NCBI GenBank assembly: GCA_004369045.1
Contig: ML213525.1
Coordinates: forward strand, 65,789 to 129,788
Direction: 5' to 3'
From: Heliocybe sulcata
Lineage: Eukaryota; Basidiomycota; Agaricomycetes; Gloeophyllales; Gloeophyllaceae
Length of the DNA: 64,000 nucleotides
Both the position numbers and the translations under genes were made by a program. Positions 1-64,000 of the stretch are shown here, one piece after another. The notes under the pieces are model-generated. The model had not been told where the DNA came from and ran no database searches. It saw nothing but the letters and a program-made list of their open reading frames with translations. Within the stretch, counting starts at the first letter, position 1, and every line of letters begins with the position of its first letter.

Positions 1-891
1 CAATGTCAGTGGAATGGCGAAAGAACGAACTCCCGGCTTACTTGCGCTGAACTTGGGCCTGCTCGTCAAAATTAATAGGTGAAGCGATACTGAGAAAGAA
101 AGATCAATCGTCTTGGATAAGTACTTTCCGAGTACTCAAGTTGGGTTGGATACTGGGCCGCTATATGCAAGGTCAGTATGGGGCGTTATCAGACCGTGAT
201 ATGACTGTGCCCGTCGGGCTGTAGTGCAGCAGATTGGGCCATAGGGCCCAGGGTACGAAGGTTGCGGAGTGTCCCATGATGACAAGACTGAATTCGGCGC
301 TGCCGACATCACACTCGTTTAACTTGCTTGGATTTGGGCTAATCAAGACATATTTGGCGCAACCTCTGGCGTGAGGCAGAATGGTCACCCGTCCGAGATG
401 AGGTCAAGCACAGGAAGCCAGTGGCAAAATAGAGTTTGGAACAAAGCGCGCCTTCTTACCCGTAAATCAATTTGTGCTTCTCAGTGTTCGAACGCTACTT
501 GATTCAGCTTCACTACCAGACGCTCAGCTACATCTCTCAGATCCCAACATTCGCACTTCGTTATGTACGCTGGCTTCACGCAGTGACACGGGAGCTCAAC
601 TCTGGACGAAGAGCGTCTAGAAGGTGGTTTTAAGACTGCTAAGACACGTTGGTCGTATCCTGTCGTATTCAGACCTGAAGCAGAGAGGAAGTAGATGCGC
701 AATGTATGGATCGGGACGGTGCAGGGACTTCTACAGGTAAGCATGCTGCGTTGTAATTCTCAGGGGATGACAGGCCCAGTCGTCAGGACATCCAAGCATA
801 TGTATTGACAATCCCATACAACATCCACGGCGAAGCAGGCCCTATTCCGGCATTCAACAAGCTCGCACCTCTGCTCAAGTACGATACCCAG

Positions 892-1572
892 TCATTCGGG
901 CTCGTTTCCTACGGGTCGCCAAGGACAGGTCAGATCTTGTAACGGTGAAGGAGTTGACAAATAAAGCACTCCCGCGTCCTTTCGCGCGTCGCGCGAATTA
1001 CTGAGATGGCGAAGGTGTGGTCTTTTCGCCGTGGATCTGGCGGGCCGGGTCGGTGTATGGTGTATGGTTGGTTGGATAATCGACATAGACTCTACCCCGA
1101 TGTCGTCTTCACCGAGTGTTTGAACACCCGCGTCCCGAAGGCTCTTCGGCAGGAGAGTGTCTTGTGGTTTGGTGCAACCAGGGCTGCGACGCGGCATGTA
1201 GATGTCACGCCGGATCCGCCTGCACTCCCTGCATCCACAGTCATCACGCTGAACATTCCGGTGCACAAGGCAGATGCGCTCAGTAATCTATTCCGCAGAA
1301 ATGTTGTCAAAAGCACTCACGAACGATAGAGGGGGGTTCATGATCCATGACGCGACACCATCCAGGCACGGCGCTTTCTGCGCTTCAATATAGCGACCCA
1401 AGGGGATGCCGAACTTCATGGACGACTGCTGAGACGTGTATTCCACATCCAAGGTATGCAGACGTACTTTGGATTCGTGCCGCACCTTGATCGGCTTCAC
1501 AAGCAAAATACCAGCCATCGCAGACTCCCTGGTGATCGTCCTGCCTCTGGTCACCTCAGCGGAAGTTGACAT
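892..1572 (-). CDS. LG/TIPFP family gene a, left copy
   Basis: I do not recognise this protein. Exons read 1468-1572, 1321-1428 and 892-1248 (105, 108 and 357 bases). Both introns are GT-AG and phase 0. Exon 1 starts MSTSAEVTRG and contains VKPIKV. Exon 2 has the family signature GIPLGRY. Exon 3 begins with a Cys cluster (DDCGCREC), then IYMPRRS and the LG box (QTLGEDD). The right-arm copy (22136) has the same first two exons to the base, but its last exon is 252 bases and ends at a TIRLP box. In this copy the C-terminal part is read in another frame after about residue 130, so a small indel has probably altered the tail. A TATA-like sequence lies near 1640-1650 on the minus strand. Confidence 0.65.
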
Positions 1573-2795
1573 GTTAGCAAAGCTGACGGATACGGATGGA
1601 TGAGTGAAGGTTAACGAATGTAGCAGGCAGGTGATGGCTCCCTTTATATACTGTGGAGGGTTGGTATCTGATTTTGCCACCGCAGATACCCGATCGGAGT
1701 CGGAAGCTTCTTCAACTCCTCGTGTAAACATGGACAATGAAATGAAGGCGTCCGCTGACGTGGTAACCACCACACGTTCTGGCTCCTGGAGGTCGCTACG
1801 CTACAATATTCCTATGGAGTGGCGATGCCACACCTTACCAGTGCATGGGTGCGTCACAGAAATGGACAATGGTGTATCTATGTGGCTGATTGCGAGATGT
1901 GGCGGAGCTCAAAGGAAGCGGTGCCGCAGAGCCGATATGGTACGCTTCGTTCGATAGCGTCTGATCCTGCAGAATAATCGTTTGGCCAGGATCAGATCTA
2001 AACTCATCGCCTGATGGTCACTGTGGTCCACACTCCCGCTGGCATCCGTGAAGTTCGTACAACCTAGTACGGCAAATAAAGATAAAGGTATTGATCTCAT
2101 GCACATGTCTGAGAGAACGTTGACCACTCGTATACGAGAGTTAGGTACGCACGCAAGTGAGACGCCACGATAGGTCACGTTGTCGTGGCATTGTCCTGCA
2201 AATGGCATCCGCAAATCTACGTCCACGGACCATACGAGAAAAATATGGTGCGTTGTATCCAGGTCGGACGGACTGCAAGATGACCAGAAAGGCTTGCAAA
2301 GTGGGAGTCCAGACGTCCACGTCTGAAGTAAAGCCGCTTGCAGTGCGAGACCTCACTGCCGGACACTGATTGACTTGAAGGTGCGTACTATACTCGGGAG
2401 GAGGCTGTCTAAAGCTAGAAAGACTGAAGACTGAACATGATTGCTATGGACAGGGATCATCGTCCAGAATCACTTTCGCAACTTGTCTTGTCCATCACAA
2501 GCTATCACGTGGAGCGTGCGTCCGGAGAAGGGATGAAGAATCTCAGGCGCCACGGCAAACCGCAATAATCTCTCTCAATAGGACCAGCCACGTCATAGTG
2601 CCTCGGAGATGCGATAATAGTCCTCGTACTTGCTCCATCGTACGGAAATAATCGGGCAGTGAAGCGTTCGGAACAGCAGCATCACCCCGCCCATAGTGGG
2701 GAAACGGAGTTCAGGCCATGGGTAAGTGAAACAGCATCCGGTCAATGCATCCGATTCACTTCTCGGTAGCGCAAGCAGCGGAATATCGTGTATCA
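1573..2795. other. intergenic, conserved between arms, no gene seen
   Basis: This is the upstream region of gene a, left copy, and the 3' side of gene b. It corresponds to 20879-22135 in the other arm. Only short open frames occur, they are not conserved between arms, and none shows a domain. The part near 1620-1660 contains a TATA-like box for gene a. Confidence 0.5.
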
Positions 2796-3563
2796 CTAAT
2801 AGACCTCCCCGACGTCTGGGTGGGCGTGACCATCATCACCTCCTTCGGACCACGTCTCCGCTGCCTGTTCCCTCCGTCTCCTGCGCTCCATCACCCTAGG
2901 AAAATGTCAGACATCGATCTACTAGCATCATGGGTTAATTGGATGAATGACTTACGAGTCCGCCCAGAAGTAATTCCCAAAATTTCTGATGGGCGGGGCG
3001 GAATCGATCTCGCTGCTCGCCTCGCCGGTGGGGAAAGGTATAGTGCTGATCTCTTTGGGTCTGAGAGGAGGCCTTGGCACTAGGTTTTTGGTCGTTGACT
3101 TGACGGACGAAAGCTTAGTTTCTGGCTTCTTCTTCTTGCCCCGCTTCTTGTCTTTCTTTGGCGGTGCTTGAACGCCTTCCGTCCTCTCTACTTCCTAGTC
3201 ACGGGCTATAACCTCAATACTCACAACAAGTAGCAGTAGGGAATGTCACTCACGACCCCAAGCTCATGTTGTGCACCGGTCCCCAAGACCTCGTGGATCG
3301 TTGGACTGTTCTGGTACTGGGCGAAGCGGCCTAGTGGAATCCAAAGCTGCAGGCGCAAGACAATCAACTCCACGAACTCGTCGAAGATGGAAGGGACACA
3401 CGTGGTATTTTCCCTCCGCAGGCCGTGCCCGATAGCTGTTCATGGGCCAGCGAGGGGTCTGCCAATTTCCCCGGCCGTCTTGGGGCTCCCACTGCCACAA
3501 ATAGTTCTTCACAATGGTGATCTTCCGCGTCCTTGCGTCCTTGGAATGGCAGGGATTCGACAT
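2796..3563 (-). CDS. LG/TIPFP family gene b, left copy (intact)
   Basis: Unrecognised 194-residue protein. Exons are 3402-3563, 3254-3346, 2956-3185 and 2796-2895 (162, 93, 230 and 100 bases), exactly the lengths of the right-arm copy. Exon 1 (MSNPCHSK...) is Trp-rich (QWEP, NWQTPRWP) and ends in a Tyr-His just before a phase-0 intron. Exon 2 carries LWIPLGRFAQYQ and PTIHEVLG. Exon 3 starts with a very basic stretch (KKDKKRGKKKK) and holds the TIPFP box and NYFWADS. Exon 4 is a charged helix-like tail (MERRRRREQAAE). No signal peptide or membrane segment is visible; the basic stretch could be a nuclear or nucleic-acid contact. The frame is open throughout, so I treat it as a working gene of unknown function. 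Confidence 0.75.
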
Positions 3564-4782
3564 CGCTGGCTGTAGCACGGTAGAGAGGAGATGGTGACAG
3601 TGCGCAGGGAGTAGCTGATACCTGTCGGTACGTGGCGCGGATCACATCAGCTTATCTATCCATACCTCATCCCTTTCACTGCCTCATAGATCAGGAAATG
3701 CGCTTCTTCCATTACGCTACCGATATGGGGAAGATGTGCGTATGTCTTCATATTTCACTATCACAATGGGTGAGCGGCTTGGTACTAATTGGCGCTACGA
3801 CGAAACAAATGTCATGATAAATATGATCAGTAGGGTTCGGGCCCAACTTGCCGACAGACGATGGCAGAAAACACAAGCACCTCTAATGCGCATATCAAAA
3901 CAGACTGTTCCCCCGTTCAAATGTCTATATTCCTTGAGCAAACTGACAATTGACTGGAGAGCTCTTCCCTTCTCTCTGATTCCATACCTTTCATACGCGG
4001 CCTCGTGAAAGCCTCGTGTATCTCTGCCGAATAACCCATGAGACCTTCCTCGCTTCAAGGACCCTTCAGACGTTCCTGTCCGGTGATTTCGCATTGACTC
4101 ACCACTTTGTACGTTTGAATAAGCGTGCTCGGGTTGGCCTAAAGAGACGTGTAGTCGTATAGCTGAGAGGCTCCTATGCAGGTCTACGCGAACAGCCACA
4201 AATGAAATCACGTGTATCCTTCCGCTGTCTCCTCGTTTGGATTCTACTTTGCAAGGCGGAAGTTTTACTACACGCCTCTTTCGATATTGAGTGCTGCTGG
4301 CTTCCTTGTACTTTGACTGCAGCAACATACCGGACGCACGCAAGCAACGACTGGTCGGATAACATGGGCGGTGTCGCTGGCCGTGCCTTTAGCGTGTTCG
4401 GCACTGGTTGACGATGCAGCCGAGTTCAAGAGATCTCAGAAGCAATGCAGCGTGGGCGTAGGCGAGCGATGGTTTGACGGCTATTCGTAAGTGTGATGTA
4501 CAATTGGTGCTTCCGATACGACAGAGCTATACATAGGTGAATTGCAGGGCCAGTCCTCTAGAGATGAAAAAGATATATCAGACGTGCATGGACGGTTTTC
4601 TCAAGAGAATCCCTGCAGGTTTGCGTAATAAATTAGAGAATGTGTCGTGAGGTTCGTCCAGGCCGCGCGTTTGCATCGTTGTACCGTCGCCCATGCCCGC
4701 CTTGCTCCATCAGTTCCTACAGACGAGTCCGTCAACATCTGTGCGAGCATATTGGCCTCAAAACTAACCCCACTCACAAGAT
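3564..4782. other. upstream region of gene b; no supported gene
   Basis: The first 100 bases upstream of gene b hold a block shared with genes f and b-right (a GAAGAAG..GCGC run and an AGCTGATG sequence). A 182-codon open frame on the minus strand (3795-4343) is not open in the corresponding part of the other arm (about 19200-19760), so I do not call it. Both arms keep sequence similarity here, including an ACACGTGATTTCAT segment, so a divergent gene or a regulatory region could be hidden. Confidence 0.4.
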
Positions 4783-5327
4783 TTACGCTGATTCAGCGCA
4801 AGGAAAAGGAACGGTGTTCTTATCTCGGATTTTCAGCACTGTAATCGCCGTAGAGGGAGGCTGCACCACTAGGTCATCCTCGTCCGGTACCCAAGCCCAC
4901 TCCTCATCATCCTTGGGGAGCGGCGTCCCCTCACGCTTGCAATAAATAGCGCCATTCTCTTGCATATAGATGCTGTGTTGAATGCAATGCTCGGTCTGGT
5001 CAGGAGCGAGGAATTGAATGTCAGTCTGATATCTGTCTCATCAGCATAATCGAATCACTTACCAATACCAACTGCTTCACCATGATAGATGTCGCCAGCC
5101 TGTCCAACGACGACTCCTCTCTCGCGTCCGTGTAGCGGGCAAAAGGCATCTTTGTCTTCAACGGGTAAGACAATATGCCACCTCTCGTAGGAACACCGTA
5201 CCTTGTGTCTCTGCCACCTCTTCAGCGGAGCGACCAGCTGAACGCCAGTGCGTGCTTTCAGCGAGTCTTTGACGGTTTGCTTGAGTTTTGTGATCTTATC
5301 CTTCTTGGACGGAGTAGCTGGGGCCAT
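4783..5327 (-). CDS. LG/TIPFP family gene c, left copy
   Basis: Unrecognised small protein, about 143 residues. Exons are 5202-5327, 5063-5155 and 4783-4995. Exon 1 (MAPATPSKKDK) is Lys-rich and ends KRWQRHK. Exon 2 reads KMPFARYTDAREES and LATSIM, the local form of the IPLGR exon; this frame is supported because the right arm keeps it open while the alternative frame has a stop there. Exon 3 starts with TEHCIQH, contains EWAWVPDEDD and ends VPFPCAESA. A shared GTAAAT sequence after the last codons could be a donor to a fourth exon in both arms, but the stop TAA is the simplest reading. A TATATAAA-like box lies at about 5380-5390. Confidence 0.65.
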
Positions 5328-5690
5328 GGTGACGGAGGAACGAGGAGCTCGATGAAGGCGCAATACCGGTGATAGAACCCTTTATATCTCTGCAAGTTTG
5401 ATGCCACTGATGGATGAACACAAGCTTCTCGACCCGAGCGACCGCTTCTGAAGCTGGGTGTGGAACACGAGGCTTATCACGATGCTGATCATGAGTCTCG
5501 TGTCACGCCAAGATAATGGATGGTAAGCTCTTGCACGCTGGTGTCGCGCATCTCTCTCTAACAAATCACAATAAACTCGTCGTCTCACCAATCCAATATA
5601 TTTCGCATAGATAATTCCCTCGACATCGTAGCTCGTCGTGAGGATGTACGCACCACACGACCGCACGACGATCGCCGCCGAACCTGCGAC

Positions 5691-6444
5691 CTAAACCATC
5701 ATCGCAATACCCAGCATCTGAAGAGCTTCGACAAGTGCGCTATCGACTCTGGGGTCTGCATGACCCAATCTTCTCTCGAGCTCTTCAAAGGTGCTGTAGA
5801 ATGGATCAGCTTAGTAAAAGGTAGTTGGGCAGGAGACGCACTCGATTAAAGCGTCCCCGGTGGGAGGCAGACGAGGGAAAGGGATTGTGCCTTTCTCATA
5901 TGCGTCGAGAGCTGGTCTCGGTGACTCTTGTAAGTTGGCAAAGGTTGCCGACTGGGAAGGGTTTCCCAGCTCATTCTTGGCGAGCGTGTTGCCTGTGTTC
6001 CCACACGTGCGGATGTCCTCAACGTTACTGAGAATCTTGTCCTTTGGCACGTAGAGTCCCCGCTTAGCGTCCTACGAGCAAAGCTCGTTATCATCAGTCT
6101 GAACAGATGGTACGCACATGGGTACGCACAAGTACTGGCGGCATAGCGATAACATCCGCTACTGTTTCCTCAGTCCTCGCGCCCTTCCTGTGCTCGACGC
6201 CGCCACCCCTCATCTGCGGTGAGGAAGGTGAGGACAACCCAGGCCTCCATTCATCAACCGTACGCACCTCTCTGCGCTCCTCCTTCTTCTGCCACGTCCA
6301 CTTTTGCAACCACCGTCGTCCCGCCTGCCACACCGGCCAACTGTCGTCGAACCGGTATTCTTGCGGCCCGAAAGGGTCATTGGTGGGGATAGCGTTCTCA
6401 CATCCACAGCCGCACATCCTCGGCATATACAGCTGCTCTGACAT
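5691..6444 (-). CDS. LG/TIPFP family gene d, left copy (intact)
   Basis: Unrecognised 197-residue protein. Exons are 6268-6444, 6130-6213, 5842-6071 and 5691-5793 (177, 84, 230 and 103 bases), all identical in length to the right-arm copy. Exon 1 has a Cys motif (MCGCGCENA) and Trp-rich YRFDDSW..WQAGRRWLQKW. Exon 2 aligns with the IPLGR exon by position and by the VEHRKG..EE pattern. Exon 3 contains the LG box (NELGNPS) and GTIPFPRLPPTGDA. Exon 4 is a likely amphipathic helix (EELERRLGHADPRV, then ALVEALQM). Exons 1, 2 and 4 are nearly the same in both arms, but exon 3 is strongly diverged while keeping its length. The shared upstream module lies at 6445-7206. Confidence 0.75.
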
Positions 6445-6539
6445 CTTGAAAAGCGAGCGTGCGGTATTGGTCAAGGTGATGATGGTAGGAGATCGGGGGC
6501 ACCTGGGGCTTTTGACGATTATTGGTGCGTGATGCGCGC

Positions 6540-6830
6540 GGCTTATATCAGCTTCTAGACCGCTAAAGAGCTCGTTCTTACTAGCCAATCCGGACGGAAG
6601 ATGCGGGTGTGTCTAAACGGGGCGAAGGCGTGCTTCTTTATCTCTGCCGACTGATTCGACTTTACAACTGCGATGAGGTATGGATGCTTATGGGCTCAGG
6701 TGGGTGTGTATATCATATGATGGACGGCTCTAGATGCGCTGAATCTAGGTGGTATTGTTCTATCTGATGTGATCGATGTGATGGGGGTAATCCGGGCGTC
6801 TTGATGACATTTGCGGACCTTCATTGGCTA
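6540..6830 (-). promoter_or_regulatory. promoter module of gene d, left copy
   Basis: Reading on the minus strand, a CCAAT block (6805-6830, followed by GAAGGTCCGCAAA) is followed by the CACCTGAGCCCATAAGCATCCATA block (6675-6707) and a TATA-like GATATAAGC (6540-6551) about 100 bases before the start codon. The same three blocks in the same order precede genes e, d-right and, with changes, f. Confidence 0.6.
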
Positions 6831-7141
6831 CCGGGCGTGGCACACGCCGCTTGCACAGACTCTTGCGATCCTTTCTTTTGTGATGGAATTATTGCCTCCT
6901 CTGTGACAATGTGGAATGAAGTCATCGCAGACAGTCGTGTATATTCCCTACGTTCTCCGAGTCAGCGCTAGAAATCGATACCGCTCGTTCTGAGATGATG
7001 TGTTTTGGTGTCTTGCTTGGTGCATTCACTTGATATGGAATTGGATCCAGCACGCTAAGAGCGAGTACCGCGAACCAATTGTCTCGAACGTACTTTAGCC
7101 CGCGATGTTAGCAAGATTTTGGTTGGCTTGCGGTGGCACAG

Positions 7142-7206
7142 TGACGAAAATCAATAGCCCCTATACGCGCTGCTGCGCACCAGAAAGTTTACGTCACGTG
7201 GTCGTG
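7142..7206 (-). promoter_or_regulatory. CACGTG...TATAGGGGCTATT element
   Basis: On the minus strand a CACGTGA site is followed about 35 bases later by TATAGGGGCTATTGATTTTCG. Copies stand at 8774-8825, 14948-14992, 16552-16610, 25076-25124 and 35862-35918. Distance to the next family start codon is about 698 bases here and 697 for the right-arm partner. Role unknown: upstream activating sequence, boundary, or the end of the upstream transcript. Confidence 0.6.
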
Positions 7207-7356
7207 CTCTCATGGCGCGTCACTGCGTTGCCAACCAACCTCTCCGCCTCTCATTCTGCTTCCAATATCTACGCTTATACCAGCCAACCACCTACTCCCA
7301 GTCCATCCTCGACATACTGAATTCTCATCAAATACAATCCTTACAGGATCTATACC

Positions 7357-8159
7357 TCAGAGCGGCAGATCTATCCCGGGCGTCGCAAGAGTCGCCTCCG
7401 CTGGTCTTTCGTAGCGGCCCTCGATATACTCTCCGTATCCCGCGAGTGCCCGATCTCTGGCCATATCGGCCAAGATTATCTCTTTAGACCGGCTATGCGC
7501 TGGGTTAGCTCGGATGGATGTATGATAGGACAGAGACGCACTCGAATGAGACGGCCAGGGTAGCATGAGGGGGTGGAGATGGGATTGTAGCGGTCGTGCT
7601 CGGGTTGAGAGGGGGTTTTGGCGGCTGGTCTTTTTCTTCGGCTAGAGAGCCCGATGAAGCCTGATCACCCAGCCCCTTCTTGACCCGCTCGATGGGTTTG
7701 TCCATCGACACACAGATTTCTTGTTCGGTCTCGCACACCTTCGCCGGTGAGGATTCAACCTTCCTCAGTGCGGAGTCCTACGCGATGCATTGACTGTTAT
7801 GACACTGGACAGATAACAGGAACATGAAGACTTACCACGATCTGCCCATCGATAGCACCTGCTGCGGCTTTGTGAACCCCCAGAGTCCCGCTTCGTTCGA
7901 CCGCGTAAGCGTCGAGCTTGGGAAAAGCAGGTCAGAACATCCTATGCTGTTGATGGTGAGCGGCACGCACATTAATCTTGCCGGCCTCCTTCGCGGGCCA
8001 CCTTTCCAATCTCCCCTGTCGGGTCTGCCACACTCCACCGCTAGCTCCCTTTCGCCCCAGAGGATCATCCGCAAAGGTAACACTGCTTCGCCTACGCTCG
8101 CCCGCTTGCATATGAACCTGTTCAGGCATCTCAGAGGGCGAGTGTACAGTGCCAGTCAT
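7357..8159 (-). CDS. LG/TIPFP family gene e, left copy (intact)
   Basis: Unrecognised 213-residue protein. Exons are 7971-8159, 7836-7916, 7542-7777 and 7357-7492 (189, 81, 236 and 136 bases), the same lengths as the right-arm copy. Exon 1 (MTGTVHSP) has RRRSSVTFADDPLGRK and the Trp motif GVWQTRQGRLERWPAKE. Exon 2 is the short family exon. Exon 3 holds CETEQEICV, VKKGLGDQA (LG box) and a TIPSP box. Exon 4 (RSKEIILADMARDR, YGEYIEGRYE) is a charged helix-like tail. The last intron uses a GA|GTGCGT donor, as in gene d, and an acceptor after GCATAG that keeps the frame. No targeting signal is visible. Confidence 0.75.
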
Positions 8160-8228
8160 GGTAGTGTTGGTAGCGGGTCGAGATGCGACTAGGGTTCGTC
8201 GGGGCTTGGGGGTGCGTGAGCCGGGCAG

Positions 8229-8465
8229 CTTATATCCGTTTTCGCTTTGCTTAGATACCGGAGAAGTCAGGGAACGACGCGCTTCTTTATTTCTGTCGGC
8301 TGATTCGATTTTGCAGCGGCGGCGAGATATGGGCGCTTATAGGCTCAGGTGGGTGGATATGTCCTTCTCGCCGGCTCTAGATGCACTGCTGCTAGGTGCG
8401 TGGTATTATCTGATGGTATCGATGGCGGTTCAGGGTCCCGGATGAGGTTTGTGGGGTTTCGTTGG
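8229..8465 (-). promoter_or_regulatory. promoter module of gene e, left copy
   Basis: On the minus strand the CACCTGAGCCTATAAGCGCCCATAT block (8326-8360) is followed by a TATA-like GATATAAGC (8229-8239) about 70 bases before the ATG. The block near 8441-8465 corresponds to the CCAAT block of the other copies, but reads CCAAC here. Confidence 0.55.
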
Positions 8466-8773
8466 CTGCGGGGCGTGCCACGTCTTACTTCTGGAAACTA
8501 TCGCTGTCCTTCTTTTCGTGACGGGTTTGCTGCCTCCGTTCCGATAATTAAAATTTAGCTTACCATATGGGAACCATGTGTATGCCATCTGTTCTCCAAG
8601 TCATGGCAAGAAATCAGTCGATATGCGGCGTACCCCCTCGCCTCTTTCCTTATGCGTCAGTTCCTGGAGGGAACGACTAGAGCAGTCCAATATCGGATAA
8701 TATAGCTGTACGTACTTCCGATCACCTGACTATCTACTATGCGAGTCTTGTGGGAGGGAAGCGATAGCAGAGG

Positions 8774-8825
8774 ACGAGAAGCAATAGCCCCTATACACGC
8801 CGCTACGCGCAAAGGTCACGTGCTA
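8774..8825 (-). promoter_or_regulatory. CACGTG...TATAGGGGCTATT element
   Basis: Mirror partner of 14948-14992, about 615 bases upstream of gene e. It lies close to the inner end of the left arm. Confidence 0.55.
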
Positions 8826-8849
8826 TCACGCGCCCCGCGTCTGCCTGGT

Positions 8850-10254
8850 CGACCTCCCTTTATCTGAACGCACTCGTGATCTAACCAAAGCTTATACCGT
8901 GCAGAATTAGGCAGGGTCCTTTTTGGATTATACGCTGCTTGGAGCAGTCGCGTCTCTTCGCCTTCACACTTAACCCCCAATGCACATCATTGCCTCTGTT
9001 TTAGGTATACACGCCTGCATGAAAGCCTCCAGAAGGCGAAAAACGACGTGCGAGGCAATTGCGTCGACTCGCGGGCTCGAGGTGAGGCGAGGTGGTATTG
9101 AGGCTTCGAAGTCTTGAAGACTGATCCGGTACACCACCCTGACAAATGAGAATACAAATCTGGAAGGTATCCGACCGCATTATGAAGGATACTTGTGTAA
9201 AATACGTTAGGTGATGCATAATACCGCGACATCAAAGGATTCTGCCTCATGACCTGATAAGCCTATGGACGCCAGTCGGAATCACCTGTGTCTTCGGTGA
9301 GCTGCAAGAGTGGGATGTACTTAACGAGCCGGGAAGTATCGTCTGAGTACCGCGGTGCTCGGGTGTTTGAGCTTGAGGGCGGAGCTTGCGACTAAATCAA
9401 TCGATTTCATGCGGGAAGGTGACATACACTGATAGGCCTTGCAGACTTTTCTTGTAACCTGACGCCTAGCTAGTAGCCTGTAGAGCTAAAGCAGATGCGC
9501 GTTCTGTCTCTGGCATACCGCCCATGCGTGTACGATAGTTTCCTGTCCAATGCGGATACTTGATCCAGAAGACCATAGGATCATGTATCGATTCCTCTCC
9601 TGCCCTGCCGCGTCCTAACTGGCTCCGAGAGACGCCGCCTCCGGATATCAGAATGACGTCTGCGGGAGGACGAGGTACCACGGCATTCGGCCGTCTGGAA
9701 GAAGCAGACCGTTGGTAGATGCGAAGTCAGGGACCTCGGAAGATAGTGCTAATACAAGAGACCGCGGTCGGAGCGTCTTTGTCGCGCGGCTTGCAGTGAA
9801 TGACAATGTAATCTTGCTGACTAAGGGGATCTCTCGTTAGCATTCGTTGCGCGTGAATCTCCTTTCCTAGAACATACATCACAGGACCAGAATGTCCGTG
9901 CTTCAAGCCTTCGTATCTGTGCACCAAACTTGCCAAAACCCCCACGTAGATTGGACGATCATCGATCACGACTTGCACCAATCCGCGCGCGCCAGTTTGC
10001 GGCCGTGCTTCTCAGTGTTCGACGCTGGAGCAACAACTCTCTGACCTTGTTCGCTGGCATCCCTCAGCCAATCATTATCCTGCCTGGACAAGACGACCGC
10101 ACTCAGTCTGGCTCCGAAGAGGGAGGTGGGAAGTCGGAGGTGCAGTATCATAATTGATTTGGAAAGAACAGCCAGCTCGGTGAGCAATCAGAAGTCATAA
10201 AACTATTCCATTCATTTTCCAGCAGTCCAAGCTATAGATCATCGTTACTCCGAC
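8850..10254. other. left part of the central spacer; uncertain coding pieces
   Basis: No gene can be supported. On the minus strand 9727-9981 and 9466-9681 are open and look protein-like (for example ISGGGVSRSQLG and VFWIKYPHWTGNYR, a Trp pattern like exon 1 of the family), so a diverged family member may lie here. I could not find a consistent exon chain. Confidence 0.3.
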
Positions 10255-10890
10255 GCCTCGCTTGCCTGACCCTCTTCACCTCCTTGCCAACCCGCCTCAG
10301 CTTCACGCTCTCGCTGCCTCCTGCGCTCGGCGACGCTAGCAAGGTATCAAATAGCATTCACCTGGCGATGACGCAGAAACGCACGGGTCGACCAAGAAGT
10401 GATTCCCAATCTCCCTGATGGGTGCGGTAGAGAGGGCGCGGGTGCTCTCGCCGGTTCCGAAAGGTATGGTGTTGATCTCCATGGGGTTAAGCGGAGACCT
10501 TGGCACTAGCTCTTTGTTCGTTAAGGTGACGGGCAGAGGCTCAGTACCCAGTGTCTTCTTCTTCAGTCGCTTCTTCTCTCTTCTCAACATCCTACCAGAA
10601 CGTTGCAAATTTGGTACTGATAACGACGATCATGTAGAGAATGCGGCGCCCATCAAGACCTCGTGGATCGTCGGCGCATTCTGATACCGAAAAAAGCGGC
10701 CCCGCGGGATCGAGAGCTGCAGATACAGAACTCGAGCACTGTTAACTCGTCGAAGATGGAGACGACGTACGGGAGAGTTGCCATTCGCAGGCCGGGCAAG
10801 GTAGCTATTCAAAGGCCACGGAATCTCCTGACATAGTCGGCGGCCGCTCAGTGCCGGATGTAGTTCTTCACGATGATATCGTGGTGGTGG
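10255..10890 (-). pseudogene. decayed LG/TIPFP family member (b/f type)
   Basis: All four exons are recognisable in order on the minus strand. Exon 1 (IVKNYIR, then a stop codon) is at about 10790-10890. Exon 2 (IPRGRFFRYQNAPTIHEVLMGAA) is near 10640-10725, with its distal end replaced and its donor lost. Exon 3 (KKRLKKKTLGTE, TIPFGTGES, NHFLVD) is at 10385-10591, with a one-base loss near its start relative to f. Exon 4 (AERRRQREREAEA) is at 10255-10335. The intact parts are closest to gene f at 25894. A relic of the shared promoter lies at 10960-11060. Confidence 0.7.
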
Positions 10891-10949
10891 CAGGCGGTCA
10901 AGAGAGGTTGGTTGATGGCTACAGAGTCTGATCAGCTTATCCATCTAGG

Positions 10950-12189
10950 CATTATCCCATCCCCGCAGCGCTTCTTCTTTTCCGCCGCACGTTTCCATCA
11001 CACAGCAAGCTTATGGACGCAGATATCATCATCATCGTGGCCAGATGCAGTGACATCGGTGTCGACCGCAATCCAGTGTACCTATTGACGCCACAAATTG
11101 CGTCTGCCGCTCAAGAATGCACAAAAACCCTCCGCTCAATAATACGAAATTGGTTTACGCGACGCTGTCTCTTCATTGAGTCAGGACAATACGCCTTGCC
11201 CTCGCCCCGGCGTATACGTTCGGCGAGGAATTCGGACAAGTGGGTTCTAGAGGAAACATAGTTCGCTTCTGCGAATGCCGTGTTTCCATGCGCCGCGACT
11301 CCTTGAACCCAGCCCTCTTCCCGCTGGCCCAAGTACTATCGAGACTGTCTCTACTCATACCCTATCCAACGTCTCGGTCCTTAGAGGTTCTAATGGGCAA
11401 GACTCGATTAGGCTACGAGTATGAGCGCGATCTCAGCAGCACGCCCGGGTTTTCCGTTCCATGCAGCTTCAAGAACATCCGCGCACTCCAGGGGCCGGCA
11501 AGGGGTGCTTGACGGATGGACTGTTGCGCTTAAAAGAAGGTTCGTCGCGGTAAGGCTGATATGACCCGCCCCTCTAACGAATCGCACACCTAGGCTTCCA
11601 CCCATCGATCGTCGAGGACACAGGAAGACGGTACTTCACACCCCTCAAGTTTCACGAGTTCTGACTCGCCGTTTTGAAGTGGAAGTATGCACTCGCACAA
11701 GCCTGCCTGGGTAGGGAAATGGGACGGTCAAGCGGGTGTCTCGGCAAGTACTCTTCTCACATAGGCTACTGGGGCCGATGAACAAGGCCTACCCAGCCCG
11801 GGTAGTTGGGCAGCTTTGATGGCGGACTCTGTGATCGCATATAGCCTTTCAAACGCGGACACTTTGCTTGAACTCAAATTCTACAACGTATGTTGACTGA
11901 CCTGACATTGGTTCTGAAGACAGAACAAACAATCGTCAGCCAGTACCCAAAGTGCGCTTGCGATCCGAGTGCCCATACGAACGAGCTCGCAGGCACCATG
12001 AAACCATACTTGCGTGTTCCCGACCTCCCCCATGACCGCGGTATCCTTCGCAGAACACGATACGCCCCCTACGATCCACGCTTTCTCCAATCAGATACAA
12101 TTCGTGATTCATTATCCGCACAATTACGCCCGAAACCCTCACCATCTCTATATACCAAACCCAACCTCCACTCCCCCATACACCTCGCC
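10950..12189. other. no supported gene
   Basis: The segment 10960-11060 resembles, on the minus strand, the sequence just upstream of genes f and b (GGAAAAGAAGAAGCGC, then ATAAGCTGAT), so it is the old promoter of the decayed copy. Beyond 11100 only short frames are seen, with no family boxes. Confidence 0.4.
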
Positions 12190-13158
12190 TCACACCAAAT
12201 AATCAGACAACACCGCCCCCTCCCCCTCCCCGCCCCCCTTCTTCTCCCCACTCAAATACGCCCCAAACTCCTCGCCCCACCCCCCCTCCTGCACATTCTC
12301 CTTCTCCTTCTCCCCCTTATCCGCCTTGCGCCGCCTCCACGTCCCGCCGCTCCCGCCCTTCGAGTTCTTCAACAGCGCCTTCAGCGCCGAGGACTCCATG
12401 AGCGGCACGCGTTTCGGGGTAGACCGCGCCCGCCCGAGGGACTTTGCCATCTTCTTCCGCAACGAATGGGTGAACGAGCGCTTGCGCGAGGGCGACGGCG
12501 GGTGCTCGTCTTGTAATGTCGTAACCCCGTCCTGTTTCTGCTGCACCGTGAACCCGTCGAGCATATCCCTGAACGACCTCGACCGCGCCGCCTCCCCAAG
12601 GTAGCTACTACGCATCTCCTGATGCACCAGCGACGACACCGTCGGCGACGGGTGTCCATGGACAGTCGAGTCCGATCCGTCCGAGTCTCCCTCATCCTCC
12701 CCCTCCCCCTCCCCCTCTGACGTATCCGCACCATCAACGAACCCCAGCCCAATCGCCCTCTTGACCGGATCCACCCTCCCCTCGCTCCCTTCTTCTTCAA
12801 GCTCGCGCACCCTCCTCCGCTTCGCCTCGCACCTCTCCTCCGCCGCCGCGCACGCCCGCTCCAGATCGCGCAGCTGGTCCTCGAGCATGCACGCCGTGTT
12901 GATCACAGCCGCGGGGCGGAAGACGATCTCCGCGTCGAGCGCGCTCGTGTCGGCGTCGAGCGAGAGGCGGCGCGGGTCGATCGTGTCGTCGGCTGGTAGG
13001 GATACAAACCGCGCGGTGTTGAGCTCTTCAGCCCAGGGGTGGACGCTGGGCCCGGGCGAGGAAGAGAGGCGGGCGAAGGCGGAGAAGGCGGTCTCGCTGA
13101 AGGACGGCGAGCGTGCGAGTTGGGGGGATAAGAGGGAGAAGCGCGAGGACGAGGCCAT
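12190..13158 (-). CDS. hypothetical low-complexity, coiled-coil protein
   Basis: Single-exon frame of 322 residues with strong GC-rich codon use, unlike the flanking arms. Residues about 85-125 (LEDQLRDLERACAAAEERC, then RRRVRELEEE) look like a coiled coil. A Glu/Asp/Gly-rich stretch follows, then a basic region (SPSRKRSFTHSLRKKMAK, RARSTPKRVP) that could direct the protein to the nucleus. The C-terminus is Gly/Lys/Glu-rich. I recognise no family. It is divergently arranged with the next gene, with 246 bases between the start codons, so the two probably share a promoter region. Confidence 0.65.
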   Translation of the reverse strand: MASSSRFSLLSPQLARSPSFSETAFSAFARLSSSPGPSVHPWAEELNTARFVSLPADDTIDPRRLSLDADTSALDAEIVFRPAAVINTACMLEDQLRDLERACAAAEERCEAKRRRVRELEEEGSEGRVDPVKRAIGLGFVDGADTSEGEGEGEDEGDSDGSDSTVHGHPSPTVSSLVHQEMRSSYLGEAARSRSFRDMLDGFTVQQKQDGVTTLQDEHPPSPSRKRSFTHSLRKKMAKSLGRARSTPKRVPLMESSALKALLKNSKGGSGGTWRRRKADKGEKEKENVQEGGWGEEFGAYLSGEKKGGGEGEGAVLSDYLV

Positions 13159-13404
13159 TGGTGATGGAGAGTAGTGGTGATGGGTGGTGAAGAGAGATGA
13201 TGGGACGAGCGCGTTTATATATCGACTGAGGCCGGCGGCTGGCAGGGTCCGGCATGAGTCGCCGTGTATCCTCCAGAGCGATGTCAGCCACCTCTCTGCA
13301 TATAGCGCTTGTCAGCCACCCAGTCTGCATGATTGTCAGCCGCACGATCTGCATACATATGAATCCAATCCGCATACCAAGGCTCCACCGTCCTCGCACT
13401 ACCC
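13159..13404. promoter_or_regulatory. divergent promoter region
   Basis: Short intergenic space between two outward-reading genes. A TATATAAA-like sequence (GCGTTTATATATCG, 13210-13223) is placed for the minus-strand gene. No clear TATA is seen for the plus-strand gene. Confidence 0.4.
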
Positions 13405-14196
13405 ATGACCTCTCTCAGCCCACCCACCCCCTCCTCCTCCCTCCTACGCTATCGGCCCCTCCCCTCCTGCCCAAGCGGGATCAGTCTCATCCCGCTCTTC
13501 CCTTCCCCGCGGTCCCCCCGCTCGCCTGCCCCGTCCTACACCACCGCCCGGGACTTTACGCCCCCCAGACCCGAAACGCCGCGCCCGCAGGCATCCCTCA
13601 GCGCGCTCGCGTCGTACATCGTCTCACGCCTGCCCGAACTTGCGGAACGGGCGAGGGCGCTGGAGAGGGAGGAGAAGGCGCTGGATAGGACGATAAGGGG
13701 GTTGGAGGGGGAGGCGAGGTTGGCGAGGCGGTCTGTGTCGAGAGTTGATTCTCCCTCTGCTGCGTTGAGAAGTAGTTACGAGCCGGAGACGCCGCCGAGT
13801 CTGAGGGGGCGGAAGAGGCGCGTGGAGGGTGTGTCCTGTCTCCTGCTTGGTTTTTGTCTGGCGGGACTAACGAGCCGATTGGTGTTTGAAGCGCTGAGCT
13901 GGAATGGGAAGAGTCAGAGTAGAAGGTCCAGCGCGGGTTCAGGTGCGGGTGTGCGATTCAGCCAGCCCGTTTTACTGGACGAGGATATCCAGGTACTTCC
14001 CCTCCTCGATCCGCGGCATGGGGAGATTCTGATGGCAGCGATGGTGTAGATTCCGACCGGGATGAATGCGGACGTGTTGCTTCAGCATACGATCTCGCTG
14101 CGGAGTCGGAGGAAGGGGCGGGTGTTTATGGATGTGGAGGCTGATGCGATTGCGTGGGGCGGGGGCGGGGGTGGAAAGAGGAGGAGGGTTGAGTAG
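13405..14196 (+). CDS. hypothetical protein with coiled coil and basic C-terminus
   Basis: Exons read 13405-13828, 13892-13992 and 14050-14196, giving 223 residues. The first intron (63 bases, in frame, with a CTAAC branch site) could be retained without a stop. The second (57 bases) must be removed to reach the longer C-terminus. The N-terminus is Ser/Pro-rich and low complexity. Residues about 70-110 (LPELAERARALEREEKALD) predict a coiled coil. The end (GKRRRVE) resembles a nuclear signal. No family recognised. It lies unpaired in the spacer of the palindrome, and codon use is GC-rich like its divergent neighbour. Confidence 0.6.
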
Positions 14197-14937
14197 GTGC
14201 TTTGTGCTTCGAGTTGTGGGTGTAACGAAGTAAGGTGAAAATTCTGTATGCCCTACCAAAGTACATCAGCTTCCTGCATGAAATCGATCGACGGATATGC
14301 ATTTACTGTAGTCGCGGGCTCCGTCCTCATCCGCTCTGAATGTCCGAACAACGTGGCACTCAGACGAGGCTCCCCGGCTTAGCAAGTACGTCACGCTCAT
14401 GCAGCTCACTGAAGATGCGCATGGTTCTGACTAGCGTCCATATGCCCATCAGGTTATGAGACAGAATCTGACGCTCGAAGGTAACCTTGATAACAGGGTC
14501 CTTCGCTGCCGCGGTGCCATACATCATGCAGCATGTTTCGCGCGAGCGCCTTTTATGATGGGGCCAAATTCCTTCGAGTCCTTTAAGTGATCTATTCTGA
14601 TTTGTCAGAGGGACGTACCGAATCAACCTTCACAGTATCAATATACCGCCTCCAGGCTGAGTTCAAGCCCGGAAGTCCCGGCACTGGCATCCGACGAAGC
14701 AGTACTTACTTCTCAACACACTCGCTTCGTGCATGGCTTCCTTCCTCCTGGATGCACCGCGCCCGAGCGAGTACATGAACTGAAAGAAGGGGAAACTCAT
14801 GTGCATTGGGAGCAACGTGTAACGAGCGGCTAACCCACCCGTAATCGCGTTTATGTCTGCAAGGTATAAAGCTCTGGAGACGAGCATGACGAGATTGAGA
14901 TTACCAGTGTATTCAGTTGAAGGGCGAGAGCGCAGGG
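14197..14937. other. right part of the central spacer; possible diverged family fragment
   Basis: On the minus strand two open stretches (14663-14950, with SLGRGASRRKEAMHEAS, and 14360-14626) look like an exon pair whose promoter side faces the CACGTG element. They lack the TIPFP box and I could not complete a gene. Confidence 0.3.
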
Positions 14938-14947
14938 CGCGTGATGA

Positions 14948-14992
14948 CACGTGACCTCTACGCGTGGCAGCGTGTATAGGGGCTATTGATTC
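14948..14992 (+). promoter_or_regulatory. CACGTG...TATAGGGGCTATT element
   Basis: CACGTGAC followed 27 bases later by TATAGGGGCTATTGATT; 617 bases upstream of gene e, right copy, against 615 for its mirror partner. Confidence 0.55.
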
Positions 14993-15300
14993 TCATCCTC
15001 TGCTACTGCGTCTCACCCCAGAGATTCTCCAAGGCCTATGACCTGGCAATTGACGGAACGTACAGCTAGAGCATCCGATATTGAACTGCTACAGTTGTCC
15101 CTTACAGTAAGTGATGCACAAGAAAAGAGGGTAGGGTGCACGCCGCATGTCGAGTTCTTGCCCTGACTTGGAGAACAGATTGCGTACACATGGTTCCCAT
15201 ATGGTAAGCTAAATTTTCATTATCGGAACGGAGGCAGCAAACCCATCACAAAAAGAAGGACAGCGATAGTTCCCAGAAGTAAGACGTGGCACGCCCCGTA

Positions 15301-15550
15301 GCCAATGAAACTCCACAAAACTCATCCGGGAGCCTGAACCGCCATCGTGACCGCATCGATACCATCAGATAATACCACGCACCTAACGGCAGTGCATCTA
15401 GAGTCGGCGAGAAGGACATATCCACCCACCTGAGCCTATAAGCGCCCATATCTCGCCGCCGCTGCAAAATCGAATCAGCCGGCAGAAATAAAGAAGCACA
15501 TCTTTCCCTGACTTCTCCGGTATCTAAGCAAAACAAAAACTGATATAAGC
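15301..15550 (+). promoter_or_regulatory. promoter module of gene e, right copy
   Basis: The CCAAT block (15301-15325), the CCACCTGAGCCTATAAGCGC block running on into CCATATCT (15422-15453) and GATATAAGC (15540-15550) occur in this order before the ATG at 15609. Confidence 0.6.
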
Positions 15551-15608
15551 TGCCCGGATCAAGCCCCGACGAACCCTAGTCGCGTCTTGACCCGCTACCA
15601 ACACTATC

Positions 15609-16411
15609 ATGACTGGCACTGTACACTCGCCCTCTGCGATGCCCGCACAGGCATACACGCCAACTAGTGAGCGTAGGCGTAGCAGCGTTACCTTTGCGGA
15701 TGATCCTCTGGGACGAAAGCGACCTAGCGGTGGGGTGTGGCAGGCCCGACAGGGGAGATTGGAAAGGTGGCCCGCGAAGGAGGCCGGCGAGATTGATGTG
15801 CGTGCCGCTCACCATCAACAGCATAGGATATTCTGACCTCTTTTGCTATAGCTGGACGATTATGCGGTCGAAGGAAGCGGGACTCCGGGTGCCCGCGAAG
15901 CCGCAGCAGGTGCTATCGATGGGCGGATCGTGGTAAGTCTTCATGCTCATTCTATCTGTTCAGAGTTATAACAGTCAATGTATTGCGTAGGACTGCGTCT
16001 GGAAGGAGGCTACGTCCTCACCGGCGAAGATGTGCGAGAGCGAACAAGAAATCTGCGTGTCGACGAACAAGCCCAACGAGCAGGTCAAGAAGGGGCTGGG
16101 TGATCAGGCTTCACCGGCCACCCTAGCCGAAAAAAAAGCCCAGTCACCGAGACCTCCCCTCGACCCGAGCGCGACCGCTACCATTCCATCTCCTCGCCCT
16201 CATGCTACCCCGGCTATCTCATTCGAGTGCGTCTCTGTCTAATATTGCCTCTATCCGAGCTAACCCAGTGCGTAGTCGGTCCAAAGAGCTGATTTTAGCT
16301 GAAATAGCCATAAATCGGGCAGTGGCGAGATACGGAGAGTATATCGAGGGCCGCTACGAAAGAGCAGCGGAGGCGACTCTTGCGACGCCCGGGATAGATC
16401 TGCCGCTCTGA
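15609..16411 (+). CDS. LG/TIPFP family gene e, right copy (intact)
   Basis: Unrecognised 213-residue protein with exons 15609-15797, 15852-15932, 15991-16226 and 16276-16411 (189, 81, 236 and 136 bases). The first two introns have GTGCGT and GTAAGT donors. The third has the family GA|GTGCGT donor and a CTAAC branch site. Motifs are RRRSSVTFADDPLGRK, GVWQARQGRLERW, a REAAAGAI segment in exon 2, CESEQEICV, VKKGLGDQAS, SPRPPLDPS..TIPSP and a charged tail (RSKELILAEIA, ARYGEYIEGRYE). Function unknown. Length conservation of every exon against the other arm argues for selection on the reading frame. Confidence 0.75.
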
Positions 16412-16551
16412 GGTAGAGATCCTGTAAGAGTTGTGTTTGTTGAGAATTCAGTATGTCGAGGATGGACTGGGAGTAGGTGGTTGGCTGGTATAAGCGTAGA
16501 TATTCGAAGCAGAATGAGAGGAGCGGTTGGTTGGCAACGCGAGAGCACGAC

Positions 16552-16610
16552 CACGTGATCTAAACTTTCTGATGCGCAGCACCGCGTATAGGGGCTATTG
16601 ATTTCGTTAC
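16552..16610 (+). promoter_or_regulatory. CACGTG...TATAGGGGCTATT element
   Basis: CACGTGATC, then TATAGGGGCTATTGATTTCG after 35 bases; 697 bases upstream of gene d, right copy. It also lies 140 bases beyond the stop of gene e, so a role at the 3' end of e cannot be excluded. Confidence 0.55.
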
Positions 16611-16922
16611 TGTGTCGCCGCATACCACCCAATATCTTGCTAACATCGCGGGCTGAAGTACGTCGAGACGAGTGATTCACATTCCCTGCTCTTAGCGTGC
16701 TAGATTTAATCCTCTCGCGAGTGAATGCGCCAAGCACGACGTTAAAACACGTCGTCTCAGAGCGAGCGTCCATCGATTTCTAGCGCTGACTCGGAGAACG
16801 TAGGGAATATACGCGACTGTGTGCAATGACTTCATTCCACATTGTCACAGAGGAGGCAATAGTTCCATCGTCAAAGAAAGGATCGCAAGAGTCTGTGCAA
16901 GCGGCGTGTGCCACGCCCGGTA

Positions 16923-17210
16923 GCCAATGAAGGTCCGCAAAAGTCATCAAGACGCCGGTATTACCTCCATCACATCGATAACATCAGATAGAACAACACC
17001 ACCTAGATTCAGCGCATCTAGAGCCGTCCATCATATGATATACGCACCCACCTGAGCCCATAAGCATCCATATCTCATCGCCGTTGTAAAGTTGAATCAG
17101 CCGGCAGAGATAAAGAAGCATGCCTTCGCCCCGTTTAGACAGACCCGCATCTTCCGTCCGGATTCGCTGGTAAGAACGAGCTCTTTAGCGGTCTAGAAGC
17201 TGATATAAGC
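16923..17210 (+). promoter_or_regulatory. promoter module of gene d, right copy
   Basis: CCAATGAAGGTCCGCAAA (16923-16948), the CACCTGAGCCCATAAGCATC block running on into CATATCT (17045-17076) and GATATAAGC (17201-17210), about 97 bases before the ATG. Confidence 0.6.
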
Positions 17211-17306
17211 CTCGCGCATCACGCACCAATAATATTCAAAAGCCCCAGCTACACTCCATCTCCTACCATCATCACCTTGACCAATACCGCACGCTCGCTT
17301 TTCAAG

Positions 17307-18049
17307 ATGTCAGAGCAGCTGTATATGCCGAGGATGTGCGGCTGTGGATGTGAGAACGCTATCCCCACCAATGACCCTTTCGGGCCGCAAGAATACCGGT
17401 TCGACAACAGCTGGCGGGTGTGGCAGGCGGGACGACGGTGGTTGCAAAAGTGGACGCGGCAGAAGAAAGAAGAGCCCAGAAAGGTGCGTACCGTTGATGA
17501 ATGGAGGCCTCACCTTCTCACTGCAGATGAAGGGTGGCGGCGTCGAGCACAGGAAGGGTGAGAGGACTGAGGAAGCAGTAGCGGGTGTTATCGCTCTGCC
17601 GCCGGTGCTTGTGTGTATCTATATTCATGTTATCTGTTCATACTCATGACAACGAGCTTTCCCCGTAGAGTGCTGAACGGCAATTCTACATGTCAAAGGG
17701 GCAAAATACTTGTAAGACGGACAACGTCGACACGTCCGAGAAGACACAGAAACATGGAGAGAAGGGGGAACTTGGTAACCAGTCTTCATTGATCACATCC
17801 ACCAATAAAGACCAGTTGCCAAAACTTCCCCTCGATGCAAGGGAGGAAAACACAATCCCTTTCCCTCGTGTGCCACCCACCGGGGATGCCTTACTCGAGT
17901 GCGTCGCCTGCCGAATTACCTTTGACTAAGCTGATCCATTCCACAGCACGCTCGAAGAGCTCGAGAGAAGACTGGGTCATGCAGACCCCAGAGTCAATAG
18001 CGCGCTGGTCGAAGCTCTTCAGATGATGGGCATTGCAATGCTGGCTTAA
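17307..18049 (+). CDS. LG/TIPFP family gene d, right copy (intact)
   Basis: Unrecognised 197-residue protein. Exons are 17307-17483, 17527-17610, 17669-17898 and 17947-18049 (177, 84, 230 and 103 bases). Exon 1 holds the Cys motif MCGCGCE and YRFDNSW..WQAGRRWLQKW. Exon 2 contains GGGVEHRKGERTEEAV. Exon 3 begins SAERQFYMSKG and contains GELGNQSS, KLPLDAREENTIPFP and PPTGDALL. Exon 4 is EELERRLGHADPRVNSAL. Against the left copy, exon 1 differs at only a few positions, whereas exon 3 is hardly alignable at the start yet has the same length. Function unknown. Confidence 0.75.
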
Positions 18050-18383
18050 GTCGCAGGTTCCGCAATGATCGTCATGTTATGGGTATCACGATGAGCCATG
18101 ATAGCGAGAGACTTATCTGCATGAAATATATTTAATTGGTGCGACAATGAATTTATCCTGATTTGTCAGAGAGAGACGTGCGACAACAGCGGTTAAGAGC
18201 TTACCTGGACGTGAATCGAGACCCCTGATCATCATCGTGATAAGCCTCGTGCTTTATACCCGGCTTAAGAAGCAATCGCTCGGGTCGAGAAGCTGGTTTT
18301 CAGCCATCAGTGGCATCAGACTTGCAGATATATAACCATCACCAGCATTTCCCGTTCATTCTCCTCCTTCTCGCTCTACCAAC

Positions 18384-18945
18384 ATGGCTCCGGCTACCCC
18401 TCCGAAGAAGGATAAGATCATAAAAGTCAAGCCATCCGTCAAAGACTCACCAAAAGCACGGGCTGGCATTCAGCTGGTCGCTCCGCTGAAGAGGTGGCAG
18501 AGGCACAAGGTGCGCTGTTCCTGCGGAATGTGCCACATTGTCTTATCATAGCCCGCAGACGTCGAAGGCAAAGATGCCTTTTGCCCGCTACACGGACGCA
18601 AGGGAGGAATCATACTTGAACAGGCTCGCGACATCTGTCATGGTTAAGCAGTCTGGATTGGTAAGTCATTCGCTTGGGGCGATGAGAGAGCCATTAGAGC
18701 GACCTTTTGATTTCCTCGTCACTCGGCAGACCGAGCGCCGCATTCAACACGGCATGTATATACAAGAGAACGGCGCTCTCCACTTCAAGCGTGAGGAGAC
18801 GCCGCCTCCCGAGGATGCCGATGAGGAGTGGGGTTGGGTACCGGACGAGGATGACCCAATGGTACAGCCTCCCTCTACGCCGGGTCCGGTGCTGAAAGAC
18901 CGAGATAAAAACACAGTTCCATTCCCTTGCGCTGGATCAGCGTAA
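18384..18945 (+). CDS. LG/TIPFP family gene c, right copy
   Basis: Unrecognised protein, about 147 residues. Exons are 18384-18509, 18559-18660 and 18730-18945. Exon 1 is Lys-rich (PKKDKIIKVK) and ends KRWQRHK. With the acceptor at 18558, exon 2 reads SKAKMPFARYTDAREES and LATSVM, which matches the IPLGR exon and keeps phase 0. The other possible acceptor (after CATAG, 18551) gives a stop. Exon 3 starts TERRIQHGMYIQENG, has EWGWVPDEDD and ends VPFPCAGSA. Exon 2 is three codons longer than in the left copy. A fourth exon via the GTAAAT donor at 18942 is possible but weak. Confidence 0.65.
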
Positions 18946-20109
18946 ATCCTGTAAGTTTTCAGGCCAGTATGCTCACACAGTCGTTGACGGACTTGCCCGT
19001 AGGGACTGATGAAGCGAGGCGGGCCTATGCGACACTACGGCAGAGCAAAGGGGCAACATGTACGGATCTCCTAACGCGTTCTCTGCGATCTGGTCCTGTG
19101 CGACAGTTTAAGAAGAAAGTTCATGCTCGTCCGACATCTTGTTCACCGTAGGGACTGGCCCTGCAATTTGCCAGCTATAGCTCTGTCGTATGGAATCAAC
19201 AATTGTACATCAAACATACCAATAACCGTCAACCATCGTTCGCCTACGCCCACGTTGCATCGCTTCTAAGATCTCTAGAACTCGGCTACACCGTCAACTC
19301 CAGTACCGAGCACGCGAAATGTATGGCCAGTGACGCCCACGTTATCCGGGCAGTCGTCGCCTATGTGCGTCGGCCATTCGTCTTGCAGTCAAAGTAGGTG
19401 GAAAGTCAGCAGCAGTCAATATTGATGTCGAAAGAGGCGAATGGAGCTTGAAGCCTGCGCCTTGCAAAGCGGGAAGAGACTGCGGAAGCGTACACGTGAT
19501 TTCATATGTGGCTGTCCGCGTACGTAGACGTGCATAGTTTCTCAGATCTCAACTATACGACTACACTTCTCATTAGCACACCCGAAAGAGCACAGAAAGT
19601 GGTGAGTCAATGCGGCATCATCGGAGAGTAACATCTAAAGGGACGTTGAAGCGAAGAAGGTCTCATGGTATATTCGGCAGAGATACATGAGGCTTTCACG
19701 AGGCCGCGTATGAGAGGTATGATTTAAATCAACGAGACAAGAAGAACCCAGTGGTCGATTGTCATATAATAAAAATTGGGGACACTTACACAGCGAGACA
19801 GTTCGTTTTGAATCGTGCCCCAGAGAGGCTTGTATCTCAATGGAACCAGTAATCATCTTCATCATCGCGATTATTTAGCAGATAGTGCCACCTAATTCCA
19901 GAGCGCTCAACCATTCCGATGACGATCAAAATATGAACACATATACGCATATCTGCCCCATATCGGTAGCGGAAGAAGAAGCGCATTGTCTACTCTATTA
20001 GGCAGTGAAAGAGATGAGGTACAGATAGATAAGCTGATGTGATCAACAGGCTCAACCACTCTTGACTGCAAACCAGTATCCTCTCCTCTCTACCGTGCTA
20101 CAACCAACG
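18946..20109. other. between c and b in the right arm; no supported gene
   Basis: Matches 3564-4782 in reverse complement. It holds short frames only. The last 200 bases before gene b contain the GAAGAAGAAGCGC and ATAAGCTGATG sequences also found before genes b-left and f. Confidence 0.4.
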
Positions 20110-20878
20110 ATGTCGAATCCCTGCCATTCCAAGGCCGCAAGGACGCGGAAGGTCACCATCGTGAAGAACTATTTGTGGCAATGGGAACCCCAGGACGGCC
20201 GAGGAAATTGGCAGACCCCTCGCTGGCCCATGAACAGCTATCGAGCTCGGCCTGCGGAGGGAAACTACCACGTATGTCCTTCCCATCTTTGACGAATCCG
20301 TGGGATTAATTCTCCTGCTCCCGCAGTTCTGGATTCCCTTGGGCCGCTTCGCCCAGTACCAGAATTCTCCAACGATCCAAGAGGTCTTGGGGGACAGCGC
20401 TCGAGATCGGCTTGGGGTCGTGAGGGGCATTCCCTAATTGCTCGTTGTTATCAGTATTGAGGTTACAACCCGCGGTTAGGACGTAGAGAGGGCGGAAAGC
20501 GTTCAAGTACCCACGAAGAAAGACAAGAAACGGGCTAAGAAGAAGAAGCCAGAGACTAAGCTTTCGTCCGTCAACTCAACGACCAAAAACCTAGTGCCGA
20601 AGCCTCCTCTCAGACCCAAAGAGATCAGCACTATACCTTTTCCCACTGGCGAGGCGAGCGGCGAGATCGATGCCGCCCCGCCCATCAAAAACATCGGGAA
20701 TTACTTCTGGGCGGACTCGTGAGTCACTCATCCATTTGACCCACGGTGCTAGTAGATTGATGTCCAGCGCTTTACTAGCGTGATGGAGCGCAGGAGGAGG
20801 AGGGAACAGGCAGCCGAGGCGTGGTCCGAGAGAGGTGATGATGGTCACGCTAACCCAGACGTCGGAGAGGTCTATTAG
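20110..20878 (+). CDS. LG/TIPFP family gene b, right copy (intact)
   Basis: Unrecognised 194-residue protein with exons 20110-20271, 20327-20419, 20489-20718 and 20779-20878 (162, 93, 230 and 100 bases). Motifs are LWQWEP, GNWQTPRWPMNSYRARPAEG (exon 1), FWIPLGRFAQYQNSPTIQEV (exon 2), KKDKKRAKKKKPE, VPKPPLRPKEISTIPFPTGE and NYFWADS (exon 3), and MERRRRREQAAEAW (exon 4). The acceptor of exon 3 (GTAGAG|AGG) was chosen because the left copy has the same acceptor and only this choice keeps the frame in both. No secretion or membrane signal is seen; the basic run suggests a nuclear or nucleic-acid-binding protein, which is inference. Confidence 0.78.
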
Positions 20879-22135
20879 CGATGCATGGTGATCGTTGCTT
20901 GAGCTACCGAGAAGTGAATCAAATGAATTGACGGGATGTTGTTTCACTTACCCATGACCTGAGCTCTGTTTCCCCACTACGTTGGGGGTAATGCTGCTGT
21001 TCCCAATGCTGCACTGTCGGATTGTTTCCCTACGAGAGTCCAAATGTTCACTCACGACCGTCTCGACCGACCGAAAGGACGCTTTGCAGAGTTATCTTTG
21101 CTTCCTGTTTCTTGGTTCTTGCAGGCGACACTCTGAGTACTATGTTCCGTTCGTTGGCGAAACCATTGCATTCCGTGCGGACGAGCAAGTACGAGGACTA
21201 GTGAGGTCGCTGGTACTATTGATAGTCTGTTTTGGTTTGCGCCGGCGTCTGAGATTCTTCATCCCTTCCCCGGACGGACGGTCTATCTGATAGCATGCGA
21301 TGGACAAGACGAGTTGCAAAGGTGATTCGGGAAGACGATACCTGTCCGTAGCAGCCTGCCTTTAAGTCTTTCTGGCTATAGGCAGGCCCCTCCTGAGTAT
21401 ACTACACACCTTCAACTCAATCAGTGTCTGGAAGTGAGGTCTCGCACTGCAAATGGCTTTACTCCGGACACGGACTCCTATTTTGCAACCATAAGGTAGA
21501 TTTGCGGACGCAGTTTGCGAGGCAGTGTCGCGACGACGGGACCTTCTATTGTGGCGCCTCACTTGCGCGCGTACCTAAGTCTCGTATACAAGCTGTCAAC
21601 GCTCTCAGACATGTGCATGATAGCAATACCTTTGTCTTCATTTGCCGTACTGTGGGTTGTACGAACTTGACGGATAGCAACGGCATGGCGGGCCATAGTG
21701 ACCATCAGGCAGTGTGTGTAGATGGAAATTCTGCGGGATCAGACTCTATCGAGCGAAACATATCATATCTGCTCTGTGGCAGCGCTTCCTTTGAGCTCGG
21801 CCACATCTCGCAATCAGCCATATCGACACCCCATTGTCCGCTTCAGCCACGCACCCACGCGCTGGCAAGGTGTGGCATTGCCACTCCACAGGGATATTGT
21901 AGCGTAGCGACCTCCATCAGAGCAGCGAAAACGTGTAGTGGTTACCACGTCAGTGGACGTCTTCACTTCATTGTCCATGATTACACGAGGAGTTGCAGAA
22001 GCTTCCGACTCCAATCGGGTATCTGCGGTGGCACGATCAGATACCAAGCCTCCAGAGTATATAAAAAGAGCCACCACCCGCCTGATACATTCGCTAACCT
22101 TCAGTCATCCATTCGTATCCACTAGCGCTGCTACT
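20879..22135. other. intergenic, conserved with 1573-2795
   Basis: No family boxes and no long conserved frame. A TATATAAAAAG box (22067-22076) lies about 65 bases upstream of gene a. Confidence 0.45.
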
Positions 22136-22698
22136 ATGCCCACGTCCGCTGAGGTGACCAGAGGGCGGCCGATCGCCAGGCAGTCTGCGGTAGCTGGTAT
22201 CTGGCTCGTCAAGCCGATCAAGGTGTGGCACGAATCTAAAGTACGTCTGCGAACCTTATATGTGGAATACACGTCTCAGCAGTCGTCCATAAAGTTCGGA
22301 ATCCCCTTGAGTCGCTATATCGAAGCGCAGAAAGCGCCGTGCCTGGATGATATCGCGTCATGGATTATGGAGACCCCTTTGTCGTTCGTGAGTGGTTTTG
22401 ACGACGTTTCTGTGGAACAGATTCCTGATCGCATCGGACTATTCAGCTTGATGACTGTGGGTGCAGGGAGTGCAGACACATCCGGCGCGATATCTACATG
22501 CCGCGTCGCAGCCCTGCTTGTACCAAACCACAAGAGACTCTCATGCCGAAGAGAGTACGGGACGCAGGAGTTCAAACACTCGGTGAAGACGACATCGGAG
22601 TAGAGTCTACGTCGATTGCCCAATCAAACATAAACACAACGCCGACCCCGGCTTTCGAGACTGACGATGAGAAGACCATACGTTTGCCTTCCCAGTGA
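22136..22698 (+). CDS. LG/TIPFP family gene a, right copy
   Basis: Unrecognised 154-residue protein. Exons are 22136-22240, 22280-22387 and 22447-22698 (105, 108 and 252 bases), with phase-0 GT-AG introns. Exon 1 is MPTSAEVTRG..IWLVKPIKVWHESK. Exon 2 is SSIKFGIPLSRYIEAQKAP, then DIASWIM. Exon 3 is LDDCGCRECRHIRRDIYMPR, QTLGEDDIG and a terminal KTIRLPSQ, the degenerate form of the TIPFP box. The Cys cluster in exon 3 (C-x-C-x2-C) is unique to this paralogue and could bind metal; that is inference. Confidence 0.7.
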
Positions 22699-23640
22699 TT
22701 TGCGTGGACGGATGTGAGTGTGCTTTCTCGTCAACTCCTTCTTCACCGCGACTGGATCTGATCTGTCCTGTCTTGTCGACCTGAAAGAGACGAGTCTGAC
22801 TAATTGGGGATCGTGCTGGGCTAGACATGGGAGCTTGTTGAGGGCTGAGGCCTGAGGTATCGCCTGCTTTGCTGTGAATGTCGTACGACGTAGCTACGGG
22901 ATCCTGGGTATCCTGGCAATTGGGCTTGCAGTACTCTTTAGAATCACAAAGCAGCATGCTTACTTCTACAAGCTCCTTCATTGTTCCCATGGATACATTG
23001 CACGTCTCTACTCCCTCTCTGCTTGACGTATCCTATCTCAGCAGTACTAGTCCTGCAGCGATCTTATAGACGCTCTTCGCCCGGGGTTGAAGCTCCTAGT
23101 ATCACTCCCTGAGCCAGAGTGAAGCAGAAACGTTGTGACCTGAGGTGTAGATGGGGCGTCTCTGGTAGTGAAGCCGAATCAAGTCGAACACTGAGAAGCG
23201 CGAGTAAGAAGGCCCGATTTGTTCCAAACTCTATTTGAGCTCAAGCCTCTGGAGTCTGCAGACGAGTGACCATTCTACTTTGCACTGGATCTTGCGCCGA
23301 AGATGTCTTTGATGGCCCAACGAGAGTGGTATCGGAAGCATCGAACCAGTCTCGTCATCGTCATGGGCTCTGCGGGACTTTCATATCCTATGGCCAAAGC
23401 TCTCAGTGCGCTACAGCACCAGCGACGCAATTGTATTGCGAACTGATGATGCTCATACCGTTCTTACATACTTATAGCGGCACACTATCCCACTTAACTC
23501 GAACATTCAAAAACGATTGATCTACCTTCATGATCGGTGTCGCTTCACCTATCTGATGAGCAAGCCCAATTTCAGCGAGAGTAAGCTCGGGTTCCATTTC
23601 TTTCTCCATTCCACTGACATGCTCTTGATGTACAGAAGAG
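22699..23640. other. outer end of right arm; possible further gene
   Basis: Sequence matched to 1-890. Short conserved frames occur (MSLMAQREWYRKHRTS at 23300, MSKPNFSESKLGFHF at 23557, the latter followed by a GTAAGT donor). A sixth paralogue may straddle the arm end, but no complete exon set is visible. Confidence 0.3.
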
Positions 23641-25075
23641 GCTCAGATAGATGCCGAGATGTTCCTGTAAGTTCCGGTCTGTCTTGCCTCTGCGACGCCT
23701 GTGGATAGACCAAGGCGCGGAAGGTGAAATCGTGACTCTGTGAAGAATCAGGACCCAGGAGAACGTTTCGCAGGAGTGTTATACATCCTCCTTGTCCACA
23801 GCAACAAGACTTATCTCTAGATGAGACTAGGGAGTTTGATACGGCTAGGCTACTGCCTTCCTCTCATCCGACTCACCGTAACGAAGCTGTACTGGATAAC
23901 ACCCATCCGGGCCCTTACGTGTATCAACAACTCCACAGACCAAGAAGTGAGTATGCGATGGAAATGATCCTTCGTATTGAGCCATATAATCTAGAACCTT
24001 TGGAGTCAATCTAACTTGGCCCGTCATGTCATGACAAATCGTGAAGGTGACGCGATTGCGTATACCCCAGGCATGTGCCGCAGAGGGTTCCGCCCCTCTC
24101 TTCATGTCCTTGCATGGGATGGTCAGAAGCCTAATCAACATATGAAGCCCGGTTGTCATGTGAAGTCTTCCGACATCGCATCCGATGTTTATACTGTCAT
24201 TTGGACGGAAATACCGTTATACTATAAGCCCGGACCACGCCATATCAAGTGAACCGCCGCAAGTAACTGATTATCGGCCTGCCTCTTGAAGTTGGAGATA
24301 TTCCACAACCGCATCCATCTCCACTGATTCAAAGCCAAGATGTTTCATCTCGTTACCAGGACCGGAGACTTTTGCCGTAACTCGACCAAGTTACCCCGGA
24401 GTGCTCACAGGTATGACAGGTATGACGACGTCTTCACCGTATGATCTGGCGGGCAGCATTTGAACACCTTATTTGATTGGACCTACACTACACAAAGCTG
24501 CCTCTCGTATCAGCTACAGCATGGGACAACTTAGCAAAAGTGCGCCCTCTCCCTCATCGTGCCTTTGTAAATCTGGGTCGGTGTCGGTCCTAATACACGC
24601 GTGGCAGAGGAAGCCCGGAAGCTCGAGTCTGAGGAGTGCAATATCCTCGGCTACCGCCCTCCTGCAGGCACCTCGTAACCGTACCTAGTCAAAGGTGTGC
24701 CGACGGCGGGGATTGGAACTCCACAGAGCGTAAGAGACATCGAACGAGTTAAGCTTGCGACGTGCAGGTAAGCCTAGCCGCGTCCCGTCCAGCCTCCAGA
24801 CAGGCGCGGAGCACTGTAGAATATCTAGAAAGGATGGGACGGATAGACGTTGAAAGTGACATGCAGGTGGCCATAGTAAAGTCACTCTGATGGTGTTAGC
24901 TTCAGAAGCGTACTGCACCAAGACAGCCTTACTCCTTTTAAGAGGACATCACACTCTAGAATCAAATGCAATCAGATTAACAAGTGCACTCTGCAGAAAG
25001 ACGAGAGGGTTGGTTTACTTGGCCGTCCGCGTCGTGACAGTGCAGTGACGCGTCGCGTCGGATTCAGGGTACGAA
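23641..25075. other. no supported gene
   Basis: Only short frames without recognisable domains on either strand. Confidence 0.4.
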
Positions 25076-25124
25076 CACGTGATCTTCATTCTCGGCGTGT
25101 ATAGGGGCTATTAATTTTCGTTAC
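25076..25124 (+). promoter_or_regulatory. CACGTG...TATAGGGGCTATT element
   Basis: CACGTGATC, then TATAGGGGCTATTAATTTTC; 770 bases upstream of gene f. Confidence 0.5.
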
Positions 25125-25594
25125 TCTACCACTGCTTCCCATTCAAACTTACCAAGACCACGACGCGAGGTAACTCCAGGCAAGTGTATCCAATCAGCAC
25201 GGCCCGTAGGCCATCGCACTGTCGCTGGCAAAGGTTGGGTGTGCTGTAACTCGCGAAGGCAATACGCCAGGAAAGAGGTCAGGGTGCTTACCCAGTCAGG
25301 GGACGAGCGGTATGTCGTGCTAACTCAAAGAACAGAGCAGAATACATGATTCGTCTGCGAGAAATCAATGTCACGTTCCCTGACGGTGGCAGGGAGTTCC
25401 TGTACACGAGACTGAATCAGGTCCACCTCTGCAACAATATGTAACGCGATGGGTGATCAACGAGGGTCCGCGCAAGTCATCAGCGAGCGCACGAATTGCA
25501 CGGTATTGGATATCGCTCACTATCAAGAGGGCGTTAAGGAGTTGTTCCACGAAGAAACGATTACATCGCCGCCGTAAGGGACGTGGGGCCCAGT

Positions 25595-25740
25595 CGCCAA
25601 TGGAGGTCCGCAAAGGTCATTAGGGACGCTGGGTCTCTATCAATAATATTGGATAATATCGGGCCAACTATCTGCACTACAGCACCTGATCCCGTTGATA
25701 ATGACATATGCACCCATTTGAGTCCATAAGCACCCATATC
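25595..25740 (+). promoter_or_regulatory. promoter module of gene f
   Basis: CCAATGGAGGTCCGCAAAGG (25597-25620) and CACCCATTTGAGTCCATAAG, which runs on into CACCCATATC (25710-25740), are the gene d/e module in diverged form. Confidence 0.5.
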
Positions 25741-25893
25741 TGCAGTTACTGGTATGATCGAGACATGCGGCAGAAAAGAAGAAGCGCCGGTCATGCTCCA
25801 TTAGGCTGGGAAGAACATCGATGAGCTGATGTGAGTCCAACAGGCATCAACAAACCTCTTGACCCCCTACTACCACCTCCCCGTCGTATCGCA

Positions 25894-26528
25894 ATGGACG
25901 GCACTACCATCGTGAAGAACTACATCCGCCAGTGGGATCCGCCGAATGGCCGCCGACTATGTCAAGCGATACGGTGGCCGTTGAACAGCTACCGTGCCCG
26001 GCCTGTGAAAGGCAACTACCACGTACATTGTTCCTTCCTTGGACTAGTCCATGCCGTCTGATGCTCTTCTCCTGCAGCTCTGGATCCCGCTGGGCCGCTT
26101 TGCTCAGTACCAGTACGCGCCGACGATCCACGAGGTCTTGATGGGTGCTGCTCGTGGCCAGCAAGCGTCGGTGAGTGGCATTTTCGAAATGATACCTGTT
26201 ATCGGGATCAGAGTTGCGACGTCCCGTTAGGATGTGAAGAAGAAAGAGAACAAGCGAGCGAAGAAGAAGGCGTTGGGTACTGAGTGTCCATCTGTCAACT
26301 CGACAAATAAACACACAGTGCCTAGGCTTCCGCTCGACCCAAAAGAGATCAATACTATACCATTCCCCACCGGGGAGAGCACCCACATTATCTGTTCCAC
26401 GCCCGTTAGGGAAATCGGGAATTACTTCTGGGTCGACTCGTAAGTCTCTTGTTCATCTTTCCTCTATGCCAGAGATTATCTAATACCATGCTAGCGTGAT
26501 GCAGCGCAGGAATGGTCCAAGGCGGTAA
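25894..26528 (+). CDS. LG/TIPFP family gene f
   Basis: Unrecognised 154-residue protein, closest to gene b. Exons are 25894-26022, 26078-26170, 26231-26439 and 26495-26528 (129, 93, 209 and 34 bases). Exon 1 lacks the first residues of b and starts MDGTTIVKNYIRQWDP. Exon 2 is LWIPLGRFAQYQYAPTIHEV, then LMGAARGQ. Exon 3 is KKKENKRAKKKALGTE (LG box), VPRLPLDPKEINTIPFPTGE and NYFWVD. Exon 4 is cut to SVMQRRNGPRR by an early stop, so the charged tail of b is missing. The frame is open and all splice sites are canonical. Confidence 0.7.
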
Positions 26529-27114
26529 TTAGGATCATGACAACCCAGGCGTCGCGGAGATGTATGAAGGCTGGATAGTGTTTTGTTGTGTACGCTGGTG
26601 AAAAATGTATGCGTTGATTCTGGGGATCTGTTTTTTCTCGTACTGCGAGCCACGACCTGATACCATGGGGGCGCGGACTACCGACCACTCGCCGGCGAGC
26701 CGCATGTTCCCTGCGTGAGGGTCTTTGGCGAGAGTATCGGCAGTCTGGTGCTGACACCGCCTTTGCGACGGCGAGCGAATGCGTGCATCGGCCATCCGGA
26801 CAGTAGACTGCAGGTAAATTGTTCCTGCTGCGCTCCTACAGGCAGTCTTCGACCGCCAATCGGTCAAACTTCATCTGTTATCGAGAACGCCGTGAGTGTC
26901 GAGACCGCGAGCAGCATGGAGAATGCCACCGGCCTCAGGGTCTGGATGTATGCGCCCGTCAGCTACAATTAACCGGCCTCATGTTTTCACCCCCAGCAGG
27001 TCAACAGGCCAACGCAGCATCAAAACGCTCGACGTATTAGAGTTAGGGTCGGGGCGATACCATACCACCGGTGATGCGAGAGCAGCATCGTGTGAAGAGA
27101 TAGGGGGGGATCTC

Positions 27115-27230
27115 GATAACACGAGGCGGCCCATCAGCGAACATCTGGGGCGTCGGCGGCTTGTTCGTCGTCCGCGACGACGTTGAGTGCACTTTTCGCA
27201 ATAAAAAGTTGACAGTCGTGTTCAGTAGGG
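27115..27230 (+). promoter_or_regulatory. promoter block of gene g1
   Basis: GATAACACGAGGC (27115-27127) is followed by a palindrome-like CGTCGTCCGCGACGACG (27166-27182) and a TTTTCGCAATAAAAAG segment. The same blocks precede g2 (37670) and, diverged, g3 (31244). Confidence 0.5.
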
Positions 27231-27533
27231 TTGATTCAGGTAGGAGCAACTTGTACCAGCCAAATCATTAGAGCAAATAAGGATAAAATGGCCAAAGTGA
27301 CTTACGGGGCGCTTTTTCACTTTGCTTCCCCGGCGGGACTTCCCGCATCTTTCGCTTCAACCGAGACGTCTTCTCTTCCGCGACCATCTGGACGTTCGGA
27401 ACGTCGGGCTGCTTCAGGGACTGTAGGGAATAAAAAGACGGTCGTCAGCTCAAATAATTCCCCCACCTTCACCGCGGCCTACCGTCGCCCATACCGATAT
27501 TACAGCTGCCGCCGCCTTTCTATCCTCTCAGAC

Positions 27534-28105
27534 ATGATGTCAAATACTCGTCCCCCTCCGTCAAATGTCCCTTCAAATCATGCTGCGACCGCCCCGGACG
27601 TACCGGCCGGTGATGCAGTCCCCGCCATTGGGTATCCCGACAAAAGAAGGCATGGACTGGAGGTACGTTCATGTTAACCTGTGCATCAACATTACCGGCA
27701 TGGACTGACCGTACGTTCTAGTTGCCTAGGGAGACTGTGTATACCACTCCTGCGAAGACCCGGAAGCGCAGCATTGGCGATATCAGAAAGGAGATTGAAG
27801 CTATGCATCCGGGTTTCGTGAGTACTAGAGCCGTGTTCTTTGTTGTCCACCTACTATATATCCTGACATCTCGTAAGTTTCCGCGGATGCCTGTCTCTCC
27901 ACCGACACCTGAATACGAGTTCGATGAAGACGCGTTCTACTTCGACGGTCACGCCGAAGAGGAAAGAGGGCGCGATCAAGCACCCAAGGCTCTGGGAACA
28001 ACCCCCGAGTCCGGGATCATGGCAAACACGAGAATTGTGCCCAGCGCCGAGAGCGCGAATGGCAAGGCCAAGGCGGGGGGAAAGGGCGAGGCCACTGATG
28101 CTTGA
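27534..28105 (+). CDS. small three-exon gene g1, distant LG family member
   Basis: Unrecognised 150-residue protein. Exons are 27534-27662, 27722-27817 and 27878-28105. Exon 1 is Pro/Ala-rich (APDVPAGDAVPAIGYPDK). Exon 2, a 96-base phase-0 exon like exon 2 of the main family, reads LPRETVYTTPAKTRKR, then IRKEIEAMHPGF. Exon 3 is acidic then Ala/Lys-rich (FDEDAFYFDGHAEEERG, KALGTTPES, IVPSAES). The KALGT..S..VP pattern is the reason to link it to the LG/TIPFP family; the TIPFP box itself is absent. A nearly identical copy (g2) lies at 38089. Confidence 0.65.
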
Positions 28106-31100
28106 AGGCCGAGGGGGATTGAAGGGGCAGTGGGATGGCGACCGCTTGATATATGGAAACCTTTTGTTCGTTTTATGTTCTCCTCCTTAGTGTGTTCTGC
28201 CCATATCGTCTATGCTGCACCGTTATTATGTCTATATGATATGCCATGCCTATGTCTAGACCATTGTCTCATCAGTCCTGACAGCCGTAAGGGTCGTCCC
28301 ACGTCGTCATATTAATTTCCCGCATTGAAGACGCAGGGCAAGCGTGCACTTGCCGAGTCTCATCCTACGCCGAGTGAGTTCCGTGATGCTTTTTGGGGTG
28401 TCGCCGCAAGTATCATCCGCAAGGTACAGTCACGGCCATTTCGATGATGCGCCTAGAGCATGGATCCAAAAGTGATTGTCACTATGCGCCCATGACTGGA
28501 AAGCTTCCCTACTCGCAGGTCTTCACATCACAGCGGTTAGGTGCGGCAGGATTTTTACCCACTGCAGAGTCTAACATACCTATGCACTGGAAGGCGCCAA
28601 CGCGGATGCCATATACGGCGTATGCAGCGAACACCCCGCGGCCCAGACATGGTCTTTAGCTGGCAAACTACGTCAGGGAAAACGGCCGCCACGCGTCTTC
28701 ACCCTGACCAGGATGGGGAAGAATCGTAATGCCGTGCCAGCATGTTGAATGCAAGGTGCAACACTGCAGATCAAAATTTAACTGCATATACTGGTTACAA
28801 TATGATCGACCGCGTACCTTCCTGTCTCAAAGCATCTAATTGATCCTCGTAACGTTCCAGCCGATCCTTCACTGCTGAACCGCCAGGCCCCATTCATTGA
28901 TTCAATAATCGGCCTCATCAAAAAGAGGATGGTGGCGTCTGGCAACGCTATGGCTCGCTCCATGCGCAGTCTATGACGTGACCTATGGATATTAGTCTCA
29001 GAGGCTACATGCGAGAGCTGAGCTTGCAGGAATACGTACCTCTGCCAACAGTACTTACTCTTCAAAGCTATCCATCCAATTTTTTGCGAGTGCGGCTCCG
29101 GGAGTGCAGACCAGTCCGTTTCTTATCCAGTTGGCGGAACAAGACCTCCCGCCCTATATTCCTTGCCATTCGATTTTGCAGTGAGTTACGTCCCTCTACA
29201 GGATTCAAGGTTGATGGTAAAGTCCGCGTACGTGGCATTGTCGCCCCGCTTTCTGTCCACCGCCCTGCACCTCATGCTTCCCGCACCTTTGGACTGGGAC
29301 CAAATGATATTACCAGGAAAGCGCCATTTAGCCAGCCGTACCGAGCATGTATTCCCGAATCAGAGAGAAGCAGAGCCCAGTGAGTCAGAGTTCAACATCG
29401 CATTTGTGTGGAAACCAGGACATATATGCCATATTTAGCAAGGACTGTTCTCAATCAAGCTTTGTCGGGCATGACGGGTGACTCGCAAGACGAGCGAGGT
29501 TGGAGGGAAGCGTCAATACAATCTTGAGCTGTCTGTAAATTTATCATTGACATTTACGTCTGTCGATGAACCTGCCTGCGACGCTATGCGGAGACAAACA
29601 GAAAGTAATTAGGCGGTCACGTGTTCACCTCTCACAATACGATGCGTGTGCCACATATCGCCGACAGCTTCCTCATGCTTGCTTTGGCGCCGACAGGCGT
29701 ATCGTCCGTAACAACATGGCTATTGCCGCCGGGAATGACTTCCAAGTGGTGGGCGATGCAAGGCTTAGGAAGCTGGGCAGTGAACGACAGGCACTCATCA
29801 TGTCAAGGGCGATTGTGGACCATAGTTTCGAGGAACAAGAGGCTCTTGTCGATGCATGTCGAGTATACCGCCAGAATCTACCAGTCGAGCACAGAGACGT
29901 CGCCACTTCTATCGCCGTTCGACAATTGGTACGCCCGGTGTCCTAACCATCACGAGGATACACGAAATGGGACATCGGAAAGGAGGACAGATTGGAGTCA
30001 GGGTGAGAAAGCGACGCCCTATCGGCGGTGGCGGTACAGCAAGAGTCGCTCTCCTGAAGTGCGAAAGGACATCGCATAAACTGGTCCGATATCTCAGAAT
30101 TACTTTCCGCAATCTGAACTTGAATATAGCCTGGAGAGCAATCAACCGCGTCCACTGTAACACGCGTTCCTGTGCGTGTTGCCAACAAGCCTTGACTTTC
30201 GCCCGAATTCGTACGAAAATGATGCATCACACGTCAGGAACCGGTTGGAACATACGAGGACGACGGTAGCACAGATGATATGGTCCTATGCCCTCGCCGT
30301 CACATAACGGACCTACTGGATAACACTTAGATCCCACAGCGTGCCGAGTATGTACGCTCGACACGTACCTGGACGATACACCCGAACGTAACCCATCGAT
30401 TCCCTCTTCCATCCTCATAATATCTCGACGTGCACAAGCTGTCCAGTAGTCTACCACACCGAAGCTAGGCCTGCCACATCATCTTGAGCGCTCCCAAGAA
30501 GGCGAAAAGCGCGTTTGAGGTTGCCAAAGACCAGCCATATAGCTTTCATTAGCACCCAGAGTCCGAAGTACCAAGAAGACGAAGTGCACAAGAGTCGACG
30601 CACCAGGCGCGCAGACAAAGGGACCAAATTCACGGTCACGTGTCCATATCTCATAACCCAACACTGGACGCGATAACATCGTGCCACCGACCATCACCCT
30701 CGAGCTGACAAGATGCTGCACCATCCGCCCGTATCCTCACTTAGAAAGTGCGGCGAAATCCCTCAAATCGGCTTTCGGAAGGCGGGTACGTGTGAGCGTC
30801 AATCAGCTGGGTAGCGCGACAGGGCGATGGGGGCATGGCAGGGACGATTGCGGAGGATGGCTGCGATGTTGTAGCAGGACGATCCGGGCGGATGTCGAGT
30901 ATGCGAGCGAGTGGGTGCGCACGCCCCGATCACCGGCTACGCGGACAAAAGGGGGACATGTCAGGCGATTGTAGAGCGCGGCTTCGATGGTGACGCGGCG
31001 CGATGTCGGCGGATGTCGAGTGGGTGGGCGAATGCAACGAGGAAACCTAGGCGCCGTCAGGTCGGCCAATACCAGCACGCAGAAGCCGTCAGACCATTAC

Positions 31101-31150
31101 TAGGCCTCATGCTTTGATTATTCGGGGTTTAGAGAAGAGCGGTCAATTAG
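28106..31150. other. no supported gene
   Basis: 28320-29200 is shared with 38870-39760 and partly with 32600-33000 (a GCAAGCGTGC..TTGCCGAGTCTC segment and GAGTTCCGTGATGCTTTT), so a third decayed coding unit downstream of g genes is possible. 29500-31150 holds long but unrecognised frames on both strands, including an Arg-rich one at 29856-30269, with no convincing exon chain. Confidence 0.35.
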
Positions 31151-31243
31151 AAAGCAGCACTACTAGCGTCAGGGTTGTGGGACCAGGCCAGGCCAACTTT
31201 GATGCGACCGCAAGGGGCGTGTGAAGAGATAGGCAGAAGTCGC

Positions 31244-31350
31244 GATAACACGAGGCGCGCCATCAGCGAACCTCCGGGAGACCGATAGCTTGCTCGTCGT
31301 CTGCGACGACGTTGAGCATACTTTCCGGGATAAAAACTCGGCAACTGTGT
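31244..31350 (+). promoter_or_regulatory. promoter block of gene g3
   Basis: GATAACACGAGGC (31244-31256), then CGTCGTCTGCGACGACG and a GGGATAAAAAC segment, in the same order as before g1 and g2. Confidence 0.5.
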
Positions 31351-31723
31351 AGAGAAAAGTCCGGTCCAGTCACTGGAACTTGGATCAGCAAGATCAATAG
31401 AGGAATTCTGGAGAAAATGGCATACAAGAACGTCGCACTCTGCACTCTGCTTTTCCATCGATTGCAAACTTCCTACCCTTTAGCGGTCATCCTGAGGCGG
31501 TAGCCGATGCGTCTTCCCTCTGATGCATGCACAACAGGCGTGTTCTACGTTCCGCATTCCAACCCCAATCTATCTGGACGTTCGGGAAATGTCGGACACT
31601 GGCTGTTCCTCCTGCGGGATAAAAGGCTGTCGTCAGCGCGATCTATCCCCCATCATCCACATCGCCCACATCGGACGACAGCCTACACTTACTCACCCTG
31701 CTACTGCGTTGATATTACTCCTT

Positions 31724-32440
31724 ATGAATCATCCGGCTAGAATTTCATCTTTCGAATTGGAGGACAGCCTGGGGGTCGGCCTGGTAGACCCTGCCTTGGC
31801 TGTCAACGGCAATTCGGGCGGCATGGGGGCTGTGGTATGTCATTATAATATCCTCTCCACCAATGTTGCTCACTTTCGGTGTCATACTTCTTCCAGCTAC
31901 CGAACGCACAGGCCCAAAGGCATACTCTAGCAACGCCTGGCCGACCTACCAATTCCGTGAGTATCCAGCTTGTATAGATGTAACAAGGTACTCATACATA
32001 ACTAGGACGTCCGAGATGCTACGGACAGCGGTTGGGAACTGCCGTCGTCCTCGAGCGACACGGTACCGTCCGACGGGGTGCACAACCATAGGCAGGAGTC
32101 TGTCATGCTGGATGGGCCGCTGCATGAGCGCATCCGAAAGTATCGTGAAGAGAAGAGGTCCCAGAACACGACCAACGACCGCGCCGTTCCACACCCGGTT
32201 CCATCCTCGTCTTCGACCCCTGCCTACTCCATCTCCCCCTCATCGTCGGTATCATCTTCTTCCGACGACGATGAGAGCGACATGCTCACATTCACAACTG
32301 GCCGGAAAGGCCGGGACGCCAACCAGGTGCCCGGCGCGCTGGGTACAACAACCCAGTCTACTGTCTCAATAAACCAAGTTACTGTGCCCAAGAGCGAGGG
32401 CTCTGGCGGACGGAAGCCAGCGAGGGGTAGCGACGCTTGA
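31724..32440 (+). CDS. small three-exon gene g3, distant LG family member
   Basis: Unrecognised protein of about 201 residues. Exons are 31724-31834, 31897-31956 and 32006-32440. Both introns are phase 0, as in g1 and g2. Exon 2 is only 60 bases (LPNAQAQRHTLATPGRP). Exon 3 contains HERIRKYREEKRSQN, a Ser-rich acidic stretch (SSSVSSSSDDDESD) and GALGTTTQS followed by VPKSEGSGG, aligned with the KALGT..VPSAES end of g1/g2. The termini of all three end in Thr or Ser, then Asp-Ala. Probably an older duplicate of g1/g2. Confidence 0.55.
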
Positions 32441-34540
32441 AGAAGGGAGGAGGGGGGATCTGGTGCGGAGGGGTGAACTGTCGAGTGCTGACCTATGCAA
32501 ACATTTTGTTCGTTTTATGCTTTCCTCTTTACCTTCGTATGTCTGCCTACGTTATATGCAATCTCTATGTCTATGTCCTCTCGTGATCCAGCTCAGGGAC
32601 CGCGGGTTCTGCGAGCCACGGCCACGTCAGCGTCGCCTATCTTCGCTACAAGGCAAAAGCACTTGCCGAGTCTGGCCTTGTGGCGATCGAGACCAGGGTG
32701 CGTCTAGCGGCCTCACCACAAGCACCCTCGCAACGCGTACTAATGACCAAGGTCGCCTTGTGTCTGGAGCACGAGGCTACTGGACTTCTCATGATTGATG
32801 CAGGACGGCACGTTCTGCCCGGTGAGACGTCCACCTTAGGTTGGGTCCTGTGGGCGAGCTTCGTTGACGGACCGCTGAGAACACTGCTTCGCACACCTTC
32901 ATGTCGGCGCACCCTCGGAGTGGTAGCGCAGGAACTTGCGTATGGTGTTTTCTTTTCATATGGGCATTTGTTGACCTTAGGCCACAGCGCCACATGAGTG
33001 TCACCTGCCTTCACCGCAAGGCAAAGGGCACTTACCGAGTCTGCTCCTGGAGGGGACCGAGACCGTCAGACGCGGGCATCATGAGTAGCTCCCTCGAGGC
33101 GCAATAATGGTCAGCGTGGCCTCGCATTCGCGAAGATGAGCGGATAGTGGTTATCCTCGTGTTCGTCTGGTAGGCATCGCTCTGGAAGCTGTCAGATGTG
33201 GTAAAGCCGTTACTCGACATGGACTCTGCTAGCAGCTCACCCTCGTCCATGTTTTCCTAGAAAGTCCACGGCGGCTGGTAATTGGAGCCACAGGAGGAGG
33301 ATAGGCTGCAGTGTGACACGTCCTCGAGATCTTTCGGGAGAAGGGGCCCGAGCTCAGCCTTGGCTTGACCAGTCTGGATGGTATCCCACCGCCAGGTACG
33401 CACACTGCGCACACGTTCCTGAACCAAGACTTGTTTCGGTCCTATTAATCCATGAGCTGTCTTGCCCATCTTCGCGTATGGTACAGATGCTCACGCGTTA
33501 CAGATCGCGTGCCCGACAGTGGGGGCGCCTTATGACCGGCGCAAACCTCAATCTGTACGCAGAATCCAGGACGAGTGGAACATGGGCATTCCACGCACTC
33601 TTCCTCTTAGCACCGGATTTTCTATGTGTTGGAGCATAGCCGAGATAGCAACGTTCGAGGAGAGCATTCCTCCACTTATGAAAAATGTTGGATGGCATCG
33701 ATTCGGCTCGCTGTCAGATTTTCGATTGCATGATATAGTTCCCATACCTACGCACTTCTTCCACAGAGATCCCCACTCCCTTGGTTCCATGCGATAGCAT
33801 TTTCCGTTGCCATACGCATTTTTCCCCATCGTCTTTGCGACCAACGTATGAGGCTCCAGCTCTGAGGCTCTCCCTACAAGGTATCTTCTTCGTGACGCCC
33901 CTCCAGCCCACAACTCGTACGCCTAAGCTCTGGCCACAAATATTCAAGCTTGACTATGGAGCACACGTCCTGCTTCTCTGATTTGCGGCGAACGCGCTTT
34001 GGGATTCTGGCAATGCTCGCATTTCTCGACGCCCGGTGAATCAGGGCGTATCCACATTTTCGTTTTGAACCGCACCGGACAGTAGCTCTTACAGGCGAAG
34101 AGTAAGGCTGTCGGAAAGACCCAATACTAAGAACCAGAGCGCAGTGAGTCAGAACGCCGCGGCGGTGTAGAAACTAGGACACAAATGCCGTATTTGGCAA
34201 AAACCAACGCGGACCCAATAAGCGGACCCACCTATCCAGAGAGCATCTAGCTAAGGAGCCTGTAGTGGCCTGACCATTTCCTGTAGTCTCAGGCAGATTA
34301 ATGTATTGAAAGGTTAATCGGCTGGATATAAGTAAAGAGGACTGATTTATCAGGGAACTCGTAAACAGGGCTCCTTATATACTACACACACACGGATTGA
34401 CCAGAATATTATGGAAAGTACCACCGAGTAACCTGAGTAATCCATCTAATCCTACAATGTACTACGATTGAGACTCCACATACGCGTACGGTACGTGTGG
34501 CTCTGCACGCAGACGGCCGAGATGCCTAGAATCACGTGAG
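32441..34540. other. no supported gene
   Basis: Several unrelated frames of 60-120 codons. The stretch 32640-33000 on the plus strand (ASPQAPSQRVLMTKVAL) resembles 38940-39040 (VSPQAPSARYMVTAIMV) and may be a decayed second gene of the g block. Confidence 0.35.
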
Positions 34541-34669
34541 TCACGTGCTGGCATCTATAAGTGCTTGGTTCTATCACTGCGAAAGGCTGCTGTATAAGCG
34601 AAAGAGGTTTTTCGTGGCTCCTGCCAAGAGCATATCTCGCTTATGGAACATCTCCTTTTCTATTCTCAA

Positions 34670-35850
34670 CATGAAGACTAAAAAATGGACCTTGATTTTG
34701 AAGGGCGCTGGGGAACTTGGCATTAGCATTGGTCGACCAGGGTAAGGCCAGCCCGGGCGATCAGCTTCAGCATCTGCTAAAACACGCCTTGCGTTAATTC
34801 AGAAGTCTGAATGTGTTGAGTTACAGTAGACACACCTTGTTCAGTCCAAAATATGTCTCACTGACGCTGCTGAGTTGTAGTATACGGAGAACGCCAGAGC
34901 AGGCGCTTTCCACGGCGCGCACTGAGTGCCAAGAACCATCAGAACGTCGGAGCCGTCTTCTCGCAAGGAAGATACTCAGAAGGCTTTGAAGTAGAGCTAC
35001 CGTCGATGCGCAGTATCCGCGATGACCCCGTTTAAGACAAGCGCGGAGGAGCCATTGATCGCATACCGTTGGTATATTGAAGGTTATATTGAACAACCCA
35101 TCCGGACTGCGAAAGATGCCAGAGGGCATACTGGCCTATTTGTGGAGAAATTGAACGAGCAAGTCAAGAAGGGACTAAGTAGCCGTCTTCATCGGCCGCA
35201 CGTAGCAATTGAAGACCAGTTGCCGAGATCTCGAGTCAACCGAGATGAGACAGGTACTATCCTGTCTCTTAAGCCTTGCGCCACAAAATAGTAAGTCTCC
35301 GACCTCACCTAGACGTCCCGGGCAATGAGCATAACTAGGCTGGGTCATGCATCCGTCGCTGTCAGCAGAGAGCAGGTCAGAGCCTTGCTAGGCCCCACCG
35401 GCGTATGCATGACCCAGCTTAATTAATCTCATTGCGTGTGACGTCTAGGTGCATGATCTTGAAAGGCATAGCCGGAAAGCGGGAACTGGCAGGATATGGG
35501 AAGTATCTTTTCAAGCCCGAGAGTTCGACTTGAAGCGCCCGTGTTCGACGATGAAAAAATCAGCATCGTCACTTCCTATGACCATCCGACTCCTCGCGCT
35601 CGTGCAGCGCGCACAGCCTCTTGAGAAGTGCGGCATGTCGGGAGTATTGAACATAGAATTGGCTCGGTGTACTTCTCAAGTCATTTCGATGGCATAAGTT
35701 CCGAGGAACAGATCGCTCGGAGTCAGGCTCGCTCCTTGGAAAAGCTTTGGCCTTGGTACCAAGTATGGTGGAACTTAGAATTGCCAGTGGGCTTCGTGGA
35801 AGGACAAGAGGTCGGTTCACAGCGCAGCGACGCGAAGTGCCGCGTCGCAT
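34670..35850 (+). pseudogene. decayed LG/TIPFP family member (e type)
   Basis: The frame at 35022-35291 contains LFVEKLNEQVKKGLSSR and EDQLPRSR..ETGTI, aligned with the VKKGLGDQ..TIPSP exon of gene e. Farther on, 35680-35830 (SSEEQIARSQARSLEKLWPW) resembles its last exon. Between the two lies a MITE-like insertion. Exons 1 and 2 are not clear (possible start MKTKKWTL at 34672). I consider it a broken copy. Confidence 0.5.
35306..35451. mobile_element. MITE-like element with long terminal inverted repeats
   Basis: About 146 bases bounded by imperfect inverted repeats of about 47 bases. The left end starts CACCTAGACGTCCCGGGCAA and continues to CTGGGTCATGCAT. The right end is its reverse complement with several mismatches, starting ATGCATGACCCAGC and ending GACGTCTAGGTG. 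No coding capacity. A clear target duplication is not visible. It sits between the third and fourth exon remnants of a decayed family gene. Confidence 0.7.
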
Positions 35851-35861
35851 GAGAGCACGAT

Positions 35862-35918
35862 CACGTGATGTTTAGCTTCCGCGTCAAGAACGCGTATAGG
35901 GGGTATTAGTTTTCGTCT
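35862..35918 (+). promoter_or_regulatory. CACGTG...TATAGGGGGTATT element
   Basis: CACGTGATG, then TATAGGGGGTATTAGTTTTC, a diverged copy upstream of the decayed f-type gene. Confidence 0.45.
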
Positions 35919-36529
35919 TGTACCACCACTTACCGTCCGAAATATGCCAAGCTCAAGACCTCTAATAACTGAAACGAGTAGATCCAGAAAGATTTTATTC
36001 TCAATGATCCCTCATTGGTCTCATTGCTGTCGCGAAGCAAATATACCAGGAAAGAGGTATACGTACATCCTCACAAGACGACCTATTTCTTGCACTAACT
36101 CGCAGAACAGAGTAGACTTGCAGACCTCCATGTGACAAGTAGACTTCTACATTCCCGCAGGGACGTGGACAAGTTTACTTAGGGAAGAACGGATCACGAC
36201 GCTCTCTGGAAGGGATCCGTGGCACGATGGGCGACCAACAAAGGTCCCCGAATGTCGCCAGGGACCTTGGAACGCGATCACATTCACATTAATAACATCA
36301 GACGATAACATGCCACCTTGCTGTTGTGCGTCTAGCCCCGTCGATAATGACATAAGCACCCACCCGAGCCCATAAGCACCCATATAAGTAGCGGCGGTAA
36401 GGTGGGGAGAAAGGAAGAAGCCGATGTTACGCTCCAATAGGCGATAAAAAACGATGCGTAGATTGATAAGCTGATGCAAGACCAATACGCATCAACAAAC
36501 CTCTCTTGCCCGCCTACCACCACCTCCTC

Positions 36530-37087
36530 AATACCAATACCGTGCCACATACTCCGTGCGTTCGAGTTCTGTACTTCCAGCTCTAGATACCGCCGTGCCG
36601 CTTCTTTCATCACCATCACATTCCGACAATCCACCAGATATTAATGGACGCTGCTCGTCGCCAGCCCGTGTCGGTGAGTGGCATTGTCAACCTAATACTT
36701 TTTATCGATATCGAAGAGGCCCTGTTAGGATGTGAAGAAGAAAGAGAGGAAGCGAGTGAAGAAGAAGGCACCAGATACTGAGCGCTCGTCTGTCAACCTG
36801 ACAAAGCAACACCCAGTGTCCAAGCCTCCGCTGAACCCCATGGAGATCAGTACCATACCTTTCCCAACCGGCGAGAGCACCCGTGTCATCCATTCCACGC
36901 CCGTCAGGAACATCGGGAACTACTTCTGGGTCGACTCGTAAGCTTCTCGTTCATCGCTCCTCGATGCTAGGCAGAAGATATCTGACACGTTGTTAGCGTA
37001 TGCGAGCGCAGAAGAGCGCGAGAACGTGAAGCTGAGGCGCGGTTGGAAGGAGGTGAGGATGGTCAGGCCGGCGAGGCATCGGGGTAG
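36530..37087 (+). pseudogene. decayed f-type LG/TIPFP family member
   Basis: Exon 1 is largely deleted, and exon 2 (about 36578-36677) has an in-frame stop, yet keeps ILMDAARRQPVS and the GTGAGTGGCATT donor. Exon 3 (36729-36937, 209 bases as in f) is open: KKKERKRVKKKAPDTE, VSKPPLNPMEISTIPFPTGE, NYFWVD. Exon 4 (36997-37087) is open and full-length (CERRRAREREAEA..GGEDGQAGEAS). A shorter protein starting at an internal Met in exon 3 (36732) is possible but I think unlikely. Confidence 0.65.
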
Positions 37088-37669
37088 AGGGCCGTGACGA
37101 TCCATTGCCTAAGTTATTCATGATGAACCAAGATGACTTTCGTGAATGTCGTGCCACGCACCTAGATACTATTGAGTCGTTGTCGAAGGCGCTAAACTTG
37201 AGAATACTTACGGCAGAACAATTTCACGATTCAAAGTAGCGAAGGGGAAGAACTGGAGGTCTGTACCCGTACATGCGGATGTCAGCGGAGGGGATGCAGC
37301 CTGTCGCCGACATCGGCTTTGTGACGGCCAATAGATACTCGCGTAGGTCATCCGGGTAGTCGACTGTAGGTCGATGGTTCCTGCTGCGCTCCTACAGGCA
37401 GTCTTCGACCGCCAATCGGCCAGACTTCATCTGTTATCGAGAACGCCGTGAGTGTCGAGACCGCGAGCAGCATGGAGAATGCCACCGGCCTCAGGGTCTG
37501 GTTGCATGCGCCCGTCAGCTACAATTACCCGGCCTCATGTTTTCACCCTCAGCAGGTCAACAAACCAACGCAGCATCAAAACACTGGACGAATTAGAGTT
37601 AGGGTCGGGGCGATACCATACCACCGGTGATGCGAGAGCAGCATCGTGTGAAGAGATAGGGGGAATCTC

Positions 37670-37790
37670 GATAACACGAGGCGGCCCATCAGCGAACATA
37701 CGGGGCGTCGGTGGGTTGCTCGTCGTCCGCGACGACGTTGAGTGTACTTTTCGCAATAAAAAGTTGACAGTCGTGTTCAGTAGTTTTGCT
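37670..37790 (+). promoter_or_regulatory. promoter block of gene g2
   Basis: GATAACACGAGGC (37670-37682), then CGTCGTCCGCGACGACG and TTTTCGCAATAAAAAG, almost identical to g1. Confidence 0.5.
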
Positions 37791-38088
37791 TCAAGTAGGA
37801 GCAACTTGAACGAGCCGAATCATTAGAGAAAATAAGGACAAAATGGCCAAAGTGACTTACGGGGCGCTTTTTCACTTTGCTTCCCCGGCGGGACTTCCCG
37901 CATCTTTCGCTTCAGCCGAGACGTCTTCTCTTCCGCGACCATCTGGACGTTCGGAACGTCGGACTGAATCGGGGACTGTATAGAATAAAAAGGCGGTCTT
38001 CAGCTCAAATAATTCCCCCATCTTCACCGCTGCCCACCGTCGCCGATAGCGATATTACAGTTTCCGCCGCCCTCGTATCGTCTCAGAC

Positions 38089-38663
38089 ATGCCTTCGGAT
38101 ACTCGTCCTCCTCTGTCTAAGGTCCCTTCGGATCATGCTGCGACCGCCCCGGACGTACCGGCCGGTGGTGCGGTCCCCGCCGTTGGGTATCCCGACAAGA
38201 GAAGGCGTGGACTGGAGGTACGTTCACATCAACCTGTGCATCAACATTACCGGCATGGACTGACCGTACGTTCTAGTTGCCTAGGGAGACTGTGTATACC
38301 ACTCCTGCGAAGACCCGGAAGCGCAGCATTGGCGATATCAGAAAGGAGATTGAAGCTATGCATCCGGGTTTCGTGAGTACTAGAGCCGTGTTCTTTGTTG
38401 TCCACCTACTATATATCCTGACGATTCATAAGTTTCCCGTGCCGGTGGCCTCTCCGCCCACACCTGAATATGAGGAGTTCGACGAAGACGCGTTCTACTT
38501 CGACGGCCACGCCGAAGAGGAGAGAGGGCGTGTTCAGACGTCCAAGGCTTTGGGAACAATCCCCAAGTCCGCGACCATCGCAAACCCAAGCATTGTGCCC
38601 AGCGCCGAGAGCGCGGATGGCAAGGCCACGGCAGAGAGGAAGGGGAAGCGTACTGATGCTTGA
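38089..38663 (+). CDS. small three-exon gene g2, distant LG family member
   Basis: Unrecognised 151-residue protein with exons 38089-38217, 38277-38372 and 38433-38663 (129, 96 and 231 bases). Exon 1 contains APDVPAGGAVPAVGYPDKRR. Exon 2 is nearly the same as in g1 (LPRETVYTTPAKTRKR). Exon 3 contains FDEDAFYFDGHAEEERG, KALGTIPKS and IVPSAES and ends KRTDA. Exons 1 and 2 are nearly unchanged from g1; exon 3 has more changes and a one-codon length difference. Acidic-then-basic composition, no secretion signal. Confidence 0.65.
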
Positions 38664-40540
38664 AGGAGGGACGAGGGGGGTTGAAGGAGCAGTGGGATGG
38701 CGTTCGCTTGATATATGAAAACCTTTCATTCGTTATATTCTCTTCGTTACCGTGTTTCGCACATGTCGTTTATGCTTCGCCCTTATTATGCCTATGTGAT
38801 ATGCCATGCCTATGTCTAGATCATCGTTCCGAGTAGTCCTGACGGCCGTAAGGGTCGTCCCACATCGTCATATTAATTTCCAGCCATTGAAGACCCAGGG
38901 CAAGCGTGCGCTTGCCGGGTCTCGTCCTGCGCCGAGCGAGTTCCGTGATGCTTTTAGGGTGTCGCCACAAGCACCCTCCGCAAGGTACATGGTCACGGCC
39001 ATTATGGTAATGCGTCTAGAACATGAATCCGATAACGATTGTCGGTATGCGTCCATGACTGGAGAGCTTCTCTGCCTGGGCACACTGCATATCACCACGG
39101 TCCAATGCGGTAGGAGCATTACCCAAGATGGAGATATCGTAACATACCTATGTCTGCATTGGGAAGCGTTATGGTGGATGTCCTGTATAGCACATGCAGC
39201 TTATACCCTGCTCTTCAAGCGTCAAGCATAGTCTCAAGCTGGCAGACTATAACAGAGGAACGGTCGCCGCACCCATTTACCGTGACCTGCCTGGACAAGG
39301 ATCACTATGGCATCTCAGGAGGATGTAAGGCGCCGCCCTATAGATAAAGACTCAAATGCACATACTTGTCGCTCATACGGTCGGTCGCACGCTTCTCTGC
39401 CTCAAATGCTCGACGTAGCTCTCGTGGCGTTCCTGCTATCCTCTATTCCTGGATTCTCAGGCTCTGTTCACTGCTCGGATGGAGAGCCTGCTTCGGTGGC
39501 CTCATCAAACCGAGAACGGCAGCTTATTATCTGGTGGACAATAGTCTCAGAGGTCAATCGCGAGAGCGCAGACCGCCAAACACTTACCTGTTGCTCAGCA
39601 ATCCTCTTTCAGCTCACATCCATACTCTGCGATAAAGTTCAGTCTCCCTGGTGCGTTTTGGTTCGATTGAAGGGGGTTCCTGGCGGTGCATCCGTCGTCG
39701 CATTTATTTTTCTGTCGGCTGCCTATACCTCAGCCTTCGCGGCACTCTTGCATTGGAACTAGCCAGTGTCCTCCGAGGCGTCATATAGCAAGCCATAGCA
39801 AACGGTGGTCACATACAAAGAGAAGCGATGTACCAGATACCAGAACCAAGCTAGAGAGTGACGTCGCGTGCTCAAAGAAAGAGACACAGCCGTTTCGGAT
39901 ATTACCTCCAACTAGATGTCCAGCGATACCGCCTGGGTTCTCTCTCCCTTGCAACTTCAGATTTATCAAAATCAACAACCCATAATTAAAGAGGTGTATT
40001 TTCAACTTTTACAACGAAGGAGAACCGAACCCTTCGACTTTCAAAGTGGCCTTGTAGCGAGGACGTCCTCGCTCGGCATCTCCCGATACGCGTAGGTTCG
40101 AAAGTCGAAAACCCAATTACAACCGCCTTGCGACATACTCCTTGAAAGAATGAAAGGACAGAGGTTTGTTGCTATACATGTTCTTTAGCCATGATAAAGC
40201 ATCGATGCTATAATTGTCTTTGTCCTCAACCTGTACCAGCGTCTAGGCCTCACTCATATGAGTACTCACAATTTAAAGCTAAGTCTCAAGGTATGGATGC
40301 CCGGGCTCCGTCCTACCCAGCGCGTCGCAAGGTTAATGTGGCATTGCTTCCCGCATAGGTATGTGGGCGGCCTGCTAGTTAAAATCTCATACGTCGCTGA
40401 ACCCGCCGTTACTCAGGTGGCTGCATGTTAAAGAGGCGATGCAGACGGGTAACAACGTCCCTTACAACGTTACAACGTCAGGGGTTCGTCTTACAAACGT
40501 CCAGTAACTTGAAGTGTCGTCTAACATGAATGGTAAGTAA
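38664..40540. other. no supported gene; contains a nested palindrome
   Basis: 38870-39760 is the tail of D2, with a frame at 38806-39231 that has no intact partner in D1. Around 40033-40109 a TTCGACTTTC / GAAAGTCGAA pair flanks a perfect 16-base palindrome (40057-40072). Confidence 0.4.
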
Positions 40541-40542
40541 TC

Positions 40543-40593
40543 AGCCTCGTGTTCTTGTCGCATCTTATCGCCACTGATCCGATAACACGAGGC
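40543..40593. promoter_or_regulatory. GCCTCGTGTT/AACACGAGGC inverted repeat with the g-promoter motif
   Basis: A ten-base perfect inverted repeat with a 30-base loop. Its right half is part of GATAACACGAGGC (40581-40593), identical to the motif before g1, g2 and g3. It lies about 130 bases upstream of the next gene. A TATATAA box is at about 40655. Confidence 0.5.
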
Positions 40594-40721
40594 AGGGTTC
40601 TTTGTGGCAGATTTGCCACATTTGATGAGGGTCGCGCTCGGCTAAACCAATCCTCGTATATAAGCTCACCCGTCGTCGCGTTTCGTTTATTTCAACTATT
40701 GACTCACTCACAACCGCCGCC

Positions 40722-41808
40722 ATGTCTGCAATTCTCGATATCTTCAAAGTCAAACCTTTCGACATTGCGCCCGTCCTAGCTGGCTGGGAAGACGGCCCGC
40801 ACTTTAGCGGGAAACCGAAGAAAGACCCGCCGGTGGCGCAGTGGCTCGACCTCATCAAGGCGGGCTGTGTCCAAAGACAGGTCCCACAGGAGTACTGGCA
40901 TGAAGTGGCGCAACATTTCATGGGGAAGAAGGCGAGGAAGCGGTTTGAAGCCGTGACGAAAGTCCTGTACGAGATGAACGGGGAGAACTATAGGTGGACA
41001 TGGAAGAAGTTCAAGTTATTGATGGCGAATGTTGGGTGTGAGTGGCACTCGACCTCTTATGTGTTGTTGATGCTCATAGCGCGGCTGGGGCTTGTGTAGG
41101 GGACATTGACCCGAAGAAGAAGGTGGTAGTCCAGCCCCCCAAGTCGACGTCCTCAGGGACATCGTGGTTGACCCTTCGGAGAAAGTCCAGCTGGGAATTC
41201 GTAGAGTATCCCGCGGAGAAGCCCAAGCATCCCAGATCTCAGTCCCAATCGGACCTCCCAAAGGCTTCCTCCTCCTCCTTCAAGCCTAAGCTACCCACCC
41301 GCAGCGCATCGTCGTTCCTCCCCTGGACTCAGCCCAATCCGGACGACTCTAAACCCACCAAGGCCGTCATAGTGAAACCCAAACTCGACGACAGCAAAGC
41401 CACGCCAAGTACTAGCATGTCACGCTTCTTTGGCCGACCCGTACAGACCGAGCCAGTGTCCTCCAACCCCCGTACGCCCTTCTTCACTACCCGTCCTTTC
41501 ACCCGTGCTAACACTTCACCCTTGTATTCGCAGTCACCGACGCCATTGTGCAGGCACCCTTATGGCTCTTCATGGCCGTCGACATCCTCGAGACCCTCAG
41601 CCAAGAATACCCCAGCGCCATAAGCGCTCTGTCCGCCGTTCTCATCATCGCTGGAAGCATTCCCGCTATTCCTGCCGTCACTACCGGCGCTGCTGGTGCC
41701 TTACTCGCGACGCATGCTGCCCAGACGGCTGGTGCTGCAGCTGTCAGCTTTGGGACGTGGTTGAAGACTAGGGGTGCGGCTGACGGGAAAGGCGCTGGGT
41801 CCAAATAG
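40722..41808 (+). CDS. conserved hypothetical protein with hydrophobic C-terminal domain
   Basis: Exons are 40722-41037, 41100-41471 and 41534-41808, giving 320 residues. The first donor (GTGAGT after GTTGGGT) was chosen because it yields GWDIDPKK. Residues 1-110 form a compact domain with GWEDGPHFSGKPKKDPPVAQ, then W-L, YWHEVAQHFMG and RWTWKKFKLLM. I remember this as a domain of many agaricomycete hypothetical proteins, without known function. Residues 110-230 are Ser/Pro/Lys-rich linker. Residues 235-310 are hydrophobic and Ala-rich (ISALSAVLIIAGSIPAIPAV, ALLATHAAQTAGAAAV) and may form one or two membrane helices. The pattern F-x-G-K-P..DP..W-L faintly recalls capsid-like domains of retroelements, so an old domesticated origin is possible, but evidence is weak. 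Confidence 0.7.
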
Positions 41809-42289
41809 AGCTTGCGCCGTCAAGTTGCTTGGACATCCTTGTATAGTTATGTATCACTGGGGGATTAATGGAGGAAGTATGGCATATATGTATTTGTATT
41901 TATTCTGTTCGTATATTGTCTGAAGCATGTATTTATTCCGCCCACACACGCCGATGTTTAACTTCTAATGACACTTGACTTTCCAAGACTCTGCAGTCCT
42001 CGTTGACTCAGCATTGATTCCTGAGGCGCATTCCTTTCTACGTCACACCAGCGTACACATTCCGCAATTCCGGGTTGCCATAGCATACGTTCGTGTAAGG
42101 AATACAACACATCCAGTGTATGTACCCCATAGGACAATACGACGACGAGCACGAAAAAAGACCAAAGGAGGAACGAAGAAACAAAAGCTCAAAACAAACT
42201 CTACCCGCCAACTCTAGATACTGGTATAAAACGTACAGACCATCGCCTTGGAGGTATAGGAAGCATAAATTAATTCAAACAGCCACACC

Positions 42290-44077
42290 TCATGCCACGG
42301 CCTTGACCGCCGCGAAGTTGGTGGTGATACCAAAGACCTTGTTGAACGCGTCGGCCTGAGCACCAGACGCAGCGGGAGTCGCTGCGAGGGCAGCTGCCTG
42401 CGCCTTCTGGCACGTCGCCTGTGCGGTGGCGTCCGCCTTGCACTGGCTCGGGAGCTGACCACAGATGAAGCCGGTGATGACCTGGATGTTGTCAGCCGAG
42501 CCGTGGTTAAACGCAGCTGTAAGGCATGTCAGAAATAAGCTGCAGGCAGTAAGCGCGAGGAAACGCACTGTTGGCAGGCGCAAAGGCGGTCTCCTTGCGT
42601 CCGTCTAGGCCGGCGGCGAACTTGATCTGCGGGGTGCCGCAAGAACCAAAGTTGCCGAGACCGGAGGTGGCTCCCGCCGCCGCAGCGGTGTTGCCCTTGC
42701 CGGCAGTAGCAGTGTTGCCCGCAGCGGCGGTGTTACCCGCAGCAGCCTTGCCGTCGTCCGTAACCGTGAACTGCACGAATCACACGAGTAAGGACCGCGA
42801 AATGGTGGGGAAGGCAGAGGGATACGTACGTAGACAACGTCGTCGAGGGAACCGTGCTGGGCGACAGCGACCAAGACCGGCTGGTGGTTAGCGGCAGAGT
42901 TGATCGACGAGATCTTGTAGAAACCGGCAGGGAGACCAGCAGTAACGTCCGCTGACAGGACACCGTTGGTGGCCTTGTCGTTCAGACCCTTGAAGAACGC
43001 GAACTTAGTCGGGTCCGTGGGGGTCGTCTGCGTGAGCGAGTCGAGCTGCTCGATGACGATGTGCGAGTGGCCTGTGATCTGGCCCTGGGCGTTCGTGAAC
43101 TGGGGCGCGGAGAAGTAGTTCTCGTTCGCGTTCACGAAATTGCCCGTCTCCAGATTCTTGATCGCCATCTTGACGGTGAAAGCCGTGTTGGCCTTGATCG
43201 TGCCGAAGTTCGTTGGGAACTGGAACTTGCTCGAGGGCATGTTCGCGGTAGAGGCGATGATACCCATTGGCGCAGGGTTGCAGGATCCGGTCTTGACCTG
43301 CTGGCCGTTGGTGATGGGGAGTTGGGGGACGGTCGCACAGAAGTTGATGAAGTTGTTGCTGGAGGTCTTGGATGCCACCTGGCCAGCTGCAGGTTGCGAC
43401 TGGCCATCATTCTGGAAACCCGTGGCAAGAACCGACTTGTCGAGAGCTAAAAGGAATTCCGGTAAGCATCGCCCGTCGCTAAACTTCCTAGGAGGACTTA
43501 CTCAAAGCCGTCTGTAAGTTGTTGGCAGCAGCAGCAGCGTTGTTACCGCCCGACGTCTACACAGAGTTGATCAAGTCCCAGCTTAGTTGTATTGACCTAT
43601 ATTGCTTACCGACTTGGAACCAGACGCTGCGCTAGACGAGGAACCCTTCGAAGATGACTTCGACCCAGATGACTTCGAACCTGACGTCTTGAGCGTGGCA
43701 GCGCTTGCCTTGGAGCTGCTTGACTTGGAACCAGAGGACTTGGAGCCAGATGACTTGCTGCCAGAGCTCTTGGCTGTTGTGACAGATCGTGACCATCAGA
43801 CATGCCGGCATCAGAATCAAAGTAGTACTCACCAGCGTTATTTGTGCTAATCGTGGCTCCCGCAGCGCCGGCGGTGACGGTGGCGGTCATGGTCACAGTG
43901 GTCAACTAAAATAACCCAGATAAGCGTGTCGATCCGGTGATCAAATTGGAGCAAAGCACGTACCGCGGTGCCACAGGTAGCTGCCTTTGCCAGGTTATTG
44001 CCTTGCATGGGCATGGCGGCAGCATAGCCCGCAAGGGTGAGGGAGAGGAGACCGTAAGAAAGAGCCTTGGAGAACAT
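42290..44077 (-). CDS. secreted basidiomycete protein (often mislabelled ribosomal protein S17)
   Basis: Seven exons (43964-44077, 43833-43905, 43610-43773, 43502-43556, 42830-43446, 42569-42770, 42290-42516) give 483 residues. The N-terminus (MFSKALSYGLLSLTLAGYAA) is a signal peptide. Residues about 60-125 form a Ser/Lys linker with GSKSS repeats. The core (FINFCATVPQLPITNGQQ, CNPAPMG, FPTNFGTI, GHSHIVIEQLDSL, ANHQPVLVAVAQHGSLDDVV) matches an abundant secreted family of wood-decay and mushroom fungi that databases often call ribosomal protein s17; it has nothing to do with ribosomes as far as the sequence shows. An Ala/Gly-rich insert (AAAGNTAAAGN) precedes a second conserved part with Cys residues (GFICGQLPSQC). 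Function unknown; extracellular by inference. Confidence 0.85.
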
Positions 44078-46170
44078 TTCGACCGAGTATCAAGAGTTTT
44101 TTAAAGCGAAGTAGAATAAGAAAGGAACGGTGTGCTTTGAGAGCTTTGAATGAAAGAATTAAAACGACACCAGGTCGGCGTTCGTAGAACCTTTAGAAAG
44201 CGCACTCGGCGACGACCGCAGAACTCAGCTGGGCAACACTAGGGAAGAGACGGAAAATTGGAATGTGCCTTGTGCCCGACTGCTCGCTCGACCTTATAAA
44301 CAAGGCCTCAAGCTGCCGGCCGGTCGCCTTTGATCCGGCATGTATCACTGGCTTCGTACACGCGGTGCCCGGTCTCTGTCTGATAACTGAGGACCCTTCC
44401 TCCCTACCTTGACAACTGTGCATGTTAGACAGACTATGAAGACGCGCAATCCAGGAATACTGGTTAATTCGTACGTTCGAGTATAAAGAACAGGCGCTTA
44501 AGCTTGCTTTCGATTGCTTTCGATGATGCTCCACTACGAGGTCCTTCCCTAAGCGGAATTGTCGGAGTTACAAGCCCGGCTTGCTCCGTTCCGGGTGTCC
44601 GATGCCGTCACAGCTTAGAAAGTCGCCGGTCTCCAGGCACGGCCCCGCGAGAGTTCTGATTGGTCGTCAGCCACTCACCTCCGCCAAGAGTATCTGCTCG
44701 CGTGCCGGCCGTCACCCTAACTTCATCGAGTCTCGAGAGGCATATTTGCTCTTTGTTAAATGAGCATTCGAGGGTAGCCCAACCTTGCATGTTGCGGTGT
44801 ATGGGCGGCTTATGGACCCAAGCTTTTCACCGAGCAGCGCACACCGATACATCGGTTTCTTGCCGTGTGTCCAATCAGACCCACCGCGATAGCAACCCTT
44901 CATCGTTGCCAGCGTGGTCGCGTAAGGGTGATTGTATCGCATCAAATGTTGCGGGACCTTGGATACTCTGCGGGTGCCTCAAATCGTTGCCAGTCAGTGC
45001 ATGGACTTACATCGGAAAGCGGCAGCACAATTGCGGTCTACTGAGTATGTGTCGCTCAGGTTGACCTCTACTGCTTGAACGACTATCTGCGATCCTCCAA
45101 ATTACAAGGATTGAATCAGGGACGACCTTGCTGAACGGACCAGTACCGCAGGAAGTACAACTATGAAGGTTCTGATTGCTGGCCCATCGTGCGTTATATT
45201 CCGGATCTGTGCCCTAATACCCGTCAAAATCCACAGCTTCTGAATATAGCGGGCGACCGAATCAAGCAGCATATACGTTTTACTTTTGATATGGAATCTG
45301 TCTTGATCTACATCCGCGGACAGATCCTGTCGGGGTGGGTCCTCCGTCCCTTAATTAAGGATAACCATATAAAGCAGTCGAATCACTGTATTTGCCTTGC
45401 AATTCTATCGAAAGACGAAGTGGTACATCTGACCTTCTCGGGGTCCTGCACCTTCCCAGTCATCCCCCAACGACGAACCGCTGAAGCGAGCACTGGTTGA
45501 GTCCTGTACTGAGCAACAGTGCTTGTCCTGGTCTCCTGAGGGAGCGAAGGCCTCGTCATGAACATCCAGATGTGCTCTCATCAAAAATTCATACCGCGAT
45601 CTCGACTCCCATCCGCTGCCACACCGCAACGCTCAGAGAGTATGCAGGGACCAACTCACTCATTGTCGATGGAAGCCTGGGGGGCTTCCTCAGAATTACA
45701 ATGCGGTTATATTGTACATCACCATCGTCCGAAGGACCTTCTATTTCTCAAGAGCAAGGTCTAGTCCCGCGTAGTCACCCAGAGTCGGCAGTTGTCCCAA
45801 TCTTACTCCTCCATCTGAGATGCCCGTCCCTGCTTCGCGCAGATGGAGGACGGCTCGGCACATCTACGCAGCAGCACTATTAGCGAGAATAAGGGCAGCG
45901 CCATACGACACCTACCGTCATCGAGTAGACCGCTGGCATCACACTATTCGGTACGTCAGACATGTTACAGTGCAAAAAGATTGGGTGCTCACGTAGCGTT
46001 TACAGCATTTAGCGCTGGGTTGTGCATCTTGAAGATTGACTGCAAGACTACCACCGCGAAACTCATCACTGAAGATACAGATTAATGATACGCAACGAGG
46101 TGCTTTCACCATTAGCTCACTGACCAAAGACGCTGTGGTACGTCAGCCGGATGGAAGTCAAAAGAGCGTC
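44078..46170. other. no supported gene
   Basis: The first 150 bases are the promoter side of the secreted-protein gene. Beyond that, only unrecognised frames of up to about 130 codons on both strands. An imperfect inverted GGAGG..CAGATG / CATCTG..CCTCC pair near 45805-45850 is the only structure noticed. Confidence 0.4.
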
Positions 46171-46173
46171 AAT

Positions 46174-47564
46174 CTTACAGGAGGAAGTAGACCACGCTAT
46201 CCCTGACGAGAAGGCAGGAGAGGGGCAGGAAACGCCCGCGAACCTTGTACCACGGCAAGTCGGACAGCTGAATGCCATTCACGGTTTTGCGGATAAGAAT
46301 CGCAAGGTAGCATACTTGGCGATAACGTGAGTGACTTATGAATCTGCCCAATGGTCGTTCCAGCTTACTATTCACGGTGATTGAGGAAGCCCTGAAAAAG
46401 CCGGTTAATGTGAAATTCAAGAGGAGAAAAATACAAGAACGCACCAACCAAGGTAGACGAGCCACATCCTTGTATATGAGAGTGTGTAGCGGGCGTCACA
46501 TCCCAATCTGGAGAGCCGTTCAGGTTGGGGAACCAGGACGAGTTTCGTGACTTGGTCCGCCGTTCCTGAAAAGTTGCACTTACAATACCAAGTGAGCATA
46601 GAGCACCCGGCAGTCGTGCATGTGGACACTTACGGCAAGGTTGACTGGGCAGTACGAGCATCGGTTAATATGGGCAGGTGAAGCAAAAGATCAGGGGTTG
46701 TTCACCAGCGAAGAGGGAGAGCAGACATGCCAACGCTACAAACCCAGCGCCCAATCTATAAACGAATAGGGGCACACCAGTGAAGATCACTCACTTCTGC
46801 GCCCTCTACCACAGACGACCCATGTGCGGTGTACCAATATCGACTCCACAACTAGAATATTCAGGATGGGACCGCAAAACGCGATGAACCAGTTTATGTG
46901 CGAGCATCTGGAGTTCGTAAAGTCAAAGGACAGATCCATCATCCACGATGGGGACGTACTCCTGCATGGTAGGTGGTGCGGTAAGCAAAGCAAAATAAGG
47001 GTCAGCATGATCAGGCTCACATGATCAGAGATATTTGCGTCGGTGTTCACTGATAATCCATCGTTAGACATACAGCTCTTACGAGGGAACTGCCATCCGT
47101 ACCAATTAGAAGCGTTCTGGTTTCTGAGTAAGATTGAGCGTGAATTCAGAGAGTCAACAGGGTCATACGCGAAGAACACCACTGGGACGTATCGATTGCA
47201 GAAATATAGGATCTTGTGTATCGTCCACCGTGACCTTACAGAAAGGTCAGGGTCCGGAAGTGCAAATGAAATCGAGGACGTACATCCAGATTAATGAGAC
47301 CTATCCCAGCATGCGACAACATTAATTTGCTTCAATCTATCCCATTGAAGCAGCATACTCACTTCTCGAGGTAATGTAAGTAGAATATCGTAGACAAGAC
47401 ATGCCAGGACCGCGACTATTGTCTCGGAGTTAATACGTGAATGTTACACAATCGGCGCGCCTCGAAACCGCCGTGCACTCACCGTTCATGTAGTTTGCTG
47501 GCTGGTCGTAACGGAGCTGCAGCACCTCCATCGCCGTCCTGCCATCGTCAGGGACGACAGCCAT
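46174..47564 (-). CDS. DUF6533-type multi-pass membrane protein (exons partly resolved)
   Basis: Start at 47564 (MAVVPDDGRTAMEVLQLRYD). Clear exons are 47483-47564, 47363-47415 (VAVLACLVYDILLTLPRE), a 17-base exon 47284-47300 (VSLIW) and an exon from 47234 (SRWTIHKILYFCNRYVPVVF). This order, YD-x-[IL]-L-T then E-V..I-W then W..K-x-L-[YF]-x-x-N-R-Y, is the DUF6533 signature found in many agaricomycete membrane proteins. Later pieces fit too: a helix with NILVVESILVHRTWVVCGR (about 46800-46880) and a final LPLSCLLVRDSVVYFLL (about 46176-46230). Exons between 46880 and 47190 and the 3' end are not certain, and damage cannot be excluded. Function of the family is unknown. Confidence 0.55.
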
Positions 47565-48318
47565 GGATAAAGACTAGCCAGTATGCTGCAGTTTAAGAGG
47601 CAGACGTCCAGGGCGGACCTGAGATCATGATTCGTCAGGGTAACGTCGGTCCTGTGATTAGTAGCCGATAGACGCGAAGGCTGTGCAGCAGACGGGCGAC
47701 CTTAATCTTCTGCTTTTCACAGATAGCGGTCCCCTTCGGACGGGATGCATGTACGCTTCGTCCTACTGTACTCCAGCCGTGTTATACAACGCGAATATGC
47801 TGGATGACTGGCGGAGGTTGGTCGCGGAGGGTGTAGAGCTTGTGCCATCTTGCACTCGTACGTAGCGTCTCGCAGTCTGAATTCTTGGAGCACGACATTC
47901 TGTCTTCCAGCGTTGAATCTAGCATGCTCATGCAAGGTGGTGAATGTCCGGATTCTCTGTGTCGGTGCGATGTGATTTGACAAGAGTACGAGAAGCGGCA
48001 GTTTTATCTTATCTTGACTCCGGAACGCCGACGGTATCGTTCTATCGTTCGATGGGGATGAAAGGCCTATTCTTATCCTCATTCTTGTTTGACCATGTCG
48101 TAAATGACGGGGCTGGGTCTGATATCATGACTGTTCTTAGCGCGGCGCTCTAGATAAGCTATGAATATCAGACAAACAAGGTCAGAGGAGCGAGAGGCTT
48201 CTTCCTTCGGAGAAGCTATGATGCTATCTGTGCGACGTTTACTTACATATTTACCGAAGCAGAGCACTATGTCCGCGACGTTCGCCTGGCGTCTTATCCT
48301 CCATTCCACAGAGGTCGA
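47565..48318. promoter_or_regulatory. upstream region of the urea transporter with GATA sites
   Basis: Four exact GATAAG/CTTATC hexamers lie within 320 bases of the start codon (48008-48013, 48072-48077, 48153-48158, 48293-48298). GATA factors of the AreA/Gat1 type bind this hexamer at nitrogen-catabolite genes, including urea uptake genes. No other gene is visible here. Confidence 0.5.
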
Positions 48319-51300
48319 ATGTCAAACAACACAATTGCACCAGGCGTGTCGGAGTTCAGGCCACTGCTGAGTACGTTCATGAGCTTTGCACTGAACAGCT
48401 GAAAAGAATCCGGAACTGACTTTGGCATATCATCGTGGTCGATAGGCCAGAGTGTCGGATATGGAGTCGTCATCGGTATGTTGCATGTCCGAAGATCCAG
48501 TTCGCGCCCTGCTCACCAGATATATTCCACTACGACGACTAGGGATTGGGTTCCTGTTCGCAGTCGTCATGTTACTATTGACAGCCATGCAAGCCAAGTT
48601 CTCGACATTCTCACCAGGCTCGTCAGAAGAATTCACGGTTCGGTCCTTTGAGCAGATTCCGTTAGACGATGCTAACGTGTACTCGTCCACAGAGTGCGTC
48701 GAGAAGCGTTAAGGTACGTGCATACCGTAAACCGAACGAGCCGTCGCTGACGAGGCGTGCAGCCGGGACTGGTTTGCTGTGGGATGTGAGTGCTTCGTTA
48801 TGGAATCCGACGGAAGTCATGACGCACCCATAAGTGTGAGTGCATGGACGTGGAGTGCTACTCTCTTGCAATCGAGTACCGCTGCCTATACGTTTGGTAA
48901 GTGGACAGATCTCAGCTTACCTTGGCATCAGCAGACGAGGCTGTTGTAGGGGTCAGCGGTCCGTGGTGGTACGGCGTAGGAGGAACAATTCAAGTCGCGT
49001 TCTTCGGGATGGTAGCTGCGAAGGTGAAGATGAACGCTAATGGAGCCCATACCTTCCTCGAGGTACGTGCGCAAACCAGACCCCTGGCTGGTCCCATTCA
49101 TTTCGTGCTCTGCAGATAGTCAAAGCGCGATTCGGCGCTCCAGCCCATCTACTCTTCACATTCTATGCATTTCTGTGTATCTTGGTCGTCTGTGGCTCCT
49201 TATTGCGTAAGAAACCCCTTCCTCCTGATAAAATCGACTTGCGTTCTGACTCGCACTACTTGGATGCGCGAACGCTGCGTTCATAGTCGGAGGTGCCGCG
49301 ACGGTGAATGCAATCACTGGCATGCCCATCATTGCCGCTTGTTTCTTGCTCCCAATCGGTATCGCCGCGTATGTTGTCTTCGGCGGCCTTCGAGCGACCT
49401 TCGTCTGCGACTGGGCGCATACTGTGGTGCTTTTCGCCATCATCTATACCTTCTTATTCCGCACCTAGTACGTCAGCTGTCCCGGAAGCTACTTGAACTG
49501 ACCAGGAGATAGCACTACGTCTGAGCTCACATCTCCACCGTCAAACCTTTGGCACTTACTGCAGGACGCTGCTGCCCAGGTGCCCGTGCAAGGTAATCAG
49601 GACGGTAGTTACGTGACCATGAAAAGCAACCAGGGTTTGGTGTTTGGAGCAGCCACGATCCTGAGTGGCTTCTCAGGCGTGTTCTGTGATCAAGGTCCGT
49701 TCAATGATATGCTATCACAGTGATTGATGAAGTCACGAGCTGACCTCCTTCCAGGATACTGGCAACGTGTACGTGGCCATTTTCAACTACCAGGGCCGGC
49801 TATGTTTGACGAGCACGGAAGGCAATCGCTTCGCATCCAGCATCGACCACGAAAGCCTACATGCTGGGCGGGCTGTCGTGGTTCGCTATCCCATGGGGAT
49901 TCGCGTCTTGCCTGGGCCTTGCTGCCCGAGCGCTTCAGAGTAACGTAGGCAGGATTTACGCTTCCGATGCTATTCCGCAGACCTAACCTATGCACAGCCG
50001 GCCTTTCCAACGTATCCGAATCCGCTCTCTGCGGAGCAGACAAGCGCAGGATTGGCCGCTCCTGCAGCAGCTGTCGTCCTGATGGGCAAAGGAGGTGCTG
50101 TAGCGATTCTGCTGGTTGTCTTGTGAGTCCACGGCTCTCATCGCACGGTTAAATCCGTGAACTGACAGGTTATTAGTATGGCAGTCACGTCCGCTGCTAG
50201 TTCTGAGTTGATAGCTGTATCGAGTCTCTTGTAAGGATGTTTCTTCACAACGAGATAATCTTTCTGATACAAAGGTTCCTGGATAGTTCATACGAGTAAG
50301 CGCAACCTTAATTCACGCGACGAAAGTGAAGCGCTAACTGACAGTATGACAGCCTCTACCGGACGTACTATCGCCCCAATGCGACGGGTGCCGAGATCGT
50401 TCGGGTGTCCCATGCATTCATCTGCTTCTGGGCTATCTGGATGGGATGTTGGGCTACTATCGTACGTTGCTCCTCCCTAGAAGCTTGACCGTGACTGACG
50501 TAGGCGGCAACAGCTGAATAAAGCTGGGATTGATCTTGGCTGGGTACGTGAAAAGACGTCCCCTTGTCCTGTACTGACGATACCTGCATCATTTTAGCTA
50601 TTCTACGTCCAGTCAGTACAATTACCTCGATTTTTCGTGGTACTCACCTTACGCTTGATTTGTAGGGGAGTCGTCCTGAGCCCTGCAGTCTTCCCGATTG
50701 CTCTGACTGTGACATGGAGCAAGCTCACGAGAGCCGGCGTATTCTGCGGATCCATCTTGGGAGCTTGCCTAGGTATGGCTGCGTGGATGGTCGGGTGTCT
50801 GAAGATCTACGGTATGTCATCAGACATGGTTGATCAGTCTCGTTACTAACGCATGCTCAGGTTCGATCACCATCACCAACCTAGCTGGACCCTACTCGGC
50901 TGTATGCAGCGGACTGACGGGACTCTTGTTCTCGGGAGTCATCACCGTCGTCGTATCTCTGCTCAGTGAGCCTTACTCCGACATCCCTTCACAGTGATGA
51001 GACCTTCCTTGGCAGATCCGGCGGACTACGACTTCTCCGATACTCGAGCTATCGCAATGCTAGACGGGCCTCAGCATGAAGTCCCTCCACAAGGTGACAC
51101 AGTGCATGAGCAAGAGGCGAGCACAGACGAGAAAAAAGAAAAGTTTCCCGTAGACACGGCTTTCGTGCAAACTGTGGACTCAAAGACAGAAGATGGCAGC
51201 CAGGTCGACACTGAACTTAGTAGGGCATCGTTGATGGAAGTCTTCAGGAAGGCGGCTTGGTACTCCTCGATACTAACACTGATCGTTACGATAATAGGTG

Positions 51301-51598
51301 AGCAATCTCCGCACAAAGCTCGGATTTTACTGACCAATGGAACAGTACCAATCCCGATGTTCTTCTCGCACTACGTGTTCAGCGTCAACTTCTATACGTT
51401 CTGGGTCTCTTGCACATTGTGAGCGTCACTTTTCCACCTCTCGGACATGCTCTGATCGACTCCTCGACTAGCGTTTGGGCTTTGTCGAGTGGCACGTTCT
51501 GCGTGATCTTGCCCTTGTGGGAGTCTAGGAACGAGATGGGCGAGATTCTTACCAATTGCTATAGGTGGATGAGGGGGAGGGGTGTCTTGCCAAAGTGA
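48319..51598 (+). CDS. DUR3: urea active transporter, Dur3-type (SSS family)
   Basis: Sodium:solute-symporter-type plasma-membrane permease that imports urea (in yeast Dur3, also polyamines). I read 23 exons that join without a frame break to 686 residues: 48319-48370, 48446-48475, 48543-48637, 48693-48713, 48763-48785, 48835-48896, 48950-49062, 49116-49206, 49287-49467, 49513-49694, 49755-49768, 49822-49944, 49998-50122, 50177-50230, 50287-50295, 50353-50461, 50514-50543, 50598-50611, 50666-50811, 50861-50965, 51016-51297, 51346-51418, 51472-51598. Family motifs in order: SQSVGYGVVIGIG, SASRSVKPGL, SAWTWSATLLQSST, NGAHTFLE, VKARFG, TGMPIIAACFLLPIG, VFGGLRATF, GAATILSGFSGVFCDQGYWQ, AYMLGGLSWFAIPW, TSAASSELIAVSSL, YRTYYRPNATG. 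A long acidic loop (EQEASTDEKKEKFP) precedes the last helices. Likely under nitrogen-source control. Confidence 0.92.
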
Positions 51599-51756
51599 TA
51601 GAATTACGTCCCAGGGTGTAAAATGTAACCGATAGATGATTTAGATGCGGTGACTTTCTAGTGGATCACCCTGCTTATCCATCCACAAAATCAGATGGCT
51701 TCGAAGACAGTCGAGAATTGCATTGAATGATACTCCTTTCATGGACACGGCCGACC

Positions 51757-53304
51757 TCAATCCTCCAGCTCATCCTCTTCTTCCTCCTCCCGACCGTCGC
51801 CCACCCCTAAGAACTCCTGTTCGACTATACCTGCCACCATGTCTATAACACCCTTCGACATCTTCGGCATAGCACCTGGACGCATCAGAGGATGACTTGC
51901 AGGGTCTAAGTCACCCTCTTCTTCCTCCTCATTCGCGTCTTCGTCTTCATCCATGGCTTCACCTTCCTCACCCTCCTGATCTCCTTCGCCATCTTCGTCG
52001 GAGCTCCCCTCCGAGGGTGACCCTCCGTCTGACTCACTATCCGCCGCGAAGTCGTCGTCATCCTCGTCGTCATCCTCGTCCTCCTCCTCCGCCACCTCCT
52101 CCACCTTCCCATTTCCCTTATCCATTCCCTTTGTCGGCGATCCAGCAGCCCCATTCACCCCGCCCCTCACCTTCCCAAACCACCTCTTGTATTTCCTCAC
52201 CCACACCTCCACGCCCTCCTTCTCCTTCGCGTCCACCATCCCCAGATGCGTCTCCTCTCCCTCATCCAGCTCCTGCGTCCCGTGCTCCTCCCCTTCCATC
52301 CCCCTACTCAACACGATCGTGCAGAGCCTCCCACCAGCCCATACGACCCTCACGCCTCCTCTTAGGCTCCCCTCCTCCTCCTCCATCGGTGCCAGCTCCT
52401 GCAAGGGCCACCACATGAAGGGTTTGGTCTCGCCCCAGAGCAGGCCGGAGTCGAAGAAGTAGAGCGTGCCGGGTTTCGCACCAAGGTAGGCGGTGAGGGA
52501 GGGGCTGCCGGACTCGCCAGGGTTTATCATGTCCGGGATGGTGCTCTTGAATACACTCGTCGAGGGTTCGTGGGCTACGACGCCTAATGTTTCAAGGAAG
52601 GTCCGGAGGACCGGAAGGGTCGGCGTGCTCTTTGGGTGCGTCTCTTTTGAGGGCACATCGATAGCAGGGTAAGTTGAAGTCATAAACGCGGCAGAGGGCG
52701 TAGCTTCTACCCCAAATATGATCTGCGTCTTGTCCGGTGTTTTCGCCTTTTGTGTCGACGAAGAGACGGTCTTCGCAGACTCGGAAACATCGTCCGTAAG
52801 AAGTACGACTGTCCAGTGCGGTTTCGCCTTGCCCCGCGTCGGCAAGAGGAACGCATTCGTAATAGCTGACCGGGGGACGGAGATAGTCGTCGATGGATGC
52901 ACGAGACGCAGGCTCCTCGCGTGTACGCTAATGTCCACTTTCTTGCGGATAGGCGACGAGACGGAGATGGCGTGAAGAGTGTACAGAGGAGCGTCGTCTT
53001 TCTCTTCAGAAACCCTAGCGCGCTTCGCGTCCGGAGTAGCCTGAGCATCCCCGTCTTCGCCCCGCTTCCTCTTCCCGGCAGCCAGATCCTGAAGTGCCTT
53101 TTGGACCGCTACCTGCTTGACCTCCCACTCCTTCCGCGTCGCGTCAGATGCATCCTCCGGACATGCTCCGCCACAGGCGAAGCGGAGTAGACGGTCGACG
53201 ATGTGCAGAGTCTCTGATCCGTAGTTCTGTTCAGTCAGGTCGGGAACATAGCCATCTGGTAACGAGGACTGCAGCACTTGCAAATACGATAAGTTGCCAG
53301 ACAT
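51757..53304 (-). CDS. Rtt106-like histone chaperone
   Basis: Single exon, 515 residues. In yeast, Rtt106 binds histones H3-H4 through tandem PH domains and takes part in replication-coupled and heterochromatic nucleosome assembly. Residues about 110-175 (ISVSSPIRKKVDISV, STTISVPRSAITNAFLLP) fit the first PH domain. Residues about 255-390 (AYLGAKPGTLYFFDSGLLWG, FMWWPLQEL, FGKVRGG nearby) fit the Rtt106/Pob3-type second PH domain. A basic bipartite segment (GKRKRGED, DAKRARV) could be a nuclear signal. The C-terminus is a long Asp/Glu tract of about 80 residues, usual for histone chaperones. Length is near that of yeast Rtt106 (455) plus the tail. It converges on the urea transporter with 158 bases between stops. 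Confidence 0.82.
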   Translation of the reverse strand: MSGNLSYLQVLQSSLPDGYVPDLTEQNYGSETLHIVDRLLRFACGGACPEDASDATRKEWEVKQVAVQKALQDLAAGKRKRGEDGDAQATPDAKRARVSEEKDDAPLYTLHAISVSSPIRKKVDISVHARSLRLVHPSTTISVPRSAITNAFLLPTRGKAKPHWTVVLLTDDVSESAKTVSSSTQKAKTPDKTQIIFGVEATPSAAFMTSTYPAIDVPSKETHPKSTPTLPVLRTFLETLGVVAHEPSTSVFKSTIPDMINPGESGSPSLTAYLGAKPGTLYFFDSGLLWGETKPFMWWPLQELAPMEEEEGSLRGGVRVVWAGGRLCTIVLSRGMEGEEHGTQELDEGEETHLGMVDAKEKEGVEVWVRKYKRWFGKVRGGVNGAAGSPTKGMDKGNGKVEEVAEEEDEDDDEDDDDFAADSESDGGSPSEGSSDEDGEGDQEGEEGEAMDEDEDANEEEEEGDLDPASHPLMRPGAMPKMSKGVIDMVAGIVEQEFLGVGDGREEEEEDELED

Positions 53305-53639
53305 GTCCAGTGAGCCTCTGGCCGAGAGACCAGTTCAACGTTAAGCAGGAGGACATGTTCCCGAGTGTGGTAAATAATAGTGTTGTGGCACAGCGTGGAC
53401 GCGTTCTTTGGTCCTATTTGCACTGGTGTGGTGGCTTCAACGACTACGACTTCGTTCAGACGCTGAATTGAGATGCGTTGGAGCACTACAAGATTACAAT
53501 ATGGTCAAGATGTGCAATATATAAAGCGGTCCGGATATCTCGAAAAGGAAGGATCATTAATGCATCAAGAAAGCAGCTCTTGGATAAATAGATAGAGCGA
53601 TCATCCTGCACTGGGTATACAAGCACTTCACATCTCTGT

Positions 53640-54604
53640 TCAATTCCTGTTGAAAGGCCAGAACCGTCTTTTGTTGGTGGTCATGGGGTAAGAGTTGCCG
53701 TAGCTCGATCCCGACATGCGCTCGCGGCGCCGGCCGAAGCAGACGGTGCAGCCCGCGAGGAGGAGCAGGATCAAGGAGACGAAGGTAAGCCAGAAGCCTG
53801 GAGAACGAATCGGTATTTATTTATAAATGAAAAGGAAAGGGAGCTTACCGGCGCCGGTGTTGGTGTTGTGGGTGCCAGAAAGCCTGTTCATCTCATGGTG
53901 GACCCAGGCGTAGAGCGCAATGTCGATCGCGAAGGCTATCAGGGTAATGAGGGCAGCCAGGAAGGAGACGATGGACGCGATGAGCGTGATCGTGACGTGG
54001 GTCGAGAAGGACAGGAGGAGCGCGACGAATGTGACGACGGTCGCTGGAGAGCACGATAGTTAGGGGACCTGATATATATAAGCGGGAGGATCGACACTCA
54101 CCAACGGGGTGAACAGCAAGTCCACGAGTCCAGGACGAGTTGATGGCAATGACGTTGTTGTTCGAGGGGTCTTGTACTCTGACAGTGTACCCGTGGCCTG
54201 CAGAAAACATGATAGTCGACCCGAACCAGTCGCAAAGTACGGACACTGCTCACCTTCAGGTGCGCATACGCGATGCCCGTCACTGGCTGCATATTCGCAG
54301 TACGACCTGGGCCATCCATCAGTCCTCGGATCATGGACGGCTACCTTCACGCTACTGACCACACTCCATACTATACAGACTTTTGCTCAGCGGAGCACAG
54401 TTGAATCAGATAAGGGCCACGTACTCTAAGCTCCTTTATAGCGTTTGTGTCCGTCCCACTGGGCGGGGCGATGCCGTTTCCATACTGCGTCCTCGCAATG
54501 TCCAACGCTGGAAGGTACGGCAGCGAAATCGAGGTCAAGAAGCTGAGCACGAAGGCGGCAAAGAGGAAGACGATGCCGGGGATGCAGAATGCGCGAGAGA
54601 CCAT
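53640..54604 (-). CDS. PalI/SUR7-like four-helix membrane protein
   Basis: Six exons (54425-54604, 54360-54370, 54254-54306, 54102-54197, 53849-54043, 53640-53797) join to 230 residues. The 11-base second exon is required to give the family sequence RYGVWSYC. The N-terminal hydrophobic segment (FCIPGIVFLFAAFVLSFLTS) is the first membrane helix. An extracellular loop with SLPYLPALD and W-x-x-C follows. Then come three helices (VVTFVALLLSF, ASIVSFLAALITLIAFAIDI, FWLTFVSLILLLLAGC) and a basic cytoplasmic tail. This is the layout of the SUR7/PalI family, which acts at the plasma membrane (eisosomes, ambient-pH sensing). I cannot tell which role applies here. Confidence 0.8.
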
Positions 54605-57511
54605 AGTGACGAGGGGACTAGCTCAACAGGCGCTGAACGGCACGACTCCACCCAGAAGTCGCGCGATTAAATACCTCTCGCTTGAACGTGCCTGCCACTC
54701 CAGAGAAGCATTCCCCTTTATGTAATGCGGTGCTCACCTTGTATAGATCTTGATCCCGTGTGACACATTTCCCCGCGACAGTTGATGCATGATGAGTCGG
54801 TTCCCTAGCGACTTGACTCCTTGCTGAAGCGGCTGCATGCTCATGAGAAAAATGACTGGGAATGAGTAAACTATGTCCGCATGTTCACATTCTTGCTCGA
54901 AGATCATTCTTGCTCGAAGATGACGTGGATTAGAGCGGGATTCCCCGTTCAGTTGATGGTCCCTGACAAAAATAAACGATCGTAATCATAACAAGGTTTC
55001 AGTTAGCGCCCGAATCACCAGGGGTCTCGGTGTAGTGCGGTCGACGCTCAGCGTCCAACACAACCCGCGCAGTGCGACGTTCATACCGGCTTCGGACCCC
55101 AGCTGGATGTTCGAAGCGCGGTATCCAATTGCTTAGTCCGGACGAAGGGAATGGAAATAGTTAACTGGAAGCTCCGCAGTTGAAGACAGCGACTCGAGCC
55201 TTCGCAAGTGAAGCGGTCGAAGAACGCCGCTGATCTGCGCCCAGAGGCTGGATATGGTTTAAGTATAGCGCTGGCTAATATAGAGACCGTGCATGCTTAC
55301 GGCTGGAGAACAACCATCTTGTCGATGGACGTACTGCGGTGACTATCCCTCGGAGCCGCTATACCTAGTCAACATTTCAACCATCAACCATCGCAATGGC
55401 ATTGATGAAGTTGCCGTGATAGTGTCGAAAGATCCCAGCCGCCAGCCCCGCTTCGCACTGCAGGAAGCCGAGCGGATAGCATGTGGACCTTGGCATAGCA
55501 TCGTCTAGATACAAGAGCGGTGAGACAGGCAAACTGGTCGCTGCGCTAGACACGGTTTGCGCCACTCCGAAACATCTCGAGCTTAACACTTGAACCCGTA
55601 AAAGAAGATACTTCGGAAGCAAGTTAACAGCCCGGCAGGGCTGATGACAGAAAGGACTGGATATGTCACGCTCGTCATGAAGCATAAGATTTTTCGACCT
55701 ACGATAATGGACACGCACACATTAGCCGCGATTAATTGTTAGGGACTTCGTGTCTTACCTATTAGACATAAGCAGAAGTATGCGGCTGTAACGGCCATGA
55801 TCAGAAGAGACCAGACTATGCGGCAACGCCATCCACCATACCAGCACTATCATCGAGCGTACCTTCTAGTAGCAACTTGAGAGCCTCGCCAAGGAGAAGT
55901 CCTTCCTCGCAAGCCCACAGAGCCCATCTGCGTGCGCCAGCACCGTACCGGGGCCTCGCAAGAAGTTCGCCCTAGGGGGGAACCTGTATGACCCCAAGGG
56001 CACGCTTATCTCCATTTTCAGTGAGCTACAAGGGCGTCAGGTACTTGATGAGTTGGAGGACAATGGTCTGGATACCCCGGCTCTCGGACAGTGTGGACCA
56101 CCGAGAGCACAGAAGAGCGGAACCTGCGACGTGATAGGCGCATGTACCTCGGTTGACGTATGAAGAGGGAAGACGTACCTCAGCAGAGCATATGGGCATT
56201 TTTCTCTATCACAGTGCCGAACAGCTTGTGAAGATAGAGGACCCACGCCTCATCTCTACGGTTCACCACCCACGCACTTACGATGATTTATCCCTCGTTA
56301 ACGGGAAACGCCTGGTCCAATACCTACATGAATGGAGCATGTGCTTATGCGTCCTACACAATACGTGTGACGCACGTTGTCCGTGCACCCTCACAGCTTC
56401 AAAGACGCTACCACCAGACACAAGAAAGGACTCCCGCATATAGCCGTCCGAAACAAGCTAATCCTTGCCTGATGCGAAGCTAGACGGTTGTTCATAGTGC
56501 ATAGTGCGGAAGCGGACGTGGGAAGTCAACAGAGGTGCGGGCGATTGATGGTGTCAGTAAAGAAAACCATGGGTGTCTTCAGGCCAGAGATGTGTGCGAG
56601 CTTCCCGGAAGAATCGAGCGGTGCCGCGGCCAGAGAGATCAAGGAAATTTTGGACGGTAAGAGAACCGTTGGGAAGTGGGACAGTTACTAGTGCAGATCT
56701 CCAAGAGGGAGATTCGCTGGTCTCCTGGGCGAACATTCCGGATGTCAGTACATAGCACTGGAATGAAGCTTTAGGATGTATGCGCACCACTAGGCGATCT
56801 TCATCAGGTCTTTCTACCTGCGTAATCATGACACGTATCTGCAGCGTAAAACGCGAACGTGAAATTGTGCGACGGCCGACTGCGCCAGAAACCCCCGCGT
56901 CTCTTCAAGCCTTGCTTAAGCTAGGGCGCGAAGCACGCTGGAGTTCGCCCTAGTGCGCCTCCCGAGAATTCACCCTGAGGCTGAATATACATAAATGATG
57001 GACGTAGAATCGCAGACTAGCACACTGTCTCTGGCTATAGAGAGAGCATGGGTGATCGCTATATAACAGACCGCAGTAAGACTCGCGAGGGTGACTCAAA
57101 TAGCGCGTTATAGGTCACACACAGAGCACGTGGCTCAATCGCCACAAACCTGCAATTTGGTGCGCACGCAATGCGACCTTCTGTTGTCTCTGGTCTTTGA
57201 GCTACTCCTGGGTTGGCGTTTTTATCAGGAACACCTGTCGGCCACACAGGACTTACTGCGGGACCGCTGGCGATGTACTATCTTGCAAACTATGCGTTGC
57301 CTTCATGGATAGCTTCAGCTTTCCTGTGGCGGCATTGACAGACCAAAAGACGAGCTCGGGCTGGACTTGATCGCAAATCGTTCTGAACACGTAGTTTGGA
57401 CCTGTATGCTCAATCTTCGGGTTGTCATTACAATGAAAGTACAATAAATCCAAAGTCGGTGGTATTACAAGTTAAGATCTTCTCGTCCTTCCTTCACTGA
57501 ACGGCGGTAAT
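54605..57511. other. long stretch without a supported gene
   Basis: Frames are short and show no domain. A 17-base tandem duplication (CATTCTTGCTCGAAGAT twice) is at 54888-54921. Open frames near 56554-56829 and 55377-55718 look random. Confidence 0.45.
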
Positions 57512-58027
57512 TCAATCATGAGGAGCACGGGCTTCACCCTGGGCAGCTGCCTTGCCGCCAGACTCGCGGAGCTCGCCCTTTTCGTGCAGCTCGGGCTTGT
57601 GGGTGTACTTCCCAACGACCTGATAAGTGGGGTGATCAGTTATCCTGCATGGTTCTCCATGGACGGGATATCTCACCTTCTGCGTCTTACCGACAATTTT
57701 GTCGGCCACACCAGCCTTTCCCATAGGCTTGTCCTCGTTCCCATCTATAGCTACGCCTCCTCCGGAGACGGGCTGCGTGCCCAAAGGACGGTCGTCTTCG
57801 AAAGCGGTCTGGCCCTGACCGCTCTGCGAACGGGGCATACCAGCAGCGGCAGCGGACTCGGCGTTGACGCCCCTGTCGTTCCAATGCTCTGTGGCTTCAG
57901 CAGAGTAGTCTGCTGCGGGGGCGACGCCGCGAGCGCCCGGAACGGGGTCTTCTGAGCCGTGGACGCGGTGGCTAGGGGGACGGTCCTGCTCGAGCATGGC
58001 AGCGGAGGGTGCTTGGGGTGTAGACAT
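57512..58027 (-). CDS. small conserved fungal protein (DKIVGKTQK type)
   Basis: Start at 58027. One intron (57620-57676, 57 bases, in frame and without a stop, so it could be retained) gives 152 residues when removed. The protein is hydrophilic, with an Ala/Gly/Pro-rich N-terminus (APSAAMLEQDRPPSHRVHG) and the conserved end ADKIVGKTQKVVGKYTHKPE, then LHEKGELRESGGKAAAQGEA. I know similar tails from small, uncharacterised stress-associated proteins of ascomycetes and basidiomycetes; no function is established. A TATATAAA box (58118-58125) lies about 95 bases upstream of the ATG. Confidence 0.75.
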   Translation of the reverse strand: MSTPQAPSAAMLEQDRPPSHRVHGSEDPVPGARGVAPAADYSAEATEHWNDRGVNAESAAAAGMPRSQSGQGQTAFEDDRPLGTQPVSGGGVAIDGNEDKPMGKAGVADKIVGKTQKVRYPVHGEPCRITDHPTYQVVGKYTHKPELHEKGELRESGGKAAAQGEARAPHD

Positions 58028-59141
58028 GATAGTTTATTGGAGAGTTAGGTCGCAAAGTTATGGGGTGATATACGTGTGGTTTGAACTTGTGAGGGTAACG
58101 AGGACGTTTGCTTGAGCTTTATATATTTTTTCTGGATGGCGAGGAGGAGAGGATGATATCATACCTGTCGACGTCATGATTGCCTCCGTGTCGGCAAGTC
58201 CAAGCCACACGCCACCTGATTGTGGCTGTGAAGCCGTGGCGCGCACCATAATCTCTCCACTACTCTCCGCCACACTGCTTCATTACCCCAGCACAAGAGT
58301 TCGGCTTTGATTTCGTTTGATTTCTGTTGCCTTGTGGACGACGACAGACAAATGAAGCTGGCTGTAAGACCACGGATAAGCGAAGGGATACCGTCTGGTT
58401 GCTCGACGTTTGCAAGCCGCAGTCATTGGTGCGAGTGGCGCGGGTCTACAGTCGAAGGAAACCTTTGGTAACTGACTCGAAGCTTGGACGCTATTACATT
58501 GCAGTAGTGTCGAGTACTGCTTAGGTACGCTAGCTTTTTCAACTACTGATATATGATTCGCGGTCGTTCGCGGTTGCAGACCATATTCGTTTTCGCGTGT
58601 GGTCGCGCCTTGACTCTCGCTGTCTAACCGTCCTTTCAACACGAAGAAGGCCTACCGAGAACATGTCGAGGTAACTTGAGTGTCGATTGCAATATACGGA
58701 CGGATTAAATGACATGTAAGCCTCACCATCAATATTTACTTGGCTCCTAAGCCTTGAACTGCGTAAAGCTGCCAGGATCCCGGATACAAATTGTGGCCAG
58801 CCACTTCCACTCTCCTCCACAGCACTGGAATACAAATATGCATGGATGCATTCCGGACCAAGGTCAAGGTAAGCGACTGCAACCTAGCTCGACGGCGATT
58901 ACTTCGCCCTATTCGTCTACAGGGATGCCACAACCAGTCCTGGACGATATCAACGGCTGCCTACTGCTCTCATAACATTATAGTAAGTACAAAAATACAC
59001 CGGCAAAACAGGCAGAAGCAGAGTCAGCCCTAGAGCAGAAAAATCCTTGTCACGATAGCGCATCCCCCTAATAGGCATTGGACGGCCGCTATCCGAACTG
59101 TGTAAGGCGTATCGGTCTGCAACTCCATGGACGCAGAGGCT
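58028..59141. other. no supported gene
   Basis: The first 250 bases are promoter of the preceding minus-strand gene. The remainder has short frames only. Confidence 0.45.
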
Positions 59142-59696
59142 CTATTGCTCGCCAGCCTTCTTAGGAGCTCCCTTGTTCGCCGTCAAAGCCTTGTGGATGA
59201 ATGGCAATACACCACCGCCCGCGATCGTGGCGCGGACGAGCATGTCCAACTCTTCATCTCCGCGGATAGCGAGCTGCAAGTGCCGGGGAGTTATACGCTT
59301 GACGCGGAGATCTTTTGATGCGTTCCCTGGTATCATGCACTATCAGCGGTGGCAGGAGCACGGAAGGGAGCGCGACATGCCTGCGAGTTCTAGCACTTCC
59401 GCAGTCAGATACTCCAGCACAGCAGACGTGTAGACCGCCGCCTTCGCCCCGATCCGGACGTTATGTTGTGTGCGCTGCTTCAGATACCGATGAATACGGC
59501 CGACGGGAAACTAGCATCCAGTGCAAGCAGTGAGCTGCGTCCCCATCTGAATATTGCACGGCACACGTACCTGTAAACCGGCCTTCGCGCTTCGCGTTTG
59601 CAAATGACGCGCCGCGCTCGCGTTCCCCGCGACCTCTGCTGCAGCAGCATTCGCTGCGCTTGCTCCGCCCCTCGACTTTCCGCCTTTGCTGGACAT
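59142..59696 (-). CDS. histone H2A.Z variant
   Basis: Nucleosome component that replaces H2A near promoters. Exons are 59571-59696, 59381-59510 and 59142-59326; 146 residues. After a 35-residue Ala/Gly-rich tail the histone fold is complete: [94 protein letters not shown]. Histidine and acidic residues typical of H2A.Z (RGDEELD, VLPFIHK) separate it from canonical H2A. The second intron starts with GC instead of GT (CAG|GCATGT); only this choice gives ELAGNASK. The ATG context at 59694-59696 gives [11 protein letters not shown], as expected. Confidence 0.92.
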
Positions 59697-60731
59697 GGCC
59701 TGTTCGATCGTGTCTCGTGAGCGCCCGTTCATCTCCTCCGTATCTCACACAACTCGCTTGGATCACAAGATTAGGCAGCACCATTGTACTTACCTACTGT
59801 ACACGGGTCGTTAATTTCAGTAGCCTGAATAAATTGAATCTGGAATGAATTGCAGGTGACAGTTGTGTGGCGGACGTTGTACGCACCCGGGCGCCAAACG
59901 CGGTTGTGGCTGATGGTGGTTCAGAAGAAGGAATCGGCCGTCTTTAGGGCCGGTGCATGCCCGCCAAAATCAACAAAGCAACGTCACGTGACTGAGATTT
60001 TAGGTATGCACTCGGCGATCTTGCGTAAGAAATCACTTTTATCGTGTCGTTTGTGATGTTACTGAGGAATACTGAAGTGCATGAAGAGATGAGCATGGCT
60101 TGAGAACGACAAAGGTTAATTTCTATCGAGGACAAGGCGTGGCGGCTGTGTCGGCTATTGCCGACGCGGATGCTTAGCCACCGCCACCTCCGGTTGAACT
60201 AAATTATACTGCTGAACACTACTCGTACTCTGGTGTCACATTCTGGTGTCAAATGGCGACCTCATGAGTCTCATAAAAACAGAGGCTCAGTGACGTGGCG
60301 GCATTCCTACCCCAGAAGGATTATCGTCACTCAGGACATTTTACGTATCCCGGGCCATGGTACCCACGAGAACTTGAACTAGTACCGAGGTTGACATGGA
60401 TTGGTACAGACGGCGCTTCGATAGCCATACAAGCATATTATCTGTTGGTCTCTTGGAAGCGTCTGTCTATTGGAACCGGGTCATCTGCCAGCCATTCATC
60501 TCGGACCAAATTGGATGAGTGCCATTCGATAACTCCTCTTCCAAGTCTGGGTTCTTGATCGCGAGTCGCGACTGACTAGTGAAAGGATATTCGGCTGCCG
60601 GACATGCGGCCTTCGACATACGGCATAGAATGCTGTATGCTGTATTACCGCCTATCTGCCATGCTGCACGACCACAGGCGCTTACCCGTCTCCTATCGCC
60701 TTGACCTACTCATCCTATCTGGCATACGACT
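59697..60731. other. promoter side of H2A.Z and of the SDR gene; no further gene
   Basis: An ATTTTGGCGGGC sequence on the minus strand (about 59959-59970, E2F/MBF-like) and a CACGTG (59985-59990) lie 260-300 bases upstream of the H2A.Z start codon. No gene is recognisable between. Confidence 0.4.
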
Positions 60732-61673
60732 ATGGGCAATCAGACCTCTCGACCGACTCCCGACGTCCCCGAGGTTGCAGACACCAGTACGGCTAGTGCA
60801 CCCATTGCGTTTATCCTAGGCGCTGGACCTCGCGTCGGTCGAAGCGTCGCCGAGAAGCTGAAAGCTCAAGGGTACAAAGTGGCCGTCGGGTCTCGTCATC
60901 CGGACGTGATTGATGCTACGAAGCGCGGCTTTCTGCCTGTATCTGTGGACGTGGCGGATGCTGAGAGTATCGCAAACGCCTTCCAAGCGGTTACGAAACA
61001 GCTAGGGGCACCTCCGAATGTAGTCGTCCACAACGGTACGTCCGACCTAGTCAATGTCTACATTGTGTAGCTATCTCATGCGATTCTCTATCAGTCTCGA
61101 ATAATCCGTCCGAAGAGCTGCCCGACGTCAATGATCCTCTGGAACTGCCGTACGCCGATTTTGCAGGTAGCGTTTCAATCGGTGCCGGTGTCTTTGCGGT
61201 GGCTAGAGAGGCCCTGGCTGGATTTCGCCACATGAAGGATAGCGACTCGCCAAAGGTGTTCATCACCACCGGAAACGTGTTGCCTTTCAAACCTGCGAGG
61301 CCGTTCTTCGCTACTTTAGCATGCCAGAAGAAGGTGTCGGCGCATGTGATGGAGCTGTGTGCCTTGACGTATGCAAAGGAGGGATTCAGGCGGGTCTTGC
61401 TATAGTTAGCACAAGAATGGGTCTCTGATTGTGGCCTGTTACAGATTTTACTTCGCGTCGCAGGTGAATGCGGAGGGAGACCTCCCTGAAGAAGAGTTCA
61501 ACGGGGATGCTCACGCCGTTGCGTACTGGCATATAATTACTGTGCAAGAGCAGGGGAGATGGGATTACCGGTAAGCATTGTTCCTGGAAGTCCTTTGTCC
61601 AGAGTTCGTCACCGAGGTCTGACCGCCGTATCTTAGATTTACTATGGATGGAGTGCTGCTGCCCGGCTATTAG
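60732..61673 (+). CDS. short-chain dehydrogenase/reductase
   Basis: Exons 60732-61035, 61095-61389, 61445-61570 and 61637-61673 join to 253 residues. The N-terminal Rossmann part has IAFILGAGPRVGRSVAEKL (the dinucleotide-binding G-x-G-x-x-x-x pattern), a basic residue in GSRHPD that would favour NADP(H), VSVDVADAES and NVVVHN. The expected catalytic Tyr-x3-Lys is not in its usual form (FFATLACQKKVSAHV keeps Lys only), so catalytic ability is doubtful or atypical. The C-terminus (GFRFYFASQVNAEGDLPEEE, GRWDYRFTMDG) is typical of a fungal SDR subgroup of unknown substrate. The second intron has a GC donor (CAG|GCGGGT), required to give GFRFYF. Confidence 0.78.
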
Positions 61674-62413
61674 ACGACCGACGAATGTTTGAGCCAGGTG
61701 CAGGACGTTGTGCCTTGTGTATTTCATTGACGTATTCTTCTGGACACGCTACACATGGATGAAGGTCGACACGCGGAAAGACTGCAGGGTAACCAGAGTC
61801 TTCGTTTGAGGATTCTAGAGCCCGTGGCATACGGCGGAATGCCACCTGCAAAGGTTGCATTTTCCGTAGTACAACGACATCCAAAACATTGAATTGCATT
61901 CATGCATTTGGTTTTGTCCTTTACGCAGAAATTGCTGTTTACGATAATCCTTCAGTAGATATTAATGTACCTGTCCCAGCCACCGGATTGTACAAGTTCG
62001 TACATCCATCCACTTACGGACTGATGCAAGTACTTGTGATCACACTCGAACGCTGTTTGAGAGGACTATGAAGTACTGAACAAGCAGAAGTTCAGAGGAT
62101 CGCAGCGACTCCAAGGTCTATCTGAACATCTCAATTGCAAAGCTCGAAATGAATCGTTAACTGCGGGCGATATCTGTCTCCACGAGAGCGGGGAAGCGAG
62201 AGACGCGCGCGACTCTGAATCGAGCTCGGAATCCGCCACAGCGTCCCTCCTGCTCATTACTGCGCTTGGTTCTCGCCTCAGTCTGCTTTACCGCTGCTCC
62301 TAGTACTGGAGTCGGATTCTGAGGACTTCTACGACCAGCTTGTTCTCGCGCCAAGGTTTCTCTACCTTGGGTTGACAAACCCTTCGTAATCTGCGTGTGC
62401 GTGCTGTAACCTG
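61674..62413. other. no gene seen
   Basis: Intergenic between SDR and adaptin; short frames only. Confidence 0.5.
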
Positions 62414-64000
62414 ATGAGCTTCCGGGCGGGACCAAGGAAGGGTGAAAACTATGAGCTCAGCCAAGACCTAAACAGTGAATACCGGGACAAGCGCAAGGAT
62501 GCCATCAAGCGTGTCATAGCTTCAATGACTGTCGGGAAGGGTGCGTGCTCAGAAAGACTTCTGCTTCGAGCGGGTCTCATGTAGCTAAAGATGTTAGCGG
62601 TCTCTTCCCCGATGTCTTGAAGAACATGCAGACGGAGGATCTCGAGCAAAAGAAGCTGGTCTATCTGTATCTCATGAACTATGCCAAAACCCAGCCCGAG
62701 CTCGTCATTCTGGCAGTCAACACCTTCGTCAAGGATTCCGATGACCCTAATCCGCTCGTGCGCGCTCTGGCTATCAGGACAATGGGGATGCTACGGGCTG
62801 AGAAGATTATCGACTACGTTAGCGATCCCTTGCAGAAGTGTCTGCGAGACGACAATCCGTACGTTCGCAAGACTGCCGCGCTGTGTGTTGCGAAGTTATA
62901 TGATCTCAAGCCGGAGCTGGTTCTGGAGAACGGATTCTTGGAGCAGCTGCATGACATGATCTCGGACAGCAACCCGATGGTACGTCCACTCTCTCACTCG
63001 TATGTATGGATACCCTCATAGTCATCAGGTGGTTGCGAATACTGTCGCAGCTCTGTCCGACATCCACGAAACCCTTACATCCCAACCCGGCTATTCTCCT
63101 GACGATCCCGCCCTATTCAGTGTTACGACGAATATCCTGAATAAGCTCCTCATCGCTCTCAATGAATGCTCAGAATGGGGCCGTGTGGGCATACTCGGTG
63201 CGCTGGCCAGGTACAAGACGGATGATGAAAAGGAACGGGAGCATATATGCGAACGCGTGATCCCGCAGTTTCAGCATGTGAATGGGGCCGTCGTGCTCGC
63301 CGCTGTTAAGGTAAGTCCGTTGGCATCATAACTGGGAATCTTCATGACTGAGATGGGGGATAGGTCATCATGATCCACATGAGAGGCATCCGAAGAGAAG
63401 ACCTGCTTAAACAGTTCATTCGCAAGATGGCACCCCCATTAGTCACGCTGCTGTCGTCTCCCCCAGAGGTGCAGTGGGTGGCGTTGAGGAACATCAACCT
63501 CCTCCTTCAGAAACGGTCGGACCTGCTGCAGAATGAGATGCGTGTCTTCTTCTGCAAGTATAATGATCCCCTGTACGTCAAAGTGGAGAAGCTCGACATC
63601 ATGGTCCGCCTCGCCAGCGATAATAACGTCGATGCGCTCCTGAGCGAACTCAAAGAGTCGGTATCCCTCTCACCCGCAGAATCCTGGCTTGCAACATTGA
63701 CACGCAGGTAACAGGTATGCCTCTGAGGTCGATGTCGACTTTGTGCGGAAGAGCATTAAGGCCATCGGGCAAACAGCAATCAAGATTGATTCGGCAGCTG
63801 AGCGCTGCGTGAACGTTCTGCTGGATCTGATTGGGACACGGGTGAGCTATGTTGTACAGGAAGCGATGGTAGTCATAAAGGTATCATTTGTGTCGTTACC
63901 CCTTTATCAGTGTCTGATGGACGTTCTTGGGAACTAGGATATCTTCCGAAAATATCCCGCGACGTACGAGGGCATTATCCCCACCCTTTGTGCGAACCTG
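62414..64000 (+). CDS. AP-1/AP-2 complex beta subunit (beta-adaptin), 5' part
   Basis: Large subunit of the clathrin adaptor complex that recruits clathrin to trans-Golgi or plasma-membrane vesicles. Exons 62414-62540, 62591-62979, 63029-63310, 63364-63656, 63715-63880 and 63938 to the edge. The protein matches the N-terminal trunk of beta-adaptins: [136 protein letters not shown]. The donor at 63657 (GA|GTCGGT) with the acceptor at 63714 gives KEYASEVD exactly. The hinge and ear lie outside the window. Whether it is AP-1 or AP-2 (or shared) cannot be told from the trunk alone. Confidence 0.95.

What the first reader, a model, noticed from the sequence alone, without database searches (positions are those of the whole stretch)
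2796..26528. An undescribed family of small four-exon genes (LG/TIPFP family)
At least 11 loci (a-e twice, f) share exon order and phase: a Trp-rich exon 1, a phase-0 exon 2 of 81-108 bases with [IM]P[LF][GA]R[FY] in most members, a variable exon 3 with an LG[TNDE] box and T-[IV]-[PR]-[FLS]-P, and in b, d and e a charged helix-like exon 4. I recognise no known domain. Conserved gene structure with low sequence identity suggests a genuine rapidly evolving family.
Basis: partly seen in the sequence, partly recalled or inferred. Interest (0 to 1): 0.85.

Follow-up and report, generated by a model that had tools for sequence, protein, structure and literature searches.

The report
Orphan fungal gene family in palindrome
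A mushroom-type fungus carries a mirror-image cluster of small spliced genes that match no family in the protein libraries searched; the two mirror copies have been kept by selection while one internal segment of one gene differs strongly, but what the proteins do is unknown.

Summary
They lie on two ~15 kb inverted arms around a ~4.8 kb centre. Compared between copies, the proposed frame has w 0.36 and only terminal stops; the other five frames have 49-82 stops. Each arm pair shows purifying selection (w 0.23-0.51).

A-F form two firm groups, {A,C} and {B,F,D,E}; their union, and the link to neighbouring G genes, rests on gene structure and weak similarity. No Pfam match; no PDB match beyond chance for three profiles. 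Firm relatives in this genome lie here and, for G/H, at a second locus 34-82 kb from pheromone-receptor exons. Part of D exon 3 is a divergence island (53.5% identity, flanks 83-96%) that fits exchange between paralogues. D, E, F and a relic share an upstream element.

Best reading: a lineage-restricted, conversion-prone family of small, probably intracellular and largely disordered proteins that bind a shared partner through the exon-3 box. Function unproven; other fungi could not be searched.

The parts
1..9451 (.). Left arm of the inverted repeat (continues left of the window to about -5965); carries E2, D2, C2, B2, A2, all on -; F2 and G2 lie further left, outside the window
   Evidence: self-BLAST; arm alignment
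14237..29807 (.). Right arm of the inverted repeat; E, D, C, B, A, F, G1, all on +
15609..16411 (+). Gene E, 213 aa; exons 15609-15797, 15852-15932, 15991-16226, 16276-16411
   Evidence: w 0.51 against E2
7357..8159 (-). Gene E2, 213 aa; exons 8159-7971, 7916-7836, 7777-7542, 7492-7357
17307..18049 (+). Gene D, 197 aa; exons 17307-17483, 17527-17610, 17669-17898, 17947-18049; 17669-17840 only 53.5% identical to D2
5691..6444 (-). Gene D2, 197 aa; exons 6444-6268, 6213-6130, 6071-5842, 5793-5691
18384..18945 (+). Gene C, 144 aa, three exons 18384-18509, 18568-18660, 18730-18945
   Evidence: w 0.33 against C2
4783..5327 (-). Gene C2, 143 aa, three exons 5327-5202, 5155-5063, 4995-4783
20110..20878 (+). 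Gene B, 197 aa; exons 20110-20271, 20327-20419, 20480-20718, 20779-20878
   Evidence: w 0.23 against B2
2796..3563 (-). Gene B2, 197 aa; exons 3563-3402, 3346-3254, 3194-2956, 2895-2796
22136..22698 (+). Gene A, 154 aa; exons 22136-22240, 22280-22387, 22447-22698 (intron 1, 22241-22279, 39 nt, doubtful)
1321..1572 (-). Gene A2, exons 1572-1468 and 1428-1321; exon 3 from 1248 downwards, out of frame with A near its end
25894..26528 (+). Gene F, 154 aa; exons 25894-26022, 26078-26170, 26231-26439, 26495-26528; its partner F2 lies at -2027 to -2689 outside the window
   Evidence: w 0.28 against F2
10387..10845 (-). B5, decayed B/F-type member in the centre between the arms
   Evidence: tblastn; length changes in the alignment
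36575..36938 (+). B4, B/F-type member without a recognisable exon 1
27534..28105 (+). Gene G1, 150 aa, exons 27534-27662, 27722-27817, 27878-28105; partner G2 at -3684 to -4255 outside the window; third copy G3
31724..32440 (+). Gene G4, 201 aa, exons 31724-31834, 31897-31956, 32006-32440; close to the C11 genes H1, H2
38089..38663 (+). Gene G3, 151 aa, exons 38089-38217, 38277-38372, 38433-38663
14948..14989 (+). Composite upstream element of E (CACGTG ... TATAGGGGCTATT)
16552..16601 (+). Composite upstream element of D
25076..25114 (+). Composite upstream element of F
35862..35909 (+). Composite upstream element before B4 (box with 2 mismatches)
7151..7200 (-). Composite upstream element of D2
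8781..8822 (-). Composite upstream element of E2 (box with 1 mismatch)

Best explanation
A lineage-restricted family of small spliced genes, amplified by tandem duplication and by an inverted duplication of the whole block, so that two ~15 kb arms carry the same genes in mirror order (E-D-C-B-A-F-G outwards). Shown: spliced coding capacity, purifying selection between the arm copies, the inverted repeat in the assembly, mosaic divergence, shared upstream elements in D, E, F and B4. Inferred: recombination between copies homogenises some stretches (upstream parts and 5' ends of D and E) and swaps others (exon 3 of D); the proteins are intracellular and largely disordered, are expressed together through the CACGTG/TATAGGGGCTATT element, and dock onto one shared partner through the Pro-rich exon-3 box (about 32 residues, LG...PrxPLdp...TIPFP), while exons 1-2 and the charged exon-4 helix give each member its own specificity.
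For: Gene models with matching exon order and GT-AG introns in the arm pairs. Ks>Ka in each pair: E p .005, D .001, C 7e-5, B 1e-7, F 5e-5, A (exons 1-2) .0014. Frame control: w .36 and only terminal stops in frame, 49-82 stops elsewhere. Inverted repeat. Two control genes occur once each in the genome, so the arms are unlikely to be two merged haplotypes. D: exon 1 Ks .09, exon 3 Ks .82; synonymous heterogeneity exon 3 against exons 1-2 p 9e-6; 94-96% identity upstream and in exon 1 against 53.5% in 17669-17840. D exon 3 scores best with F (117; 84-86 with B, B2; 65 with E), D2 exon 3 best with E (81; 60-64 with F, F2). Exon-3 box shared by B/F, D, E. D-E 30% and D2-E2 23% aa identity but D-E 75% DNA identity over a 219-column upstream block. 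15-mer: 6 sites with <=2 mismatches in the window against 0.07 expected; 4 of 4 exact sites and 6 of 8 with <=1 mismatch in the genome lie in this cluster. CACGTG 24-35 bases upstream of the box in 7 of 7 (0.003 expected per site; the sites are paralogous, so not independent). Largest 19-residue hydropathy mean 1.23 in 18 proteins, A2 partial.
Against: No transcript, protein or other-strain evidence. Single exons often fail the Ka/Ks test alone (E exons p .06-.48; D exon 3 p .08), and w .5 in D and E is weak constraint. One reverse frame also gives w .54. The reversed 15-mer pattern has 6 genome matches, so its total number is not unusual, only its clustering. D2 exon 3 matches E but not E2 well (81 against 50), so the exon-swap reading is only suggestive. 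The window copies of A, B, C and G lack the 15-mer. N-terminal 10-residue hydropathy reaches 1.6-1.9 in A, A2 and G4, so secretion is not excluded. Disorder is judged from composition only; the one structure model (N-terminal part of A, two sequences) has mean pLDDT 42 and pTM .29 and says nothing on the fold. A2 has lost the last box. Docking and co-expression are inferences.
Confidence: 0.5

Rival explanations
1. A rapidly diversifying recognition or conflict locus (somatic incompatibility, or a spore-killer-like drive locus working as wtf genes do): members recognise or poison by the variable exon 3, and non-allelic conversion generates new specificities.
For: Mosaic exon 3 within otherwise similar copies; similar upstream parts between paralogues, as conversion reaching promoters is reported for wtf genes (passages read, PMC6526906); confinement to two loci in this genome by the queries used; H genes 34-82 kb from STE3 exons.
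Against: Ka does not exceed Ks in any pair or exon; no membrane-length hydrophobic stretch although wtf proteins have predicted membrane domains; no HET, NLR or other Pfam domain; no allele data; STE3 and Homeobox_KN matches are not on C23.
Confidence: 0.15
2. Ordinary developmental or housekeeping orphan genes without special biology; the mirror copies are a structural accident and the D exon-3 patch is one old conversion event.
For: Purifying selection in all six pairs; orphan families are common in mushroom genomes (general knowledge, not looked up).
Against: Seven-gene mirror arms kept at pooled Ks about 0.29, shared upstream elements, and G/H copies at a second locus argue that copy number and co-regulation matter, but do not exclude it.
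Confidence: 0.35
3. Not genes: chance open frames or decayed transposon pieces (a Helitron-like element lies just left of the cluster).
For: PIF1 helicase and DUF6570 frames at -15159 to -7126 ('Helitron-like' is my recalled label); a retroelement-like frame further left, judged by eye.
Against: Frame-specific constraint and conserved splice sites; no Pfam domain in the members scanned.
Confidence: 0.03
4. Assembly artefact: two haplotypes joined head to head.
For: Arm identity of 70-95% could be allelic in a very diverse species.
Against: The centre gene and a flanking gene occur once in 31.6 Mb; sequence beyond the arms shows no left-right match in the part compared; pooled Ks about 0.29.
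Confidence: 0.04

Closest known systems
wtf spore-killer family of Schizosaccharomyces pombe
   Same: Multi-exon lineage-restricted family with non-allelic gene conversion that includes promoters and moves segments between members (passages read in PMC6526906)
   Different: No sequence similarity tested or claimed; wtf proteins have predicted transmembrane domains, these have no stretch of that kind by hydropathy; wtf genes are dispersed (recalled), these sit in one mirror cluster; no drive evidence here
Mating-type loci (homeodomain, STE3/pheromone) of mushroom-type fungi
   Same: Locus of divergent paralogues; H relatives lie 34-82 kb from STE3 exons on C11
   Different: STE3 matches are on C11 and C16, Homeobox_KN matches on C16 and C1, none on C23
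Palindromic multicopy gene arms kept by gene conversion (such as mammalian Y palindromes; recalled, not looked up)
   Same: Inverted arms with tracts of high identity beside diverged tracts
   Different: Arm identity is far lower here: 38-98% per 100 alignment columns

Membership tests
   Firm within {A,C} and {B,F,D,E}; between groups p .006-.04 for most pairs, A-E .4
   Phases 0,0 in A, C and 0,0,2 in B, D, E, F
Any Pfam family | Profile match | tested here: not met
   0 families at E<=1 for A (part), B, C, D, E, F and at E<=10 for A, D2, F2, G1, G4, H1, H2
wtf spore killers | Membrane-spanning proteins | tested here: not met
   Largest 19-residue hydropathy mean 1.23 in 18 proteins; hydropathy only, no membrane predictor on hand
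wtf spore killers | Poison and antidote isoforms of one gene | not testable with these tools
   No transcript data
wtf spore killers | Non-allelic gene conversion between members | tested here: inconclusive
   Divergence island in D exon 3 and its best matches
Mating-type locus | STE3 or homeodomain genes in the locus | tested here: not met
   PF02076 and PF05920 searches
Secreted effector family | N-terminal signal peptide | tested here: inconclusive
   Hydropathy only: 10-residue N-terminal means up to 1.86; no signal-peptide predictor on hand

The most novel reading that the evidence does not exclude
A self/non-self or conflict system of a mushroom-forming fungus, encoded by a palindromic multigene cluster: a constant upstream element and constant docking box, with exchangeable exon-3 specificity modules shuffled between paralogues and arms, and a second locus near the pheromone receptors.
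Probability: 0.1. Interest if true: 0.85.

Novelty: new member of a known kind. Interest (0 to 1): 0.5.

Why it matters
Orphan families are many, but few come with an internal replicate: two mirror arms give a built-in test of which parts are constrained. If the exon-3 exchange and shared control are confirmed, the locus is a good candidate for a fast-changing recognition or conflict gene set in a basidiomycete, where somatic incompatibility is said to remain poorly understood (start of the abstract of PMC8229728, seen in the listing).

Tried and rejected
Mating-type locus: rejected by the positions of the STE3 and Homeobox_KN matches.

Positive selection on exon 3 of D: rejected as the simple explanation, because synonymous divergence is raised there as well (Ks .82, Ka .49); a conversion or exchange boundary fits better.

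Two-haplotype assembly: made unlikely by two single-copy controls.

Viral or prokaryotic source: scans with the B/F alignment gave 54 and 52 pattern matches and 0 relatives. One PHROG match for C at E .14 and three V-ATPase G chains at E .39-.67 for the D/E profile in PDB were taken as chance.

tRNAs: none by ARAGORN, a bacterial-code run.

Structure: one job, the N-terminal part of A with A2 read straight through the doubtful 39-nt intron, came back with mean pLDDT 42.4, pTM .29 and no residue at 70 or more; I drew no fold from it and ran no fold search. Its best-scoring blocks (residues 41-60, means 55 and 58) include part of the doubtful intron, too weak to decide.

Papers: seven word searches listed nothing that describes this family. 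I saw listings and starts of abstracts, plus passages of PMC6526906 and PMC8970355. They cannot show whether the sequences are annotated elsewhere.

Rows dropped: the pooled frame control leaves out G1-G2 (G1-G3 kept), takes F on exons 1-3 and A on exons 1-2. Its DNA alignment of D/D2 put four one-base gaps into the coding sequence, although both have the same length, and that of G1/G3 has gaps of 3, 3, 1 and 2. Of the family types, E and F were not used as queries of the whole genome; A, B, C, D, G1 and H2 were, and that tool calls its counts lower bounds.
Full report
What the region is. The window is part of contig C23 of a 31.6 Mb, 51-contig genome. STE3-type receptor matches on C11 and C16 and two Homeobox_KN matches point to a mushroom-type basidiomycete; that placing is my inference, and the tools name no species. 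Self-comparison shows a large inverted repeat: left arm about -5965 to 9451, right arm 14237 to 29807, around a centre of about 4.8 kb that holds a decayed B/F-type copy (B5) and two divergent frames (about 12190-13311 on -, 13386 on +). The family genes on the arms are transcribed away from the centre, in mirror order E-D-C-B-A-F-G.

The genes. I built splice models by hand from the arm alignment and checked them by script. E/E2, D/D2, B/B2 and F/F2 have four exons with intron phases 0,0,2; C/C2 and A have three with phases 0,0; A2 is modelled for exons 1-2. In these 12 models the introns are GT-AG, 39-72 nt. G1, G2, G3 and G4 are further three-exon genes with phases 0,0.

Are they real genes? 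Comparing arm partners by Nei-Gojobori: w is .51 (E).50 (D).33 (C).23 (B).28 (F).29 (A, exons 1-2), each with Ks>Ka (p .005 to 1e-7). Many single exons do not reach significance alone. Pooled over seven pairs (E, D, C, B, F exons 1-3, A exons 1-2, G1-G3; G1-G2 left out), the proposed frame gives Ks .286, Ka .103, and 10 stops, which are the terminal ones. The other frames give Ks .10-.22, w .54-1.52 and 49-82 stops. I consider protein coding settled at about 0.95, short of transcripts.

One family or several? Shuffle tests with one representative per type (36 pairs): A-C p 1.5e-10; B-F below 1e-16; D-E 2e-7; F-D 1e-10; B-D 8e-7; B-E 2e-4; F-E 3e-5; G4-H1 below 1e-16; G1-G4 1e-6; G1-H1 2e-5. 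Between {A,C} and {B,F,D,E}: A-B .006 (aligned exon 2 to exon 2), A-F .010 and A-D .009 (exon 3), C-B, C-F and C-D .02-.04 (final box), C-E .012 (not in register), A-E .40. G/H with A-F: best .02-.04 (B-G1, F-G4, B-H1, F-G1), the rest above .05. Profile comparison: B/F with D/E 2e-7 in exon 3, A with C 3e-6, B/F with A 6e-4 in exon 2, B/F with C .02, D/E with C .025, G/H with B/F .06 and with D/E .22. So two firm groups, a probable union, and a possible third group G/H.

Where else? tblastn of the own genome at E<=5: B 17 matches, 16 on C23 and one weak on C1 (E .175); D 13 of 13, C 6 of 6 and A 6 of 6 on C23. G1 13 matches: 10 on C23, two on C11 (best 1.8e-4), one on C25 (E .11). H2, a C11 gene, 9 matches: 6 on C11 at 754.8-764.2 kb and 3 on C23. 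E and F were not used as queries, and the tool gives lower bounds. STE3 matches on C11 lie at 798.2-836.8 kb, so the second locus is 34-82 kb from them. H1 and H2 read as three-exon genes close to G4. No match outside this genome was found in Pfam, PDB for three profiles (chance matches only), PHROGs for three proteins (one at E .14), viral or prokaryotic contigs for the B/F alignment. None of these holds fungal proteomes, so a wider distribution is untested.

Mosaic divergence. Arm identity per 100 columns ranges from 38 to 98%. In D, 507 upstream bases are 94.1% identical, exon 1 95.5%, exon 2 90.5%, but 17669-17840 in exon 3 only 53.5% without a gap, then 82.8% and exon 4 87.4%. Synonymous change is raised there too (27 of 54 sites against 6 of 55 in exons 1-2, p 9e-6), so this is not positive selection alone. 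D exon 3 matches F best (117; 84-86 with B, B2; 61-65 with E2, E); D2 exon 3 matches E best (81; 60-64 with F, F2; 51-53 with B, B2; 50 with E2). This suggests exchange of exon-3 modules among paralogues, with homogenised 5' parts; it is suggestive, not proven.

Control regions. Upstream blocks are shared between different gene types: D-E 75% over 219 columns, D-F2 70% over 203, B4-F2 72% over 300, G1-G4 72% over 222, while the D-E and D2-E2 protein pairs are 30% and 23% identical. A 15-base box TATAGGGGCTATTRA has 6 sites with up to 2 mismatches in the window against 0.07 expected. In the genome all 4 exact and 6 of 8 sites with up to 1 mismatch lie in this cluster; the reversed control pattern had 6 sites, so only the clustering is telling. 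In 7 of 7 box-bearing genes (D, D2, E, E2, F, F2, B4) CACGTG starts 24-35 bases before the box (0.003 expected per site; paralogous sites are not independent). The window copies of A, B, C and G lack the box.

How it may work. The 17 complete proteins examined are 143-213 aa (A2, partial, is the eighteenth), without a hydrophobic stretch of membrane length (largest 19-residue mean 1.23); N-terminal 10-residue means reach 1.6-1.9 in A, A2 and G4, so secretion is unlikely but not excluded. Disorder-promoting residues make up 55-71%; B and F are strongly basic. The most constant protein element over the divergent members of {B,F,D,E} is the exon-3 box. I infer a docking segment for one partner, with variable surroundings. 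This functional step I hold at about 0.3; the gene family itself at about 0.93. The one structure model (part of A) is of too low confidence to use.

Judgement. The functional claim is open. Interest 0.5; if the exon-3 modules prove to be recognition alleles, 0.85.

Noticed in passing
L071 and L072 (C11:754800-756800, 758700-761000): Second locus with G4-like genes H1, H2 and a further exon match at C11:764048, 34-82 kb from STE3 receptor matches on the same contig.
   Followed up: partly
window -15159 to -7126 (L008:4841-8758 and, for part of the second frame, L009:1-2874, - strand): Frames with PIF1 helicase and DUF6570 domains, Helitron-like by recall, directly outside the left arm.
   Followed up: partly
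window 12190-14200: Centre of the inverted repeat: two divergent frames with no Pfam match at E<=1; the - strand one occurs once in the genome.
   Followed up: partly
window 51757-53334 (-), 62479-63021 (+): Conserved flanking genes: Rttp106-like histone chaperone, once in the genome, and an adaptin N-terminal region.
   Followed up: partly
window about 979-1248, A2 exon 3: A2 differs from A by a length change near the 3' end of exon 3, so its C-terminal box is lost or altered.
   Followed up: partly
window 42605-43501 (-): Open frame of 298 aa without a Pfam match at E<=0.01; not studied further.
   Followed up: no
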